64,000 nucleotides of DNA from Desulfovibrio gilichinskyi. Its GTDB lineage: Bacteria; Desulfobacterota; Desulfovibrionia; Desulfovibrionales; Desulfovibrionaceae. Location of the stretch: positions 62,001-126,000 of the forward strand of contig NZ_FWZU01000001.1 of the NCBI RefSeq assembly GCF_900177375.1, given 5' to 3'. Shown piece by piece: positions 1 to 64,000 of the stretch; position 1 is the stretch's first letter; each line of letters opens with the position of its first letter. A program made the translations under genes and the position numbers. Below the pieces are notes generated by a model, which saw nothing but the letters and a program-made list of their open reading frames with translations, was not told the DNA's origin and did no database searches.

Positions 1-2
1 GT

Positions 3-473
3 ATTGGTAAGAGGAACTACACTCAGGGTAATGTCTCTATAGGTGAGGTTGGTACGACTAGGCATTTGGAAGCTAAGCTTACATTTTCTGATTTTTCGAA
101 GCTTGCTAAAGATGTAACAAATAAGATGGTTGATTCAAAACGTATACAGTGGTTTGATGCAAACGATAAGCCTAAGAACCTCGTTTTATGTGTAGCTACT
201 CCTATAAATAAAACCGATGATGAAAATTTTGAAATGGATGCTTTGCAAGATAAGATCGATGAAAGGCTTCTGCAACGAGAAATGGCTATAATAACAACAT
301 CTCCACCTTTTGATTACATTATTCGACCAACGTTGTATGCTAATCCTCCTCAGAGAGGAGAGGGAGGAAAGTTGCAAATTCAGTATACCTTGCAGTATAA
401 GCTTTATGACGATAAAGATCGTAAACTTGGTCAATGGTCCTCAGAGATGGTTTTGAACCGCGATCCTAGTTAG
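3..473 (+). CDS. LpoB-like lipoprotein, C-terminal part (5' truncated by window edge)
   Basis: The reading frame is open from the window edge to the TAG at 471-473, so the gene begins outside the window. The visible 157 residues resemble the LpoB/YcfM family of outer-membrane lipoproteins that activate penicillin-binding proteins. Features seen are a 'DFSKLAKDVTNKM' segment, a central beta-strand 'LVLCVATPINKT' and a helix ending 'IDERLLQ'. A late strand, 'LQIQYTLQYKLYD', is followed by 'LGQWSSE', as in the family's terminal strands. The lipobox would lie upstream. It sits just left of the tRNA-derived att region, so it may belong to an integrated element. Family assignment is by remembered pattern only. 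Confidence 0.55.
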   Translation: MGKRNYTQGNVSIGEVGTTRHLEAKLTFSDFSKLAKDVTNKMVDSKRIQWFDANDKPKNLVLCVATPINKTDDENFEMDALQDKIDERLLQREMAIITTSPPFDYIIRPTLYANPPQRGEGGKLQIQYTLQYKLYDDKDRKLGQWSSEMVLNRDPS

Positions 474-642
474 GTTGTTGAATGTGTCATTTGGATACTA
501 AATTTTAAATGTTGTCACCCGCAATAAAAAAGTACATTCATGTCAACCAAATGCCAACCAACTTAGAAATAAAGGTTGATATTGTTACTTTTTTCACAAA
601 ATAAATATAATTATTTCAAGTAGTTAAATGTAAAGCATCGGA

Positions 643-687
643 TTCCTAATCTTGGTGTCACAAGTTCGATTCTTGTCGGGGTCACCA
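643..687 (+). pseudogene. 3' fragment of tRNA-Arg(CCT), probable att core
   Basis: The stretch contains an anticodon loop TTCCTAA (anticodon CCT), the 3' anticodon-stem strand TCTTG and a variable loop. A perfect T-arm follows (ACAAG, loop TTCGATT, CTTGT), then the 3' acceptor strand CGGGGTC, a discriminator A and an encoded CCA at 685-687. The matching 5' acceptor strand (GACCCCG) is absent upstream. The 5' anticodon-stem strand does not pair over more than about two bases, so this is not a functional tRNA. Such 3' remnants mark integration of phages and genomic islands. A weak D-arm-like string at 620-637 is noted but not convincing. Confidence 0.7.
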
Positions 688-701
688 TATTGAATTATAT
701 T

Positions 702-738
702 AAAGGGTTAACTCATGTTTTGAGTTGACCCTTTTCTG
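702..738 (+). terminator. Hairpin terminator (recurrent 14-bp family)
   Basis: A 14-bp stem (702-715 with 721-734, one G-T wobble) carries a 5-nt loop and ends in a T-run. The same stem sequence occurs at 9236-9270 and 10252-10284. It follows the tRNA-Arg fragment, where a tRNA terminator is expected. Confidence 0.7.
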
Positions 739-786
739 CGTTTTATGGGGTTGTTTTCGGGGTGCTGCCAACCGGATATGCCAACC

Positions 787-1123
787 TGTTTAGATGAGTA
801 TTGTTATGATTGTTTGTATAGTTTTTTTGATGTGTTGACTTATGATGGGTGGGATCGGTTGACCGAATGTATTTATATGATTTAAATAGTGTACATTGTT
901 CTTTTAGATTTCTATTTTTGAAAGTCGATTAGTTGAGGTATGGAAAGCAGTGTGAAAAATATTAGTGACAATTCCGTTGGAAGACAGATGATATATAATA
1001 CATAGTCTCGCTTCAATAATTTTTAGTTTCAAATATGATAGGGAATTGAAAATCTTAAAATAACCACTCGTAAGATTGAAAGATATGGGCTGAAGCATAA
1101 ACGATGTACGGGGAAGTAAATTA
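787..1123. other. Intergenic stretch, no gene recognised
   Basis: This AT-rich stretch precedes the putative glycosyltransferase. A possible promoter, TTGACC at 859-864 with TTAAAT at 882-887 (17-bp spacing), is seen but is weak and far from the next start. Nothing else is supported. Confidence 0.3.
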
Positions 1124-2056
1124 ATGAAATCGAGTCAACATTTCAGTGTAGATGTTTGTGTGAACGTTTTGGGAAAACCGTATCAAACCGCACTAAGCAT
1201 TTTGTCGTTGTTAAAATACTCCGCGACACATATTTCTAAAATATATATCATATTAGAAAAAAACAACAAAGCTAGCCATGTAAAGCAGATTAAGTCATTA
1301 TTAGATCATTTAAAAGTTGATATTGTGTATTATACTCCGAAAAATTGGTACTGGGTCTATCCTCTTGATAGGCGAGGTTTTAAGCAGGAAGACATACGTG
1401 ATGGATTAAGATATCAATTCGCATTCGAAAATTCAGACTCAAAACTCATTTATGTAATGCATAATGATGTTGTTCATTATACAGATGTTTTACAAATCTA
1501 TCATAGTGCTATCAAAGGGCATATAGCTGTTGGTAATATTGGGATGTGCCATAATTGTCCTGCATTTTGGTCAAAAAAGTGCTCGAAAGACAAATATATG
1601 TCGTATCAGCCTAGAATTGATGAGTTGCGTAAAATATACAATGAAGCTGATCCTCCTAGCGGCTGGAAAGGGTTTATGTATCATCTTGAAGATTTTTGTG
1701 AAGAATTCAGAGAGAATCCATGGCCATTACCATGTTGTCGGGTCAATGAATTTTCGTGTTTAATTGACTTAGATAAATATAGAAGCACTACAACTCCGTA
1801 TGGTGACTGTCATCCTTTCGGAGCGTATGGATCATGTGGAGGATACTTGTTAGATATAGGGTGTAATTGGTTTCATGATGTGCATTTACGTGGCTTCACA
1901 TGTAAAAATATTACTCTTTCGCAATCAGAATTTATACATATAGGTGGACATAGCGCGATGTTTAGCAAGGATTTGTATTTTCAAAATGAACTGAGAGCTT
2001 ATCAAGAACTGAAGTCGCACTTTAATATAAATATTCTTGATCATGATTTTGAATAA
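1124..2056 (+). CDS. Putative GT-A-type glycosyltransferase / hypothetical protein
   Basis: This 310-residue soluble protein opens with 'VDVCVNVLGKPYQTALSILSLL', then 'ISKIYIILEKNN', the strand-helix pattern of family-2-like nucleotide-sugar glycosyltransferases. 'KLIYVMHNDVVHY' near residue 110 could supply the metal-binding DxD-like site, here HND. It is rich in Cys and His in the middle ('GMCHNCPAFW', 'CCRVNEFSCL'), which could bind metal. It stands alone between the att region and a truncated gene, and its codon use is markedly more AT-rich than the core genes to the right, so it was probably acquired with a mobile element. The start has no strong Shine-Dalgarno, only 'ggggaagtaaatta'. 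Function is a family-level guess. Confidence 0.5.
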   Translation: MKSSQHFSVDVCVNVLGKPYQTALSILSLLKYSATHISKIYIILEKNNKASHVKQIKSLLDHLKVDIVYYTPKNWYWVYPLDRRGFKQEDIRDGLRYQFAFENSDSKLIYVMHNDVVHYTDVLQIYHSAIKGHIAVGNIGMCHNCPAFWSKKCSKDKYMSYQPRIDELRKIYNEADPPSGWKGFMYHLEDFCEEFRENPWPLPCCRVNEFSCLIDLDKYRSTTTPYGDCHPFGAYGSCGGYLLDIGCNWFHDVHLRGFTCKNITLSQSEFIHIGGHSAMFSKDLYFQNELRAYQELKSHFNINILDHDFE

Positions 2057-2217
2057 CTTTGAATTCCATACAGAAGTGTTAAACTGGACAGGTAGTTTCA
2101 GTAAATGTTTGAGGGATACGGAAAGACATGCAGGAGAGTGTTAGGCGTGACCACCACCTCCCACACCACAGGATAACCTCCAAATTTAACAACATACTAA
2201 ATTTGAAGGAGATTCTG

Positions 2218-2406
2218 ATGGTTAATAATAGCGATCCATTGTTTAATCTTATCTACGCATATACACGGAAACAAGCTGTCGAAGATAGCAATCTGATTGA
2301 TGTGACAGCTCAAGCGAAGGCGAAGGGAAGAGCACTACAGGTCGAATCCATGAGTATACTAATTACTTTTTTTGCTTTTTTTATACCATTCCTGATCGCC
2401 GTATAG
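2218..2406 (+). pseudogene. Truncated DUF6573-like gene
   Basis: From the ATG at 2218, preceded by GAAGGAG, the first 37 residues ('DPLFNLIYAYTRKQAV', then 'LIDVTAQAKAKG') match the N-terminus of DUF6573 proteins, which are common on plasmids and phages and normally exceed 100 residues. After 'AKAKG' the similarity stops and the frame runs into hydrophobic codons antisense to the next gene, ending at 2406. I read this as a gene cut by a deletion or the edge of an integrated element. An in-frame start at 2128 would add a low-complexity leader and is unlikely. Confidence 0.55.
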
Positions 2407-2937
2407 TTCATCTGCACAGTCATTGCAGAGGCAATGACTAAATTGAGAATTTGTTCGAGCTTCAATATATGTTTCAAGCTTTCTCCAGTTGCCTTCGTCG
2501 TCTTTAATTTTTTTGCAAAGAGAACATATAGGTAATAGGGCTTGTAAAGTGTTTATGTTTTGCTGCTGCTCTTCAATTAATTTTTTATTTTTAGATAAGA
2601 TTTTTCCTATATAAATGATTGAAATTAGTGATAGCAAAGTTACTATAAATCCAGGTAGTTCGCTTATCATTTTTGTATTTGAAGTTTGTGCAATAAAATT
2701 GTTCCATATTAAAAAAGTAAGCAGTTGCCTTGCAGTCATTAGAAAAAACATTACTGCAAGAAAAATAATTTTCCATTCTCTATATTTAATAGAAATATAA
2801 ATAGCTAAGATACATGAAGTTAATCTGATTACTATGGATATTAAAAGCTCTTGTGTGTGGGCTATTGGAACAAAATACGCAAAAATAAATATAGCTGTTA
2901 TTGAGATGAATGCTGTTTTTTTTGACGTAGATAACAT
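2359..2937 (-). CDS. Membrane protein with C-terminal CxxCKKI/CxxC sensor-type domain
   Basis: This 192-residue protein has about four membrane segments (roughly residues 8-28, 33-50, 54-75 and 92-112) and then a short coiled region 'KNKKLIEEQQQNINTLQALL'. The C-terminal motif 'LPICSLCKKIKDDEGNW' is followed by 'SHCLCNDCADELY'. That paired-cysteine module occurs at the ends of many Desulfovibrio PAS/receiver sensors and probably binds a metal. Kinase, cyclase and receiver domains are absent. The ATG (2935-2937) starts 3 nt after the stop of the MscS gene, so the two are probably co-translated. Its 3' end overlaps the truncated DUF6573 gene, marking where island DNA meets the host chromosome. 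Confidence 0.6.
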   Translation of the reverse strand: MLSTSKKTAFISITAIFIFAYFVPIAHTQELLISIVIRLTSCILAIYISIKYREWKIIFLAVMFFLMTARQLLTFLIWNNFIAQTSNTKMISELPGFIVTLLSLISIIYIGKILSKNKKLIEEQQQNINTLQALLPICSLCKKIKDDEGNWRKLETYIEARTNSQFSHCLCNDCADELYGDQEWYKKSKKSN

Positions 2938-2940
2938 TAG

Positions 2941-5112
2941 TTAATCCTTTTCATTTTCTGTCGCATCTTTCTGTTCTTTGAGCAGCAAGCTGGCTGCCTC
3001 TCTGCCCAGGCTCGCGGCACGCTGCTCCCCGCCCATCGGTTGATGGCTGGGCATTTCTTCGTTTCGCATATATACCGTGCGACTTGGGAATGCGAATTCG
3101 ATCTCAAGCCTTTTCGCCAGATTGATTGCATCCAGAATGAACTTTTCACGAAGTATAAGCTCTTCTTCTCTATTCGAAACATGGAGGTGCAAGTAGACAA
3201 TAATATCGATGGAGGACGATCCAAAATCGTTTACTCTGATATGAGGTCTTTTGCTATCTATTTTGCTAGAATTCATAACAATTTCGCGGAGCCCTTCAGT
3301 GAAAGCAATCATTTTTTCCGGCGGAGTATCGTAGGCGACTCCGATTGATGTTTTGAAGAGCCGGTAGTCACGCTTGCTCATATTATCTACAGGCGAAGTT
3401 ATGAAGTGAGAGTTTGGTACGGTTACCAAGGAATTATAAAAAGTACGGATAGTGGTGGAACGCAGTCCGACATGTTCAACTTCACCTTCGATTTTTTCAA
3501 TGATAATGAAATGGCCGATGGCGAACGGTCGAGTTGTGACAATCATCATCGTGCCAAAGATGTTTTCCACCGTATTTTTCCCAGCAAGAGCGATTGCCAC
3601 ACCACTGATACCAAGAGCTGCAATTACTCTGGTTGAATCCTGTCCAAATATGCCAGCTATCTTTGTTATTCCAATGATAATGACAATAATTTTTAAAACC
3701 TGCCCAATCACCAATACCACGGTTCCGCCTGTCTGGGATTTGGAACTTCCTGCTACCAACTGGGCACCCACCAAAATAACGGTTGTTGCGAGCCAGACTT
3801 CGGCTATAATCATTATGATATTCATGATAACTAAAAGGAAGGCGGCGCCATCCTCGCTGGTTATCATAAAGAGCAATCCGGATGTCCATAGATAGCCTAT
3901 GGATATGACTGTTAGAGGTCTGGAGACACGTTGATTGGTAAAAGCTGCAAGGCTGTTATTAGGAGATTTTCTGCGCAGTACGTTCATGATTCCATTAGAA
4001 ATCCATGAGATAACCCAGCTAACAATTGGAGTAAGAATAATGAGAATAAACAGGCTTATGAATTTCCATATATCGATTCCGAGTAATTCTTTTTTCAGGT
4101 ATCTGAATCTACTCTGAATAAGGTCATCGAACTTTACGTCTATTGTTAGATTTTTGCCGATAAATGGATGATTGCCTTTATCAATAATGCTTTTAATATA
4201 ATCATCATAGGTGTTTCTGACAACCTCAAGACTTTTAGGCGTAAACTTCCATGATTTAATACCCATTGTATCAGTAATCAGATGCATGGAAATTACGCCG
4301 AAACCGGGGTCAACAAGGAATACCGGGATGGTCTCAGTATTTGGCTGAACTGAAAGTTGTTCGATGTTAAGAGGCGATTCAAAATGAAGGATACGGTACA
4401 GACGAACAGCAAGAGTTTTACCTAGGTCCTCACGAAGTGCCGGTTCAATTTCCGACAAATCAAGGGTCTGAGCCGCGTCATCTAAAGTCAGTCCGTATCT
4501 TCCCATAACGCCGGAGCGAAGTCTGATCATTGTTTTATATGGTGACATTAAATTAATGTCGAAAGTTTCGCCCTCCATATTCGCTCGGGTAAGTTTTAGA
4601 AATCTGTCATGAATGCGTGTGTACAATGCATATATTTCCGGAGATTCAATGGTCTTGGCACTGAAGATCCATGTTCCTTGTGCGTTCTTGATCAGCTCAA
4701 AAGTAACTGGGTCTTGATCTTCAGTATACATTGTAATTTCTGCAGTGTCCTTGTCCAAAGGAGCATCTGGAATGTCGGTTTCGTAATCTAAAATGAGACT
4801 TTGAACGACAAGAAAGATCTGCTTCGCATTCTTTAGCAAATAGCTATATGCTCGACCTGTATTAATATGTTCGGGAAGCTGTAAGCGATCGAAGATATTT
4901 TCCTTACTTTCAAGCTGACCTTTTTCGTAGTTGATCATATCTTCTTGAAAGCTAAGAAAACAATCTCTTAATCCGTCTTTAGGATCATCTTGGTAAGCTT
5001 GCTGTTCGGCTTGAGCTGTGCTGACAGACAGTAATGACGTTATTTGAGAAGGAATTATGGAGGTAACGAGGAAAATAATAATAGTCAGTGCGGGTATATA
5101 TATTTTTTTCAT
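2941..5112 (-). CDS. MscS-family mechanosensitive channel with large N-terminal domain
   Basis: This 723-residue protein has a cleavable-type hydrophobic N-terminus (1-35) and a periplasmic domain of about 300 residues. Membrane helices follow from about 345. The Gly/Ala-rich pore helix 'ALGISGVAIALAGKNTVENI' lies near 500, then the MscS beta domain 'VEHVGLRSTTIRTFYNSLV' and 'TVPNSHF', and a cytoplasmic alpha/beta domain. MscS channels release solutes during hypo-osmotic shock; the extended periplasmic domain could gate on another cue. The ATG is preceded by AGGAG. The C-terminal tail is Glu/Lys rich. The cysteine-motif membrane protein starts 3 nt downstream. Confidence 0.85.
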   Translation of the reverse strand: MKKIYIPALTIIIFLVTSIIPSQITSLLSVSTAQAEQQAYQDDPKDGLRDCFLSFQEDMINYEKGQLESKENIFDRLQLPEHINTGRAYSYLLKNAKQIFLVVQSLILDYETDIPDAPLDKDTAEITMYTEDQDPVTFELIKNAQGTWIFSAKTIESPEIYALYTRIHDRFLKLTRANMEGETFDINLMSPYKTMIRLRSGVMGRYGLTLDDAAQTLDLSEIEPALREDLGKTLAVRLYRILHFESPLNIEQLSVQPNTETIPVFLVDPGFGVISMHLITDTMGIKSWKFTPKSLEVVRNTYDDYIKSIIDKGNHPFIGKNLTIDVKFDDLIQSRFRYLKKELLGIDIWKFISLFILIILTPIVSWVISWISNGIMNVLRRKSPNNSLAAFTNQRVSRPLTVISIGYLWTSGLLFMITSEDGAAFLLVIMNIIMIIAEVWLATTVILVGAQLVAGSSKSQTGGTVVLVIGQVLKIIVIIIGITKIAGIFGQDSTRVIAALGISGVAIALAGKNTVENIFGTMMIVTTRPFAIGHFIIIEKIEGEVEHVGLRSTTIRTFYNSLVTVPNSHFITSPVDNMSKRDYRLFKTSIGVAYDTPPEKMIAFTEGLREIVMNSSKIDSKRPHIRVNDFGSSSIDIIVYLHLHVSNREEELILREKFILDAINLAKRLEIEFAFPSRTVYMRNEEMPSHQPMGGEQRAASLGREAASLLLKEQKDATENEKD

Positions 5113-5523
5113 ATCGAAGCTCCTGGGTGATATAATTCGTAATAAACTAAGCGATCTATTTATTTTTTACTATGAAAATATGGCATACTATCTATCGTAT
5201 ACTCCGCAATATGTATTGTAAAAAATGATTACATCACCGGCAACTTATCTAAATCTGAATATATAAGCTAAAGCAGGGCAGGAAGAGTGCAGTCAAAAGC
5301 ATATCAGTGTAAAGCGGGTTGAGTTTATTTTAAAAACACTCACAAGTAAATTAATAATGGTTAACGAGCAGAATGAATCATACTTTATTTTTTCTGAGTC
5401 ATAAGCAAAAAGCATGTTTTGTCTGTTCTTTGGAGTAGATCACTCGTATGCTGTAAAGCAACTCAGTTAAATTGCTTGTAATTACAATAATTATGCAAGG
5501 CGAAGCGTCCGAACCCATTCGCA

Positions 5524-5551
5524 TTGACAGAGAAATACCCAGATGTTTAAT
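5524..5551 (+). promoter_or_regulatory. Sigma-70-type promoter for glcB
   Basis: TTGACA at 5524-5529 and TTTAAT at 5546-5551 are separated by 16 bp, about 60 bp upstream of the glcB start. The rest of the 5113-5613 gap shows no gene and no clear hairpin. Confidence 0.55.
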
Positions 5552-5563
5552 TGGTCTGACCAA
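5551..5563. promoter_or_regulatory. FadR-subfamily (GntR) operator, TTGGTCTGACCAA
   Basis: A perfect inverted repeat, TTGGT-CTG-ACCAA, fits the TGGTNNNACCA consensus of GlcC/LldR/PdhR-like GntR regulators. It abuts the -10 box, a position suited to repression. In enterobacteria malate synthase G is part of the GlcC regulon, which supports a glycolate- or lactate-responsive regulator; the cognate regulator is not identified in the window. Confidence 0.6.
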
Positions 5564-5613
5564 TGGAAAATGTTTTGATGCGCTAATAATTAGAAAATAG
5601 TGAGGGAAGGATT

Positions 5614-7782
5614 GTGGAGCATATTACAGTTGACGGACTCAGGGTTGCCAAACCTTTGTATGAGCTGGTTGAAAATAAAATTATACCGGGGACAGGAATT
5701 TCTTCATGCACTGTTTTTTGGAAAGAGTTGCAATATATTCTGACTGATATGATGCCTCGGAACAGGGAATTGCTGGAGAAGCGCGAAGAGCTGCAAGCCC
5801 GTATTGATAAGTGGCATTTATCCCGCAAAGGGCAGGCTCATGATGCTGCTGCGTATAAAAAATTTCTTTATGATATCGGGTACATTCTTCCTGAAGGTGA
5901 GCCTTTCAGCATAGAAACAGAAGGGGTGGACCCTGAACTGGCAACCATTGCCGGACCGCAGCTTGTGGTGCCGATTACCAATGCCCGCTACGCGCTGAAC
6001 GCTGTCAATTCCCGCTGGGGTAGTCTTTATGACGCTCTTTACGGGACCGACGTGATACCTGAAGATGGCGGCGCAGAAAAAGGTAAGAGTTACAATCCCG
6101 TTCGTGGTCATAAGGTTATGGAATACGCTTCTGGTTTTTTGGATAAAGCAATACCGCTTGCTGATGCTAAACATGCTGATGTTGTGGAATACAAAGTCGC
6201 TTTGAATGGAAAGACTGAGTTCAGTGTAGTGCTGAAAGACGGATCTGAAGCCGTGCTTGCTGATTCTGAGCAGTTTATAGGGTACGCGCAGAATGGTTCT
6301 TTACTCCTTTTCCGTAATAACGGGCTGCATATTGAAATTCATATTGATGCGGAAAATATTATCGGGCGCGATCATCCTGCCGGAGTAAAAGATGTTGTTA
6401 TGGAAGCCGCAGTTACCACCATTCAGGATTGCGAGGATTCCGTTGCCGCTGTGGATGGTGAAGATAAAGCTCTGGCGTACAGTAACTGGCTGGGACTTAT
6501 CCGCGGTGATCTTGAAACAACTTTTTTAAAAGGCGGTAAAGAGGTTGCACGCCGTATGGCTGCGGACCGTGAGTATACCGGACTGAATGGATCTACTTTT
6601 TCATTGCCCGGTCGGTCTATGTTACTGATTCGTAATGTAGGGCTGCTCATGACAACCGATGCAGTGATGCTTGCCGACGGAACTGAAATTCCTGAAGGTA
6701 TACTTGATGCTATGATGACCGGGCTTATTGCTCTGCACGATATAAAAAAACTGGGCCGTTTTCAAAACAGTAAAACCGGAAGTGTTTATATCGTTAAGCC
6801 CAAGCAGCATGGACCGGAAGAAGTCGCCTTTACCTGCGAACTTTTTGCAAGAGTTGAGAGAGCTCTGGGCATGGCTGCAGGGGCTATGAAAATCGGGGTT
6901 ATGGACGAAGAGCGGCGTACTACTGTTAATCTTAAAGAATGTATCCGTGCGGCAAAAGATCGGATTATTTTTATCAATACCGGATTCCTTGACCGCACAG
7001 GTGATGAAATCCATACCAGCATGGAAGCCGGTCCCATGGTTTGTAAAGCGGACATGAAAAATGCACGCTGGATGACCAACTATGAAGACTGGAATGTTGA
7101 TGTTGGGCTTGCCTGCGGTTTTTCCGGCAAAGCGCAAATAGGCAAGGGCATGTGGGCCATGCCGGATCGCATGCGCGAAATGGTGGAAACCAAACAAGGG
7201 CATCCGCTTGCCGGAGCCAATTGTGCATGGGTTCCTTCGCCTACTGCTGCGGTATTGCATGCCATGCATTACCATGCCGTGGATGTATTCAAGCAACAAG
7301 CTAAACTTTCCGGATCACCCAGAGCGACTCTTGACGATCTGCTGACTATACCTCTTTTGGAAGGTGTTTTGACTCCGGAAGTCGTGCAGCGTGAGGTTGA
7401 AAACAATTGTCAGGGTATTCTTGGTTATGTGGTCCGCTGGGTCGAGCAGGGCATCGGTTGCTCCAAGGTTCCGGATATCAATGATGTGGGACTCATGGAA
7501 GACCGGGCAACTCTGCGAATTTCGAGTCAGTATCTGGCTAACTGGTTGCACCATGGGCTCTGCACCGAAGCTCAGGTTATGAAGGCTTTGCAACAGATGG
7601 CCGCTGTGGTTGACCGCCAGAATGAAGGCGATCCTCATTACCATAATATGGCTCCTGACTATGAAAAGAGCATTGCTTTTAAGGCCGCCTGCGACCTTAT
7701 TTTTAAAGGCTGCAAACAGCCTAGCGGCTATACCGAGCCTATTTTGCATGCCAAACGGCGTGAAGTTAAGGCTGCTAAGTAG
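5614..7782 (+). CDS. glcB: Malate synthase G
   Basis: The enzyme condenses glyoxylate and acetyl-CoA to malate in the cytoplasm. The 722-residue length is typical of isoform G. Family motifs are '[18 protein letters not shown]' and '[10 protein letters not shown]' (about 275-300), '[11 protein letters not shown]', '[10 protein letters not shown]', '[16 protein letters not shown]' with the conserved Asp/Glu-Arg-Arg cluster, '[16 protein letters not shown]' and '[11 protein letters not shown]'. The start is GTG at 5614 with AGGGAAGG just upstream. It is monocistronic, with a terminator downstream. No isocitrate lyase lies nearby, so glyoxylate probably comes from glycolate or another source. 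An FAD-linked GlcD/Dld-type oxidase begins at the far end of this window. Confidence 0.95.
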
Positions 7783-7805
7783 TACGAAGGTTTATTGATT
7801 TTTAT

Positions 7806-7841
7806 AAAGGGAGGCTGTTTATACAGCTTCCCTTTTTTTGT
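7806..7841 (+). terminator. Rho-independent terminator after glcB
   Basis: A 13-bp stem (AAAGGGAGGCTGT with ACAGCTTCCCTTT, one wobble) has a 4-nt loop and is followed by a run of T. Confidence 0.85.
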
Positions 7842-7872
7842 GGATGAGTGGTGCTGGGTCTGGTGATGTCAC

Positions 7873-9141
7873 TTAACCGAAGTAAAGTATGTTCGCTGCG
7901 TTGGAGATAAGCCACATGGCTACGACATAGTGAAAGTTGCTCGTCAGTATCGAGCGAGGTGATATATGATATCGACTGGTCAAGACTAAACCTACTCCGG
8001 ATAACGGACTGCTGCCGGTTGAGATTGACCAGCTTGTAAGAAATAAGAATGCGAGCCTTGAATTGTCAGGATGCAGCGGTAATAGCAGAGGGCTGACGAT
8101 GGAGATCCCTACCAGCGGATGTACGCCGATAAGCCCAAGAACGATGAGCAGCGCTGAGATGATTGCAAACATCCCGTGGCTGAATGTATTTCCTGCGAAG
8201 TTGAACAGTTCAGGATAAACCTGAATCACCGATGTGATACCGACGGAAAAAACTCCGGCAGTGATAAATAGTACGAACTGGCTGACCGTGGAGTTGATTC
8301 GATAGGTAATAAACTCATGGAGATATGGCAAACGAGGTCTGCCGCGCATCAGCAGAATCGCAGCCGGAGGCGCAACTATACAGATCAGCATAATCATGCC
8401 CAGTTCGGGGAAAAAATAATGTCCGGCGATTACTGCTACCGCCAGTATTAGAGGTACGGTCATACTTTCTACCCGCACCGGATAACCTGTAAATTCGCTT
8501 TTGCGAATAAATCCAACCTCCACAATCGAATAGCAAATTGAAATCACGCAGAGGATGAGACCCGGTAGGAGTATCCGGTGATATTGCATCTCCGGCGCGT
8601 AGGTGAGGGCAACGCCTGCGGCGATAAAAAACGGCGACCACCATGACGCCGCACAGAAAGAGCGGGCGAGAAGAATAGCCTGCGCTTTGGTCAAAGTATT
8701 ATTGCGCTCCAATCTATCCCCGAAAACAAAAAGAATTGAGAGATTGATAACCGCGCCAAGCAGATTGGTGCCGAATGCGGTGATTACCATGGCCCGTTTT
8801 CCCGTCGGCAGGTTATCATCTTTGGCGGCGGGATTGGCTAATGCCAGAAAGGATACGGCTATAAACATCGGCAGTAATTGCAAATTCTGGGTCATGATCT
8901 TTTGCCAGCCAAGAAATATTCCGTTTTGAGCTGAGAATAACAACGCAGCGATACCGACGACAAGAAGAAAACACGCCTGTTTACGAGAAGTTGCTGGAAG
9001 TCTGTTCCATTCTATGATGACTACCAGCCAGGCCATTATGGCAACGCCGATAACGAAAGAAGGTGTGAATCCGCTGGCAAGAAAAAGTATCAAGGTGGTG
9101 AGGATTAACCATCCAGTAGATTTTTGTAAGGTAGTGAACAT
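7873..9141 (-). CDS. Polytopic membrane protein, ion-transporter (ArsB/CitM-like) superfamily
   Basis: This 422-residue protein has about 11-12 hydrophobic segments and almost no soluble domains. Two halves each carry a loop with small residues ('ARSFCAASWWSPFFIAAGV' near 160 and 'SWSISTGSSPLSGVGLVL' near 375) that recall the re-entrant loops of the DASS/ArsB/NhaD ion-transporter superfamily. The substrate cannot be named. It is monocistronic and convergent with glcB. The ATG start has no obvious strong Shine-Dalgarno. Superfamily placement rests on topology and the loop motifs. Confidence 0.5.
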   Translation of the reverse strand: MFTTLQKSTGWLILTTLILFLASGFTPSFVIGVAIMAWLVVIIEWNRLPATSRKQACFLLVVGIAALLFSAQNGIFLGWQKIMTQNLQLLPMFIAVSFLALANPAAKDDNLPTGKRAMVITAFGTNLLGAVINLSILFVFGDRLERNNTLTKAQAILLARSFCAASWWSPFFIAAGVALTYAPEMQYHRILLPGLILCVISICYSIVEVGFIRKSEFTGYPVRVESMTVPLILAVAVIAGHYFFPELGMIMLICIVAPPAAILLMRGRPRLPYLHEFITYRINSTVSQFVLFITAGVFSVGITSVIQVYPELFNFAGNTFSHGMFAIISALLIVLGLIGVHPLVGISIVSPLLLPLHPDNSRLAFLFLTSWSISTGSSPLSGVGLVLTSRYHISPRSILTSNFHYVVAMWLISNAANILYFG

Positions 9142-9235
9142 TGTTGATCATGAATTGGAGGTTAGGGGGTTGATGTTGATTTTGGAATCAGTGAAGAATA
9201 AGTTGTAAGGCCGTTTATGGAAACAGGCAAGTTGG

Positions 9236-9273
9236 AAAAGGATTAACTCCGTTTATGAGTTAACCCTTTTTTG
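9236..9273. terminator. Hairpin terminator (recurrent 14-bp family, copy 2)
   Basis: A 14-bp stem (9236-9249 with 9257-9270, one mismatch) ends in a T-run. It lies between the minus-strand genes ending at 9314 and starting at 9141. The stem is near-identical to those at 702 and 10252. Confidence 0.65.
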
Positions 9274-9313
9274 TTATTAACGTGGTAGGTGGGAGCTGTT
9301 GCTGACAGCCTGT

Positions 9314-10090
9314 TTATTTTCCAATATGGAGATACTGCTTTTTAAGAGAAGCCATTTCACCTTTAAGAATCATCTGGTCCATCATGAAATTAATAGTATC
9401 TTGAAGACGTTCAGCATCAGCTGGCATCAGGTATCCTAATTCAGAACGAGTGAAAGGATCATTTGCTATGGGAGCTGACAATTTTTTATTGGTTGCTGCG
9501 TAATAAAGTGCTTCAACGCTGTCAGTAATCATTACATCAACCTTCTTATCGGCAACAGCCAGAGGGATATCCAGATTTGATTTAAACATTACAATTTCAG
9601 CATTTTTAATATTTGCTTTAACAAACTTTTCATTTGTTCCGCCGGGATTAACTCCGATGCGAACTCCTTTTTGGTCAACATCGGCAAGAGATTTAAAGCG
9701 GGATTCGTTAACCTTGTTAACCAGAATAGTTTTGCCAAACATTACGTAACCCTGTGAAAATCGTGCTTCCTTCTGACGAGCTATAGTTCTGGTTATTCCG
9801 CTCATACCTATATCATATTTGTCTGCCTTCAAATCACCCATAAGGGTGCTCCAGGTTGTTTCCACCAGTTCAAGTTTAAGACCCAGGCTGTGGGCAAAAC
9901 TATCTGCTACCGCAATATCAAACCCTTCGTATTTGCCTGCATTGTTAAATGAAAACGGCTTGTAGTCCCCAGTTGTTCCAACACGTAGTGTTCCGCTGGT
10001 AACAATTTCATCAAAGCTGCGGGCCTGACAGTTCAGAGCGGGGATAAGTACTAAAGCACAAATCAATAAAGTATAAAAAAATTTGGGCAT
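9314..10090 (-). CDS. Periplasmic solute-binding-fold protein, possibly cyclohexadienyl dehydratase (PheC-like)
   Basis: This 258-residue protein has a signal peptide (1-23, 'MPKFFYTLLICALVLIPALN' then CQA) and a family-3 solute-binding fold. Segments closely recall the periplasmic prephenate/arogenate dehydratase PheC: 'LRVGTTGDYKPFSF', 'YEGFDIAVADS', 'TTWSTLMGDL', 'DIGMSGITRTIARQ', 'GVRIGVNPGGTNEKFV' and 'DVMITDSVEAL'. The last has the Glu at the position of the catalytic acid I recall for PheC. No ABC permease or ATPase gene is adjacent and hairpins lie on both sides, which fits an enzyme better than a transporter subunit. The alternative is an orphan amino-acid-binding protein. Confidence 0.7.
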   Translation of the reverse strand: MPKFFYTLLICALVLIPALNCQARSFDEIVTSGTLRVGTTGDYKPFSFNNAGKYEGFDIAVADSFAHSLGLKLELVETTWSTLMGDLKADKYDIGMSGITRTIARQKEARFSQGYVMFGKTILVNKVNESRFKSLADVDQKGVRIGVNPGGTNEKFVKANIKNAEIVMFKSNLDIPLAVADKKVDVMITDSVEALYYAATNKKLSAPIANDPFTRSELGYLMPADAERLQDTINFMMDQMILKGEMASLKKQYLHIGK

Positions 10091-10251
10091 GAGGGAAATC
10101 TCCTTTAGTTAGCAAGCATAGACATAAATATTGTCCTCAAAAAATAGAATAAACAGCAACAGATCTACTCTTGTACAAAATTACTGCAAAGTAGGCAAAA
10201 AATAGTACAAGATTATCAGACATAGCCAGCAAACTTATTCATCATATAAAA

Positions 10252-10287
10252 AAAGGGTTAACTCAGTTTTTGAGTTAACCCTTTAAA
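10252..10287. terminator. Hairpin terminator (recurrent 14-bp family, copy 3)
   Basis: A perfect 14-bp stem (10252-10265 with 10271-10284) has a GTTTT loop and A-rich and T-rich flanks. It sits between the chemoreceptor gene ending at 10348 and the PheC-like gene, and can serve either strand. Confidence 0.7.
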
Positions 10288-10347
10288 TTGTTCGACTTCC
10301 GGAAATGTTACCCAGTGGATGCCGGGGATTGTTCCGGTTGGTTAATC

Positions 10348-12483
10348 TTAGTTATGTACCATTTCATCAACAAGGTTTTTGAGTTCATGCGACTGTTTTG
10401 CAAGTTCTTCTACGGCAGTAGCTGACTGGCGCATGCTTGTTGATGTTTCGGTAGAGATATTATTTATTTCCTCTACTGCCCGGTTGATTTCTTCGCTGGT
10501 TGCAGACTGCTGCTCAGCGGCGGCGGCGATGGCTTGTACCTGATCGGTTGTTACGTTTACCAGCGTCACTATTTCATTAAGCGATTCTCCTGAAAGTTTA
10601 GCCAGTTCAGTACTTTCATCAATCATCTGTACTGCTTTGTCCATACTGTCCATGCTGTTGCGTGAACCTGTCTGTATGTTTTTGATGGCTTCCCCTACTT
10701 CCTGAGTAGCCGTCATAGTTTTTTCAGCAAGCTTGCGAACTTCATCCGCTACCACCGCAAAGCCGCGACCTGCATCACCTGCTCTGGCAGCTTCAATGGC
10801 TGCGTTTAATGCCAGCAGGTTTGTTTGGTCCGCAATGTCAGAAATAACATGCATGATACTGTCGATGTCATCTGTCTGTTTACCTAATGAGGACATGTGT
10901 TTTTTCAGGTCGCCAATCTGATTCTGTACATCCTGAATGGAATTTACAGCCTTGGCGACGACGTTTGAACCTTCCTGTGCTTTATCACGGGCTTTGTCGG
11001 ATTCTGAGGCAGCATTGCTTGCGTTTCTGGAGACTTCAAGCACGGTTGCGTTCATTTCTTCCATGGCTGTTGCTGTTTCGCTGACTCGTTCAGTCTGAAT
11101 CGCGGCGCCATGGCTGGATTGCTCTACCTGCGCGGCCAGTTCTTCGGAAGCGGTAGATATCTTTCCAACCACTTTTTCCAAACGTTTAGCTGCGTCTAAA
11201 ATGAGTTGTCTGCCTGATTCAGCTTTATTTTGCGCTGTTTCGGCTTCGATCATGGCTTTTCTGGCACGTTCCGATTCATGGTCTGCTTCGTTGCTCTTCT
11301 GTTCAGCTTCAGAAATTTTCAGTTTTAGATTGTTCACCATTTTTGACATGGCCCGAGCGAGCTGTCCTGCTTCATCTTTTTGGTGGATATCTAAAGTCTG
11401 GTTCAGATCTCCATCGGCCACTTTGGTTGCGAAAATTACACCTTTGGTCATGGGGCCGGTTATGGCTTTGGTAAGCCATATCGCTACTAATATTCCCAAA
11501 AGAATTGCAGCAGTGAGGCCGAAAATTATTATCCACGTGGCCATGTTCAGAGTGTCCGCACTCTCGTTTGCGATGCGCTGTGTTTGAGACATGCCAGCTT
11601 CAGCAGTTGCATCAGCCGCGGCAATGACTTGATTGGCGGCAGCATCTAAACGATTGTTCAGTTTTTGAAGTTGATCCATATCATTGTAGGAAGAAGTTAT
11701 AGCTTTATGATAGTCATCAGCTTCTTTTTTAACAAGGTCGAGGGCATGCAGGTCTTCTTTCTGTGTTGTCATGGCCTTTAATTTATTTAATATTTCATCT
11801 ATTTCCGGGAACTTTTTAATGGCTTCAGCAAGTATTGTCAGATCACTTCCTGCCTGTGCTTTGAAATTCATTACCCGGATATTATTGCCAAGATCTATGA
11901 CGTCATTGATACCTGTAATCTTAATCAATCTGTCGTTCATTGTTAACGGCGAGCCTTGTGAGGCAATTTGCGCAGATAGTTTTTTATTTTGGTCTCCGAG
12001 ATACAGATAGGCATTTTTCATGAACTGCTGAGCGGATTCATCCATGATTGACCGGTTATTTTGCAGTTCTTCATGAATTTCTCGGGTCTTGGCTGCCAAA
12101 TCGGCATATTGTTCCACCGCAGTTGTGGCCTTTACAACATTTTCGCGAAGTTGTTCCAGTTGCGGGAACTTGTCAGCCAATTTTTTAGCATCTTTTAAGT
12201 GGCTGTTTCTGAGTTCAGACAGCAATTTTTGGCTTTCTGTCCAGTAGGCTTCATCCTCAGACATGGTAAATCCACGCATGGCATGCATTGTTAGCATAGA
12301 GGCTTTTTGCACATCAATGGCTTCGGCTACCTCGGGTACATACATTTTAGCAAGTTTGTTGCTACCATCGCTGGATAAATTCATGTTAATAATAGCAGTG
12401 CCACCAAGTATTATCATTATTGCTAAAATAATTGCAAATCCAAGTCCAAGCTTTTTGCCGAGCTTCACATCTTTTAAGTTCAC
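10348..12483 (-). CDS. Methyl-accepting chemotaxis protein (paralog 1)
   Basis: This 711-residue transmembrane chemoreceptor has TM1 at about 13-33, a helical periplasmic sensor (about 35-310, four-helix-bundle type), TM2 at about 312-335, HAMP, a coiled coil and an MA signalling domain. The CheA/CheW-binding hairpin tip is '[20 protein letters not shown]'. The start is GTG with GGGGAGGA upstream. The protein is highly similar along its whole length to the next receptor, most strongly in the HAMP and signalling parts, indicating tandem duplication. No CheR/CheB-binding pentapeptide is seen at the end ('NLVDEMVHN'). Confidence 0.93.
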
Positions 12484-12626
12484 GATAAAATCCTCCCCAG
12501 GATATGATAAATTATATTAATTGTTATTATATTGTGATATTAGAACCCGTGCGTGGATAGTATTTAATACTATAATAATATAAATAATGCTTAAATTGTA
12601 TAAAAAAATATTTTAGAATTTTTTAA

Positions 12627-12647
12627 TCAGTATCAGTATCAGTATCA
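12627..12647 (+). repeat. Short tandem repeat, TCAGTA-type, about 3.5 copies
   Basis: The hexamer TCAGTA repeats between the two chemoreceptor genes, about 145 bp upstream of the GTG at 12483. The surrounding 12484-12954 gap is AT-rich and holds no gene. Confidence 0.6.
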
Positions 12648-12870
12648 TTTATTGTTACTTCTTAATGTCGCTTTTAATTTTTAGTATTATTATATTTCTA
12701 CTTATTATCATTGTGGGACTATTGCAATGTGTAGGTATAGATTAATTTTATTGTACATTTCCTGCTGAATCGAAAAAACATTAGTGATCAAATTAGTTTT
12801 ATTTTTAGGCAATAAAATATCCTATATAACTCGAAAGTCTATTTTTTTTGAACAGTTGGCGGCTTTATCC

Positions 12871-12914
12871 TTCACGAATGATGAAATCTGATCATCTGAT
12901 TCATCATTCGTGAA
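12871..12914. terminator. Inverted repeat downstream of chemoreceptor paralog 2
   Basis: A 14-bp stem (TTCACGAATGATGA with TCATCATTCGTGAA) has a 16-nt loop. It lies 40 bp past the stop of the minus-strand receptor. There is no long T-run on the expected side, so it may be a weak terminator or an mRNA-protecting hairpin. Confidence 0.5.
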
Positions 12915-12954
12915 GTTGACCGCACATGGGAAAGCAGATGTTAATACCTTACGA

Positions 12955-15093
12955 TTAATCTTCGCTATGTACCATTTCCTCAACAAGGATTTTGAGTTCT
13001 TGTGACTGCCTTACTAATTCTTCTACGGCAATAGCTGACTGGCCCATGCTTGTTGATGTTTCGCTCGAAATACTGTTTATTTCGTCTACGGCCCGGTTTA
13101 TTTCTTCGCTGGTCGCAGACTGCTGCTCGGCGGCGGTGGCGATGGCTTGTACCTGATCGGTTGTTAGGTTTACCAGTGCTACTATTTCAGTGAGAGATTC
13201 TCCTGAAAGTTTGGACAGTTCTGTACTTTCTTCGATCATTTGCACGGCTTTGTCCATGCTGGTTATACTGCTGTGTGAACCTGTCTGAATGTTCTTGATG
13301 GCTTCACCTACTTCGTGAGTCGCATCCATGGTTTTTTCAGCTAGTTTGCGTACTTCATCTGCGACTACCGCAAAACCACGACCGGCATCACCGGCTCTAG
13401 CTGCTTCAATGGCTGCGTTTAAAGCCAGCAGATTGGTCTGGTCAGCAATGTCAGAAATAACATGCATAATGCTGCCGATATCATCTGTTTGCTTGCCTAA
13501 GGAAGACATATGTCCTTTTAGGTCACCAATCTGAATCTGTACGTTCTGGATGGAATTAACTGCCTTCCCGACCACCGCTGAGCCTTCCTGTGCTTTGCCA
13601 CGGGCTTTGTCAGATTCTTTAGCGGCGTTGCTTGCGTTCATGGATACTTCCATCACGGTTGCATTCATTTCTTCCATGGCTGTTGCTGTTTCGCTGACAC
13701 GTTCAGTCTGAAGTTTTGCTCCACGGCTGGCTTGTTCAACCTGTGCGGCAAGTTCCTCGGAGGCGGTAGTCATACGTTCCACCACTATATCCAGACGTTT
13801 TGCTGCGTCTATAATGACCTTGCGGCCGGACTCCGCTTTGCTTTTTGCTGCTTCGGCTTCGGTCATGGCTATCGTGGCCCGCTTCGACTCATGATCTGCT
13901 TCTTTACTTTTCTGTTCAGCTTCGGAAATTTTCAGTTTTAGATTGGCCACCATTTTTGACATAGCCAGCGCAAGCTGTCCTGCTTCATCTTTTTGGTGGA
14001 TATCTAAAGTCTGGTTCAAGTCACCATCAGCCACTTTGGTGGCGAAAATCACACCTTTAGTCATGGGGCCTGTGATGGATTTGGTGAGCCATATCGCCAC
14101 CAGAATTCCTATAAGAGCTGCAACTATAAGTCCTATAGATATTACCCATGTGGCTATTTCCAGATCGTGAGCACTTTTGCTTGCGACTTTTTGGGTTTGG
14201 CCCAGGCTAGTATCAGTAGTTGCCTGAGCAGCGACAATTATTTGGTTGGCGGCTTCTTCGCGGTTAAGGTCCAGTTGTCGGGATTTTTGCATGTTGTCGT
14301 AGAAGGAAATCATGGCATTGTGATATTTGCCAGACTCTTCTTTAATACTGTTAAGTGAATTAATGTCTACTTCCTGTGTTGTAACTTTCTTTATTTCCTC
14401 CAGTATGTTATCTATTTTAGGGAATTCTTTGATGGTTTCAGCTAGTGTTGTCAGGTCACGTTCTGCCTGTGCTTTAAAATTATTTATCTGAATATTGTTT
14501 CCGATGTTGATGACATTATTGAGAGATGTGATTTTAAAAAGTCTCAAGTTCAACTTTTCAGGAGAGGCTTGGGCTGTAATTTGTGCGGATGTTTTTATAT
14601 TCTGACCTTGTAGGTATTCAGATGCACTTTTCATGAATTTTTTGGCTGATTCATCCATAATCACACGTGCTTTTTTCAATTCGTCGTGAATCTCACGGGT
14701 CGTGGTTGCCAAACTGGCGTATTGATCTACCGCAGCTGTGGCTTTTTCAACATTTTTACGAAGCTCAACCAGTTGTGGGAATTTGTCAGATAACGCCTTA
14801 GCGTCATTTAAATGAGTATTTAGTTCAGACAGTAGTTTTTGGCTTTCTGTCCAGTAGGCTTCGTCCTCAGACATAGTAAACCCGCGCATAGCATGCATAG
14901 TTAGCAGAGATGTTTTTTGCACTTCGATGGCGTTAGACATCTCCGGAATGTACATTCTAGCAAGATCGTTGCTTCCAGCACCGGCTATATTCATATTGAT
15001 AATGGTTGTAACCCCGAGTACTGTCATTATGGTTAAAATTGCCGCAAATCCAAGTCCTAATTTTTTGCCTAGCTTCACATCTTTCAGGTTCAT
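12955..15093 (-). CDS. Methyl-accepting chemotaxis protein (paralog 2)
   Basis: This 712-residue receptor has the same layout as paralog 1: TM1, four-helix periplasmic sensor, TM2, HAMP and MA domain. The N-terminal '[17 protein letters not shown]' and the '[20 protein letters not shown]' segment are shared with it. The sensor domain has diverged most from about residue 140 to 300, so the two receptors probably recognise different but related ligands. The ATG is preceded by GGAG. A separate promoter for paralog 1 must lie in the 470-bp gap, since an inverted repeat follows this gene. Confidence 0.93.
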
Positions 15094-15204
15094 GATATAA
15101 TCTCCACGTATAGTATTTAATTATTTACTCTTATCTTATAAGAGTAATATTAATATGCGATATTAACATAATAGTGTTATGAATTATACGATATATATAT
15201 ATTT

Positions 15205-15561
15205 ATGAAATATTTGCTTCGTATTTATGTTTACGGTGCTATCAAAGGTATGGTCGGACATTTGCAAAATGTTGTCAGCGAGATTCAAGCCGCTGCCGAC
15301 AATGTTGCTTCCGGCAGCGAAGAGCTTTCCTCTTCGGCTCAGAACATGTCCCAGGGTGCGACGGAACAACTTCAGTCAACATCGAGTTTTTTTCAGATTA
15401 ACGGGGAAGTTCACAATATAAGAAGAAAAGGCTCTATGAAAGCCTTGCCCCAAGCCTCGAGAGTGAGATCTAAACCGGTCAAGAGTCTTCCGTTATCTGG
15501 GAATTCAGGATTAAGTCTGGATATGGATATGGAAGCTGATAATGATTTTGAGAAATTCTAA
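15205..15561 (+). pseudogene. Chemoreceptor remnant with both N-terminal and internal deletions
   Basis: The first part ('AIKGMVGHLQNVVSEIQ' to 'QNMSQGATEQ') is the start of an MA signalling domain just after HAMP. The frame then jumps within a few codons to 'SFFQINGEV' and a 55-residue tail ending 'DMDMEADNDFEKF', typical of the extreme C-terminus of another type of receptor. The sensor, both TMs, HAMP and the hairpin tip are missing, so the product cannot signal. The frame is still open, implying a fairly clean deletion. Orientation is opposite to the neighbouring intact receptors. Confidence 0.75.
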
Positions 15562-15587
15562 ACGAGTCAGTTCCTAAAAAAATCACT

Positions 15588-15621
15588 ATGGGAGCGTGCA
15601 TTATATTATACACGCTCCCAT
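15588..15621. terminator. Bidirectional hairpin between convergent receptor genes
   Basis: A perfect 11-bp stem, ATGGGAGCGTG with CACGCTCCCAT, has a 12-nt loop. It lies between the receptor remnant (+) and the intact receptor (-). Confidence 0.75.
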
Positions 15622-15631
15622 GATTCAAAAT

Positions 15632-17662
15632 CTAATTATCGTTTTTCATATTATCAATAATAGATTTTAATTTTTGTGCCTGAGCCGCAAGATCCATGAC
15701 GGCCTCAGATGATTGATGCATTGCATCGCCGGTTTCAGATGCAATGTGGTTGATTTCATCTACGGCGCGATTAATTTCTTCTGAAGTTGCAGATTGTTCT
15801 TCACAAGCTGTAGCAATTCCGCGAATTTGATCTGAAGCTTGGTCATTTAGAGAAAGAATTTCAGTTAGAGAATTACCTGCATCTTCGGCCATGCCGGAAA
15901 CATTATTAATTCCTTGAACAGTGTTGGCACACTGGCTGATACTTACTTTCGTTCCGTTTTGTATTTCTGAAATGGCCTTTGCGACTTCATTTGTTGCTGT
16001 AGTTGTTTTTTCTGCAAGTTTGCGTACTTCATCAGCAACCACTGCGAATCCTCGTCCTGCTTCACCCGCACGGGCAGCCTCAATGGCAGCATTTAAAGCT
16101 AACAGATTGGTTTGATCTGCTATATCAGAAATGACATCAATAATCTGACCAATTTTCTCTGCACTTATTCCGAGTTTTTCCATTTCTTTTTCCAAGATTG
16201 CAGAATAGCCAAGCACTGTACCGATTCCAGTGATCATAGTTGTGACGACATCTGATCCTTTTTTTGCTGTTTGCATGGCTTTGTTAGCCGTTTCAGAAGC
16301 TTCTCCAGAACTTTTTGCCACTTCAAGGACTGTTGCGTTCATTTCTTCCATTGCTGTCGCTGTTTCGTTGACACGCTGGCTTTGCACGTCTGTGCCCGCG
16401 GAAGATTGCTCTATTTGCGCGGATAATTCTTCTGAAGCAGCAGAGATGATTTCAACAACATCTTCAAGTTCCCGTGCGGCCTGCAGCATTCCTTCTTTTT
16501 TAGCGGTTTCAGCCTGACGACGTGCTACTTCCGCTTCTTTGGTAGCCTGTTGTGCTTTTTTAGTTTCTTCAGCTGCAAGACTTGTTTGCTTTTCGGCTTC
16601 GTTAATTTTATTTTTCAGGTTGACGACCATGGTATTAAGAGCATCGGCAAGAAGGCTTACTTCATCATTAGTTTTAATTTTAAGCACATTATTCAGATCG
16701 CCTTCAGCGACACTGGTTGCATAGTTGGTTGCTACAACAATAGGTTTGGCCATTGTTCTGGCTATTAACCACGCTATTAGGATGATAAAAGGAAGAACTA
16801 TTGAAATTATTATCAGTGAAGAATTGCGCACAGCATTTTGGGATTTAATCATGGTTTCAACCGGCATTCCAATAAACCACATACCTATATTTTTACCGTT
16901 TAAATTTTTTATAGGCCAATAAGCAGTCTGATATTCAACGCCGAGAATGTTATTACGGGCGAGGAAAATTTTTCCTTCATCAATTACTGTTTGAATAACC
17001 TCAGGATTTTTAATTTTGGTTCCAACGGCTCGCTTTCCGGAGTTTATGATAGTTGTCATTTCGCGAGTGTTACCGTTGAAGACTGTTACTTCAAGGTCGG
17101 TATAGCCTTTGATGCTATCAACAAATTTTGCATCAGATAAAGAAATTCCAATTGAAATTGTGCCAATGATCTCATTGTTATTTTTAATAGGAGCGGTGGC
17201 ACGTAACGTAAATACTACTTCTTTTCCTTTCACTATTCCGAAGCAGCTTTGTCCGTTTAACGCTTTGATGACAGTTTCTTGATTTGTTGCAGAATCTCCG
17301 AAATTATCTGAATGTCCACGTGCAATAACTTTTCCATTTGCATCAGTAACGGTTACGAAGTCAGACTCTGTTTCGGTCATCATTCTTTTAAGTACTTGTG
17401 ATAAATTATCTTTATCTCCAGCCTTTATGGCATCAGTCAATTCTGCCTCTTGAGCGATAAGTATTGCTTTTTCAAGAAATGCTTTCGAACGGTTTTCAAT
17501 GTCATGTTCAACGACTTTGTTCATAGTTGAAACACTGCGAACTGCTTCAGTGGCGAACCCCTTAGCAACGTAGTGGGTAACTGTTAAGAATATTGCTATT
17601 CCTGTTATGATTGTTGTCCCGACTGCCATCAGTACTATTTTGTCACGTATTGATAATTTCAT
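15632..17662 (-). CDS. Methyl-accepting chemotaxis protein with Cache sensor
   Basis: This 676-residue chemoreceptor has TM1 at about 9-30. The periplasmic region (about 35-283) includes '[20 protein letters not shown]' and '[15 protein letters not shown]', features of a double-Cache domain that binds small organic ligands. TM2 lies at about 285-305, then HAMP and a signalling domain with the tip '[20 protein letters not shown]'. The start has GAAGGTGG upstream. It differs in sensor type from the two paralogous receptors to its left and shares only the signalling half. Confidence 0.92.
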
Positions 17663-17941
17663 ATTACCACCTTCAGTCTTTTATGATTGGCTGTGTTTTT
17701 AGAACTGGTTTTAAGATTTAAATATTTTCCTTCTAAGATGTATCACCGTTTAGAATATAGTTCAGCAATAATTCTGATGACGCAGAACTCTATAACAGGC
17801 GCTAAGCGCAAGGGGGCGATGGAGCCTTAAAACTAGTTTAAGAGCCGGAAGTCTGAAATATTCCTGAAAAATTGTATAAAGATCAGCCCTGATTTAATTT
17901 CCGAATACATAACTTCTTTCAGAGCAGTGTTTCTAATATTT

Positions 17942-17984
17942 AAAAAGATGATTGCACAATTTATTGCGCAATCATCTTTTTTTG
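17942..17984. terminator. Hairpin with T-run, no gene upstream on the plus strand
   Basis: A 14-bp stem (AAAAAGATGATTGC with GCAATCATCTTTTT) is followed by T residues. No coding region ends here on either strand: the receptor at 15632-17662 reads away from it. The 17663-18143 gap otherwise holds a GC-richer segment (17795-17860) and a sigma-54-like site. A small RNA ending at this hairpin is possible but unproven. Confidence 0.5.
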
Positions 17985-18072
17985 CGCGATTAAATATTAT
18001 TTTTTTTAAAATAACAAGCTGTAATTAATTGTTAAATTAAATACGTTGCTATGATAGTGAAAAATAGAACAT

Positions 18073-18089
18073 GTGGCATGGGCTATGCA
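18073..18089 (+). promoter_or_regulatory. Candidate sigma-54 promoter (imperfect)
   Basis: GTGGCATGGGCTATGCA has GG and GC separated by exactly 10 bp and a good -24 box; the -12 box is ATGC instead of TTGC. It lies about 55 bp upstream of the 203-residue protein gene. Confidence 0.45.
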
Positions 18090-18143
18090 AACTAAATTAA
18101 AATTAATTGATGGGGATACAACAAACAACTAGGAGGAATTATA

Positions 18144-18755
18144 ATGAAACTCGTTTTTTCCACGCATGGCCATTCTTGTGATCTTGCGCTGCATCCAGTG
18201 TCAGAGAAAACTGTTCGCACAATCAGTCAATACGGATCTGAAGTATATTCTATGAAACCTATGGATTGGTGGCGCAAGGGTAATACTACCACATGGGGAA
18301 TGCGTATCGATGATGAATGTGTAATTCAGGCTTCACTGGGGGGTAAAAAATGTGAATTTGACCGGAATTTAATTACAGCCACTCCAGTAAAGATCAGGCG
18401 CAGAATGTACTTGGACAGCAAGGCCAAGTATTTGTGCGTTCTCGGGTACGATAATGAAATGTGTAAGTTCTCATGGACATGGGATAATATAAGCGCTTTC
18501 GATCCTAGCAAGTTTGAGTTCATGGTGCATCAATGGGATAGGATTATGGGGGAAGATAATTACTTTATTCTGGATGAAGTAAGATATGATGGTGAGTTTG
18601 CCAGTCGGCATGACTGGTGTGAAGCTTCCGGTTTTACACTTGTTCCGCCGAAGGTAATAGATCTGGATGAGGTCCGGATGGAACTTTCTCAAGGATCATT
18701 AGAGCATAAGGGAGATCCGTTTCCTGCTCCTAAAATTTTAGTTGAATCACTTTAA
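18144..18755 (+). CDS. Conserved-looking hypothetical protein, 203 residues
   Basis: I do not recognise a family. The protein is soluble and rich in Trp, Asp and Cys, with no signal peptide or membrane segment. It opens 'MKLVFSTHGHSCDLALHP' and has 'MDWWRKGNTTTWGMRI' and 'VHQWDRIMGEDNYFILDEV' segments. A strong AGGAGGAA lies at a good distance from the ATG. It is monocistronic, has a sigma-54-like site upstream and a 20-bp hairpin downstream, and converges on a membrane-bound AAA+ regulator. That suggests, without proving, that it belongs to the same regulon. Confidence 0.75.
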   Translation: MKLVFSTHGHSCDLALHPVSEKTVRTISQYGSEVYSMKPMDWWRKGNTTTWGMRIDDECVIQASLGGKKCEFDRNLITATPVKIRRRMYLDSKAKYLCVLGYDNEMCKFSWTWDNISAFDPSKFEFMVHQWDRIMGEDNYFILDEVRYDGEFASRHDWCEASGFTLVPPKVIDLDEVRMELSQGSLEHKGDPFPAPKILVESL

Positions 18756-18775
18756 TATATAAAGACTGCTTTCTT

Positions 18776-18821
18776 CAAACAAAGAAATGCCGCGCGATTT
18801 TGCGCGGCATTTCTTTGTTTG
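18776..18821. terminator. Very strong bidirectional terminator
   Basis: A perfect 20-bp stem (18776-18795 with 18802-18821) has a 6-nt GATTTT loop and A/T-rich ends. It separates the convergent 203-residue protein gene and the AAA+ regulator gene. Confidence 0.9.
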
Positions 18822-18852
18822 AAAACTGTTAATGTACTGATTAATTAAATCG

Positions 18853-21387
18853 TTATTTGGCTGAGACGATGTATCTGGTAGAAGGTCCGCGGCCTTGTTT
18901 CGTGAGCATTTCCCGTCTTACAAAATCTTGCAGATCGTAAATTGCTGTGCGCGTTGGAAGATGTCCTCCTACTATGTCCTGATATTCTTTGCGGGTGACT
19001 GTTTTTTTAGTTCTGATCTTAGGCCATGCCAAGTTTTGCCGCTCGTTCAAAGGAGCTGGATCTTCAACCTGATTCTTTTCTTTGTAGTTACTATTTTCAG
19101 AAGGTTTTTCTTTCACTGTGCTGACAGTTGCGTCTACTCCTGAAAAAGTGGGCATTTCTGCATCGGAAAATGATACTTTTGATTCAATTTCACCCTCAAG
19201 TCTTATTTCTTCCGGCTGGATAATCTTTCCTTCAGCCATGACGGTTGCTCTTGTAATGCAGTTTACCAACTCGCGAACGTTGCCTGACCATTGGTAAGAT
19301 ATCAGTTTGCTTAATGCGCCTTTGCTTATGCCCATATCAGTACGACTTGTAAGCTGTTCGGCCTGCTTGAGATAAAAAATACTCAACAAAGGTATATTTT
19401 CAGGGTGTTCACGCAGGGCCGGTGTTGCAATTGAGACAACCTTTAATCTGTAATATAAATCTTCCCTGAAAATTTTCTGTTCAATCAGCGAAGGCAGATC
19501 AACGTTCGTTGCGGCAATTATTCTTACGTTGAAATCGAGTTCTTTGTCGCTGCCGAGCGGCTTGATTTTTCTTGATGCAATAGCTCTAAGCAGGGACTGC
19601 TGAACTTTCGGTGAGGCTGATTGAATTTCATCCAGAAACAATGTTCCTTCATTCGCTTCATTAAAGGCCCCGCTGCGGTCCGTCTTCGCGTCTGAAAACG
19701 CTCCTTTAACGTGCCCGAATAATACGTCCAATAAAAGATTTTCATCAAGTGCGCCGCAGTTGATAGAAATAAAGGGCATTTTTTTGCGGTTGCTTTGATT
19801 ATGAATTGCCTCTGCTACGAGTTGTTTACCTGTTCCTGTTTCACCGGAAATGAGAACATCAACATCAACGTGAGCGGCTTTTAATATATCTGACTTAAGA
19901 CGCGAAATTATTGGTCCATGACCAATAATTTCAGGCATGATGCTCAGTTCTACGTCCACCAGAGTATCCAGTTCCCGTTTAAGGTCTGCCGGTTCACGCT
20001 TGTTTACATTGAAAATGGCTTCGTCTTTTGCCTGCAACTCAGTAACTTGCTGTTTAACTCGCCGGATGATGTTATTAATAGATCGTTGCAGCATCTCCAC
20101 ATCAAATCCGCAGTACGGGAGATTAATTTCTTCCAAGGTTTCCAGTGAACTAAGTTCGTTCATTTTAGTAGCCAGCTTGAGAACCGGGGTTGTCAGTATC
20201 CGTCCGATGCAGAAGATAAGGATTGATATGATCGCAATTGAAACTATTGTGACCATGAGCATTATATCAAAATGCTTATATCCCGCGATGATTGGAAGCT
20301 GGCTTCGATCTATAAAAACAACGCCGCCGTAAATCACAGGCGACGTGTTACTTGCAGTTTTAAATTTTACAGGAGCGTAGGAAAAGTAGAATGATTTAAC
20401 GTTTGAATTGGCATTATTTTTTTCGGCAATTTGGAACAGACCGTTTTCATTGTTTTTGATTTTTTCGAGTGCTTGCCAGAATATTGCGTGATTTTTATTT
20501 GGCCTGAATGCAGAGGCTTGCCCTTGTTTGCCAAGTGTTCCTTCAAAGTTTTCTCTGGCAAGAAATGTGGTGAGTTCTTTATCTTTTTCAGCAGTCGAAG
20601 CAGACTGAAAAAGAATCCAGCCTTCAGTATTTAAAAGGTAACTGAAGCGCAGTTCCTGGCTTCTGGGAAACGCCCACAAGGGGGATTGTTCCGAGTTATA
20701 AAGTGAAAGAATATTACGAATCTGAGAAGCTTCTACTGAAAGAAATAAAATTCCTGGAGGGTTAGCATTGTCACCGGGAAAATATGTGTAAAAACGGATA
20801 ACATGAGTGCGGACATGCATGTTCGAAGCCTTGGCATCCGGCAAAGGATATACCACTTCCATCACTTGCGAAGGCTGAACTTCTCCTTGTTTCAGGGAAT
20901 TGATTTTACCTAGTTCTAAAAGAGGGTTTGGCTGTATCTGGGATAATTCAGTTAAGCCCATTTCATTAACTATACCGTTTTTCTGCACAAGGACGACAGG
21001 CTGTCCTCCTGAGGCGGGGAGATAAGCAAGCTCAAAATAGTTGTTACCGCCAGCCCGCATGTGTCTTTTCATCATATCCCGCAAGGATTTTGGCTGCATA
21101 TCGCCTTGCGCAATGAAAAGCAGATCTGTTTTGCATCTTTCCATGTATTGCTCGACTTCATGAACAATGCCTAAAGTGTGAACTTTGACTGTTCGAGTCA
21201 GGGCAATGTGAATATACTCATCAGCAACACGATAAGATGTATATCCCGCGAATAGAAGAATTGCTAGAATGGAGGGAAGGAGAGTGAGCAATAACTTGCC
21301 CCTGAGCCCTAGTTTCCTAGATATTTTGCTTGTGATGTTTCGCAAGCCTTCCTTCTTGGAATTTTTATCTGAAAAGGATTCAGCCAT
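18853..21387 (-). CDS. Membrane-anchored sigma-54-activator-like AAA+ regulator with periplasmic sensor
   Basis: This 844-residue protein has TM1 at about 30-52, a periplasmic Cache-like sensor (about 55-370), TM2 at about 375-398 and a HAMP-like linker. The AAA+ domain (about 475-710) carries Walker A 'GETGTGKQ', 'GTLFLDEIQSA' and 'FREDLYYRL'. The sigma-54-contacting loop reads GAFSDA (562-567) where activators have GAFTGA. The C-terminus lacks a Fis helix and ends in a winged-helix-like 'TRKEYQDIVGG..TRTAIYDL' segment. A one-protein sensor and transcription factor is thus possible. AGGAG precedes the ATG. It is divergent from a kinase that has a sigma-54 promoter, its likely partner or target. 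Confidence 0.8.
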   Translation of the reverse strand: MAESFSDKNSKKEGLRNITSKISRKLGLRGKLLLTLLPSILAILLFAGYTSYRVADEYIHIALTRTVKVHTLGIVHEVEQYMERCKTDLLFIAQGDMQPKSLRDMMKRHMRAGGNNYFELAYLPASGGQPVVLVQKNGIVNEMGLTELSQIQPNPLLELGKINSLKQGEVQPSQVMEVVYPLPDAKASNMHVRTHVIRFYTYFPGDNANPPGILFLSVEASQIRNILSLYNSEQSPLWAFPRSQELRFSYLLNTEGWILFQSASTAEKDKELTTFLARENFEGTLGKQGQASAFRPNKNHAIFWQALEKIKNNENGLFQIAEKNNANSNVKSFYFSYAPVKFKTASNTSPVIYGGVVFIDRSQLPIIAGYKHFDIMLMVTIVSIAIISILIFCIGRILTTPVLKLATKMNELSSLETLEEINLPYCGFDVEMLQRSINNIIRRVKQQVTELQAKDEAIFNVNKREPADLKRELDTLVDVELSIMPEIIGHGPIISRLKSDILKAAHVDVDVLISGETGTGKQLVAEAIHNQSNRKKMPFISINCGALDENLLLDVLFGHVKGAFSDAKTDRSGAFNEANEGTLFLDEIQSASPKVQQSLLRAIASRKIKPLGSDKELDFNVRIIAATNVDLPSLIEQKIFREDLYYRLKVVSIATPALREHPENIPLLSIFYLKQAEQLTSRTDMGISKGALSKLISYQWSGNVRELVNCITRATVMAEGKIIQPEEIRLEGEIESKVSFSDAEMPTFSGVDATVSTVKEKPSENSNYKEKNQVEDPAPLNERQNLAWPKIRTKKTVTRKEYQDIVGGHLPTRTAIYDLQDFVRREMLTKQGRGPSTRYIVSAK

Positions 21388-21420
21388 GCCGCTCTCCTAG
21401 AGTTCTGATCATTTTACGGT

Positions 21421-21444
21421 AGATAGTTCAAAATTTCACTATCT
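21421..21444. promoter_or_regulatory. Inverted repeat in the divergent control region
   Basis: AGATAGT and ACTATCT are separated by 10 bp of TCAAAATTTC, itself partly symmetric. It lies about 40 bp upstream of the sigma-54 promoter at 21485 and near the start of the AAA+ regulator, a natural place for an enhancer or autoregulatory site. Confidence 0.4.
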
Positions 21445-21484
21445 TTTGCGATATGTCTCTTTACTTTATTTTGTCAATAACTTT

Positions 21485-21501
21485 TTGGCATAAGCCTTGC
21501 T
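21485..21501 (+). promoter_or_regulatory. Sigma-54 promoter for kinase gene
   Basis: TTGGCATAAGCCTTGCT matches the -24/-12 consensus (GG and GC 10 bp apart, TTGC intact), about 115 bp before the kinase ATG. Confidence 0.65.
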
Positions 21502-21616
21502 TAATATGTCTATTATGCGTGTGGTGTAAGCATGTTTTTTATTTGATAATATAGTACCTTGTAATTTTTTGGTAGTAATAAAAAAATACGGCAATTTCGT
21601 GCAAAAGGACAAAGTA

Positions 21617-23296
21617 ATGAAAAAACTGATTGACTGCAGAGTTCATAAGCTCCTTCTCATTTCCATGATTGTTGTTCCGGCAATACCACTTCTTCTGGCG
21701 ATGTTTATCGGATATTATTCATACTCAAAAACAACGGAAAAGCTGGTTGTAAGTGCTATTCGACAATCTGCGATAGATCACCGGGATATAATTTCGGCAT
21801 TCCTGAAAGAACGGCAGACTGATCTGCAGTCATATCTGAATTTAATCCCTGCTGATCATTTGCAATGGGGAATGGATCATGGCGACATCGCTTTGATGTT
21901 TAAAAATGCAGGAGGTGTCTTTCAGGATTTAGGTTTGATTGCCCCTGATGGGGTACAGATCTCATATTCAGGAGCATATGAATTGACTGAAAAAAACTAT
22001 CTTGATGCACCTTGGTATCAAGATACAATAAAAAACGGTTATCATGTAAGCGATGTTTTTTTGGGATACCGCAACGTTCCGCATTTTGTTGTTGCGGTTA
22101 CGCGGATTATCGATGGGAAGCCGTGGGTGCTGCGCGGTACGATTAATTCGGATATTTTTAGAAAGCTTGTTGATGGCGTAAAGCTTGGAGATACCGGTGA
22201 GGCATATATTGTCAGTCAGGACGGTAAGTTTCAGACTGCGCGCAGATCCGGCGGCGGACTTCTCGAGAATGATTTATTTAATTATCCTTATCAGAAAAAA
22301 AATATAATTACGTTTCTTGGAAATGATGACGGGGTTGACTATTTGCTTGCGTCCGCCCTCATGAATGACGGCAAGTGGCGGCTTATTGTGCGGCAAAAGA
22401 GAGCAGATGCTTTCCGGTCAACAAATATTGCAGGATATACAATTCTTCTTGTTCTGCTTTGCGGCGGGGCTGTGATTGTTGTTCTGGCTCTTTTTACCAG
22501 CCGTAAAATTTATGAAACTCTTGAGCGGCAGGCTGAAGCTGTCTGTACTTTAGAAAATCAGCTTATGCGTGCTGCAAGGCTTGCAGAGCTCGGTGAAATG
22601 TCGGCAGGATTTGCGCATGAAATAAATAACCCGCTTCAGATAATGAAGAGCGATCTGGCATTATTGGAATTGGTTCTTGAGGATGCATTACCAAGTAACT
22701 GTGAACCTGCAGTACGTGATGAGGTTAAGGATATTTCGGATCAGCTAAAATTGCAGATAGACCGTTGCGCCGGCATAACACGTGAAATCTTAAATTTCGG
22801 ACGGAGCAGTAAGCCGGAATTACAGAAGATTGATCTTTCCGTTTATTTACCGGGAGTGGGGGCCATGGTTGAAAAGAAAGCCACCGTTCATGGAGTAGAA
22901 ATGGGGTGCGAAATCAGTCCTGAAACCCCTCAGATTGAGGCTGACCCCAGACAATTACAACAGGTAATGGTTAATCTGCTGAACAATGCAATTTATGCAG
23001 TGATTGACCGTCATGGTTCTGAAGGCGGAAAAGTAAAGGTTGATGCTACTCTCGGTGCTGACGGAAGTGCTGTAATAAAAGTTGCTGATAACGGAACGGG
23101 CATAAGTCCTGACAATCTGACTAAAATTTTTGTTCCTTTCTTTTCAACAAAAGCACCGGGGCAGGGGACTGGGCTTGGTCTGTCTGTCTGCCATACAATA
23201 ATAAGCACGCTTGGCGGCGACCTTGCTGTTGAAAGTGTTAAGAATGAAGGTACTGTTTTTACTATTACTCTACCCGGACTTAAAACTAATTCTTAA
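21617..23296 (+). CDS. Sensor histidine kinase with periplasmic Cache domain
   Basis: The ATG at 21617, with AGGAC upstream, gives 559 residues starting MKKLIDC; an in-frame start 48 nt earlier lacks a ribosome site. TM1 lies at about 12-34, then a Cache sensor with 'DLGLIAPDGVQISYSGAYEL' and 'VSDVFLGYRNVPHFVVAV', and TM2 at about 272-293. The phosphoacceptor is H334 in 'AGFAHEINNPLQIM', followed by an HATPase domain with 'NNAIYAV', 'DNGTGI' and 'GTGLGLSVC'. The same sensor type recurs in the kinases at 30778 and 42901, so the three may detect related ligands. A terminator follows, so its receivers are presumably encoded by the next operon. Confidence 0.9.
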   Translation: MKKLIDCRVHKLLLISMIVVPAIPLLLAMFIGYYSYSKTTEKLVVSAIRQSAIDHRDIISAFLKERQTDLQSYLNLIPADHLQWGMDHGDIALMFKNAGGVFQDLGLIAPDGVQISYSGAYELTEKNYLDAPWYQDTIKNGYHVSDVFLGYRNVPHFVVAVTRIIDGKPWVLRGTINSDIFRKLVDGVKLGDTGEAYIVSQDGKFQTARRSGGGLLENDLFNYPYQKKNIITFLGNDDGVDYLLASALMNDGKWRLIVRQKRADAFRSTNIAGYTILLVLLCGGAVIVVLALFTSRKIYETLERQAEAVCTLENQLMRAARLAELGEMSAGFAHEINNPLQIMKSDLALLELVLEDALPSNCEPAVRDEVKDISDQLKLQIDRCAGITREILNFGRSSKPELQKIDLSVYLPGVGAMVEKKATVHGVEMGCEISPETPQIEADPRQLQQVMVNLLNNAIYAVIDRHGSEGGKVKVDATLGADGSAVIKVADNGTGISPDNLTKIFVPFFSTKAPGQGTGLGLSVCHTIISTLGGDLAVESVKNEGTVFTITLPGLKTNS

Positions 23297-23372
23297 CTCT
23301 AAACAGTTCGTATAAATATTTATGAGTTTAAAGTTCATAAACTTACGCTGATTACAATATTGATTCTTTTGA

Positions 23373-23420
23373 AAATCCTTCTTGATCCGCACACGCGTGC
23401 TGAGCAAGAAGGATTTTTTT
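23373..23420 (+). terminator. Rho-independent terminator after the kinase gene
   Basis: A 12-bp stem (AAATCCTTCTTG with CAAGAAGGATTT) encloses a 20-nt loop with internal pairing and is followed by T residues. A 23-bp imperfect palindrome (TTTATGA...TCATAAA) precedes it at 23319-23341. Confidence 0.8.
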
Positions 23421-23430
23421 GCTCTATTAA

Positions 23431-23461
23431 TAAATCACGCAATAGTGTTTTGCGTGATTTA
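23431..23461. promoter_or_regulatory. 12-bp inverted repeat upstream of sigma-54 promoter (candidate enhancer)
   Basis: TAAATCACGCAA and TTGCGTGATTTA are perfect complements separated by 7 nt. The repeat ends 26 bp before the -24 box at 23487. It could be an activator-binding site or a second hairpin; no T-run follows directly. Confidence 0.5.
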
Positions 23462-23486
23462 ACCTTTTTATTACATATAGTTACGC

Positions 23487-23503
23487 TTGGCACGCGGGTT
23501 GCA
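23487..23503 (+). promoter_or_regulatory. Consensus sigma-54 promoter for module A
   Basis: TTGGCACGCGGGTTGCA is an essentially perfect -24/-12 element, about 120 bp before the first receiver gene of a long co-directional run that reaches at least 36702. The rest of the 23297-23622 gap contains the terminator and inverted repeats listed separately. Confidence 0.85.
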
Positions 23504-23622
23504 AAAGGGATCGTAAGAAATTTGTAAAAACAAGTTGGGAAAAGGCACGGAGAAGTCACAAGCAACCAGATTAAGGTGTTTGGCTTCACCTTAAAAGAAG
23601 TCAGACACAATGCGAGACAGCT

Positions 23623-24051
23623 ATGGAACAGATGAAAATCATGCTTGTAGATGACGAAGAGCGTCTGCTCAGCACAACAAAAAAACTTTTCGAGAAGATG
23701 GGGATTGATGTTGTTACATCAACGTCCGGAAAAGATGCCCTGGAACTGCTCAAGATTGAAAAAGTAAAAGTGATTTTTCTCGATATTAAAATGCCCGGAA
23801 TGGACGGCATGGAGACTTTGCAACGTATCAAGAAAGATTACCCGCTTATTGAAGTGATCATTCTAACGGGGCACGCAACTATGGAGTCTGCAGTGGAAGG
23901 TCTGAAGCTCGGTGCGATGGATTTTCTAGTTAAACCTGTAAGCATGAAGGACATTCTCGGGAAGGTTGAGGAGGCTTTTGAAAAAGTTTCACGACACAAG
24001 CAAAAAATTCTTTCCGCTAAGATGGCTGATGCAGCCGAAGGTAGAAAGTAA
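23623..24051 (+). CDS. Single-domain response regulator (receiver only)
   Basis: This 142-residue receiver has the acidic pair D10-D11, phosphoacceptor D54 in 'IFLDIKMPGMDG', Thr in 'IILTGHAT' and Lys in 'LVKPV'. The remaining 25 residues form a basic helix, not a DNA-binding domain, so it acts by protein contact or as a phosphate relay. It is the first gene of module A, behind the sigma-54 promoter. Confidence 0.92.
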   Translation: MEQMKIMLVDDEERLLSTTKKLFEKMGIDVVTSTSGKDALELLKIEKVKVIFLDIKMPGMDGMETLQRIKKDYPLIEVIILTGHATMESAVEGLKLGAMDFLVKPVSMKDILGKVEEAFEKVSRHKQKILSAKMADAAEGRK

Positions 24052-24080
24052 GAATTGATTGAACTTCAAGGAGGTTGATA

Positions 24081-24980
24081 ATGAGTAAAATTACGGTCCT
24101 CATGGTCGACGATGAGGAACGCTTCCGCACCACGACAGCTAAGATACTGTCTCGCAAAGGATTTGAGACAATCCTTGCTGCTAGTGGCGAAGAAGCCTTG
24201 GAAAAACTTGGGGAAAATCCGGATGTGGTCATTCTGGATGTTAAAATGAGCGGGATGGACGGGCATCAGACATTGGAACGGATCAAGGCAATTGTGCCGG
24301 ATCTTCCTATTATCATGCTCACAGGTCATGGGGACCTTTCCGGAGCTATGAAAGCTCATAAAACAGGCGCGTTCGATTTTCTTGCAAAGCCATGTGACAT
24401 CGATCTGCTGGCTGATAAGATTCAGGACGCTTACGCTTCTGCATCTAAAAAGCCTTATCGTGAAAAATTGGCAGGGGAGGTAATGATTCCTCTGGATGAT
24501 TATACCATGATTTCTGTTGACAGCACCGTGTCTGACGCCATTGCAGCCTTGAAAAAAGCCATGAGTGAATTTGTGGCCACTAACAAGCTGATGGATACAG
24601 GGCATCGTTCGGTTGTTGTTACCAATCCTGACGGTAGCGTTGCAGGCATACTTAATCCTTTGAATCTTATCAATGCAATCAGGCCGGCTTATCTGACGGC
24701 TCCTAAACCTTCAATGGCGGACAGTCTTCAATATTCAGCCATGTTCTGGGAAGGGCTTTTCACTTCCCGCGTAAAAGAAATCATGAACAAACCTGTGCAT
24801 GAACTGATGTCTGAAACTCTTCCGGTCATCAGTTTTGATGCAAACCTCATGGATGTTGCCAACAACATGGTGACTATTCCTGCAAGGCGCATGGTTGTTC
24901 AGAAAGACGGCAGGGACATCGGCATCGTCCGGGAACAGGAACTCTTTTATGAGATCGCCCGGATAATTTCATCGAGCTAA
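24081..24980 (+). CDS. Response regulator: receiver fused to a CBS-domain pair
   Basis: The ATG at 24081 follows AGGAGG; an upstream in-frame TTG overlaps that ribosome site and is rejected. The 299-residue protein has a receiver (1-125; D53 in 'VVILDVKMSGMDG') and then two CBS-type repeats. The first is around 'YTMISVDSTVSDAIAALK' and 'SVVVTNPDGSVAGIL'. The second is around 'VHELMSETLPVISFDA' and 'RMVVQKDGRDIGIV'. CBS pairs bind adenine nucleotides, so phosphorylation state and energy charge could be read together. It sits immediately before the SLC13 permease gene (31-nt gap), suggesting transporter control. Confidence 0.85.
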   Translation: MSKITVLMVDDEERFRTTTAKILSRKGFETILAASGEEALEKLGENPDVVILDVKMSGMDGHQTLERIKAIVPDLPIIMLTGHGDLSGAMKAHKTGAFDFLAKPCDIDLLADKIQDAYASASKKPYREKLAGEVMIPLDDYTMISVDSTVSDAIAALKKAMSEFVATNKLMDTGHRSVVVTNPDGSVAGILNPLNLINAIRPAYLTAPKPSMADSLQYSAMFWEGLFTSRVKEIMNKPVHELMSETLPVISFDANLMDVANNMVTIPARRMVVQKDGRDIGIVREQELFYEIARIISSS

Positions 24981-25011
24981 TAATACTGAAGTTCAGCGAT
25001 AGAGGTGAAAC

Positions 25012-26862
25012 ATGGCTCAAGAAAAAAAGAAAGCGACCGGGTATGACAAGTATGTCAACTGGAAGCTGTTAATAATCCCGGTAGTATTATTTTGTATCGT
25101 CATTATGCTTCCTACTTCTTCAGGAATGAAGAAGGTCGGTATGCAGTATTCGGTAGGCCCCAAGGCTGTCACTAATTATATCTGTGAGCAGTTGTTTAAC
25201 AAAAAAAGTTCTAATGTTGAGCAGTGGCAGAAGCTGACCGCTCAAATGATGGAACAAAGCATGCGCATGGGAGCCTTATCAAAGGCCAGATTTATGAAGC
25301 GTGATGCTAAGTGGTTGAAGCAGTATAAAATCCCCGGTGATTCCGCCAACCTTAAAAAAGCACTTGAATACGTAAATACCAATTTTACTGATGCTGCTTT
25401 CCTGACAGTGATGAAAGGTGCGTTCGATCAAAGGAATAAGAATCTTTCGTACGCAGATCTTTCGTCATCTGATCAGAAGAGTGCTGACACAGGCGCATGG
25501 AAGATTAAAGTTTCCATCGCGATGGTCATCTTTGTGGTCTTCTGTTTTATGACAGAATGTATGCCGCTTCCAGGTGTTGCTTTCTGTATAGGACTGATTC
25601 TTGTTTTCACAGGAGTTGTTTCCCGAAGTGAAGTGGCAGGACTTTATTGGGATGATGCCTGCTGGTTTATTATGGGTTCGCTCATGTTCGCAGCTGCTTT
25701 CGTCAAAACGGGAGTGGATAAGAGAATGTGCCTGATCATGTTCAGGAAACTGGCTGTGCCGAATGTCCGCTGGATTACGATGATTTTCTTCCTTGTAATC
25801 AGCCCGCTTGCGGCATTTATTTCTGACCATGCGCTTGCAGCAATGTTTCTGCCTATCGGTATGTTGCTTTATCAGAACAGCCTTACTGACGAAATTCCTG
25901 AAGACAAGGAATTAGCAAAGATGCTGATGATAACGATTGCCATGGCATGTAACATCGGCGGTCCTGGCGCACCTTCGGGCGGCGCACGAAACGTTATCAT
26001 GATGACCTATCTTACCGACATGTTCGGCATGGATATCGGTTACGCTCAGTGGATTATGTACTGTATGCCTTTCGTTATAGTCATGATTCCTTTCACTTGG
26101 ATTGTAACCAATATGGTTTTCAAGCCGAAAATCAGGTCGCTTGCTCCTGCTATGCGCCATCTTGAAGGCGAAATAGTCAAGATGGGTAAGTGGAACAAGC
26201 ATCAGATCTGGGCCATGATTATCTTCGTAGTTATGGTTTTCGGATGGTTCACTGAAAAGGAATTCTACAATCTCGGTATCTATCCTATCCGCCTTGGTAT
26301 CGGTGTAATAGCAGTTGCCGGAGCTGTAGCTTATCTGCTGGCCGGTGTTGTTAACTGGCGTGATTATCAGGAGAAGGTCGACTGGGGTGTAGTCTGGTTA
26401 TATGCCGGTGCAATTATCTTCGGACGCACCTTGGATAAGACCGGCGCGGCATATTGGCTTGCTCAGTCCGTAATCGACATGCTTGCTCCGCTCGGTATGG
26501 ACAAGGGTATTCCGCTGATGCTGACATCTAACGGTTTGACAGCTGTATTAACAAACTTAATGGCTGACGGTCCTGCCGCAGCAGCAGTCGGTCCAATCAC
26601 ATTGAATATGGCAAGTATTGTCCATCCCGGAACCACGTTCCTACCGTTCATGGCAATGGCAACAGCAGTAGCTTCATCGTTCGCATATTGTCTCATTATA
26701 GGAACTCCTCCTAACGCAATTGTTTACGCTTCCGGTTATTTGGAGCCTAAGGATTACTTGAGAGTCGGTGTGCCGATGTGGTTTATTGCCAACATTATGA
26801 TAGTCCTTCTTACCTCATTGTACTGGTGTAATATCGGTTTCGGAAGTCTGCCCGGATTTTAA
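25012..26862 (+). CDS. SLC13/DASS-family anion:sodium symporter-like permease
   Basis: This 616-residue polytopic protein has its first TM at about 18-38. An unusually long extracytoplasmic insertion (about 40-160) follows, rich in charged residues. The remaining membrane domain begins near 165. Family-type signatures are 'FMTECMPLPGVAF', 'ISDHALAAMFLPIG', 'NIGGPGAPSGGARNVIM' and, in the second repeat, 'IIGTPPNAIVYASG'. The family carries dicarboxylates, citrate or sulfate, and is one of those suspected of sulfate uptake in sulfate reducers. It lies inside module A between a REC-CBS regulator and a small membrane protein. Confidence 0.88.
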   Translation: MAQEKKKATGYDKYVNWKLLIIPVVLFCIVIMLPTSSGMKKVGMQYSVGPKAVTNYICEQLFNKKSSNVEQWQKLTAQMMEQSMRMGALSKARFMKRDAKWLKQYKIPGDSANLKKALEYVNTNFTDAAFLTVMKGAFDQRNKNLSYADLSSSDQKSADTGAWKIKVSIAMVIFVVFCFMTECMPLPGVAFCIGLILVFTGVVSRSEVAGLYWDDACWFIMGSLMFAAAFVKTGVDKRMCLIMFRKLAVPNVRWITMIFFLVISPLAAFISDHALAAMFLPIGMLLYQNSLTDEIPEDKELAKMLMITIAMACNIGGPGAPSGGARNVIMMTYLTDMFGMDIGYAQWIMYCMPFVIVMIPFTWIVTNMVFKPKIRSLAPAMRHLEGEIVKMGKWNKHQIWAMIIFVVMVFGWFTEKEFYNLGIYPIRLGIGVIAVAGAVAYLLAGVVNWRDYQEKVDWGVVWLYAGAIIFGRTLDKTGAAYWLAQSVIDMLAPLGMDKGIPLMLTSNGLTAVLTNLMADGPAAAAVGPITLNMASIVHPGTTFLPFMAMATAVASSFAYCLIIGTPPNAIVYASGYLEPKDYLRVGVPMWFIANIMIVLLTSLYWCNIGFGSLPGF

Positions 26863-26882
26863 ATAGGGTAAAATAAATTATT

Positions 26883-26915
26883 CCCGGCGGTCGGATGGAA
26901 AGTCCGACCGCCGGG
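26883..26915 (+). other. GC-rich intercistronic hairpin
   Basis: A perfect 13-bp stem (CCCGGCGGTCGGA with TCCGACCGCCGGG) has a 7-nt loop and no T-run, 21 bp past the permease stop and ahead of the ribosome site of the next gene. It probably protects or attenuates the mRNA and is not a full terminator. Confidence 0.7.
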
Positions 26916-26935
26916 CTATAAAGGGGAGAAACTTC

Positions 26936-27088
26936 ATGGAAAGTAACGAAAAAAAAGAAAGTCTCTTTGTGTTTGAAAATGGAACTACATATTTTTCAAA
27001 GAGAACTGAAAGACGCATCCTTTTTATAATGACGCTTATCATGCTCGGTTGGGGCATGGTTGAAGGTTTAAATAGATTTTTAGGCTAG
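26936..27088 (+). CDS. 50-residue small membrane protein
   Basis: ATG at 26936, preceded by GGGGAG, to TAG at 27088. The N-terminal half is polar ('MESNEKKESLFVFENG'), and the C-terminal half carries one membrane helix ('ILFIMTLIMLGWGMVEGLN'). It lies between the SLC13 permease and the Yip1-like gene. By position it could be a small subunit or regulator of the permease. The family is not recognised. Confidence 0.65.
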   Translation: MESNEKKESLFVFENGTTYFSKRTERRILFIMTLIMLGWGMVEGLNRFLG

Positions 27089-27099
27089 GAGGGAAGGTC

Positions 27100-27648
27100 A
27101 TGGAAGCTACATGCGCGCATGCTGAAAAGATGGGAGTCAGAGAGTACATGGATACTCTGTTCGCGATTATGCGTTCCCCTGTTAAATATTTTGAAAGTGT
27201 TGCAGATGAGAGCGGATCTAGACGCGCGCTCTTCTTTTTAATGATTTCAGGAATTTTTTATTGCTCTGTGAGCATGACATATTTCTTTGAAAATTCTCTT
27301 ATTATGGGCGTGATTATGATGATTAACGCCATTTTTATGCCTGCGCTCGCAGCTGCTTTCACCTTTTGCATTATCAGCATGTCGACATGTAGCAGAGTGC
27401 CATACGGTAAAGTTTTTAATGTCTATGCTTATGCCGGGGGGGCTCTCATGGTCATTTCATGGATCCCCGGACTGGCGATGGTTATGGAACCTGTTCGCGC
27501 CGTGCTTGTCGGAATCGGTCTGGTGAAAGCATGCGGACTTGGAAAAATGCAAGCGGCTCTTTTAGTCCTACTGACAGCCGTTTTGCTTTTGATATTTTTT
27601 TGGACGGCTGCTCCGGTTATTTTAGAACTGCGTTCAGCTTTTTTGTAG
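27100..27648 (+). CDS. Yip1-like integral membrane protein
   Basis: This 182-residue protein begins with a short soluble segment, 'YMDTLFAIMRSPVKYFESV', which resembles the entry of bacterial Yip1-domain proteins ahead of the first helix. About five membrane helices follow. Cys residues lie in the first helix and in 'STCSRVPYGKVF'. It starts 11 nt after the small membrane protein and has GGAGGGAAGG upstream. Its role is unknown; location suggests a membrane partner of the permease. Confidence 0.6.
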   Translation: MEATCAHAEKMGVREYMDTLFAIMRSPVKYFESVADESGSRRALFFLMISGIFYCSVSMTYFFENSLIMGVIMMINAIFMPALAAAFTFCIISMSTCSRVPYGKVFNVYAYAGGALMVISWIPGLAMVMEPVRAVLVGIGLVKACGLGKMQAALLVLLTAVLLLIFFWTAAPVILELRSAFL

Positions 27649-27712
27649 AATTATAACTGATAAATATTTTGATCTCACCGCAACATGACCTGCACTACCC
27701 CCTCACCCGCCA

Positions 27713-27739
27713 GGACCGGGGGCAAAGAGTCCCCGGTCC
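27713..27739 (+). other. Second GC-rich intercistronic hairpin
   Basis: A 9-bp stem (GGACCGGGG with CCCCGGTCC) can be extended with CCA/TGG on the flanks after a bulge. There is no T-run. It divides the transporter part of module A from the receiver/dikinase part. Confidence 0.6.
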
Positions 27740-27772
27740 AACTGGTAAGAAAGGTAATAAAGGAGTCAGGAA

Positions 27773-28156
27773 GTGAAAAAAATTAGATTACTGCTGGTAG
27801 ATGACGAAAACGATTTCCTCAACGCCTATGTACGGAGACTGGTTCGTCGTAATGTTGATGTAAGTGTGGCGTGCAGCGGGCGGGATGCGGTTGAAGCGAT
27901 TAAAGCCGCAGACTTTGATGTTGTTGTTTTAGACGTAATGATGCCCGGGATGAGCGGCATTGAAACTCTCAGACAGATTAAGGCTTATTCGCCAGCTCTT
28001 CCAGTCATCATCTTAACAGGGCACGCGAAATCTGAAGCTCTTGTCGAAGGTATGGATTGCGGGGCTTTTGATTATCTGCTGAAGCCTGTCGGGACCGAGG
28101 ACTTGTATTACAAAATGCTGGATGCTGTCCGGTCCCGGACACTTGATCTCGTTTGA
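27773..28156 (+). CDS. Single-domain response regulator
   Basis: This 127-residue receiver starts at GTG with AGGAGTC upstream. D10-D11, D54 in 'VVVLDVMMPGMSG', Thr in 'IILTGHAK' and Lys in 'LLKPVG' are all present. No output domain. It lies directly before a PEP-synthase-like gene. The receiver at 50250 instead follows the second such gene, so a receiver accompanies each dikinase-like protein. Confidence 0.92.
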   Translation: MKKIRLLLVDDENDFLNAYVRRLVRRNVDVSVACSGRDAVEAIKAADFDVVVLDVMMPGMSGIETLRQIKAYSPALPVIILTGHAKSEALVEGMDCGAFDYLLKPVGTEDLYYKMLDAVRSRTLDLV

Positions 28157-28174
28157 TCTGCCGGAGATATCATT

Positions 28175-30781
28175 ATGCGCTCTATTTTTGAGGTTATATC
28201 AAGAGTTGTAAGAAATCCTTCAAATGGGAAGGATGATGGATCAAAGCATTTCATTGCGCGCTGTGAAAATTTCAGGCTTCTGCTTGCCGCAAACAGCAAG
28301 GCTCTGGAAATTATGGCGGAGATGACCGAAGAAGCCGATTCCAGCGGCCTGTTCGGGATGTCACATGTCAAATCACAAAGCCTTAAGGCTTCAGCAAATG
28401 TCCGCCAGATGGTCGAACGTCTATGCCGCATGAACCCAGGTAAATATGACATCTTAAAAGATATTTTTAATAATATTGTTATGAAGATGGATAAAGCCTC
28501 TGATTGCCGCGCAGGTCAGGCCCAGGGGCCGTTGATTTTAACTATGGATGAAATCAATGCGGATTCAATTTCAGAAACAGGATCTAAAATGGCTATGCTC
28601 GGAGAAATCAGCTCCAAGCTGGGTATAAGAGTTCCTGAAGGGTTTTCCATAACAGCGTCCGCCTTTTCGTTTTTTATGGAGAATTCCGGTCTGGATGACG
28701 AGATAGACCGTCTAATCCAGATAGCTGACGGTAACGATTTGAATGACCTTTATACTCTGGAAGAAAACATAAAGCATGCAATAGATCTTGCGGCTATGCC
28801 GCCAGAACTTGAAGAAGCTATTGATTCTTCAAGTTCTAATTTTTCAGAAGGCCGACACGATTTCCGGCTGGCAGTTCGCAGCAGCGCGCTGGGTGAAGAT
28901 TCCGGAGAGGCTAGTTTTGCGGGGCAATTTCTTTCTGTCCTTGGAGTTTATCCCGAAAATATAACAGATTCATATCGCTCTGTTATTGCAAGCATGTATT
29001 CGGCAACCGCAATGACTTATCTGCTCAATAAAGGTCTTCGTGAAGATGAGCTTGTTATGTGTGTAGGGTGCCTTGAAATGATTGATGCCGTAGCCGGCGG
29101 CGTCATATATACTCGCGATCCCATGGGAATACATGAGAATGTTTTGATAATAAGCGGAGTTCCGGGGCACCCCAGTTCAATTGTTGACGGAAGTGCGCTT
29201 GCGGATACGTGGATTATGGACCGGACAGATCTTACTATCCGTGATGTTTTTATTGCAGATAAAGAATGGCAAAGCCTGAGTTCAGCAAAAGGTGAACTCA
29301 CTAAAGTTAAAATGTCTGAATGTGGTCGCATAGCTCCTTCAATCTCATATTCAATAATTATTGAACTGACTGAAATAGCTTTGCGTATTGATGATCATTT
29401 CAATTGTCCGCAAGATATTGAATGGGTTAAATCGAAAGACGGTCGTATTTATATACTTCAATGCCGTCCATTGTCAGTTGCCGAATCACTGGCCCAAGTC
29501 AGCCGCATTTCTGAAGAGGATGAACATGAATCTCTTGCAATTTTGAGCGATTGCATTCCGGCCAGTCATGGTTTTGCATGCGGTGAAGTTGTCATGGTCG
29601 AAACAGATGAAGACATGTTGAATTTTCCTGACGGCGCGATTTTACTTACTCATAATGCCAAACCCCGCCTTGCAGCATTGCTGCCTAGAGCTTCTGCGCT
29701 GATTTCAGAACACGGCAGTGCCACCGGACACCTTGCGAATGTTGCCAGAGAATTCAGAATTCCGGCTTTTATAGGCATTGCGGGTGTGGTGGATAAGTTG
29801 GCCGGAGCCGGAGTTGTTACCGTAAATACCGCTACCGGCAAAATTTATCGGGGTTGTATCGAAGATAAGCGCACGGCTCAAGATCACAAGCCGATTCCGG
29901 CGCAGAATAATTCTGTAGTTACTGCATTACGTAATATTCTGCCATTCATAGTTCCGCTATCGTTAACGGACCCGGATTCACCTGAATTTGCTCCTGAAAA
30001 TTGTGTATCACTGCACGATATTACCAGATTTTGTCATGAAAAGGCTGTGGCTGAGATGTTCCGTGACAACGTTGCCCCTGCGGCAAATGCCAAGAGGTTG
30101 AAGGATGAAAACCTGCTTCAGTACTGGTTGATAGATCTTGGAGGCGGAACCTCTTCTTCAGCAGATGATAAATATATAAATTTGTCCGACATCCGCTCAA
30201 ATGCCATGAAAGCGTTATGGATCGGTATGACTCACATCAAGTGGGACGGTCCTCCCCCTGTTCAAATTTCCGGGTTGATGTCGGTTATCGCCGAAGCGGC
30301 CTGTAATCCTGCTCTGGCTCCGGGAATGTCGAATAATATGGGTGATCGCAACTATTTTATCATTTCCAGAAATTACTGCAACCTTCAGTCCCGGTTCGGT
30401 TTTCATTTTTGTACGGTTGAAGGGTACGCAGGGGAAGATCCTGATGAAAATTATGCATTTTTCCAATTTACCGGAGGTGGAGCGGACAAATCGCGTCGCA
30501 TGATTCGTTCATGGCTTATTGCCGGAATTCTTGAAAAGTATGGATTTATTGTTGATGTGAAGGAAGACTCTCTTTTTGCCAGAATTGAAGGAGTTGCGGA
30601 AGAAGTTGTCGAGCGGGCTCTCGCCGTTGCCGGATACCTGCTTGTCCACACCAGACAGATTGATATGGTTATGTCTGATCCCGAGGCTTACCGGAACTAT
30701 CAGGTAAAATTCGAGCAGGATATAAAAGCTGTCTTATCAAGTTATAGCATCCTTTCTTCAGAGTATAGGAGAGCTCTATGA
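28175..30781 (+). CDS. PEP-synthase-like dikinase-family protein (paralog A)
   Basis: In this 868-residue protein an N-terminal helical region (1-130) precedes a PPDK/PEP-synthase ATP-grasp domain (about 140-435) with 'LAVRSSALGEDSGEASFAGQ', 'GGVIYTRDPMG' and 'DIEWVKSKDGRIYILQCRPL'. A swivelling phosphohistidine domain (about 465-565) follows, with H519 in 'GSATGHLANVAREFRIPAF'. The remaining 300 residues are not the PEP/pyruvate barrel; they carry 'GPPPVQISGLMSVIAEA' and 'LQSRFGFHFCTVEGYAG', both conserved in paralog B. It may transfer a phosphate from ATP through His to an unknown acceptor. The stop overlaps the next kinase start by 4 nt. Confidence 0.8.
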   Translation: MRSIFEVISRVVRNPSNGKDDGSKHFIARCENFRLLLAANSKALEIMAEMTEEADSSGLFGMSHVKSQSLKASANVRQMVERLCRMNPGKYDILKDIFNNIVMKMDKASDCRAGQAQGPLILTMDEINADSISETGSKMAMLGEISSKLGIRVPEGFSITASAFSFFMENSGLDDEIDRLIQIADGNDLNDLYTLEENIKHAIDLAAMPPELEEAIDSSSSNFSEGRHDFRLAVRSSALGEDSGEASFAGQFLSVLGVYPENITDSYRSVIASMYSATAMTYLLNKGLREDELVMCVGCLEMIDAVAGGVIYTRDPMGIHENVLIISGVPGHPSSIVDGSALADTWIMDRTDLTIRDVFIADKEWQSLSSAKGELTKVKMSECGRIAPSISYSIIIELTEIALRIDDHFNCPQDIEWVKSKDGRIYILQCRPLSVAESLAQVSRISEEDEHESLAILSDCIPASHGFACGEVVMVETDEDMLNFPDGAILLTHNAKPRLAALLPRASALISEHGSATGHLANVAREFRIPAFIGIAGVVDKLAGAGVVTVNTATGKIYRGCIEDKRTAQDHKPIPAQNNSVVTALRNILPFIVPLSLTDPDSPEFAPENCVSLHDITRFCHEKAVAEMFRDNVAPAANAKRLKDENLLQYWLIDLGGGTSSSADDKYINLSDIRSNAMKALWIGMTHIKWDGPPPVQISGLMSVIAEAACNPALAPGMSNNMGDRNYFIISRNYCNLQSRFGFHFCTVEGYAGEDPDENYAFFQFTGGGADKSRRMIRSWLIAGILEKYGFIVDVKEDSLFARIEGVAEEVVERALAVAGYLLVHTRQIDMVMSDPEAYRNYQVKFEQDIKAVLSSYSILSSEYRRAL

Positions 30782-32439
30782 CGACTACTTCCTACACGAA
30801 GCTCAGATGGAAGCTGATTGCAATAACTTTATGCTTCTCTCTTATACCTCTTTTTGTGCTTGGTTACGTTATTCATGACCAGTTCAGTAAATCTTATGAA
30901 GAAAAACTGACCAGTAATTTGATGCTGGTTGTGAATAATAAGCGGGACACAATTGACATGTTTTTAACTGAACGTGTCGTGCAATTGCAGAATCTTGCCA
31001 ATACGCACACGCTCGCGCAGATGACGGACCAAGCGTATCTTAATTCTCTCTTTGATATAATTCATAATACATCACGGTCTTTTATCGATCTCGGCGTTAT
31101 CGGTCCTGACGGGAATCATGAGGCTTACAGCGGTCCTTTTGATCTTAGAGATGTAAATTACAAAGATGAAGCATGGTTTAATCAGGTTATGCTCAAAGGA
31201 CTTTATATAAGTGATGTTTTTATGGGGTTCAGGAATTTTCCGCATTTCATTATTGCTGTGAAAAGAAGAGAAGCCGGTAAAACATGGATACTAAGGGCTA
31301 CTATTGATTCCGATGTCTTTAAAGCTCTTGTCAGAAACGTTCGCAGCGGTAAACTGGGTGATGCTTATCTGGTCAATCGTAATTGGGATCTTCAAACACC
31401 ATCACGGTTCGGGGGTAAGGTTTTATCCCGTGCGCGACTTCCTGAATATTCCGATGTTAAAACTGTGAATATTTGCGAATGGACTGAAAACGGAACAACG
31501 CATGTTGCAGGCATAACCTCTTTGTCACTTACAGATTGGAAACTTGTTGTCACTGAAAGTCCCGGTGAAGAGCTGTCTCCGCTGCTGAGAGCTCAATCAA
31601 TGGTATATATTCTGTTTCTGATTTGTGCATGCATGATTTTTGCGGGTACATATCTGACGATTGGTTCTGTTGTCGGAAAATTAAAGGCGGCGAATGATGA
31701 ACGTGCTGCCATGGATGCGACTGTTATGCAATCGAGCAAAATGGCCTCTCTCGGCAAAATGGCTGCCGGTGTAGCTCATGAAATAAACAATCCTTTGTCC
31801 ATAATAAGAGAAAGTGCCGGATGGATTCGTGATCTTATCAATGACGGAGAATTGGACGGATTCGAACTTTTGGACGATCTGAATGAAGCTGTCAGTGATA
31901 TTGACAGACATGTTGAAAGAGCTCGCACTGTTACCCACAGAATGCTTGGGTTCGCCCGCAGAATGGAACCTGTTCAGGAAGATGTCGACCTTAATATTCT
32001 AGCTAAACAGACAGTTACCTTTCTGGAAAATGAAATCAAACATCGTAGTATTGACGTCGTTTTCGATCTTGACCCAGCGCTTCCGCTGATAACAACAGAT
32101 TCGAATCAGGTGCAGCAGATAATTCTTAACCTGTTGGAAAATGCAATTGATGCTGTCGGCGAGAATGGGCGTATCACACTGGAAAGCCGTGTGGAAGGAT
32201 CATTCATTGCTATGGGAGTTCAGGATACGGGGACCGGCATTCCTCCGGATCAGCTTTCCAAGGTGTTTGATCCTTTCTTTACAACAAAACCGGCAGGAGA
32301 GGGCACAGGATTGGGCTTATCTATCATATACAGCGCACTGAATAAACTTGGTGGTAAAATCACAGTGCAAAGTGAACATGGGCAGGGAGCTGTATTTACT
32401 TTTTTTCTACCGCTATCAGGTGCTGTCAGCGATAGCTAG
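30778..32439 (+). CDS. Sensor histidine kinase with periplasmic Cache domain
   Basis: This 553-residue kinase has TM1 at about 12-33 and a Cache sensor with 'DLGVIGPDGNHEAYSGPFDL' and 'ISDVFMGFRNFPHFIIAV'. TM2 lies at about 275-297. The H-box is 'AAGVAHEINNPLSII' (H334), followed by the ATPase boxes 'LLENAIDAVG', 'DTGTGIP' and 'GEGTGLGLSI'. It overlaps the dikinase gene (ATGA) and is followed after 8 nt by a receiver, an apparent cognate pair. Overall it is similar to the kinases at 21617 and 42901. Confidence 0.92.
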   Translation: MTTTSYTKLRWKLIAITLCFSLIPLFVLGYVIHDQFSKSYEEKLTSNLMLVVNNKRDTIDMFLTERVVQLQNLANTHTLAQMTDQAYLNSLFDIIHNTSRSFIDLGVIGPDGNHEAYSGPFDLRDVNYKDEAWFNQVMLKGLYISDVFMGFRNFPHFIIAVKRREAGKTWILRATIDSDVFKALVRNVRSGKLGDAYLVNRNWDLQTPSRFGGKVLSRARLPEYSDVKTVNICEWTENGTTHVAGITSLSLTDWKLVVTESPGEELSPLLRAQSMVYILFLICACMIFAGTYLTIGSVVGKLKAANDERAAMDATVMQSSKMASLGKMAAGVAHEINNPLSIIRESAGWIRDLINDGELDGFELLDDLNEAVSDIDRHVERARTVTHRMLGFARRMEPVQEDVDLNILAKQTVTFLENEIKHRSIDVVFDLDPALPLITTDSNQVQQIILNLLENAIDAVGENGRITLESRVEGSFIAMGVQDTGTGIPPDQLSKVFDPFFTTKPAGEGTGLGLSIIYSALNKLGGKITVQSEHGQGAVFTFFLPLSGAVSDS

Positions 32440-32447
32440 GAGGAACT

Positions 32448-32846
32448 GTGTCCAGAATAAGAGTGCTTGTAGTGGATGACGAACCTGATTTTTTAAAGTT
32501 GATAAGCCGAAGACTAACGAAGCGGAATGTGGATGTTGATGTGGCAAATAACGGACAGGAGGCTTTGCAGTTTATGTCTAAAAATCCAGTCAATGTCGTA
32601 ATTCTGGATGTCAGAATGCCGGGGCTTAGCGGCATTGAAACTCTTAAGGAAATTAGACGCAGATATCGGGATACTTCGGTTATTATGCTTACCGGCCATG
32701 GGTCTGTTCAGTCCGGAATAGAAGGCATCAGTCATGGTGCATACGACTATATCCTCAAGCCGTTTTTAATTGATGATCTGCTTGAAAGAATACGCGCAGC
32801 GAACGAACACGCGGAGCTTAAGCGGCAGAGCCGGAGTGTTTCATGA
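32448..32846 (+). CDS. Single-domain response regulator
   Basis: This 132-residue receiver starts at GTG with TAGGAGGAA upstream. D10-D11, D54 in 'VVILDVRMPGLSG', Thr in 'IMLTGHGS' and Lys in 'ILKPF' are intact. No output domain. Its stop overlaps the next kinase start by 4 nt. Confidence 0.92.
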   Translation: MSRIRVLVVDDEPDFLKLISRRLTKRNVDVDVANNGQEALQFMSKNPVNVVILDVRMPGLSGIETLKEIRRRYRDTSVIMLTGHGSVQSGIEGISHGAYDYILKPFLIDDLLERIRAANEHAELKRQSRSVS

Positions 32847-33742
32847 ATCTGAACAAAACTAGAAGAATTATCCAATTGGGACAATACGCATACCCCTTGT
32901 CGTATTTGGTAATATTGATTGTTGCTTATGAATGGCCCTTTGTCGGAAGTGTTGCCGCGGTTTTAGCCTCCATCGGTTTGTGGATGATTCTCAGGTCTTC
33001 ATTCAGTTCGCTGGTGCGTGCCTGCGATGAACAGGCAGATCTTAAAAATCAGCTTGTACAATCTCAAAAAATATCTGCGCTCGGCGAAATTTCAGCAGGT
33101 ATAGCACATGAGATTAATAATCCGCTGAATGTAATCATGCAGGAAGCAGAATTAATGCGGATAAACCTTTATTCAGATCCTACCCATGAGGAAATGGATG
33201 AACTTCGTGAAAGTCTGGAAGTTGTTTTTAAACAGGTCGAACGCTGCTCAGATATTACCCATAAATTGCTTGATTTTGCACGAAAGAGGCGGCCGGTTAC
33301 ACAAACCGCGGATATTAACAGGCTGCTGCTGGATATGTTGACCTTAGTTCAAACGGAGACTGATGCTAAGAATATCAAGGTCGTAAAAAAATTCAGCTCT
33401 GATATCCCGAAAATTAAAACAGATCCTCCTTTGTTGCGGCAGGTTTTTCTTAATCTTCTTAACAACGCGGTTCAGGCTGTAGAAGGTAACGGCGAGATTG
33501 TTGTAACCACTTGGAGTTGTGACGATATGGCATTCGCGCAGATCAGTGATACCGGCCCCGGGATTCCTGAAGCGCAACTTAAGCAAATATTTAATCCTTT
33601 TTATACGACCAAGCCGCCAGGAAAAGGCACAGGGCTGGGGCTGTCGGTCAGCCTTCGGATTGTAAATCAGCTTGGCGGTTATATTACTGTAGAATCGGAA
33701 CAGGGTATGGGCGCATCCTTTACTGTTCATGTTCCCGTTTAA
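32843..33742 (+). CDS. Short membrane histidine kinase without extracytoplasmic sensor
   Basis: This 299-residue protein consists of two closely spaced membrane helices (about 14-30 and 33-52) with almost no loop between, then a kinase core. H89 lies in 'SAGIAHEINNPLNVIM', followed by 'LNNAVQAVEG', 'DTGPGIPE' and 'GKGTGLGLSVSLRI'. With no sensor domain, input must come through the membrane helices or a partner, as with kinases that monitor a transporter. It is translationally coupled to the receiver before it, and another receiver follows after 15 nt. Confidence 0.9.
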   Translation: MNLNKTRRIIQLGQYAYPLSYLVILIVAYEWPFVGSVAAVLASIGLWMILRSSFSSLVRACDEQADLKNQLVQSQKISALGEISAGIAHEINNPLNVIMQEAELMRINLYSDPTHEEMDELRESLEVVFKQVERCSDITHKLLDFARKRRPVTQTADINRLLLDMLTLVQTETDAKNIKVVKKFSSDIPKIKTDPPLLRQVFLNLLNNAVQAVEGNGEIVVTTWSCDDMAFAQISDTGPGIPEAQLKQIFNPFYTTKPPGKGTGLGLSVSLRIVNQLGGYITVESEQGMGASFTVHVPV

Positions 33743-33757
33743 TATCAGGAGGATATA

Positions 33758-34192
33758 ATGGAACAATCTCCAAAAGCTATTGTTAAGGTTCTGGTTGTTG
33801 ATGACGAGGAACGTTTCCGGAAAACAACCGTGCGGATGCTTAATGAAAAAGGTTTGATGGCGGATGAAGCTGCTGACGGGGCTGCAGCTCTTGAAAAACT
33901 TGCGGAAGGTGATTTTGATGTTGTTCTGCTTGATATTAAAATGCCCGGGCTCTCCGGTGAGGAAACTTTTCAGAGAATTCATGAGAATTGCTTTGATGTG
34001 GAGACTGTTTTTCTTTCAGGACATGTTTCCCTTAACAGGGCTGTAGATTTAATTCAGCACGGAGCATTCGATTACCTCCTTAAACCTGCTTCATTTCAGG
34101 ATATAGTTAAAAAAATTAATCAGGCATATGACCAGAAAATGCTCCGCAACGATAAGATAGGCATCCACGATCTTTTGAATAACCCTGAATAA
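33758..34192 (+). CDS. Single-domain response regulator
   Basis: This 144-residue receiver has D15-D16, D59 in 'VVLLDIKMPGLSG', Ser replacing the switch Thr in 'VFLSGHVS', and Lys in 'LLKPAS'. A 20-residue C-terminal tail has no recognised domain. AGGAGG precedes the ATG. It lies between two kinases, either of which may phosphorylate it. Confidence 0.92.
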   Translation: MEQSPKAIVKVLVVDDEERFRKTTVRMLNEKGLMADEAADGAAALEKLAEGDFDVVLLDIKMPGLSGEETFQRIHENCFDVETVFLSGHVSLNRAVDLIQHGAFDYLLKPASFQDIVKKINQAYDQKMLRNDKIGIHDLLNNPE

Positions 34193-34217
34193 CCATGTGT
34201 AATCATGGAGACATCTC

Positions 34218-35744
34218 ATGACTGAATTTTCTCAAGATAATATGAGGCTCTGTTATTGGAACGGTTCAATGAATCCGTTTATTATAGGAATTGTCGGAGT
34301 CGGCCCGGGTTTGAAAGTCCTTTTGGATATTATCAACAATGAAGTATTTAGAGAGTTTCTTCCTGAGATGACATTGGTAGCAATTAGTGATGTTCACCAA
34401 AAGAAGGACACTCTTGCGCTTGGTGAACTTGGTATTCCTATATACAGCTCCTATGCTGAGATGCTTGAGATTCATCCTGATATTAATCTTGTTATCGAAA
34501 TGACCGGTAACAATGATATGTTTTCAAGTATTAGAAAATATCTACCTGAATCAGTATCATTAATGGATCATCGCGAAATCGTGTTCTTTTGCGGTCTGCA
34601 TGACATGGCCCTTGTGAAGGGTAACTATAAGAATAATCTTGCTCAGCAGCAGGTTCTGATTCAGTCGATTATTGATGAAATACGGGAAGATATATTTCTT
34701 ATGGATAAAAACGGAAGTGTTGTGGATTTAAACAGTGTTGTCTGGCGCAGGGCTGAAATTCCAAAAAGTGATTTGATAGGTAAAACCTGTTGGAACGCCG
34801 CACGCCAGCGTGACGGATCTGTTTTCTGTGATAAGTTTGATTCTGAATGTCCCTTCCATAAAACTTTAAGGAGCGGGCAAAAAGAAGAATCACTTGTTAC
34901 AAAAGTGAATAAAGACGGCCTGCTGCAATATTACAGACTCTATGCGTATCCTGTTTTTGATATAAGGGGTGAAATGTCTCATATTATGGTCATGCACCGA
35001 GATATTACTGAACGTACCAATCGTGAAAAGCACCAGAATCAGCGGGACAGGTTAGCTGTAATCGGCGAAATGTCCACGTATCTGGCTCATGAAATCCGCA
35101 ACCCGCTCTTTGCAATCGGTGGATTTGCCAATTCATTATTTAAGTCTTCGACCCTTAATGAAAAGGATCGTGAGAAGGTACAGATAATTGTTGAAGAGAC
35201 AAAGCGGCTGGACAGATTACTCACGAATATGCTTAATTTTGTGCGATCCTCTCATACATCAAGGAAGGAACTGAATATATTGGCCGTCGTTAAGAACGCC
35301 GCGGAATTAATGTCCATCGGTTACGGTCAGCGCGGGTATAAAATTGAGGTCTGCTCCGTTTCTCCTCTTCCAAATGTTCTAGGAGACGAAGATGCTTTGA
35401 AGCAATGCACTGTTAATCTTATAAAAAATGCAGTTGAGGCTATGCCTGAAGGCGGGGTGATTACGCTTAAGCTTGATTTGAACGGTGGCGATGTTGTTTT
35501 GCAAGTGACTGATACCGGGGTAGGTATGAATGAGCATGAGCAGGACCGTGTTTTTAATCCTTTCTATTCCACAAAAGAAGACGGAAGCGGGCTTGGACTG
35601 GCAATGATTAAGAAGATCGTTGAGGAACTTGGCGGCCGAGTTAAGCTTGCAAGTAAACCCGGTATCGGAACAACTGTTTCGTTGTTTTTACCTCCGGCCC
35701 TTGATGTTGCGGTCACAGAAGCAAACGAAGTTGCCGCAACCTAG
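34218..35744 (+). CDS. Histidine kinase with N-terminal Rossmann-like and PAS domains
   Basis: This 508-residue soluble kinase has an N-terminal domain (about 20-125) that looks dinucleotide-binding: 'IIGIVGVGPG', 'TLVAISDV' and 'DINLVIEMTG' follow the pattern of dehydrogenase/homoserine-dehydrogenase N-domains. A PAS domain follows (about 150-265) with Cys-rich 'GKTCWNAARQRDGSVFCD' and 'SECPFHKTL'. The H-box is 'STYLAHEIRNPLFAIGG' (H291), then a complete ATPase domain. No membrane helix is present. It could report NAD(P)H or another cytoplasmic redox cue to the receivers around it. The TauE-like permease gene starts 16 nt later. Confidence 0.85.
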   Translation: MTEFSQDNMRLCYWNGSMNPFIIGIVGVGPGLKVLLDIINNEVFREFLPEMTLVAISDVHQKKDTLALGELGIPIYSSYAEMLEIHPDINLVIEMTGNNDMFSSIRKYLPESVSLMDHREIVFFCGLHDMALVKGNYKNNLAQQQVLIQSIIDEIREDIFLMDKNGSVVDLNSVVWRRAEIPKSDLIGKTCWNAARQRDGSVFCDKFDSECPFHKTLRSGQKEESLVTKVNKDGLLQYYRLYAYPVFDIRGEMSHIMVMHRDITERTNREKHQNQRDRLAVIGEMSTYLAHEIRNPLFAIGGFANSLFKSSTLNEKDREKVQIIVEETKRLDRLLTNMLNFVRSSHTSRKELNILAVVKNAAELMSIGYGQRGYKIEVCSVSPLPNVLGDEDALKQCTVNLIKNAVEAMPEGGVITLKLDLNGGDVVLQVTDTGVGMNEHEQDRVFNPFYSTKEDGSGLGLAMIKKIVEELGGRVKLASKPGIGTTVSLFLPPALDVAVTEANEVAAT

Positions 35745-35760
35745 TATTTAAGGAGAAAAT

Positions 35761-36702
35761 ATGTATTTTGCCACAGCCGGAATCGAAGTTAATCCTTTCA
35801 TACCACCTCTGGTTGCGTTCGTAGTATCCTTTTTTACCTCAATGGGGGGAGTTTCTGGAGCATTTTTATTGCTGCCTTTTCAAGTTTCTTTTTTAGGGTT
35901 CACGACACCTTCGGTAAGTGCAACAAATCAGTTATTTAATATTGTGGCTATCCCTTCAGGTGTAATCCGTTATGTCCGGGAAGGGCGTATGGTTTGGCCT
36001 CTTACTTTTGTAGTTATTGTTGGAACGTTGCCCGGGGTGCTTATCGGCGCAATTATCCGCGTTAAGTATCTTCCTGATCCCGGTAATTTTAAGATTTTTG
36101 CCGCAGTGGTAATGCTATGGATAGGTTACAAGTTGCTGATGGGGTTGGTAGGCAAAGGAAATACCAATGATAAAAAAGAAGCTGAGAAACGTTTTCAGAA
36201 ATTGCTTCTTCAGTATCGCGAAAGGACTGACCGTGATGAGAATACTTCCGCTGTACAGGTCCGCACTTTTTCCATGAAGCGCATTGTTTATGAATTCTAT
36301 GGGGAAATATATGATTTCTCTACCGTGGGGATTCTGTCTCTTTCTCTTGTGGTCGGAGTGGTTGGCGGAATCTATGGAATCGGCGGCGGATCAATCATCG
36401 CTCCGTTCTTTGTAGCTGTTTTCGGATTGCCTGTTTATACTGTTGCGGGAGCAGCTCTTATGGGAACTTTTGTTACCTCGGTTGCAGGCGTTGCCTTTTA
36501 CCAGATTATAGCCCCGCTTTATCCAGAACAGGTTATCGCGCCTGACTGGGGGTTAGGCTTTCTTTTCGGAATAGGCGGTTTATTCGGTATGTATTTCGGA
36601 GCACGATGCCAGAAGTTCTTTTCTGCAAGTTTAATTAAGTGGATGCTTTGCGGCGTCATTCTTTTTACCGCCGGTAAGTATCTGTGTGAGTTTTTTATTT
36701 AA
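35761..36702 (+). CDS. TauE/SafE-family permease (end of module A)
   Basis: This 313-residue protein has about eight membrane helices in two homologous halves. Each half carries the family's Gly-rich segment, 'SMGGVSGAFLLLPF' near 30 and 'YGIGGGSIIAPFF' near 205. A charged cytoplasmic loop (about 135-170) lies between. Members move sulfite, sulfonates or other anions, and some are suspected sulfate carriers in sulfate reducers. AAGGAG precedes the ATG. No hairpin is evident after it, and the next gene is 99 bp away. Confidence 0.85.
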   Translation: MYFATAGIEVNPFIPPLVAFVVSFFTSMGGVSGAFLLLPFQVSFLGFTTPSVSATNQLFNIVAIPSGVIRYVREGRMVWPLTFVVIVGTLPGVLIGAIIRVKYLPDPGNFKIFAAVVMLWIGYKLLMGLVGKGNTNDKKEAEKRFQKLLLQYRERTDRDENTSAVQVRTFSMKRIVYEFYGEIYDFSTVGILSLSLVVGVVGGIYGIGGGSIIAPFFVAVFGLPVYTVAGAALMGTFVTSVAGVAFYQIIAPLYPEQVIAPDWGLGFLFGIGGLFGMYFGARCQKFFSASLIKWMLCGVILFTAGKYLCEFFI

Positions 36703-36801
36703 TATATTACCCACTCGCGCTGTTTTTTAATCTCCTCCTTGTGAAGATATTTTATACGTAGTATCTTAAAAGAGAGGTGTTTTAAAAAGAGCGGGGTTTT
36801 T

Positions 36802-39096
36802 ATGCCGGAATTTAAACATATTCAGACTCAACTCAGGTCTATTACTCAGGTTGTGTCTTGTGAACTGGAAAGGGTAGAGGATTTCCTTTATTTTTTAGAT
36901 TCTCTGACGTCCAAGCTTTTTATTGAAACGGAGCATGATCGCACCGTAATAGCTCACTGGCTCAGTGAAAATGATTTTGCAGTGGGGGAAGACGGCTTCT
37001 TTTTAAGTATCTCCCAGCTTGCAGATTTCAGAAAGAGAAAACTGGTCGGTGATGCTGTAAGTTTTTCGTGGCCCCCTGATAAAATTGATGATGAAATTGC
37101 CAGGTTCCATCTGTATTGCCTTCACAATATCGGTGATATTCTTGCATCCATGCATGAGAGAATTCCTAGTGCCGTCTGGATATATTATCAGGATGTCACA
37201 AACACCGCTTTGCAATTCCCCTACATTGATCAGATACAAGCTATTACTCCAGATTTTGACTGGTCTAAATACCATACTTTCGCCTCAGTCAATCCTGAAG
37301 TAAACCCGGAAAGAGAAGTTCGCTGGTCGGTGCCACATGTGGATTACGCAGGACGGGGATTGATAGTTGCCGCGTCGATTCCTGTGTATATGGAGCATGA
37401 TTTTGTCGGCCTGTGGAGTATTGATATAAAGGTGGAAGGGCTGGTGCGCCATGAGATTCTGGCGGCAAGCCGGAAGAGTCAGCTGACCTGCATTGTTAAT
37501 AAAAGCGGGTCATTAATTGCCGACAGCAGAGGCATATTCACAAAAGAAATGGATAAAGGAGAAATAGCTCTTATTAATTTTAATGATATTCATGAATGCT
37601 TTGAAAATATAAACCTGCAAAAATTTTTTGAATCAAAAAATGGATATAGAAATTTTAATTCCGCTAGCGGATCATTTCAGGTTCACTGGCAGAGAATAAA
37701 TTCCATGGACTGGATGTGTATCACAGTTCTCTCGGTTCATGAATTAATCACTACCGCCAAAGGTCTTTTCCAAAAAGCATTCGTCAGCCTTAAAAAAGGT
37801 GATTCAGAACCGCTTATAGAAACGGATAATTTCCCTGATGAAATGCTGGAGATGGCACATTCATATAATGAGATGGCCCATAGTCTGGATAAAATGCGCA
37901 AACAGATTTTGAACAAAAATCTTGAACTTATAAAACAGAAAAAGAAAGCCGATGCCGCAAATAAGGCAAAATCGTCTTTTTTGGCAAATATGAGTCATGA
38001 GCTCAGGACTCCGTTAAACGGGATTGTAAGTATGCTCTATCTTATCAAAGAAACTGAACTTGATGAGGAGCAGGCTAATTACGTTAAGCTTACTATTCAA
38101 TCTGCAAAAAGGCTGACAGATTTGCTTGGGAATATTCTTGATTTAACCAAGGTAGAATCCGGTGAGGTTAAGCTGGTAGAGAAACAATTTGAATCTGCAA
38201 GATTATTTGAAGCAATAGAGCCGCTTTTCGGTCCGGCATGTAAGCAGCGCGGTCTAAAATTAAAATTGCATATGGACAGCTCCGTTCCTGCAACTCTTGT
38301 AGGTGATTCTTTAAGGATCAGTCAGATTCTAAATAACCTTGTGGGGAATGCTGTTAAGTTTACCGAGCGAGGAAAGGTCAGCGTTGCGGTCCATTTGCTC
38401 CCGGATACCGCTCCTGATGTTTCTAGAATTCTCTTTTCTGTGTCGGATACCGGCATCGGTATGGAAGAAGCAAATATTGAAAATTTGTTCGGTATGTTTA
38501 TTCAGGCGGATGAAGGATATCAACGTTTATATCAAGGGGCCGGTCTGGGATTGGCAATTGTCAGACAACTTGTGTTGCTGATGGGTGGAAATCTTTCTGT
38601 CACAAGTAAAGTTGGAGAAGGGTCTTCTTTTTATGTGTCCATCCCATTCAAAAAAGGCAGCAGCAAACCGCTTCCTGCCGAAGCATGTTCAACAATGAAT
38701 ATTTCAGAATCATGCAATTATTCAATACTTGTGGTCGAAGATGAAAGAATAAATATGATTGCTATTAAAGCAATTTTAAAGAAGTCAGGCTTTAATGTCG
38801 GTACCGCTGAAAACGGGCTTGAAGCATTAAAAGAATTGGAGAAAAAAAGATATGATCTGATTCTGATGGATATCCGTATGCCGCTTATGGACGGGATTGA
38901 GGCGACCGTTGCTATAAGAAACGGGCGCGCAGGGGATGATAATATTGAGATCCCGATTGTGGCTTTAACCGCTTATGCAACAGCAAACAGTAAAAATGAT
39001 TTTTTGAGAGCAGGCATGAACGATTATCTGTCTAAGCCTGTTGAGATTGACAGCCTTTTAAAAACTATTATGAAGCTGTTGAAAAAAAATTCATAG
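36802..39096 (+). CDS. Hybrid histidine kinase with Cache-like region but no membrane segment
   Basis: In this 764-residue protein the N-terminal 335 residues resemble a double Cache sensor ('SAVWIYYQDVTNTALQFPYI', 'GLIVAASIPVYMEHDFVGLW', 'SIDIKVEGLV'). No flanking transmembrane helices or signal peptide are visible, so sensing would be cytoplasmic. A coiled coil (350-390) leads to H399 in 'FLANMSHELRTPLNGI', an ATPase domain with 'GAGLGLAIVRQL', and a C-terminal receiver (about 640-760; 'LILMDIRMPLMDG', 'LSKPVE'). Translation starts at ATG with a weak GCGGGG upstream. Confidence 0.85.
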   Translation: MPEFKHIQTQLRSITQVVSCELERVEDFLYFLDSLTSKLFIETEHDRTVIAHWLSENDFAVGEDGFFLSISQLADFRKRKLVGDAVSFSWPPDKIDDEIARFHLYCLHNIGDILASMHERIPSAVWIYYQDVTNTALQFPYIDQIQAITPDFDWSKYHTFASVNPEVNPEREVRWSVPHVDYAGRGLIVAASIPVYMEHDFVGLWSIDIKVEGLVRHEILAASRKSQLTCIVNKSGSLIADSRGIFTKEMDKGEIALINFNDIHECFENINLQKFFESKNGYRNFNSASGSFQVHWQRINSMDWMCITVLSVHELITTAKGLFQKAFVSLKKGDSEPLIETDNFPDEMLEMAHSYNEMAHSLDKMRKQILNKNLELIKQKKKADAANKAKSSFLANMSHELRTPLNGIVSMLYLIKETELDEEQANYVKLTIQSAKRLTDLLGNILDLTKVESGEVKLVEKQFESARLFEAIEPLFGPACKQRGLKLKLHMDSSVPATLVGDSLRISQILNNLVGNAVKFTERGKVSVAVHLLPDTAPDVSRILFSVSDTGIGMEEANIENLFGMFIQADEGYQRLYQGAGLGLAIVRQLVLLMGGNLSVTSKVGEGSSFYVSIPFKKGSSKPLPAEACSTMNISESCNYSILVVEDERINMIAIKAILKKSGFNVGTAENGLEALKELEKKRYDLILMDIRMPLMDGIEATVAIRNGRAGDDNIEIPIVALTAYATANSKNDFLRAGMNDYLSKPVEIDSLLKTIMKLLKKNS

Positions 39097-39352
39097 TTGC
39101 GCAGATTAACAAGCCTCTTAAATTCATTTATGATACTCACAAAAGTTTTGCTTAGCAGTGGCATTCCAGTCTTTTCAGGCATATTTCTTTGTATGAAGCA
39201 GTGGACGATTGCTGAACTCTTATTAAAAGCAAACTCAGATTAACCTCTTGAAGTAATGCAAATATTAAAGTTATAAAACAGCTTCAAGCTGAATTCGTGC
39301 GTTAATTGCAATTCAATAAACCAGTAATAATTAAGCGATAAAGTTTATAGTC

Positions 39353-40855
39353 ATGCCAGATAAAATAAAGTTGGGGTCTAAGCACATTTCATTGCGCGCC
39401 AAATTACTATGTTTGTTGATAGGCCTTGTTGTAGCGACTTTAGCGGTTGCAGGGGTGACGCTATGGTATGTTTATGCCACTCAGCACCTTTTTCAGCATA
39501 TGGAAAAATCCGATATCGGAGCATTACTTTCCGCACAGGGACTTGAAAAAGAGTTGATGGCACAGCAGGGGCTTACAACATACTATTCACTGGATCATGA
39601 TGACAAATGGCTTGTCCGCCTTGAAAATCACAATAAACAGTTTGAAGCTTTGTTAAATAAAGCCAGAGAGACAAATTATTTAGATCAGGGACGGACTATT
39701 CTAAACAACATTGAGTCGGATTATCTTCATTATATTTTTTCTCGAAATGAAGTCATCAGTTTGTATAGTAAAAATCTCAACAAAGAAGGAGTTGAACTGC
39801 ATCGGAAGATTCGTGCACGTTTTCAGTCAATTTATGACCTTTGCGAGCAATACAAGCAGTTGCATCAGGAACAGATCAGGTCTGCCGCTGTAAATTACAA
39901 AAAGCAGGCAAAGGTTTTGACCGGTTTGTCTCTTGCTTCAGTTCCGCTGTCCGCGTTCCTTGCTGTGTGGATCGGTTTTATTCTCATCAAACGTATACTT
40001 GATCCTATTCGCCATTTGGCCCTGCTGGAAGAAAAAGGTGTACCGGATTTTCTTTCCGGTGAAGTCGGTGCATTGTCCGAGCGCATGCAGAATCTGCTTG
40101 ATGATGTTGAAAATGCTTACGAGATGCTTCAACATAGTCGTGACCAAGTTGCGCAGTCCGAGAAAATGGCCACAGTCGGCAAGCTCGCCGCAGGAATGGC
40201 GCACTCAATCCGCAATCCGCTGACCTCGGTGAAAATGCGTTTATTCTCGCTTGAACGCAGTCTTGATCTTGATGCTGTTCAGAAGGAAGATTTTGAGGTT
40301 ATTTCCGAGGAAATCAGACATCTGGATACCATCATAAGAAATTTCCTGGAATTTTCCCGTCCACCAAAGCTGCGGCCTCAGTTGGTATCTCCGTCTGAAC
40401 TTGTAGACAGTACTCTGAATTTACTCAGCCATCGTCTTGAATCTTGCGGCGTGGTTGTAACTGTCTGCCGCAACGAAAATTTACCGGTTGTTAATGCTGA
40501 TCCCGAGCAGTTCAAAGAAGCTCTTATGAATTTAATTTTAAATTCCTGTGAAGCCATGGTTGATGGAGGTAAAATCTCAATTACGGAAGATTCTATGACC
40601 ATCGCTCCCTACGGTAAAATGGCAACTCTGACTATTGTTGATAATGGTCCGGGCATTCCGGCTTTATTCAGAGATGATATTTTTAAGCCTTTTTATTCTA
40701 CCAAAGAAGAAGGCACGGGGCTGGGGCTATCTATTTCCAATCGCATTATGATTGAACATGGCGGATGGTTGCATCTTAAAGATTCAGGACCGCAGGGGAC
40801 ATCATTTGTAATGGCTTTACCACTGAAGGATGCAAGTACATGGCTGAGATCCTGA
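39353..40855 (+). CDS. Membrane histidine kinase, partner of the NtrC-type regulator
   Basis: This 500-residue kinase has TM1 at about 15-35, a helical periplasmic region (about 38-180) of four-helix-bundle type, TM2 at about 190-210 and a HAMP-like linker. The kinase core is NtrB-like. The H-box reads 'AAGMAHSIRNPLTSVKM' (H284), with Ser where most kinases have Glu after His. ATPase boxes 'ILNSCEAMVDG', 'DNGPGIP' and 'GTGLGLSISN' are normal. It overlaps the NtrC-type gene by 16 bp, so the two are certainly coupled. Confidence 0.9.
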   Translation: MPDKIKLGSKHISLRAKLLCLLIGLVVATLAVAGVTLWYVYATQHLFQHMEKSDIGALLSAQGLEKELMAQQGLTTYYSLDHDDKWLVRLENHNKQFEALLNKARETNYLDQGRTILNNIESDYLHYIFSRNEVISLYSKNLNKEGVELHRKIRARFQSIYDLCEQYKQLHQEQIRSAAVNYKKQAKVLTGLSLASVPLSAFLAVWIGFILIKRILDPIRHLALLEEKGVPDFLSGEVGALSERMQNLLDDVENAYEMLQHSRDQVAQSEKMATVGKLAAGMAHSIRNPLTSVKMRLFSLERSLDLDAVQKEDFEVISEEIRHLDTIIRNFLEFSRPPKLRPQLVSPSELVDSTLNLLSHRLESCGVVVTVCRNENLPVVNADPEQFKEALMNLILNSCEAMVDGGKISITEDSMTIAPYGKMATLTIVDNGPGIPALFRDDIFKPFYSTKEEGTGLGLSISNRIMIEHGGWLHLKDSGPQGTSFVMALPLKDASTWLRS

Positions 40856-42258
40856 TTGTAGATGACGATTTTCAACTGCGGCAAAGCTTTGAAAAGCTTT
40901 TGACGCAGGAAGGACATATTGTGCGTATCGCTTCTTCCGGTGAAACCGGGGTCGCGGCCGTGACTGAGTCTGTGCCGGATCTGGTTATTATGGATATGCG
41001 TATGTCCGGAATGACCGGCCTTGAAGCATTCCGGCTGATGCGGGAAAGTGCGCCGCGCATGGCTGTTATTATCATGACAGCTTTCGGGACAACTGAAACC
41101 GCGATCGAAGCCACTAAAATGGGGGCCTACGATTATATTTTAAAACCGTTTGATATTCCTGAAATGCTGGCCCTGATCCGTCAGGCTTTGGAAACATCGA
41201 AACGGAGCAGGGAACATACAGACACACGGGAACAAGTCGCTTCGGCAACTAACCAGTTACTTGGCAGCAGTCGTGCTATGCAGAAGGTTTATAAATCCAT
41301 AGGCCGTGTTGCCGCAACAGACGCTCTAGTACTTATCCGCGGTGAATCAGGAACCGGAAAAGAGTTAGTTGCTCAGGCCATTTATAAACATAGCTTGCGG
41401 CAGGATAAACCTTTTCTGATTATCAACTGTGTTGCAATTCCTGACACTTTACTTGAATCTGAATTATTCGGATATGAGAAAGGAGCGTTTACCGGAGCAA
41501 ACCGGAGCCGTGCAGGGCGGATTGAACAAGCCGCGGGCGGGACTGTTTTTTTAGATGAAATCGGAGATATGCCGCTTAATATTCAGGCTAAAATTCTCCG
41601 TTTGCTGCAGGAGAAGCAGTTGGAACGTCTGGGTGGAGGAAGTTCCATTCCGGTTGATGTCCGCATTCTGGCAGCGACGAATCGCGATCTTGAAAAAGCG
41701 GTGGCAGACGGTGAATTTCGCGAAGATTTATATTACAGGCTTAATGTTGTTACCATCAGACTTCCTAAGCTCTGTGAACGTGGTGAAGATGTATTTGAAC
41801 TTGCAAATCATTTTTTAGACCATCTCAGTGCCGAAATGGAAATGCATAACCCCGGACTTTCTGAAGATGGTAAAGAGTTTCTAGTTACGCATGAATGGCC
41901 CGGCAATGTCCGTGAACTTTCAAATGCGATTCAGAAAGCTTTAATTTTCAGTCGCGGCGCACCTATAACACGTGGTGAGCTTACGCAGGTCGTCGGGCTC
42001 AGCTCTGACAGGCATACGCCATCTGATATTTCAGAGGATGCTTTCAAGGCAGAAATAAGACGCGTGCTTACAAAACATGCCGGTGAAAACGGGTTCGAGA
42101 TGCTTATGGATTACGCCGGACGTCTTGTTGTCGGCGAAGCTCTGGAAATTACCGGAGGCAACCGGACCCGCGCAGCCAAACTGCTTGGCATGACTCGTCC
42201 TACTTTGAATGCCCGTATTGATAAATACGGTTTGAGAACTCAAGTTAAAGTTAATTAA
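40840..42258 (+). CDS. NtrC-family sigma-54-dependent response regulator
   Basis: This 472-residue protein has a receiver (1-120; D8-D9-D10 and D52 in 'LVIMDMRMSGMTG') and an AAA+ domain (about 143-380) with 'GESGTGKELVAQAI', an intact GAFTGA loop (215-220) and 'GGTVFLDEIGDMPL'. The Fis-type helix-turn-helix at the end is 'GNRTRAAKLLGMTRPTLNAR'. It should activate sigma-54 promoters when phosphorylated by the overlapping kinase. The promoters at 23487 and 42439, heading modules A and B, are the obvious candidates. A terminator follows. Confidence 0.95.
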   Translation: MAEILIVDDDFQLRQSFEKLLTQEGHIVRIASSGETGVAAVTESVPDLVIMDMRMSGMTGLEAFRLMRESAPRMAVIIMTAFGTTETAIEATKMGAYDYILKPFDIPEMLALIRQALETSKRSREHTDTREQVASATNQLLGSSRAMQKVYKSIGRVAATDALVLIRGESGTGKELVAQAIYKHSLRQDKPFLIINCVAIPDTLLESELFGYEKGAFTGANRSRAGRIEQAAGGTVFLDEIGDMPLNIQAKILRLLQEKQLERLGGGSSIPVDVRILAATNRDLEKAVADGEFREDLYYRLNVVTIRLPKLCERGEDVFELANHFLDHLSAEMEMHNPGLSEDGKEFLVTHEWPGNVRELSNAIQKALIFSRGAPITRGELTQVVGLSSDRHTPSDISEDAFKAEIRRVLTKHAGENGFEMLMDYAGRLVVGEALEITGGNRTRAAKLLGMTRPTLNARIDKYGLRTQVKVN

Positions 42259-42284
42259 TAAACCAAATTCAATCTGCTTAATAA

Positions 42285-42322
42285 AAGCCGTCGTCCATGT
42301 ATATGGGCGACGGCTTCTTTTT
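42285..42322 (+). terminator. Rho-independent terminator after the NtrC-type gene
   Basis: A 12-bp stem (AAGCCGTCGTCC with GGGCGACGGCTT, one wobble) has an 8-nt loop and a CTTTTT tail. Confidence 0.88.
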
Positions 42323-42438
42323 CGTGTTGTAAAAAAAGCAGACACCTATACTGCTTTTTTTCTCTTTCACCATCTCTTTTCTTAAACAAATATTCAATTA
42401 ATTAAGTATATTATATGTTAATATCTTTGCGTGTATTC

Positions 42439-42455
42439 TTGGCACAACTATTGCC
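42439..42455 (+). promoter_or_regulatory. Sigma-54 promoter for module B
   Basis: TTGGCACAACTATTGCC has the full -24/-12 layout (GG and GC 10 bp apart), 37 bp before the first gene of the co-directional run 42492-52301. Confidence 0.8.
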
Positions 42456-42491
42456 AATATCCTTTTACAAGTAACCCTGCTGGAGGAATGG

Positions 42492-42908
42492 ATGCAAAGG
42501 ACTGAAGTCAGAATTCTTATCGTGGAACGTAACCGTCGGATGCGGGATTTTCTGCGGCGCGAATTTTCTAGGCGTAATTTTCTTGTTGAAGATGCAGGTA
42601 ACGGGAATGAGTTATTTTTAAAACTCGATTCAGATATCACTACTCACCTCGTTGTGCTCGCTGTGAACACTCCTGAGGGTTTGGATGGAGGGTTGCTGCA
42701 ACAGCTTGTAACCAATTATCCGAATGTCCCGGTTATCCTGCATAGCTATCTTGAAGAACTGTCCGAGGATCCTTTCCTCCAGAAGGTTGCGGGCATGGTT
42801 GAAAAAAGCGGTAATCCCGAGAACCTGACCAGAATGGTGTCAATTGTTTTAAATCGATATTATCCTGATTTAATTGAAAATGATGAGCCGGAGAATAATA
42901 ATGTCTAA
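42492..42908 (+). CDS. Pseudo-receiver protein
   Basis: This 138-residue protein has the alpha/beta length and rhythm of a receiver ('VRILIVERNRRMRDF', 'VVLAVNTPEGLDGG', 'VPVILHSYL', 'VEKSGNPENL') but key residues are lost. The acidic pair is E12-R13 and the phosphoacceptor Asp is A57, while a late Lys remains. It cannot be phosphorylated in the usual way and may act as a constitutive or decoy partner. GGAGG lies upstream. It is the first gene of module B and overlaps the following kinase by 8 nt. Confidence 0.85.
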   Translation: MQRTEVRILIVERNRRMRDFLRREFSRRNFLVEDAGNGNELFLKLDSDITTHLVVLAVNTPEGLDGGLLQQLVTNYPNVPVILHSYLEELSEDPFLQKVAGMVEKSGNPENLTRMVSIVLNRYYPDLIENDEPENNNV

Positions 42909-44616
42909 CCGTTACTATCACGGTCTGGCTAAGAGTATGATGTTCACGATTATTCTCGTGTCGTTTACTCCGCTGCTTATTATCACGCTTCTAGCCGGCT
43001 ATCAGTACAGCGTCGCTTATAAGGCTAAGGTTATAGCTCACTTGCGGGAACTTGTTCTCAAGCACGATCAAAATGTTGATTCCTATCTAAAAGAAAGAAT
43101 AGCAGAGATACAGGTTTTAGCTGATCTGGAAGGCATCGATAATTTGAAAAATGAAGACCGCCTCAAAGCTTTGCATATTTCATTACTTCGTCATCATAGA
43201 GGAGATTTTGTCGACCTTGGACTTGTGAACAGTAAGGGGGTTCAGGTCGCTTACGCAGGACCTTTCAATCTTAGGGGTGCTGACTATGCAAACGCAGACT
43301 GGTTCAAGAATATTCAGGAACGACAGATATATGTCAGTGATGTTTTTCTCGGTCTCAGAGGTGTGCCGCATTTTATTATAGCCGTTCTTCTTGAGTCAGG
43401 CGGAGAGAAGTGGGTTCTGCGGACTACTCTCGATTTCATCGCATTTAATAAACTGGTGGAAGATATCCGCATTGGTGAAACAGGGCTGGCTTTTATTATC
43501 AACCGTAAAGGTGAATTCCAAACCACACCCCGCGAAGACCTTATTAAAGAAGTTCCTTATTTGAAAGAACTGGCTGCAGGAAAGAATGAATTCTCAGGAT
43601 TGCTGAGACGCAGAGCCTCTATCAGCATCAAAACAAATCCAGCCACCGGACATGAGACAATTTTTGTAATCAGCCCTATTAAGAACGGCAATTGGTTGAT
43701 GATATATCAGCAGGATGTAAGCGATGCTTTTTCCGATCTTAATCAGGCCAGAAATCTGGCGACTGTCGTCTTGTTGCTAGGCGGAGTAGCCATTATTGCA
43801 ATGGCATATCTCATGTCTAAAAGGATGGCCCGCAAAGTTGAAATGTCTGATCTTGAAAAGGACATGATGAATGAGCAGGTCATTGAAGCTGGAAAGCTTG
43901 CCTCTGTCGGGGAACTTGCAGCGGGAATCGCTCACGAGATTAATAATCCGGTAGCGATTATGGTTGAAGAAGCCGGATGGATTCAGGATCTGCTCGAGGA
44001 AGGGCTGTATGTTGAGGACAATGAGCGTGAGGTTTCGCGCGCTTTGACCCAGATTCGCAGTCAGGGAACACGTTGTAAGGATATCACTCATAAACTGCTG
44101 AGTTTTGCACATAAAATAGATCCTACAATTATACGTGTCTGTTTAAATGATTTAATTCATGAAATGGCTGATCTGTGCGAACAGCGCGCGAAGTATGCCA
44201 ATGTTAATATTGAAACCAGTCTTGCAGATAATCTGCCTGGAGTTGCTGCCAGTCCGTCAGAGCTGCAGCAGGTTTTTTTGAATCTCATCAATAATGCCAT
44301 CGATTCAATGGACCCCAAAGGAGGGGAGCTTGATATCTCAACACGCTTTGAAGACGGTGTTGTAGTTGTCTCAATTTCCGATACCGGATGCGGTATTCCG
44401 AAGTCCAATCTTTCCAGAATATTTGATCCATTTTTTACAACTAAGCCTGTAGGCAAAGGGACAGGTCTCGGGTTGTCCATAATATACGGAATTATAAGTA
44501 AAATGAATGGTGAAATCACTGTGAAATCAGCTCTTGATAAAGGAACTGTTTTCACTCTGAAACTACCTGCAGCCAAAGATGAATCCGGCCGTCCGGATTT
44601 GGAGTGTGATGGGTAA
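42901..44616 (+). CDS. Sensor histidine kinase with periplasmic Cache domain
   Basis: The ATG at 42901 is preceded by GGAG and overlaps the pseudo-receiver stop; an earlier in-frame TTG (42874) is less likely. The 571-residue kinase has TM1 at about 13-35, a Cache sensor with 'DLGLVNSKGVQVAYAGPFNL' and 'VSDVFLGLRGVPHFIIAV', and TM2 at about 285-305. The H-box is 'AAGIAHEINNPVAIM' (H345), with a complete ATPase domain ('GKGTGLGLSI'). Same sensor type as the kinases at 21617 and 30778. Confidence 0.92.
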   Translation: MSNRYYHGLAKSMMFTIILVSFTPLLIITLLAGYQYSVAYKAKVIAHLRELVLKHDQNVDSYLKERIAEIQVLADLEGIDNLKNEDRLKALHISLLRHHRGDFVDLGLVNSKGVQVAYAGPFNLRGADYANADWFKNIQERQIYVSDVFLGLRGVPHFIIAVLLESGGEKWVLRTTLDFIAFNKLVEDIRIGETGLAFIINRKGEFQTTPREDLIKEVPYLKELAAGKNEFSGLLRRRASISIKTNPATGHETIFVISPIKNGNWLMIYQQDVSDAFSDLNQARNLATVVLLLGGVAIIAMAYLMSKRMARKVEMSDLEKDMMNEQVIEAGKLASVGELAAGIAHEINNPVAIMVEEAGWIQDLLEEGLYVEDNEREVSRALTQIRSQGTRCKDITHKLLSFAHKIDPTIIRVCLNDLIHEMADLCEQRAKYANVNIETSLADNLPGVAASPSELQQVFLNLINNAIDSMDPKGGELDISTRFEDGVVVVSISDTGCGIPKSNLSRIFDPFFTTKPVGKGTGLGLSIIYGIISKMNGEITVKSALDKGTVFTLKLPAAKDESGRPDLECDG

Positions 44617-44689
44617 TAAACGAATTTCATAGGTGTGATTTGATAATTATTCGTTGTTTGTAAATTACAATAAAACAGGAGGTTATGCC

Positions 44690-45121
44690 ATGTTAGCTAC
44701 TATTCTTCTTATCGATGACGAGCATGGATTTGTGGACACCATGTCAAAGCGGCTCAGCAAACGGAGTCTGACTGTTCACACCGCTTATAACGGGCAGGAC
44801 GGACTTGAGATCCTTGCAAATAATCATTCCATCGATGTGGTTGTCTTAGATGTCAAAATGCCGGGTATCGGCGGAATAGATGTTCTTAAAATGATCAAGA
44901 CAGAGCACCCGCTGGTGGAAGTAATAATGCTTACAGGACATGCGACTGTTGAAAGTGCCATTGATGGCATGAAGAACGGCGCGTTTGATTACATGCTTAA
45001 GCCGTGTGAGATGGAAGAGCTTCTTGCAAAGATTAAAGATGCCTATCTGAAAAAGCAGTCTCAGGAAAATAAAATATATGAGGCTAGAGCGAGGCATATT
45101 GAATTGCGCAGAGGCGATTAA
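44690..45121 (+). CDS. Single-domain response regulator
   Basis: The ATG at 44690 follows AGGAGGT; an in-frame start at 44654 would put that site inside the gene. The 143-residue receiver has D9-D10, D54 in 'VVVLDVKMPGIGG', Thr in 'IMLTGHAT' and Lys in 'MLKPCE'. A helical tail ('KKQSQENKIYEARARHIELR') follows, with no output domain. Confidence 0.9.
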   Translation: MLATILLIDDEHGFVDTMSKRLSKRSLTVHTAYNGQDGLEILANNHSIDVVVLDVKMPGIGGIDVLKMIKTEHPLVEVIMLTGHATVESAIDGMKNGAFDYMLKPCEMEELLAKIKDAYLKKQSQENKIYEARARHIELRRGD

Positions 45122-45132
45122 AGGGAGTTGTC

Positions 45133-45504
45133 ATGTCCGTTCAGATGATCAGGGTCTTGATTGTAGATGATGAACGTGGGTTCACCGAGGTTTTGCAAAA
45201 ACGCCTCGGTAAGCGCGGTTTGAAAATTGTGACTGCCGTCGGCGGAACCGTCGCAATTCAGAGTTTAAGGAAGAATGATTTTGATGTCGCAATTCTGGAT
45301 CTTAAAATGGAGGACATGGATGGGATTGAGGTTCTTAAAATATTCAAAAAAATGGCTCCGGACATGCCTGTGATTATGCTTACCGGACACGGTTCCGGAA
45401 AAGCAGCCAAAGAAGGTATGGAGCATGGTGCTTTTGATTATCTGTTAAAGCCTTGTGATCTGGAAGAGTTGCTCGGAAAAATTCATCAGGCTGTTAATCG
45501 CTAA
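45133..45504 (+). CDS. Single-domain response regulator
   Basis: This 123-residue receiver has D12-D13, D56 in 'VAILDLKMEDMDG', Thr in 'IMLTGHGS' and Lys in 'LLKPCD'. The Pro that normally follows the Met after the phosphoacceptor is Glu here, a mild oddity. It starts 11 nt after the preceding receiver with AGGGAG upstream, a tandem pair behind one kinase. Confidence 0.92.
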   Translation: MSVQMIRVLIVDDERGFTEVLQKRLGKRGLKIVTAVGGTVAIQSLRKNDFDVAILDLKMEDMDGIEVLKIFKKMAPDMPVIMLTGHGSGKAAKEGMEHGAFDYLLKPCDLEELLGKIHQAVNR

Positions 45505-45600
45505 ATTTGAAAAATCCTTCAGGCGTGAAGCGCATCAGAAGGTGAGAATAGTGGCAATGGTCAAGAATGAGGACATAAAAATTAAAATAAGGATAATCTT

Positions 45601-46863
45601 ATGAATTTTGCACGTAAATTTTATACTGCGTTGCAGCAGGCAGCGATGGCCCATGCAAGGTGGGATCTGGAGGTCTCCACCAGTATTATCAGGGATAAGC
45701 GTAAAGTATGGCTTCTTGCTATACTGACCGCTTTAGGGCTGATGGTTTCACTCGCTTTTGCTGATGATCTTAATTTACCGGCAATGCTCGGCGGCAGCAA
45801 AGCCTATACTCCGGCTTTTTATACAACAGGTATTTTTGTGGCTTCTATCGCCATCGGTGTTTGCGCCGGTTTAATTACCGGATGTATCGGAGCAGGCGGC
45901 GGGTTTATTATTACTCCTGCGTTGATGTCGGCCGGAATTAAGGGTATTTTGGCAGTAGGTACTGACTTGTTCCATATTTTTGCTAAAGCAATCATGGGAA
46001 CGGCTGTGCATAAGAAACTCGGAAACGTTTCGGTTGGACTTGCTGTTGCTTTCTTAGTTGGATCAGGTGCAGGCGTACTCGGAGGCGGGGTTTTGAACCG
46101 TATGATTTACGAGGCGAATCCTGTTGCGTCTGATGCTTTTATTTCCGTCATTTATGTTGTTCTGCTTGGCTTCCTGGGTATGTATGCAATGCTCGACTTT
46201 CTGCGCTTACGCAAAGCCGGAAACGGCGGTGACGCGCACGGAGGCGGAGGTAGCAGTTCAGGCGGTCTTCCTGCCAAGCTTCAATCTGCTCATATACCGC
46301 CGATGATTTCTTTTGATGAAGATTTAATTCCCGGCGGTAAGAAAATCTCCGGTCTGTTTGTTGCTCTCTGCGGGGTTATAGTTGGTTTTATGGCAGCTAT
46401 TATGGGCGTTGGCGGAGGTTTTTTGACCTTTCCTATGTTCGTATATGTTCTAGGTGTAAGTTCGTTTACAACTGTCGGAACTGATATTTTGCAGATCATT
46501 TTCACAGCTGGATTTGCTGCAATTACTCAGTACGCAATTTACGGTTTTATCTTTTACACTTTGGCAATGGGAATGCTTTTGGGATCGCTTCTCGGTATTC
46601 AGATAGGAGCTCTCGTAACTAAGCTTGTTCCCGGATTATATATCCGTGGTTTTTACGCTTTGGCAATTCTTGCAGGATTTGTAAACAGATTGTTTGCTAT
46701 GCCGTCAAAGCTTAATGATATGAAGATCCTGTCGATAAACCTGGATTTATGCGCCTTTTTAACAAATGTAGGTAATTGGTTGTTTTTCTTGACTATCGGG
46801 GTGTTTGCAGTGTGGGTTATCGGTACATTCCTGTCTAAAATCAAGGAATTGAGGGAGGGTTAG
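45601..46863 (+). CDS. TauE/SafE-family permease with N-terminal extension (module B)
   Basis: This 420-residue protein has a cytoplasmic N-terminal extension (1-35) and about eight or nine membrane helices in two halves. Family segments are 'GCIGAGGGFIITPALM' near 100 and 'AAIMGVGGGFLTFPMF' near 265; each is followed by a 'VGTD' motif. A Gly/Ser-rich cytoplasmic loop ('GGGGSSSGGLPAKLQSA') separates them. It is clearly longer than, and different from, the TauE-like permease of module A. It probably carries sulfate or another oxyanion. The 236-residue membrane protein starts 3 nt after its stop. Confidence 0.85.
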   Translation: MNFARKFYTALQQAAMAHARWDLEVSTSIIRDKRKVWLLAILTALGLMVSLAFADDLNLPAMLGGSKAYTPAFYTTGIFVASIAIGVCAGLITGCIGAGGGFIITPALMSAGIKGILAVGTDLFHIFAKAIMGTAVHKKLGNVSVGLAVAFLVGSGAGVLGGGVLNRMIYEANPVASDAFISVIYVVLLGFLGMYAMLDFLRLRKAGNGGDAHGGGGSSSGGLPAKLQSAHIPPMISFDEDLIPGGKKISGLFVALCGVIVGFMAAIMGVGGGFLTFPMFVYVLGVSSFTTVGTDILQIIFTAGFAAITQYAIYGFIFYTLAMGMLLGSLLGIQIGALVTKLVPGLYIRGFYALAILAGFVNRLFAMPSKLNDMKILSINLDLCAFLTNVGNWLFFLTIGVFAVWVIGTFLSKIKELREG

Positions 46864-46866
46864 ATT

Positions 46867-47577
46867 ATGTTGATACGCGATAAAAAACATTTTTATACGG
46901 GGCTGACCCTTGCTTTAGGTTTTCTGGGGATTCTTTATTATATGTTTACCCCGAGTTTTAACGGTATGAATGCTTTCCATGCTTCAGATGGTTTGTTTAA
47001 TTCTATATCCAAAGGGTCAACTTACTATATTCCTCAGGTCAAGGAAGGGATCAAAAAGTTTGATGGCAAGAATTTTGAAACAACTATTTTTGAAGATAAA
47101 ATTAAGTTCATTCCATATGCTACTACAATCTTGGAAGCGAATGGTTTTGCAGTGACCAAATCCGGGCAGGGAATAACCGTTTCCGGCGATATAGGTGCGC
47201 TCATGATGCGCGCAACGGAAGACTCGGATGTTATGTTTAATAACAACGGGAATGTCCTTGAAGCAAAGTATGGTATGGACGCAAAGCAGGCTCTGTACGT
47301 ATGGTGGCAGACAATGAAAGAAGTGAAAAGTTCTCTGGATCAGCAGAAGAAATTTCCACCTGCAACGTTTATAAGTAAAAACGTTATTAACCGGGCCATA
47401 GAAGTTGGTTACAACTATTACGGCATTGAGGGACAGCATGCTTCTGAGCGGTGGGGGATTATTCTTTTTTCACTTGTCTTCTATGTCATTTATACCATGT
47501 GGTGGGGCTATGCGATCTTCTTCATGTTCGAAGGGGTCGGCCTTGAGATGAAGTCCAGTAGAAAAAAAGAAATGTAA
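46867..47577 (+). CDS. Bitopic membrane protein with periplasmic domain, TauE permease partner
   Basis: This 236-residue protein has TM1 at about 10-28, an extracytoplasmic domain (about 30-190; 'GLFNSISKGSTYYIPQVKEG', 'GFAVTKSGQGITVSGDIGAL') and TM2 at about 196-218, then a short basic tail. I do not recognise the family. It starts 3 nt after the permease, so a complex with it is likely. The periplasmic domain could capture substrate or gate the permease. Confidence 0.75.
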   Translation: MLIRDKKHFYTGLTLALGFLGILYYMFTPSFNGMNAFHASDGLFNSISKGSTYYIPQVKEGIKKFDGKNFETTIFEDKIKFIPYATTILEANGFAVTKSGQGITVSGDIGALMMRATEDSDVMFNNNGNVLEAKYGMDAKQALYVWWQTMKEVKSSLDQQKKFPPATFISKNVINRAIEVGYNYYGIEGQHASERWGIILFSLVFYVIYTMWWGYAIFFMFEGVGLEMKSSRKKEM

Positions 47578-47621
47578 TTTAACTGATTGAAAACTAATAA
47601 TTATAAGCGGGTCGCGGACAT

Positions 47622-50219
47622 ATGAGTTTATTTGATTGGCTTCCTTTCAGGAAAAAACAAGCCGAAAAAACACAAGAAGATCTGGCTGAAATACGCCGGA
47701 CGTTCGCGACTCGCTATGATCATTTCAGGCTGCTCATTCAGGCCAACACTGCGACCCATGAGCTTATGGCGGAACTGGAAGAGGCTCTTCGCGGTTTTCA
47801 GCCGTATGGGATGCACTATGTGCGGGCTTTATGCACTCGAATTTCAACTTCAGTTTTTCAGATGATAAGACATCTTAATGAACTTGATCAGGATTCTTAT
47901 AAAAAACTTTACGATCAGTTTTCCGCTATTCAAAATAAGATTTCACCGCATCTTGAATCCAAGCAGCATAATGAAGACGGAGATCTTGTTCTTGCTTTGT
48001 CTGATGTCGGGCGTGATCAGGCCGACTTATGCGGACCTAAGATGGCAACCCTCGGCGAAGCTGGGAACAAGCTCGGGCTTAAAATTCCTGACGGTTTTGT
48101 TGTAACCACCGGGGCTTTTCGTAAATTTATGAAAAAGGACGGCCTTGAAGAAGAAGTCGATAGAATTATTCAGACTGTTGATCCTGAAGATCGGGAAGCA
48201 ATGTTTCAACTTTCGTCAAAAATAATGCAGTTGATAATACATTCTGATCTGCCGGACGATGTAGCCGCAGAAATTTTGAAAGCATATGATTCATTAAGTG
48301 CCGGTAAGGGACGGGCAGTAAATGTTGCGGTCCGCTCCAGTGCTTTAGGTGAAGACAGCGAAGGTGCTGCTTTCGCCGGACAGTACCGCTCCATTTTAAA
48401 TGTAGATCGCAGTTCATTACTTTTAGCCTGTAAAGAGGTAATGGCTTCCAAGTATTCTTTGCAGGCAATGGCTTACCGCATTAATCGCGGCATTCGTGAT
48501 GAGGATGTCGCCATGAGTGTCGGGTGCATAATGATGATTGATGCAACCGCCGGAGGCGTTGCGTATTCGCGGAACCCTATGAATATCCGTGATGAAAATA
48601 TTTCTGTCTATTCAGTTTGGGGTTTACCGAAAGGTGTTGTTGACGGGGCTGCTGAGTCCGATGAGTTTATGGTCAGCCGTACTAAGCCAATGCAGGTGAT
48701 AGGTCGCCATATTGCAGATAAGGAAGATAAATATGTTTGCGATACAGGTGAAGGCGTATGCCGAGTCAGCCAGATTGAACGTCTCAGGGGTGAACCTTCT
48801 TTAAGTGATGATCAGGTTGTAAACGTAGCTGAAAATTCCGTTCGTATAGAAGATCACTTCGGTTTGCCGCAGGATATTGAATGGGCAATTACAGAAGACG
48901 GTGATCTTTATATTCTGCAATGCAGACCTTTGATGCAACTGGAAGATCCTTCTGAAGTTGTTCTGCAAACCAGCTCCGTATCTATCCCTATACTTTCAGG
49001 AGGGCGTACAGCTAACCCCGGTGTAGGAGTCGGTCCTGTTTTTATTTTCCGTAAGGATGCTGATGCGCTTCGTTTTCCGGATGGGGCTGTGCTCATTTTA
49101 AGACAGGCTTTACCCAGCCGCGCGGTTCTTCTCAGCAGATGCTGCGCCGTAATAACTGAACAGGGCGGTATTGCCGGACATTTAGCCAACGTCGCCAGAG
49201 AATTCGGAGTGCCTGCATTGTTTGGAGTAAAAGGGGCGTTGAGCAGTTTTGAAGAAGGGCAGATTGTTACTGTAGATGCGGACGGGCGTGCTGTATACGT
49301 CGGAAAAGTTGATGAACTGCTTAAAGAAAAACCAAGGCATCGGCTTATGCGCGGCAGCTCTGTTCAGGCAACGCTTACAAAAGCGGCAAGACATATTGTG
49401 CGGCTTAATCTGACTGATCCTGATTCTCCTAAATTCAAGCCTTCAAATTGTAAAACTTTGCATGACATCATGCGTTATTGCCATGAGATGGCAGTTCGCG
49501 AAATGTTTGAATTCGGAACTAAAAAAGAATTTGTGCAGTCTGCGTCACGTCAGCTTATTTGCAATGTGCCGAAGCAGTTCTGGGTTCTTAATCTTGGAAA
49601 CGGTATTTCTCCTGAAGGACGAAAAAGAACAGACAGGTGTGTTCTTCTTGAAGATATAAACTCGGTTCCCATGCGTGCATTATGGGAAGGCATGCAGGCT
49701 GTTCCGTGGGACGGCCCTCCGGCTGTTCATACACAAGGGCTTCTTTCTGTAATGTTTGAGGCAACGGTTAACCCTGATTTAAATACAACAAGTTCGTCCA
49801 GATTTTCTCAGAAAAATTATTTTATGATTTCAGACAGGTATTGCTGTTTGCAATCCCGCTTCGGTTTTCATTTTTGCGGAGTGGAAGCTCTTATCAGTGA
49901 TCGAGTGAGCGAAAATTATGCAAGTTTTCAATTCAAGGGTGGAGCCGCGAATCTGGAGCGTAGAATCCTGCGGGCAAAATTTGTAGGTGAAATTCTTGAT
50001 GAGTTCGATTTTAGAGTAAGGATCAGGGAAGATAATCTAAATGCCCGCCTTGAAGGTCTTGAACGGTTAAGTATGGAAAGACGTCTCAAAATTTTAGGGT
50101 ATCTCATCACTCATACCCGTCAGCTTGATATGATTATGACTAACAGTTGTGAAGTTGAGAAATATAAAAAGAAGTTTTTTGAAGATTTCAAGCTGTTTCC
50201 CGCCGTTATTAAAAATTAA
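47622..50219 (+). CDS. PEP-synthase-like dikinase-family protein (paralog B)
   Basis: This 865-residue protein has the same architecture as the gene at 28175: helical N-terminus (1-135), ATP-grasp domain with 'VRSSALGEDSEGAAFAGQY', 'GGVAYSRNPMN' and 'DIEWAITEDGDLYILQCRPL', and a swivel domain with H520 in 'GGIAGHLANVAREFGVPALF'. The same unidentified C-terminal 300 residues follow ('GPPAVHTQGLLSVMFEA', 'LQSRFGFHFCGVEALI'). The PEP/pyruvate barrel is absent. It lies between an anion permease with its partner and a receiver plus SulP permease. Both paralogs keep the phosphohistidine, arguing for activity. Confidence 0.8.
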   Translation: MSLFDWLPFRKKQAEKTQEDLAEIRRTFATRYDHFRLLIQANTATHELMAELEEALRGFQPYGMHYVRALCTRISTSVFQMIRHLNELDQDSYKKLYDQFSAIQNKISPHLESKQHNEDGDLVLALSDVGRDQADLCGPKMATLGEAGNKLGLKIPDGFVVTTGAFRKFMKKDGLEEEVDRIIQTVDPEDREAMFQLSSKIMQLIIHSDLPDDVAAEILKAYDSLSAGKGRAVNVAVRSSALGEDSEGAAFAGQYRSILNVDRSSLLLACKEVMASKYSLQAMAYRINRGIRDEDVAMSVGCIMMIDATAGGVAYSRNPMNIRDENISVYSVWGLPKGVVDGAAESDEFMVSRTKPMQVIGRHIADKEDKYVCDTGEGVCRVSQIERLRGEPSLSDDQVVNVAENSVRIEDHFGLPQDIEWAITEDGDLYILQCRPLMQLEDPSEVVLQTSSVSIPILSGGRTANPGVGVGPVFIFRKDADALRFPDGAVLILRQALPSRAVLLSRCCAVITEQGGIAGHLANVAREFGVPALFGVKGALSSFEEGQIVTVDADGRAVYVGKVDELLKEKPRHRLMRGSSVQATLTKAARHIVRLNLTDPDSPKFKPSNCKTLHDIMRYCHEMAVREMFEFGTKKEFVQSASRQLICNVPKQFWVLNLGNGISPEGRKRTDRCVLLEDINSVPMRALWEGMQAVPWDGPPAVHTQGLLSVMFEATVNPDLNTTSSSRFSQKNYFMISDRYCCLQSRFGFHFCGVEALISDRVSENYASFQFKGGAANLERRILRAKFVGEILDEFDFRVRIREDNLNARLEGLERLSMERRLKILGYLITHTRQLDMIMTNSCEVEKYKKKFFEDFKLFPAVIKN

Positions 50220-50249
50220 GATAAAACTTGTTACTGAGAGGTTAAGAAA

Positions 50250-50669
50250 ATGTCTGTGAATGTACTTTTAGCAGATGATGAGACCGGTTTTGTCGATGCG
50301 CTGGCTAAGCGTCTGACAAAACGCGGTTATAGAGTGCAACATGTAAATAGCGGAAAAGCTGCTGTAGAGGTCCTTGCCGCAGATTTCAGTATAGAGGTTG
50401 TTGTACTTGATGTTAGAATGCCTGAGCCTAACGGCTTGGACACACTTCATTTAATAAAAAAGAAGTATCCTGCTGTGGAAGTTATCATGTTGAGTGCTCA
50501 CGGTACGCCGCTATGTACTATGGAAAGTATTCGCTGGGGTGCATATAAGTTTTTGATTAAGCCTGTCGAGCTAGATGAGCTGATTAAAACTATCGATGGA
50601 GCTGCTGAAACAGGGCGTTTGCATCGCCAGAGAATGAGTGCAAAAGATTTGCAGAAGGACCAAGCCTAA
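50250..50669 (+). CDS. Single-domain response regulator
   Basis: This 139-residue receiver has D9-D10, D54 in 'VVVLDVRMPEPNG', Ser in place of the switch Thr ('IMLSAHGT') and Lys in 'LIKPVE'. No output domain. Its stop is immediately followed by the ATG of the SulP permease gene, so the two are translationally linked; control of that permease by the receiver is a fair inference. Confidence 0.92.
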   Translation: MSVNVLLADDETGFVDALAKRLTKRGYRVQHVNSGKAAVEVLAADFSIEVVVLDVRMPEPNGLDTLHLIKKKYPAVEVIMLSAHGTPLCTMESIRWGAYKFLIKPVELDELIKTIDGAAETGRLHRQRMSAKDLQKDQA

Positions 50670-52301
50670 ATGAGCAACGTATTAAAAGTCGGTTTTAAAC
50701 CTACTGCTTTGATGGGTGATGTTTTCGGTGGTCTTACTGCGGGTATTATCGCTTTGCCTCTTGCCCTTGCTTTTGGTGTGGCAAGCGGGGCGGGGGCTGC
50801 CGCCGGTCTTTACGGTGCGATTATTCTTGGATTTTTCGCAGCCATACTGGGCGGAACTCCTACTCAGGTGTCAGGCCCGACCGGTCCGATGACGGTGGTG
50901 ACTGCTACGGCAATAGCCGCCTTTGCAGGGGATTTTCAATCTGTCTGTATGGTAGTTGTTCTGGCCGGAATTATTCAGATTATTTTCGGCGTGTGCCGTT
51001 TGGGTGGATTTGTCAGGTTTATACCCTATCCGGTTATTTCAGGGTTTATGACAGGCATCGGCGTAATTATTATACTGCTGCAAATTGAACCTATTTTGGG
51101 CAGTGCAGGCATCGGTTCTCCGTTAATGGCAATAGTGCATATGCCTGAAGCTATTGCGAATGTTTCTCTTCCAAGTCTTTCTCTGGCTGTTGCAACCATG
51201 GTTATTGTATTTAAGATTCCTCCACGCATCACGCGGGTGGTGCCTTCGCCGCTTATTGCGCTGGTAGGTATGACCGCTATCGCTGGGATATTTAATCTTC
51301 CGGTACATACCATAGGGGAAATTCCCTCAGGATTGCCGGAATTTCATTTTCCGTCCATAAATCTAGCACAGTGGAGCAGTATTGCAGGAACAGCGTTTGC
51401 TCTTGCCTTGCTTGGTACAATCGATTCTTTGCTGACTTCAATAGTTGCGGATTCCGTAACCAAGGATCACCACGATTCAAACAGAGAACTCATAGGGCAG
51501 GGAATAGGTAATGCTTTGTGCGGTTTTATGGGAGGTCTTCCCGGGGCCGGGGCGACCATGCGTACTGTCGTCAACATCAAGGCCGGGGGGCGGACCAGAT
51601 TGTCCGGAGTTATTCATTCTCTGGTCCTTTTGTTGATACTTGTAGGAGCGGGGCCGTTAGCTTCACATATTCCACTTGCGGTTCTGTCCGGAATTTTAGT
51701 CAAAGTCGGTGTTGATATTCTTGATTATCGGCTGCTGCGCCTCGTGCGTAAAATTCCGCGTGAGGATTTAATGGTGATGGTTACAGTCTTCGGGGTCACG
51801 GTTTTTGTAGACCTGATTGTAGCGGTGGCTCTCGGAGTAACGCTTGCGGCGATTATGACTACATGGCGCATAGCCAGCCATACCAGCATAAGTATTTTGG
51901 ATGCCGGAGCAGGTAAGGAAAATTCCGTTTCTGAACGTGAGATCCAAGAAGACAGCAATTTCCGCATCCGTGTTGTTACTATAAATGGGCCGTTCTTTTT
52001 CGGCACAACTTCTCAGATGACGGATAAGGTTGAGCGTCTGCTGGGTACGCGTATTGTGGTGGTTGACTGTATGTCCGTTCCTTTTATTGATATCTCCGCT
52101 GTTTTTGCTTTAAGCGAAATGGTTGAAAAACTTCGTGATGTGGATATCAGAGTTGTTATTGCCCTGCAGGACGGCATGTGTAAGCGCATGAGGGAACTTG
52201 GGCTTATTCAAGTTGTGGGCGAAGAGAATGTTTTTAAAAGTCAGGGGAGTGCCTTGCAAATGGCGCAGATGCTTTTAGATGAAGAGGATGACGATTCATA
52301 A
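50670..52301 (+). CDS. SulP-family anion permease with STAS domain
   Basis: This 543-residue protein has a membrane domain (about 10-405) beginning 'ALMGDVFGGLTAGIIALPLA', with 'GGTPTQVSGPTGPMTVVTA' near 70 and 'LLTSIVADSVTKDHHDSNRE' with 'GQGIGNALCGFMGGLPGAGA' near 250-295. A cytoplasmic STAS domain (about 425-535; 'VVVDCMSVPFIDISAVFALS') follows. SulP proteins exchange or import sulfate, bicarbonate or dicarboxylates. It is the last gene of module B, directly abutting a receiver. It is one of four transporters in this locus from families linked to sulfate or oxyanions. Confidence 0.93.
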   Translation: MSNVLKVGFKPTALMGDVFGGLTAGIIALPLALAFGVASGAGAAAGLYGAIILGFFAAILGGTPTQVSGPTGPMTVVTATAIAAFAGDFQSVCMVVVLAGIIQIIFGVCRLGGFVRFIPYPVISGFMTGIGVIIILLQIEPILGSAGIGSPLMAIVHMPEAIANVSLPSLSLAVATMVIVFKIPPRITRVVPSPLIALVGMTAIAGIFNLPVHTIGEIPSGLPEFHFPSINLAQWSSIAGTAFALALLGTIDSLLTSIVADSVTKDHHDSNRELIGQGIGNALCGFMGGLPGAGATMRTVVNIKAGGRTRLSGVIHSLVLLLILVGAGPLASHIPLAVLSGILVKVGVDILDYRLLRLVRKIPREDLMVMVTVFGVTVFVDLIVAVALGVTLAAIMTTWRIASHTSISILDAGAGKENSVSEREIQEDSNFRIRVVTINGPFFFGTTSQMTDKVERLLGTRIVVVDCMSVPFIDISAVFALSEMVEKLRDVDIRVVIALQDGMCKRMRELGLIQVVGEENVFKSQGSALQMAQMLLDEEDDDS

Positions 52302-52358
52302 ATTATTTGCGAATTTGAAAAATAGAAAAAGTTTTCTCAGTATATTCCAAAGGCAGGA

Positions 52359-53654
52359 TTAATACTGCGAAACTGTTTCCGGAAGCAGTTCAATAAGTTT
52401 ATCTGCTATTTGTTCCGAACCATAAAACGAACTGTCTATTGCAACATGGTAATTTGTGGAATCTTTCCAGTTTTCACCGGTATACTTTTTACAGTAGTTC
52501 GCGCGTTCGCGGTCCAGTTTTTCTATTTCTTCATTTGAAATTACCGAGTCAACGCCATATTCATTAATAATTTTCGATTTACGGTACTCTTTACCAGCAT
52601 GGATGAATACGTTGAAACAGTTCGGGTTGTCCTTCAAAATATAGTTCGCACAGCGTCCTACAATTACACATGGACCTTTGGAACTGATGTTTCGGATGAT
52701 TTTACTTTGTACCAAGAACAGAACATCTGACGGAGGCATTTCGTCTTTTACATATGCATAGTTTTGCATGTAAAGTTCTTCAAGCAAAGATCCTGCAAGT
52801 TTCTGTTCATTTTCTTGAATATATTCTGCTGTAAACCCACTTTCTTCTGCGGTGATATTAATCAGTTCTTTATCATAAAAAGGGATTCCCAGTTTTTTGG
52901 CGATTTCCTGACCTATTTTATGCCCGCAGCTACCGTACTCACGAGAAATTGTGATAACTCGAAAGTCGCCGGATGTTTCCGGCAGTTTCTCAAGTATTTC
53001 TGCATCTGCCTCGTATCCAAGCCATGAATCAAGTATATGAATTTTGTTGTTATAGAATTTAACCAGAGAGCCTACCAACAGTGCCGCCACGACTGTTCCT
53101 TCGCGTACTCCTTCCAGTCGGTGCAATAAGATGAAAGAACTGATTATACCGATGGTGACCATTGAGCTGTCAAATCCGACTTTAATTTTGCCGAATTCTT
53201 TCTTATAAGTGTCTGTAATAACAACAGCTAAGCCGTCACCGGGGAGATATGTAAGGTTGGCTTTAACAAGTAGGAATATGCCGAATGCAATAACCACGCA
53301 GCTGAGAAGACACCAAAATACCTGCCATATATAAGTAGGAGCATTTAGTTCTGCAATAAGATACATGGCAAAGTCGATACAAAACCCAAATACAGTTATT
53401 GCCAATAGTTGTGATAAATGAAGAAGAGTGTATTTTTTCCGTAAAATTAAAAATTGACCGATCACAAACAGAATATTCATGAGTATGGTCAGTTCGCCGA
53501 TAGATAGATTAAATTTCAGGCTGTAAATATATGGAATGCACGATATAGGCGAAACACCTAAATTTGCCTTAACTGACAGGGCTACGCCTAGCGCCATTAT
53601 AAAAAGCCCTAAAATTACTAAAAAAAATCTTTTAATTATATTAATTTTTGGCAC
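52359..53654 (-). CDS. YitT/YczE-like membrane domain fused to a cytidylate-kinase-like domain
   Basis: In this 431-residue protein about five to six membrane helices occupy residues 1-205, with 'GVALSVKANLGVSPISCIPY' and the related second-half segment 'LVKANLTYLPGDGLAVVITD', typical of YczE/YitT-type proteins. From about 213 a cytosolic cytidylate-kinase-like domain begins ('RVITISREYGSCGHKIGQEI', 'GIPFYDKELI', 'CVIVGRCANYIL'). The usual P-loop Lys is not evident. The fusion suggests a nucleotide-dependent transporter or sensor. It is monocistronic and convergent with the SulP gene. Confidence 0.75.
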   Translation of the reverse strand: MPKINIIKRFFLVILGLFIMALGVALSVKANLGVSPISCIPYIYSLKFNLSIGELTILMNILFVIGQFLILRKKYTLLHLSQLLAITVFGFCIDFAMYLIAELNAPTYIWQVFWCLLSCVVIAFGIFLLVKANLTYLPGDGLAVVITDTYKKEFGKIKVGFDSSMVTIGIISSFILLHRLEGVREGTVVAALLVGSLVKFYNNKIHILDSWLGYEADAEILEKLPETSGDFRVITISREYGSCGHKIGQEIAKKLGIPFYDKELINITAEESGFTAEYIQENEQKLAGSLLEELYMQNYAYVKDEMPPSDVLFLVQSKIIRNISSKGPCVIVGRCANYILKDNPNCFNVFIHAGKEYRKSKIINEYGVDSVISNEEIEKLDRERANYCKKYTGENWKDSTNYHVAIDSSFYGSEQIADKLIELLPETVSQY

Positions 53655-53931
53655 GTATTTACCTTAATAAAAGCATAGGCTTAAATGCCTTTGAGTTCGT
53701 TGTTAGATATATGACAAGATAAATTGTCTACGATTTTATTAAGTATACCCATAAGCCGCAGCCTGTCTTTTACACTTTCCAACTCCTTGACTGGGCAATA
53801 AATTTTGGTGTCATGGTTGTCAAGTTGATTGGCAGTGGATTTGCTACGCAGTCATTTGATAGACGGCTGGGTGAATGGGTGAGGTCTCCGTCATTATTCT
53901 GCTTGACGCGCATATTTTTGTAGGGCAATTA

Positions 53932-53970
53932 TTGTTCAACAATTTTTGTATTACAATCTTTGTTCAACAA
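53932..53970. promoter_or_regulatory. Three phased GntR/FCD operators, TTGTNNNACAA at 14-bp intervals
   Basis: TTGTTCAACAA (53932-53942), TTGTATTACAA (53946-53956) and TTGTTCAACAA (53960-53970) start exactly 14 bp apart. Each fits the TNGTNNNACNA consensus of FadR-subfamily regulators. They precede the ABC transporter operon, whose last gene encodes such a regulator. The rest of the 53655-54052 gap has a possible -35 box (TTGACG, 53903) and no gene. Confidence 0.7.
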
Positions 53971-54052
53971 TAATAGAACGCTGCCGGGCATTTCTGAAAG
54001 TCGGAAATATGATGTTCAGCGAGAAATATAACCCTGAATTTTCGGAACAGAT

Positions 54053-54931
54053 ATGGAAACACAAGATAGAATTATCCCTCTCCGTCATTACGGCCGCTGG
54101 TTTTCAGGAGCTGTACTGATCGTCCTGATGGGGCTGATCATACAGGCTTTCATTGTAGGGCAGATTGACTGGCCCGTGGTCGGTGAGTTTTTCTTTTCGC
54201 CTGCGCTTATAAAAGGTTTGGGGAATACCCTGCTGATAACATTCTGCTCTATGATTATCGGTTTGATTCTGGGAGTAGTTTTTGCCGTTATGCGTTTGTC
54301 GCAAAATCCTGTGGCTCGGATGGTGGCCGGTCTGTATATCTGGCTGTTCCGTGGAGCTCCGGTCTATTTGCAACTGCTTATATGGTTTAATCTGGCGCTG
54401 ATTTTTCCGGTAGTTCATCTGGGGTTTGCGGAATACAGAATGGTAGATCTGATGACTCCGTTTATTGCCGCTCTGCTGGGTCTCGGTCTTAATGAAGGCG
54501 CATATATGACAGAGATCGTGCGCGGCGGCATTTTGTCTGTTGATAAAGGGCAGGTCGATGCCGCCACAACTTTAGGCATGACGCGCCTTGTTGCCATGCG
54601 TCGCATTGTTTTGCCTCAAGCTATGCGCGTGATTGTTCCGCCTGTTGGAAATGAATTTATAGGTCTTCTTAAAACTTCATCTATGGCCAGTGCTATTGCC
54701 TTTACCGAACTGCTGCACAGGGCGCAGCTTATTTATTTTGTAAATGCAAAAGTTATGGAATTATTGCTGGTTGCCACCGGTTGGTATCTTATTGTTGTAA
54801 CCATACTCAGCATTATTCAGGTCGGTATTGAGCGGTACTTTGACCGTGGTCAGAATATTACTGCAAAGCGTGGTATCTTAGATATTTTCAAATCGATTAC
54901 CTTTTTTAAAAGACAACAGGTGAGAGTTTAG
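54053..54931 (+). CDS. Amino-acid-type ABC transporter permease
   Basis: This 292-residue inner-membrane protein has about five helices and the HisM/GlnP-family signature '[20 protein letters not shown]' (EAA loop) near 180. '[18 protein letters not shown]' is typical of polar amino acid permeases. It is the only permease gene in the cluster, so it would act as a homodimer. It starts about 80 bp after the triple operator, and the ATPase gene begins 2 nt after its stop. Confidence 0.92.
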
Positions 54932-54933
54932 TC

Positions 54934-55701
54934 ATGTCCCAAACCATACCGATGCTCAGAGTTAATAACGTTCATAAGTCATATGGTGAAAATGAGATTT
55001 TGAAGGGCATTAATTTAGAAGTGAATAAAGGTGAAGTTCTGTGTCTTCTCGGACCTTCAGGTTCCGGTAAAAGCACGCTTTTGCGTTGTATAAATCACTT
55101 GGAAAAAATTAATTCCGGCAGAATTTATATCGGCGATAAGCTTGTCGGTGCCCGTGAGCGGAACGGCTTATTATATGAAAAAAATGAGAAAGACATTTGC
55201 AAGATGCGGGTTAAGATCGGGATGGTTTTTCAAAATTTTAATCTGTTTCCGCATATGACAGTACTAGAAAATCTTATTGAAGGTCCGGTTACTGTAAAAA
55301 AGGAAAATCCTGATAAAGCGAGAAAACATGCTCAGGAATTATTACAAAAAGTAGGTTTGAGTGACTGGGCAGAGCGTTTTCCGAAACAACTTTCCGGCGG
55401 ACAGCAGCAGCGTGTCGCCATTGCCCGTTCCCTTGCAATGAATCCTGAACTTATGCTTTTTGATGAGCCGACAAGTGCTCTTGATCCAGAGCTGGTAGGT
55501 GAAGTTTTAACTGTTATGCGTGACCTTGCTGAAAGCGGAATGACCATGGTCGTTGTAACTCATGAAATGGAGTTTGCAAAAAATGTGGCCAGTAAAGTTG
55601 TGTTTATGGATAACGGGTACGTGGTGGAGGAAGGAACTCCTTCCGAAGTGTTTGATAACCCGCAAAGCCCGCGTACTAAAGCTTTTCTGGGTTCAATTTA
55701 G
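54934..55701 (+). CDS. Amino-acid-type ABC transporter ATPase
   Basis: This 255-residue cytoplasmic ATPase has Walker A '[13 protein letters not shown]' (about 40-52), Q-loop '[12 protein letters not shown]', signature '[16 protein letters not shown]', Walker B '[15 protein letters not shown]' and the H-loop 'VVTHEM', all intact. It belongs to the GlnQ/HisP subgroup. A 16-residue insertion before the Q-loop ('[15 protein letters not shown]') is slightly longer than in GlnQ. It pairs with the permease gene that ends 2 nt upstream. Confidence 0.95.
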
Positions 55702-55901
55702 CCTGTCAGTTTTAGAATAGAGATTACAACGCAAGTTGATTTAAATATAGTTAAGGCAATGTGTTAGGCATGAACGCTCTTGTACGGATAAGCAATAAAA
55801 CGTGTATATATTATTTTGTTTGATCTGGTGTGAGGCATATGCCGTATGTTGTGTGAATGTTTTTACCCCATGCTAAGGCATGTGCTTAGAGGAGAAGGAT
55901 T

Positions 55902-56756
55902 TTGTTTAAAAAATTATCTGTATTTACAATGTTATGTCTGTTGTCTTTAAGCTTGGCAGCAACAGCTTTTGCTTCAAAAAGTCATGATATGCTTCCTGAA
56001 AATATCAAAACAAAAGGTGAAATTATCATTGGAATCAATGGCATTTTCCCTCCCATGGAATTTAAAACTCCCGGTTCTGATGATCTTATCGGTTTTGACG
56101 TTGAGTTAGCTAATGCTCTTGGTAAAGAGCTGAACATTAAAATCGTTTTTGACGATCAAAAGTTTGACCAGCTTATTAACTCTATTAATACTAACCGTGT
56201 TGATATGGTCATCTCCGGTATGTCTGATACTGCTATCCGCAGAGAAAGTCTGGATTTTATTGATTACTTTAATTCCGGAACCCAGTGTTTCACTACTAAA
56301 AATTTTGCTAAAAAAATTACCACTCTTAATGCATTAAGCGGACAGACTCTCGCAGTTTCTGCTGCAACAGATTATCTGACTACCATGCAAAAATGGAGTG
56401 CTGACAACCTTGAAGCAAAGGGTAAACCGGCTATCAACATTATGGCAGTTGATTCCGCAGCTACTGCCCGTATGCAGATGGTGCAAGGCCGTGCGCAGGC
56501 TTCAGCTTTAAGTCCTGAAGCTCTGGGCTGGGCTAACGTTCAGCAGAAGGGAGCATTCATCCCAGTCGGTCCTGTTTTAGCTCCGGACCCATACGGTATT
56601 TGCTTCAGCAAAACTAACAGCCAGCTCCGTGATGCGGTTTACACAGCTTTGAAAGTTCTTTTTGATAACGGTACTTACAAGCAGATTCTTGATAAGTGGA
56701 ATATCGGCACAGGAGCTCTTGCTCAGCCGCTTGTTAACGGTCAGGCTGTAAACTAA
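55902..56756 (+). CDS. Periplasmic amino-acid-type solute-binding protein
   Basis: This 284-residue family-3 binding protein starts at TTG (55902) with a strong AGGAGAAGG. The signal peptide is 'MFKKLSVFTMLCLLSLSLAA' cleaved after AFA. Mature motifs are 'IIIGINGIFPPMEF', 'DDLIGFDVELANALG', 'DMVISGMSDTAIRRE' and 'DPYGICFSK'. The cap region departs from arginine- or glutamine-binding proteins, so the ligand may be an unusual amino acid or imidazole derivative. A 200-bp gap before it, with palindromic GGCATATGCC at 55833-55842, suggests separate expression to high level. Confidence 0.9.
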   Translation: MFKKLSVFTMLCLLSLSLAATAFASKSHDMLPENIKTKGEIIIGINGIFPPMEFKTPGSDDLIGFDVELANALGKELNIKIVFDDQKFDQLINSINTNRVDMVISGMSDTAIRRESLDFIDYFNSGTQCFTTKNFAKKITTLNALSGQTLAVSAATDYLTTMQKWSADNLEAKGKPAINIMAVDSAATARMQMVQGRAQASALSPEALGWANVQQKGAFIPVGPVLAPDPYGICFSKTNSQLRDAVYTALKVLFDNGTYKQILDKWNIGTGALAQPLVNGQAVN

Positions 56757-56777
56757 TTTAATTACGTAAGACATTCG

Positions 56778-56851
56778 TAAGCCACTCTCAGTAATATATT
56801 TATATGAAGATTCAGTTGTATTTTCAGCTTAAATCTTGTGAGAGTGGCTTA
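56778..56851 (+). terminator. Inverted repeat after the binding-protein gene
   Basis: A 13-bp perfect stem (TAAGCCACTCTCA with TGAGAGTGGCTTA) has a 48-nt AT-rich loop. It may act as an attenuator that lets the abundant binding-protein mRNA be separated from the catabolic genes. Confidence 0.5.
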
Positions 56852-56887
56852 TTTGCATAGGAATATGTTCAGGTTTCGTAAAAAATT

Positions 56888-57571
56888 ATGCAAAATAACT
56901 TTACTTTAGGATTGCTTACCCTCGGACAGTCGCCACGCACTGATGTTGAATCCACACTGCGAAGCATGCTTGGCGAGTGTGTCATTCTCCGTCAACGAGG
57001 GGGGCTGGACGGCTTATCGGAAAAAGACGTTGAGGCTCTTGCCCCAACTGAAGGTGATCCAGGCATTGAAACATGTATCTCTACGCAGGAAGATAAAATT
57101 AAAGGCGTGTTTGTTTCTAAAGAACAGTTGCTCCCGAAACTGATTCTGGCAGCGCAGAAACTTGAAAATGAATGCAATGCTTTCTTTTTACTTTGTTCCG
57201 GTCAATTCCCGGCCCTTAAACAGGCTGTTCCGAAGCTTATCGAACCGATTGTTTTTATCCGTTCTGTAATTGCAGAACTGGCAGGGCAGTCGCGTCTTTG
57301 TATTATCGGTCCGCAATCTGATATGGGATCTGCGCCTAAGCAGTGGCAACCGTATGCTGCTTCAGTTGTGACCGCAGCAGCTTCCCCGTACGGCGGTATG
57401 GAATGTTTGGAAAAGGCCGCAATGAGCGCGAAAGATTCCGGCGCAGAATATATATTTTTAGATGATATGGGATTTACCGAAGAACAGCGGCAATATGTAC
57501 GGCAAATTTCGGGCAGACCGACGCTTAATGCAACAACAATTACAGCGCGGATTTTAGCGGAAATAATTTAA
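56888..57571 (+). CDS. AroM family protein
   Basis: This 227-residue cytosolic protein has the family opening 'LGLLTLGQSPRTDVESTLRS', a 'AFFLLCSGQFPAL' strand-loop and 'GAEYIFLDDMGFTEEQRQY' near the end. AroM was named from its place in an E. coli aro operon but its reaction is unknown; it resembles Asp/Glu-racemase-type folds with Cys ('LLCSGQF', Cys near residue 100). Its position between an amino-acid importer and an imidazolonepropionase-like gene points to a catabolic, possibly isomerising, role. No clear Shine-Dalgarno is seen. Confidence 0.8.
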   Translation: MQNNFTLGLLTLGQSPRTDVESTLRSMLGECVILRQRGGLDGLSEKDVEALAPTEGDPGIETCISTQEDKIKGVFVSKEQLLPKLILAAQKLENECNAFFLLCSGQFPALKQAVPKLIEPIVFIRSVIAELAGQSRLCIIGPQSDMGSAPKQWQPYAASVVTAAASPYGGMECLEKAAMSAKDSGAEYIFLDDMGFTEEQRQYVRQISGRPTLNATTITARILAEII

Positions 57572-57631
57572 GCTGACGTATTGTTTGACTGGTCGCAAGT
57601 GATGTGTAAAATGGTTTGCGTGTCGTAATAT

Positions 57632-58918
57632 ATGGATATTTCAACGAATACTGACGAGATTAAAATGAGTGATGATCTTACAATTGTGCATGCAAGCAGT
57701 TTAGCCTGTATCTTTGACCACAATAAGCCCAGAGCGGGCAAAGCACAAAGTGAGCTTGATATTATTCACGATGGCGGAATAGCCATACGCAATGGTAAAA
57801 TTGTTGCTGTCGGCTCTACAGATATGATTTTGCGTGATTACAGCGACGGCGGAACTGTTTTGGATGCATCCGGCAAAACGATTATACCCGGACTTGTGGA
57901 ATGTCATTCCCATCCTATTTTTGCAGGAAACAGACACTGGGAATATGTGCGCAGGCTGGAAGGGGCTACCGGTAAAGAAATAAGAGCCGAAGGCGGCGGT
58001 ATTTGGTCGACCATTGTTAATACCCGTAAAGCCGGCGATGATGAACTTATTTATAATGCTGTCAGAGCCTTTGAATTAATCGCGGCAGGCGGCGTTACCA
58101 CTCTTGAAGTAAAGTCCGGTTACGGTCTGGATAGAGACGGCGAACTGCGTTTGCTGCGCTTGCTAAATGAAGCGGCGAAACAGACAAAAATGGATATAGT
58201 AATTACTTTTTTGGGTGCGCATATCGCACCTCAAGACGGGCGCAGTACTGATGATTTCGTTTTGAGTGTTAAGAATGAAATGATTCCTGCTGTTTTGGAA
58301 CAGAATATAGCCGTGGCACATGATCTTTCATGCGAAAACGGAGATTTTTCTGCTCAGCAGGCTAAGATGCTTATAGATTATTCAAATGAGCTGGGTTTTC
58401 CCGTGCATGTCCACGCAGATGCCTCTTCCGATTCCAAAGGTTGGCGGACTGCCGTAGAAGGCGGCGTTCTTTCGGCTGACCATCTTACATATACTCCTGA
58501 TTCGGAAATCGTATCGGTAGGAGCTACAGATACTGTGGCAGTTTTATTGCCTGTTGCAGAACAATTTTATCTTGATGAGCGCAAGGCAAACGGGAAATTG
58601 TTTATAGAAAACAATGTGCCGGTTGCTGTTGCAACAGATTACTGTTCATCGTTTCAGGCAACTTCACTTCCTTTAACCATTGCCGCCGCGTGTTCATGGT
58701 TTAAGTTTACACCTGCTCAGGCCATTGTCGGGGCAACGCTTAATGCTGCGTATGCTTTAGGTAAAAATCACGATAGAGGTTCTCTGGACATCGGCAAAAA
58801 GGGTGATTTAACAATTTTTAATTGTGAGCATCCAAACCAGCTTGGCACTTCTATCGGTGCCCCTATTGTAGATGCGGCGATTTCTTCGGGATCTGTTATT
58901 TGGGAAAATAAACAATAA
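57632..58918 (+). CDS. Imidazolonepropionase-like amidohydrolase
   Basis: This 428-residue metal-dependent hydrolase resembles HutI, which opens the imidazolone ring in histidine breakdown. Visible metal ligands are HSH in 'ECHSHPIFAG', His in 'VHVHAD', 'SADHLTY' and Asp in 'VATDYCSSF'. HutI-like segments include 'TTLEVKSGYGLD' and 'ITFLGAHIAP'. No hutH or hutU is adjacent, so the true substrate may be a histidine-related compound other than histidine. The start at 57632 has no good ribosome site; an ATG at 57665 (MSDDLTIVH) is a close alternative. Confidence 0.85.
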   Translation: MDISTNTDEIKMSDDLTIVHASSLACIFDHNKPRAGKAQSELDIIHDGGIAIRNGKIVAVGSTDMILRDYSDGGTVLDASGKTIIPGLVECHSHPIFAGNRHWEYVRRLEGATGKEIRAEGGGIWSTIVNTRKAGDDELIYNAVRAFELIAAGGVTTLEVKSGYGLDRDGELRLLRLLNEAAKQTKMDIVITFLGAHIAPQDGRSTDDFVLSVKNEMIPAVLEQNIAVAHDLSCENGDFSAQQAKMLIDYSNELGFPVHVHADASSDSKGWRTAVEGGVLSADHLTYTPDSEIVSVGATDTVAVLLPVAEQFYLDERKANGKLFIENNVPVAVATDYCSSFQATSLPLTIAAACSWFKFTPAQAIVGATLNAAYALGKNHDRGSLDIGKKGDLTIFNCEHPNQLGTSIGAPIVDAAISSGSVIWENKQ

Positions 58919-58932
58919 ATTTAGAGAAATTG

Positions 58933-59619
58933 ATGAAAATCAACTGTATGGAAATTACTGAAATAAGCAGCGTAGAAAAAATAGCTGCAACGTTGCGCAG
59001 AGCTATATTTGAAGGGTATTTTTTGCCTGGCGAGCAGCTTAAGGGAGTTGCCCTTTCAAAGTCGATGGGAGTTTCGCGTGGTTCTGTGCGGGAAGCTTTG
59101 CGCATTTTAACTACAGAAGGGCTTGTGGCACATCTGCCTAATAAAGGGGCTTCTGTACGCATGTTAAGCCTTGAAGAAATAGATGATATTTTTTTAACCC
59201 GCCACATACTTGAAATACGGGCAGCTCAAAGCATTCCTACAGCTTCGGATGAATTTAAGCAGGCTCTTGTGGATAGTATTAAAGAGTATGAAGCTGTTGC
59301 GTATGTAGACGACCCCGTAACTATCGCCACCGCTCATATTAATTTTCATAAGGCTTTTGTCGGGCTCACGGGAAGTCTTAAGCTGGCAGAGCTTGAAGAA
59401 AGTCTTATGCGGGATCTTCAGGTCATTATTGCCTGTATTGAAAATGACAGGGACGATTTACACAACGAGATTGCCAATCATAAAAAATTGACGGAGATGG
59501 TTTTAAACGGCGATGAAACTGCCGCAGTTAATTGGGTGGACGGTTACATACCGAACGGTAAGGAGTTTGTAATAGAGCATATTCTGTCGCTGAAGAATAA
59601 ACCTCGCCTTGGTCGTTAG
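58933..59619 (+). CDS. GntR-family regulator, FCD type
   Basis: This 228-residue regulator has an N-terminal winged helix ('LSKSMGVSRGSVREALRILT', then 'GLVAHLPNKGASVRML') and an all-helical FCD ligand domain with 'DIFLTRHILEIRAAQ', His in 'NFHKAFVG' and 'ANHKKLTEM'. The third His of the usual metal triad is not apparent. It follows the amidohydrolase by 14 nt and ends the operon, so it most likely binds the three TTGTNNNACAA sites at 53932-53970 and responds to the transported compound. Confidence 0.88.
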   Translation: MKINCMEITEISSVEKIAATLRRAIFEGYFLPGEQLKGVALSKSMGVSRGSVREALRILTTEGLVAHLPNKGASVRMLSLEEIDDIFLTRHILEIRAAQSIPTASDEFKQALVDSIKEYEAVAYVDDPVTIATAHINFHKAFVGLTGSLKLAELEESLMRDLQVIIACIENDRDDLHNEIANHKKLTEMVLNGDETAAVNWVDGYIPNGKEFVIEHILSLKNKPRLGR

Positions 59620-59638
59620 GTTAACTTTGAATATCTAT

Positions 59639-59998
59639 TTACCGTTTCGGTAACCGCCCCCCGGCTTTGAGGCAATCCTCAAGTGAATTAAACGGAGTGT
59701 AGTGTTTGGTACGCGAGTAGTACTGAGATGATGTGTCATGGCAGATGCCGGATTTGGACATTTTCACTACTTGCAACGCATTGTTCTTTTGAACCTGTTT
59801 TTCCTGTTTAGTCTTCGAATTCACTGCAACTAAATATTGATCTGCTTCAACCGCTGTCCTATCAAATCTAACTTCAGTCTGCTGCTTAGTATTTAATTTT
59901 ACCTTGGAGATGGTCGGCGAGAGCTGTGCATAGACCGGGTTACAGCATAGCAGTGTAACAAGAAAAATTAATATTAAGCGGATATTCATAATTTTCAT
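59639..59998 (-). CDS. Small secreted protein with C-terminal SGICH...YYxRTK motif
   Basis: This 119-residue protein has a signal peptide (about 1-24, ending 'CCNPVYAQ'). The final 40 residues, 'MSKSGICHDTSSQYYSRTKH' and 'SLEDCLKAGGRLPKR', form a compact two-Cys motif that I have seen at the ends of many secreted bacterial proteins; its function is not known to me. The middle is a beta-rich, Lys/Gln-rich segment. It is convergent with the GntR gene (20-nt gap) with no terminator between. Confidence 0.65.
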   Translation of the reverse strand: MKIMNIRLILIFLVTLLCCNPVYAQLSPTISKVKLNTKQQTEVRFDRTAVEADQYLVAVNSKTKQEKQVQKNNALQVVKMSKSGICHDTSSQYYSRTKHYTPFNSLEDCLKAGGRLPKR

Positions 59999-60328
59999 CC
60001 TTTTAAAATGTTTAAGCTTGAGGGTAGTATGCTTAGCTTAACACATTAACAATCTTCTTTTTTTATGCCCTAACGTTTTTTCTAAATCTTTTCAAGATTT
60101 GCGGGGATTTTACCACTTAATCATTCAGATAAATAATTCTGACCGAGATAGAATCCCTCACAGTAATAACAGTATTAAAATAGCGGGTTGCACTAAATTA
60201 ACGTTGAAATCGTAGAAGTAATACCCTAACGTCACAGCTGTCCATACGGAGTCGGAGTATTATTAAGCTTAGCTGAGTGGCACATATCCGTTCTTACGTA
60301 AGGTAAAAAACAGGAGAGAATAGATCAA
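59999..60328. other. Intergenic stretch, no gene recognised
   Basis: The AT-rich left part is followed by a mixed segment containing the repeated word CCCTAACGT (60067-60075 and 60222-60230). No hairpin with a T-run and no coding potential is evident. Confidence 0.35.
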
Positions 60329-60502
60329 ATGAAATTTATTCAGTCTAATTATTCACTTCATGAACCAATCCGTGCTCACAATGTCCTTACGGACGATTGT
60401 CCGCAGATTTTTTCTGCGTACCCCGTGGGCTCGGAAGAATTTCTGCACCCGTGTATCCCCATCTTTTGTGCTCACAGAAGACGCGGCAGTCCTATTTTAT
60501 AA
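60329..60502 (+). CDS. Possible 57-residue ORF in a structured leader region
   Basis: ATG at 60329 with CAGGAGAG 11 nt upstream, to TAA at 60502. The product is soluble with no known family; its C-terminal part is 'LHPCIPIFCAHRRRGSPIL'. The same DNA contains three small hairpins in a row (GTCC/GGAC, CGGAC/GTCCG and CGCAGA/TCTGCG between 60383 and 60418). The segment may therefore be a structured leader RNA for the YkvI-like genes in place of, or in addition to, a protein gene. Confidence 0.4.
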   Translation: MKFIQSNYSLHEPIRAHNVLTDDCPQIFSAYPVGSEEFLHPCIPIFCAHRRRGSPIL

Positions 60503-60533
60503 GCAAATTTGTCGTTTTATAAGAATTTAAAAA

Positions 60534-60546
60534 TGACCGCTGGTCA
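60534..60546. promoter_or_regulatory. Palindrome TGACCGCTGGTCA before the YkvI-like genes
   Basis: A perfect 5-bp inverted repeat with a 3-bp centre lies about 95 bp before the first YkvI-like start. It could be an operator; the regulator is unknown. Confidence 0.3.
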
Positions 60547-60638
60547 CAAGTGTGCATTGCATGCTCCCCAGTCAGCCGTTGTTGCTTAAATCTTAAACGA
60601 CATAAATTTGCTGCTAAACTTTTACCCTGTGAAAAAAA

Positions 60639-61805
60639 ATGAAAAAAGTATTCCCCGCTTATCTCGCTATTGCGTTTGTCTGGTTCAGTGCCCACTTTGG
60701 CGGAGGCTTTGCCTCAGGACGCCAAATCGTAGCATTCTATCTCAACCATCAATGGACTTCCCTGTTCATGCCTGCCGTATCAATGTTGATTATGGCTTTC
60801 ACTTTTTATTTTTCAATGCTTATCGCTGCGAAGTATGAAGTTTATGACTACAGCAGTTGGTCAAAGAAACTTTACGGCGGAGCCGCTCCGATCATGGCTC
60901 CTGTGTTCGAGCTCCTTTTTAATACTCTTCTTGTACTGGTTACCGCTGTGGCGTTTGCCACCGGCGGCGCAACCATTACCAAGGCATTCGGCACTTCTTA
61001 TGCACTCAACACTGTTGCGATTGCAGCGATTATTTTTACGTTGACAATTTTCGGGGCAGACCTTGTAAGAAAATCGGCTACCATTGTTTCATTAATTTTG
61101 ATTGCCTGTATTTTCCTGATTTATATCCCTAATATTATACATTTCTATCCGGATATTATTCATAATCTCGCTGCGATTAAGAGCGGGGAAATAGTAACAG
61201 GCAGTCCCGATACCTTACTGGATTCGATTTGGTGGGCCGCTAAGTATGGAGCTTTGCAGTGTTGTGCCATAGGAGCTTATATTGTTCATACCAAGGCTTG
61301 TCCTGACAAGGCCAGTATTAAAAAAGCCACTATTGTCGGGTTCTTAATCAACACTGTAATTATGTATTTTACCTATTTTGGAATTCTTGCTTTTGCCGGA
61401 CAGGGCGTACTTAAGGAAGCTGTCCCGGCTTTATTTGTAGTTATGCACGGTGTCGGCGGAACATGGATGACCGGGCTTATCACACTTTGCATTGTAATCG
61501 GTGCTGTTTCTACCGGAGTCGCTCTGGTCTATGGAACTACAAATCGTATTGTTACTTTCTTAGGCCGTCGTATGACTGAGGATGAAAGAACCCGTAAACG
61601 CGGAATCCATGCAGTCTTTTCCTCAGCCGTGCTTGTGGTTGCCTGCTGGTTTGTCGCACAGTTCGGTCTGATTCCGCTTATCGGTAAAGGGTATGGGAAT
61701 ATCGGCTGGGTATCTTTGTTAGTACTAACTGTTCCTGTTCTTTTCCGTGGTCTTGGAATTTGGCGTTTTGCTGAAGATGTTGCTGAGACCGCTCCTGCTA
61801 AATAG
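60639..61805 (+). CDS. YkvI-like membrane transporter (paralog 1)
   Basis: This 388-residue protein has about ten membrane helices. It opens 'AIAFVWFSAHFGGGFASGRQ', the broken first helix seen in APC-fold transporters such as YkvI and related sodium symporters. 'SVGALVYGTTNR'-like 'STGVALVYGTTNRIVTFLGR' near 285 is a second conserved segment. The substrate is unknown. It lies upstream of a near-copy and an FAD-linked oxidase, which suggests uptake of a 2-hydroxy acid or amino acid. The start has no strong Shine-Dalgarno. Confidence 0.8.
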   Translation: MKKVFPAYLAIAFVWFSAHFGGGFASGRQIVAFYLNHQWTSLFMPAVSMLIMAFTFYFSMLIAAKYEVYDYSSWSKKLYGGAAPIMAPVFELLFNTLLVLVTAVAFATGGATITKAFGTSYALNTVAIAAIIFTLTIFGADLVRKSATIVSLILIACIFLIYIPNIIHFYPDIIHNLAAIKSGEIVTGSPDTLLDSIWWAAKYGALQCCAIGAYIVHTKACPDKASIKKATIVGFLINTVIMYFTYFGILAFAGQGVLKEAVPALFVVMHGVGGTWMTGLITLCIVIGAVSTGVALVYGTTNRIVTFLGRRMTEDERTRKRGIHAVFSSAVLVVACWFVAQFGLIPLIGKGYGNIGWVSLLVLTVPVLFRGLGIWRFAEDVAETAPAK

Positions 61806-61850
61806 CTGATTATAAAACTATACTACTTGATAATTTAACACCTTAAGATA

Positions 61851-63029
61851 ATGAAAAAAATAATTCCCGGCTATTTGGCTATAGCTCTGGTGTGGTTCAG
61901 TTCGCATTTTGGAGGCGGTTTTGCCTCCGGTAGGCAGATTGTCGCTTTTTACTTGAATCATCACTGGACATCCATGTTCATGCCTGCTGTTTCGATGCTC
62001 ATAATGGGTATCTGCATGTACTATTCAATGGTCATCGCCGTTAAATTTAAGGCTTATGATTATAGTACATGGTCGAAGAAACTGTATGGCGGAATCGGTT
62101 TTTTTGCAGTGCCGGTGTATGAAATTCTGGTTAACGGTGTGCTTTTGCTCGCAACAGCAGTGGCTTTTGCCACAGGAGGGACTGTTTTATCCAAATTGTT
62201 CGGCACTTCGTATATGATGAATACTTTCTTCATCGCCGCCGTTATTTTTGTGTTTACAATTTACGGTTCAGAGCTTGTCAGAAGGTCGGCAGTCGTCGTT
62301 TCCTTTTTGCTTATTGCGAGTATGTTCATTATTTATCTCCCGAATATTATTCATTACTTCCCCAAAATACTTCAGAACATCGCAGCTATTAAGAGCGGGG
62401 AGATTGCGATAAGCGGTCCCAACTCTTCATGGGATGCTTTGTGGTGGGGAATTAAGTACGGAACACTGCACTGTTGTGCTATCGGAGCTTATATTGTTCA
62501 TGCACAGGTCTGTCCTGATAAAGCGTGTCTTAAAAAAGCAATTACAATCGGTATTATCATCAACAGTTTGATTATGTACCTGTCCTATTTCGGTATTTTG
62601 GCTTTTGCGGATCAAGGTATTTTCAAAGAAGCGGTTCCGGCTTTGTTTGTTGTTATGCATGGTGTCGGCAGTTCGTGGATGACCTCCCTTATCTCCGTTT
62701 GTATAGTTGTCGGCGCTGTTTCAACAGGCGTTGCCCTTGTATATGGAACCACCAATCGGTTGGTGACCTTCTTCGGGCGTAAGCTTGATGAAGCCGGAAA
62801 AGTCAGTAAGCAGCGTGTTCATTCTATGATAGCTTCAACCATTTTGGTTGCAGCGTGCTGGATGGTTGCTCAGTTTGGGTTGATTCCGCTCATCGGTAAG
62901 GGATATGGAAGCATGGGCTGGGTCTCAATGGTTTTGATTACGATTCCTATCATCCTGCGCGGGCTTGGTCTGTGGCGTTTTACGGATGATTTGTCAGAAG
63001 ATGGAGTTTACGTTGAAAAAGTTAATTAA
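61851..63029 (+). CDS. YkvI-like membrane transporter (paralog 2)
   Basis: This 392-residue protein is closely similar over its whole length to the gene before it (for example 'FGGGFASGRQIVAFYLNH' and 'GVALVYGTTNRLVTFFGR' in both). The gap is 45 nt, so this is a tandem duplication. Differences concentrate in the cytoplasmic loop near 295-305 and the tail. The pair could act as a heterodimer or as two carriers of related substrates. Its 3' end overlaps the start of the FAD-linked oxidase. Confidence 0.82.
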   Translation: MKKIIPGYLAIALVWFSSHFGGGFASGRQIVAFYLNHHWTSMFMPAVSMLIMGICMYYSMVIAVKFKAYDYSTWSKKLYGGIGFFAVPVYEILVNGVLLLATAVAFATGGTVLSKLFGTSYMMNTFFIAAVIFVFTIYGSELVRRSAVVVSFLLIASMFIIYLPNIIHYFPKILQNIAAIKSGEIAISGPNSSWDALWWGIKYGTLHCCAIGAYIVHAQVCPDKACLKKAITIGIIINSLIMYLSYFGILAFADQGIFKEAVPALFVVMHGVGSSWMTSLISVCIVVGAVSTGVALVYGTTNRLVTFFGRKLDEAGKVSKQRVHSMIASTILVAACWMVAQFGLIPLIGKGYGSMGWVSMVLITIPIILRGLGLWRFTDDLSEDGVYVEKVN

Positions 63030-64000
63030 AGATATGCAGGGAGTTGTCCCTGCTGAGCGTATATACGATCACCCTGCACTTGTAGCTACATATGCTGTTG
63101 ATGCGAGTTATTTTGCTCCCAAGGCTAAGCTGATAGTTGATGTCATGAATCTTGATGAAGTGTCCGGAGTGCTTAAAGTCTGCTCACAGAACAATATGGG
63201 AGTAACTTTTCGCGGAGCCGGAACTGCTGTAAGCGGGCAGGCGTGCGGAGAAGGTGTTCTTGTTCGTCTTATGGGGCCGTATTGGAAAAAGATAACGGTC
63301 CTTGATGAAGGTAAAATGTTCTGGTCCGGGAGTGGGGTTGTAGGTATTGATGTGAATATCGCGCTGGCTCCGTATCAGCGTAAAATGGGGGCAGACCCTG
63401 CTTCCATCACTTCTGCGACAATGGGCGGCATAATTGCCGATAACTCTGCGGGAATGTGCTGCATGGTTGAAGAAAACAGTTACCATGCAATCAAAGGGAT
63501 GCGCCTGATTCTTGCTGATGGAACGTATCTGGATACCACTGATAAGAATAGCGTCGCTTCGTTTAGAAATTCCCATAAAGGTATGCTTGATGAACTCAGT
63601 GAACTGCGACTTAAAGTTATCGCCGATAATGGTGTTGTTGAGCGTATCAAGCGTAAGTATTCAATCAAGAACACTATCGGTTACACTCTCAATTCATTCG
63701 TCGATTACGAAGATCCTGTTGATATTCTGATGCATCTTATGGTCGGGTCAGAGGGAACACTTGGCTTTATCCATGAAGTTCTTATGGAAACTATCCCTAC
63801 CCCGCCCATGAGATCTGTGGCACTTATGTTTTTCCCTTCTTTAAATGTAGTCACGGATATTGTGCTGACTATGAAGGGTACATGTAACATAGATGCGGCT
63901 GAAGTGCTTGATTACAACTGTCTTATCGCTTTGCAGAACAACCTCAAAGAAATTCCCGATATTATGAGGAATCTTCAAGAGGGTGCCTGCGCTATGCTCA
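63001..64000 (+). CDS. FAD-linked oxidase/dehydrogenase, GlcD/Dld type (3' truncated by window edge)
   Basis: The frame is open to the window end (333 codons visible). An FAD-binding PCMH domain is clear: 'GVTFRGAGTAVSGQACGEG' near 65, 'GADPASITSATMGGIIADNS' with 'SAGMCC' near 140, and 'VGSEGTLGFIHEV' near 250. Such enzymes oxidise D-lactate, glycolate or other 2-hydroxy acids, often through a C-terminal Fe-S domain, which would lie outside the window. The start is ATG 63001 or TTG 63013 (the latter has GGAG 6 nt upstream); either overlaps the permease gene. Coupling to the permease suggests that it supplies the substrate. Confidence 0.85.
   Translation, partial: MEFTLKKLIKDMQGVVPAERIYDHPALVATYAVDASYFAPKAKLIVDVMNLDEVSGVLKVCSQNNMGVTFRGAGTAVSGQACGEGVLVRLMGPYWKKITVLDEGKMFWSGSGVVGIDVNIALAPYQRKMGADPASITSATMGGIIADNSAGMCCMVEENSYHAIKGMRLILADGTYLDTTDKNSVASFRNSHKGMLDELSELRLKVIADNGVVERIKRKYSIKNTIGYTLNSFVDYEDPVDILMHLMVGSEGTLGFIHEVLMETIPTPPMRSVALMFFPSLNVVTDIVLTMKGTCNIDAAEVLDYNCLIALQNNLKEIPDIMRNLQEGACAML

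Follow-up and report, generated by a model that had tools for sequence, protein, structure and literature searches.

Comparison of gene order with congeners shows that the locus examined in Desulfovibrio gilichinskyi is organized, as far as synteny can tell, as two independent neighbouring modules of one recurrent kind and not as one 33-kb system. The overall kind, seen again across many relatives that reduce sulfate, would be a module for anion uptake that is gated by two-component systems and equipped with a dikinase-like phosphotransferase. In the window (the whole analysed stretch of 64,000 nucleotides) module A extends from 18853 to 35744 and has an SLC13 protein as its conserved permease; module B extends from 39353 to 50219 and has a TauE permease with a small partner, and a following RR8-SulP pair is optional. 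The original prediction had described a single integrated system with a TauE-type permease in each module and with import of an oxyanion, for which sulfate was in view: its linkage of dikinase, receiver, kinase and permease genes proved to be recurrent, but neither the single system, nor the TauE in each module, nor sulfate found support.

The gene inventory behind that prediction was reproduced with Pfam: seven histidine kinases; eight receivers that belong neither to kinases nor to AAA+ proteins, only one of them with an extra domain (CBS); two sigma54-type AAA+ proteins; two proteins with PPDK_N and PEP-utilizers domains; and four permeases, of which two are TauE, one is SLC13 and one is SulP. 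The suspected pseudo-receiver (42492-42908) gave a weak receiver match, 25.2 bits under a cut-off of 30.2, and by eye the acceptor Asp is absent. Every gene from 21569 to 52301 lies on the plus strand, as had been claimed, and the gaps between neighbours range from -35 to 326 bp, with gene starts set mechanically in the scripts. The 33-kb region contains 11 of the 134 receiver-domain matches of the genome, where 1.1 would be expected from its length.

AAAreg, a membrane-anchored AAA+ regulator of sigma54 type (18853-21387, minus strand; PF00158), is divergent from module A, has two hydrophobic segments and carries GAFSDA in place of GAFTGA; its place is conserved in the congeners G250, G256 and G254, in the last of which it is cut by the end of the stretch. 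Pfam further identified the dCache kinase HK1 (21569-23296), the stand-alone receiver RR1 (23623-24051), the receiver with a CBS domain, RRCBS (24075-24980), the SLC13/DASS permease (25012-26862; TIGR00785 above its cut-off, 90-91% in G250, G256 and G254), a Yip1-domain membrane protein (27100-27648), the stand-alone receiver RR3 (27773-28156), which lies 18 bp 5' of the dikinase gene, the dikinase-like PPDKa (28175-30781), the dCache kinase HK2 (30778-32439; dCache_1 slightly under cut-off), the stand-alone receiver RR4 (32448-32846), the short kinase HK3 (32843-33742), the stand-alone receiver RR5 (33758-34192) and the PAS kinase HK4 (34218-35744), the last gene of the conserved module. The TauEa permease (35761-36702) and the hybrid kinase HK5 (36802-39096) follow.

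Module B begins with the kinase HK6 (39353-40855) and an NtrC-type regulator with GAFTGA (40840-42258), and continues with the pseudo-receiver (85-94% in G250, G256, G254 and G258), the dCache kinase HK7 (42874-44616), the stand-alone receivers RR6 (44654-45121) and RR7 (45133-45504), the conserved permease TauEb (45601-46863; 90-96% in the same four congeners, no PDB sequence relative at E<=0.1), its small partner unk236 (46867-47577), which matched no family and whose profile recurs beside TauE, and the dikinase-like PPDKb (47622-50219; model mean pLDDT 88.5). The optional genes encode the stand-alone receiver RR8 (50250-50669) and the BicA-like SulP permease (50670-52301). The earlier assignment of a dCache kinase to each module holds for HK2 and HK7, but HK1, just 5' of the former boundary of module A, is also of this type. 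PPDKa and PPDKb are 39% identical, the three dCache kinases 31-33% and the two TauE proteins merely 27%, so TauEa and TauEb are not close paralogues. The ends of unk236 look hydrophobic by eye only; a sliding-window scan found no hydrophobic segment in it.

Module A adjoins module B in the window, in G250 and in G256; the two are on separate contigs in G254, and in G258 B was found without A. In G250 and G256 neither TauEa nor HK5 stands between HK4 and HK6, and in G254 TauEa does not lie 3' of HK4; judging from this synteny, both are outside the conserved module. The matches to PPDKb in G254, G255 and G258 were each flagged with one in-frame stop, and in G254 and G258, both of which were inspected, one open frame spans 862/865 residues.

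The dikinase-like proteins resemble PpsA and pyruvate phosphate dikinase in having an ATP-grasp (PPDK_N) and a swivelling phospho-His domain in the same order, with intact motifs in PPDKa and PPDKb (Pfam, alignment), but they have another domain in place of the barrel and an extra N-terminal helical region. The phospho-His is kept in 101 of 102 aligned proteins matching both profiles. The PEP/pyruvate barrel (PEP-utilizers_C) was not found by Pfam at E<=0.001 in either protein, which rules out a PEP synthase; with the family profile, the best PDB sequence matches reach no further than position 587 of 860, and the models show mixed alpha/beta secondary structure, not the eightfold beta-alpha repeat. 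The C-terminal domain of about 280 residues had no significant Pfam match, and its model had no PDB match with E<=0.001 in Foldseek; partial arginine-kinase matches (75 columns, E 0.07) were not used. It carries near-invariant His, Asp, Arg and Glu in alignments. For the whole protein the best fold matches are PEP synthase and rifampin phosphotransferase, and the scores of the two window proteins are far under the PEP synthase cut-off (TIGR01418, 280.1 and 330.1 against 739.75 bits) and reach 178.5 and 229.9 bits against a cut-off of 999 for rifampin phosphotransferase (NF041857). The latter enzyme likewise uses ATP-grasp and phospho-His dikinase chemistry with a non-pyruvate acceptor; its acceptor domain and domain order differ from those of the dikinase-like protein.

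Members of the family are present in 55 of the 61 genomes sampled from the order and in 73 of 197 from the phylum. The co-occurrence of dikinase and TauE genes was counted in 17 whole genomes of the order (chosen from the 61, in most cases because they have few contigs, 1 to 100), where 33 of 76 genes with the dikinase C-terminal domain (27 of 62 clusters) are within 10 kb of TauE, against 3.4 of 76 expected; proximity to TauE is thus roughly tenfold above chance. In these counts the second pieces of split matches were dropped, seven from the 83 dikinase rows (76 genes) and one from the 139 TauE rows (138). A locus survey was built on 79 loci of best-scoring dikinase hits, 78 of them with the full gene; the neighbourhood counts use the 43 with at least 5 kb on both sides, 35 of the 78 having been left out for short flanks. 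Within 8 kb of the dikinase a receiver is present at 42 of these 43 loci, a kinase at 38, TauE at 38 and a sigma54 AAA+ protein at 31, where 'receiver' means any receiver protein that matches neither kinase nor AAA+ profiles, including longer ones that have further parts (25 of the survey's 151 receiver proteins exceed 200 aa). At 32 of the 43 a receiver stands at most 200 bp from the dikinase on the same strand. No profile-recognised permease was seen within five genes at 15 of the 26 inspected non-TauE loci (from 35 such clusters; several have multi-pass neighbours outside the permease profile scan), therefore service to permeases may not be the sole role of the family. In L009, a 27th non-TauE cluster, NhaB and a phosphatase adjoin the dikinase.

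The dikinase tree (147 rows, 31 without partner label, the labels of the two window rows set by hand) agrees with partner type, with 30 label changes where shuffles gave 88. The nitrate-type dikinases form one branch with local support 98, and the SLC13 and TauE_unk236 labels change nine times each; FastTree gave a long-branch warning for L011 with L123 and for L122 with L118, all of nitrate type. Chance juxtaposition is ruled out by the whole-genome linkage counts, the locus survey, congener synteny and this agreement.

In the open literature searched, no paper on the module was found beyond Korte 2014 (PMC4001038), the available part of which describes a Desulfovibrio 'nitrate cluster', DVU0251-DVU0245 / Dde_0597-0605. 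According to that source, insertions in eight tabulated genes of Dde_0597-0605 (the table lacks 0599) lead to a nitrate fitness of 2.08-3.51; the genes for TauE, the stand-alone receiver and the dikinase-like protein are among them and have this phenotype in common. Individual DVU0246, 0247, 0250 and 0251 mutants grew equally with and without 100 mM nitrate, the DVU0245 mutant of DvH was inhibited by nitrate, pooled and isolated mutant data disagree for DVU0250 in DvH, and the DvH kinase gene DVU0248 is a pseudogene (PMC4001038). Since TauE lies 5' of the receiver and the dikinase on the same strand in four relatives, polarity on TauE is unlikely to be the cause of the mutant phenotype. The cluster resembles our modules in its TauE, small hypothetical gene, histidine kinase, stand-alone receiver and dikinase-like protein, a gene set that recurs in L119-L122 and of which the window's own genome has a partly degenerate version (L011); module B has all these members, with a partner of type unk236, not mem216. 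Peculiar to the cluster are a PtxB/PhnD-like protein, a tyrosine phosphatase and a separate dikinase clade, with no SLC13 or SulP in the loci examined. The PtxB-like protein and the tyrosine phosphatase are not among the Pfam results of modules A and B, and PPDKa and PPDKb fall outside the nitrate branch. This related cluster suggests that sensors, receivers and the dikinase-like protein work together with the importer; the genetics come from a homologue whose dikinase belongs to another clade, and not from modules A and B.

We give an even chance to the explanation that the sensor kinases act via the output-less receivers and the dikinase-like phosphotransferase on the cognate anion permease. 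A periplasmic ligand would be sensed by the dCache kinases, leading to phosphorylation of stand-alone receivers, which have no DNA-binding output and may bind the dikinase-like protein and/or the permease complex. The dikinase-like protein would charge its own swivelling histidine from ATP, and the phosphate would then be passed to an acceptor held by the C-terminal domain. This transfer would switch or license the cognate permease, which would be SLC13 in A, TauE together with its small partner in B, and SulP where RR8-SulP is present. Transcription would be set through sigma54 by NtrC and perhaps AAAreg. We infer that the output-less receivers act post-translationally at the locus; they could feed other outputs instead.

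There is a minor chance that transport is linked to activation, the dikinase-like protein phosphorylating the imported substrate with the C-terminal domain as substrate site. Rifampin phosphotransferase or phenylphosphate-type chemistry (ATP + X + H2O -> X-P + AMP + Pi) is the precedent, and the intact ATP-grasp and phospho-His, the replacement of the barrel by a domain with near-invariant polar residues and the whole-protein fold matches would fit it. However, dikinases with this one C-terminal domain stand next to SLC13 and TauE permeases and in places next to SulP, and inorganic oxyanions would be unlikely phosphate acceptors. Moreover, degenerate dikinase copies are retained beside TauE (L011 and L123, phospho-His motif missing); therefore the permease does not always require catalysis, a point that also counts against the favoured reading.

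It is rather unlikely that ordinary co-regulation accounts for the locus, with kinases and NtrC switching on sigma54 operons that encode permeases together with a carbon enzyme resembling PEP synthase, and with the extra receivers as phosphate sinks or acting elsewhere. A -24/-12 scan of the window gave three sites that score 10 or more out of 11, whereas 30 mononucleotide shuffles predict 0.63; all are on the plus strand: 21486-21501 (score 10.0), 23488-23503 (11.0) and 42440-42455 (10.5), which lie 83, 135 and 52 bp 5' of HK1, RR1 and the pseudo-receiver respectively. Such a site 5' of the first gene and the GAFTGA activator nearby point to putative sigma54 operons, and the available part of Kazakov 2015 (PMC4641369) reports that nine sigma54 operons of D. 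vulgaris include TSUP or PSE transporters and that two of the PSE transporters are regulated together with lactate genes. Against such a carbon enzyme stand the missing PEP-binding barrel and the low PEP synthase scores, and the receiver and dikinase-like genes share the permease's nitrate phenotype in the homologous cluster.

Distinctly unlikely, in our judgement, is a new signalling phosphotransferase, an ATP-charged, PTS-enzyme-I-like histidine carrier with a dedicated docking domain in place of the barrel. It would open or close anion permeases through direct phosphate exchange with stand-alone receivers, either from His to Asp or controlled by the receivers; if this were true, output-less receivers would gain a common and so far unnoticed effector.

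Sulfate as substrate found no support. The module B SulP scored 487.6 bits with NF050096 (BicA), under the cut-off of 880, and its best PDB match is 6ki1 (342.6 bits; next 166.4), so that a BicA-type bicarbonate transporter appears to be its closest model; for the related TauE cluster thiosulfate, with nitrate leaking in, was proposed (PMC4001038). On present evidence the carried anion would not be specifically sulfate, the permeases being assigned by family membership. One integrated 33-kb sulfate-uptake system, in favour of which the co-directional genes and the adjacency of A and B in three genomes can be cited, is very improbable against the separate contigs of A and B in G254, the finding of B alone in G258, the lack of TauEa and HK5 where A meets B in G250 and G256, the BicA-like SulP, and a SulP within 8 kb at only 1 of the 43 best-hit loci.

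Sulfate respiration begins with anion import, the control of which is poorly understood, and the dikinase-like family, with its C-terminal domain lacking a close PDB fold, offers a concrete candidate effector for receivers and permeases. The published nitrate resistance of Desulfovibrio mutants, which is unexplained and bears on souring control, is thereby joined to a general module. Elsewhere, the available text of PMC4215793 does not mention the nitrate cluster; in that of PMC3431258 DVU0251 is named once, as up in mRNA and not in protein in biofilm, and in that of PMC5701242 a single gene listed as 'pyruvate phosphate dikinase', next to one with a sigma54 domain, is slightly down with NO.

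The gene content of the original prediction was reproduced by Pfam scans: the locus encodes seven histidine kinases (HK1-HK7), eight receivers (RR), one of which carries a CBS domain, a pseudo-receiver, two AAA+ regulators, two dikinase-like (PPDK_N) proteins and one SLC13, two TauE and one SulP permease. Its co-directionality was confirmed as well, every gene from 21569 to 52301 lying on the + strand with intergenic gaps of -35 to 326 bp. The D. gilichinskyi genome (3.96 Mb) has 134 receiver-domain matches, and 11 of them lie inside these 33 kb, where 1.1 would be expected by length. Three sigma54-like sites scoring at least 10 of 11 were found in the whole window (21486, 23488 and 42440; 0.63 expected from 30 mononucleotide shuffles of the window), all of them upstream of genes belonging to the locus. 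The regulator at 18853-21387 (- strand; AAAreg) is a membrane-anchored AAA+ protein with GAFSDA replacing GAFTGA, therefore its contact with sigma54 may be altered, judging from this motif. The pseudo-receiver at 42492-42908 reached 25.2 bits against a receiver cut-off of 30.2, and by eye lacks the acceptor aspartate; four congeners keep it at 85-94%, and its reading frame runs into the start of HK7. In loci L026, L035 and L036 a similar protein occupies this position. Adjoining SulP on the opposite strand (52359-53654) is a YczE-like membrane domain (DUF6198) fused to a cytidylate-kinase-like domain.

Comparison with congeners separated the locus into two modules. The order of module A (18853-35744), AAAreg, HK1, RR1, RRCBS, SLC13, Yip1, RR3, PPDKa (its dikinase-like protein), HK2, RR4, HK3, RR5, HK4, is kept in genomes G250, G256 and G254 at 78-94% identity. 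That of module B (39353-50219), HK6, NtrC, pseudo-receiver, HK7, RR6, RR7, TauEb, unk236 (a small TauE partner), PPDKb, was found in the same three and in G258. An extra receiver precedes TauEb in G250, G256 and G254, and is absent from the window and G258. The RR8-SulP pair follows module B in G256 and G254 and not in G250; judged by coordinates, SulP also follows it in G255, and in G258 an RR8 remnant amounts to a 31-residue match at most. Both G250 and G256 lack TauEa and HK5 between HK4 and HK6, and in G254 HK4 is not followed by TauEa. The synteny thus identifies SLC13 as the conserved permease of module A and TauE as that of module B, with SulP optional in the latter; the prediction that each module has a TauE-like permease holds for B (TauEb), but not for A. 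The modules stand side by side in the window and in G250 and G256, but they are on different contigs in G254 and B alone was found in G258, hence the idea of one 33-kb system was not borne out. PPDKb has a close match (67-93%) in 10 of 12 congeners searched; a second match at 39-41%, present in six of the 12, is the PPDKa orthologue in all three congeners whose loci were read (G250, G254, G256).

The association of the dikinase-like protein with signalling and transport genes extends beyond these species. Its C-terminal profile had a match in 55 of the 61 genomes sampled from the order, and in 73 of 197 from the phylum (D. gilichinskyi included in both). Searching with nothing but the dikinase sequence yielded 79 loci, the best-scoring of 564, with the full gene in 78 and 5 kb on both sides in 43 of those. 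Of these 43 best-scoring loci, 42 have a receiver (a protein with neither a kinase nor an AAA+ match) within 8 kb of the gene, 38 have a kinase, 38 have TauE and 31 have a sigma54 AAA+ protein; SLC13 occurs at this distance in four and SulP in one, and all three permease families were absent in four. Since the 79 loci were the best-scoring matches, 17 whole genomes of the order were examined in addition. There TauE lies within 10 kb of 33 of the 76 dikinase genes (3.4 expected), which corresponds to 27 of 62 clusters. Among 26 inspected of the 35 clusters lacking TauE, five have SLC13 and six are of the nitrate type (PhnD and/or tyrosine phosphatase), one of these (L104) having a DctM permease too; a profile-recognised permease was absent from 15, some of which have nearby kinases, receivers or multi-pass proteins outside the profile scan. 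Of the eight TauE genes in D. gilichinskyi, four have one of the five dikinase-like genes within 10 kb. In a FastTree phylogeny of 147 dikinase-like proteins the partner types require 30 changes against 88 in shuffles, a contrast inflated by near-copies and long branches, and the nitrate type forms a single branch (local support 98).

PPDKa and PPDKb share 39% identity and consist of an N-terminal helical region, an ATP-grasp and a phospho-His domain; PEP-utilizers_C had no match in either, and their scores are far under the cut-offs for PEP synthase and for rifampin phosphotransferase. The catalytic histidine is kept in 101 of 102 aligned proteins matching both profiles, the exception being the degenerate L011 copy (this count predates the discovery of a degenerate copy in L123). 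The C-terminal ~280 residues carry a conserved HD..R..HE motif and further near-invariant residues. Foldseek with the whole predicted model (mean pLDDT 88.5) returned PEP synthase and rifampin phosphotransferase as top matches; the C-terminal domain by itself (82.3) gave zero matches at E<=0.001. Both degenerate proteins, L011:11682-13634 and L123:4968-6668, lack the phospho-His motif and are kept beside TauE and its partner, suggesting a separate binding function for the C-terminal domain. Variants matching the C-terminal domain and not the ATP-grasp profile (L052:12940-15363, L080:12678-15362, L082:12916-15285) are each flanked by two full dikinase-like genes; the one scanned, in L052, retains the phospho-His domain. 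Enlarged ORFs of 1037-1833 aa, lengths resting on mechanical starts, occur in L094, L097, L098, L101, L102, L112, L113 and L030, and the extra stretches in L094, L097, L102 and L113 matched no Pfam family save for one weak sub-cut-off match.

Genetic data are available for the nitrate type. In the results described by Korte et al. 2014 (PMC4001038), fitness on nitrate rose (2.08-3.51), and fitness on nitrite did not, when insertions hit any of eight listed genes in the cluster Dde_0597-0605 (DUF169, TauE, hypothetical, PtxB-like, kinase, stand-alone receiver, dikinase-like and phosphatase). The D. vulgaris pooled data reported there agree for DVU0251, 0249, 0247 and 0246, but disagree for 0250 and 0245; as described, individual DVU0246, 0247, 0250 and 0251 mutants grew equally whether or not 100 mM nitrate was present, and the DVU0245 mutant was nitrate-inhibited. 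A leaky thiosulfate transporter was proposed by those authors (PMC4001038). Four relatives (L119-L122) have TauE ahead of receiver, dikinase and phosphatase, with all of these genes on one strand. Provided that D. vulgaris has the same orientation, as we infer, it is unlikely that polarity on TauE explains the phenotypes of the receiver and dikinase insertions. The D. gilichinskyi counterpart is apparently split and partly degenerate: L011 holds DUF169, TauE, partner, PhnD, kinase and a dikinase without phospho-His domain, and L009 dikinase and phosphatase.

The gene content, its conservation and linkage, and the intact catalytic motifs, all observed directly, are consistent with the model that we hold most likely, at an even chance: sensor kinases would respond to a ligand and act via output-less receivers, which together with the dikinase-like phosphotransferase would gate the cognate anion permease. 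The inferred parts of this model are the ligand, the path of the phosphate and its acceptor, and the gating of the permease. Its main rivals are that the imported substrate is phosphorylated in step with transport, and that the genes are plainly co-regulated. That the dikinase histidine exchanges phosphate directly with the receivers appears rather improbable.

None of the results singles out sulfate as the substrate. The best model for SulP is BicA (487.6 bits, under the cut-off of 880), and its best PDB match is 6ki1 (342.6 bits; next 166.4), presumably a cyanobacterial BicA, whose entry reads 'Low affinity sulfate transporter'. The SLC13 permease scored above the cut-off as DASS.

A profile built from HK1, HK2 and HK7, the dCache kinases of this locus, necessarily ranked these as the top three in D. 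gilichinskyi; one other strong match (174 bits; remainder below 28) also sits in a permease and receiver cluster, in L124. In a run at L124:4193-10795, which is without dikinase, a second SulP (711 aa) is followed by a cytidylate-kinase-like/receiver fusion, a dCache kinase, a receiver, a HisKA protein and another receiver. A similar run in L034 contains SulP (712 aa), a 407-aa receiver protein and a dCache kinase. At L124:14351-17055 TauE (483 aa) stands with an unk236-like partner (418 aa), with no dikinase nearby within the 20 kb read. A third D. gilichinskyi module (L010:6555-13561), its genes named by eye, comprises a universal-stress-like protein, TauE, a periplasmic partner, a dikinase-like protein, a receiver and two stress-like proteins, and this layout recurs among the surveyed loci.
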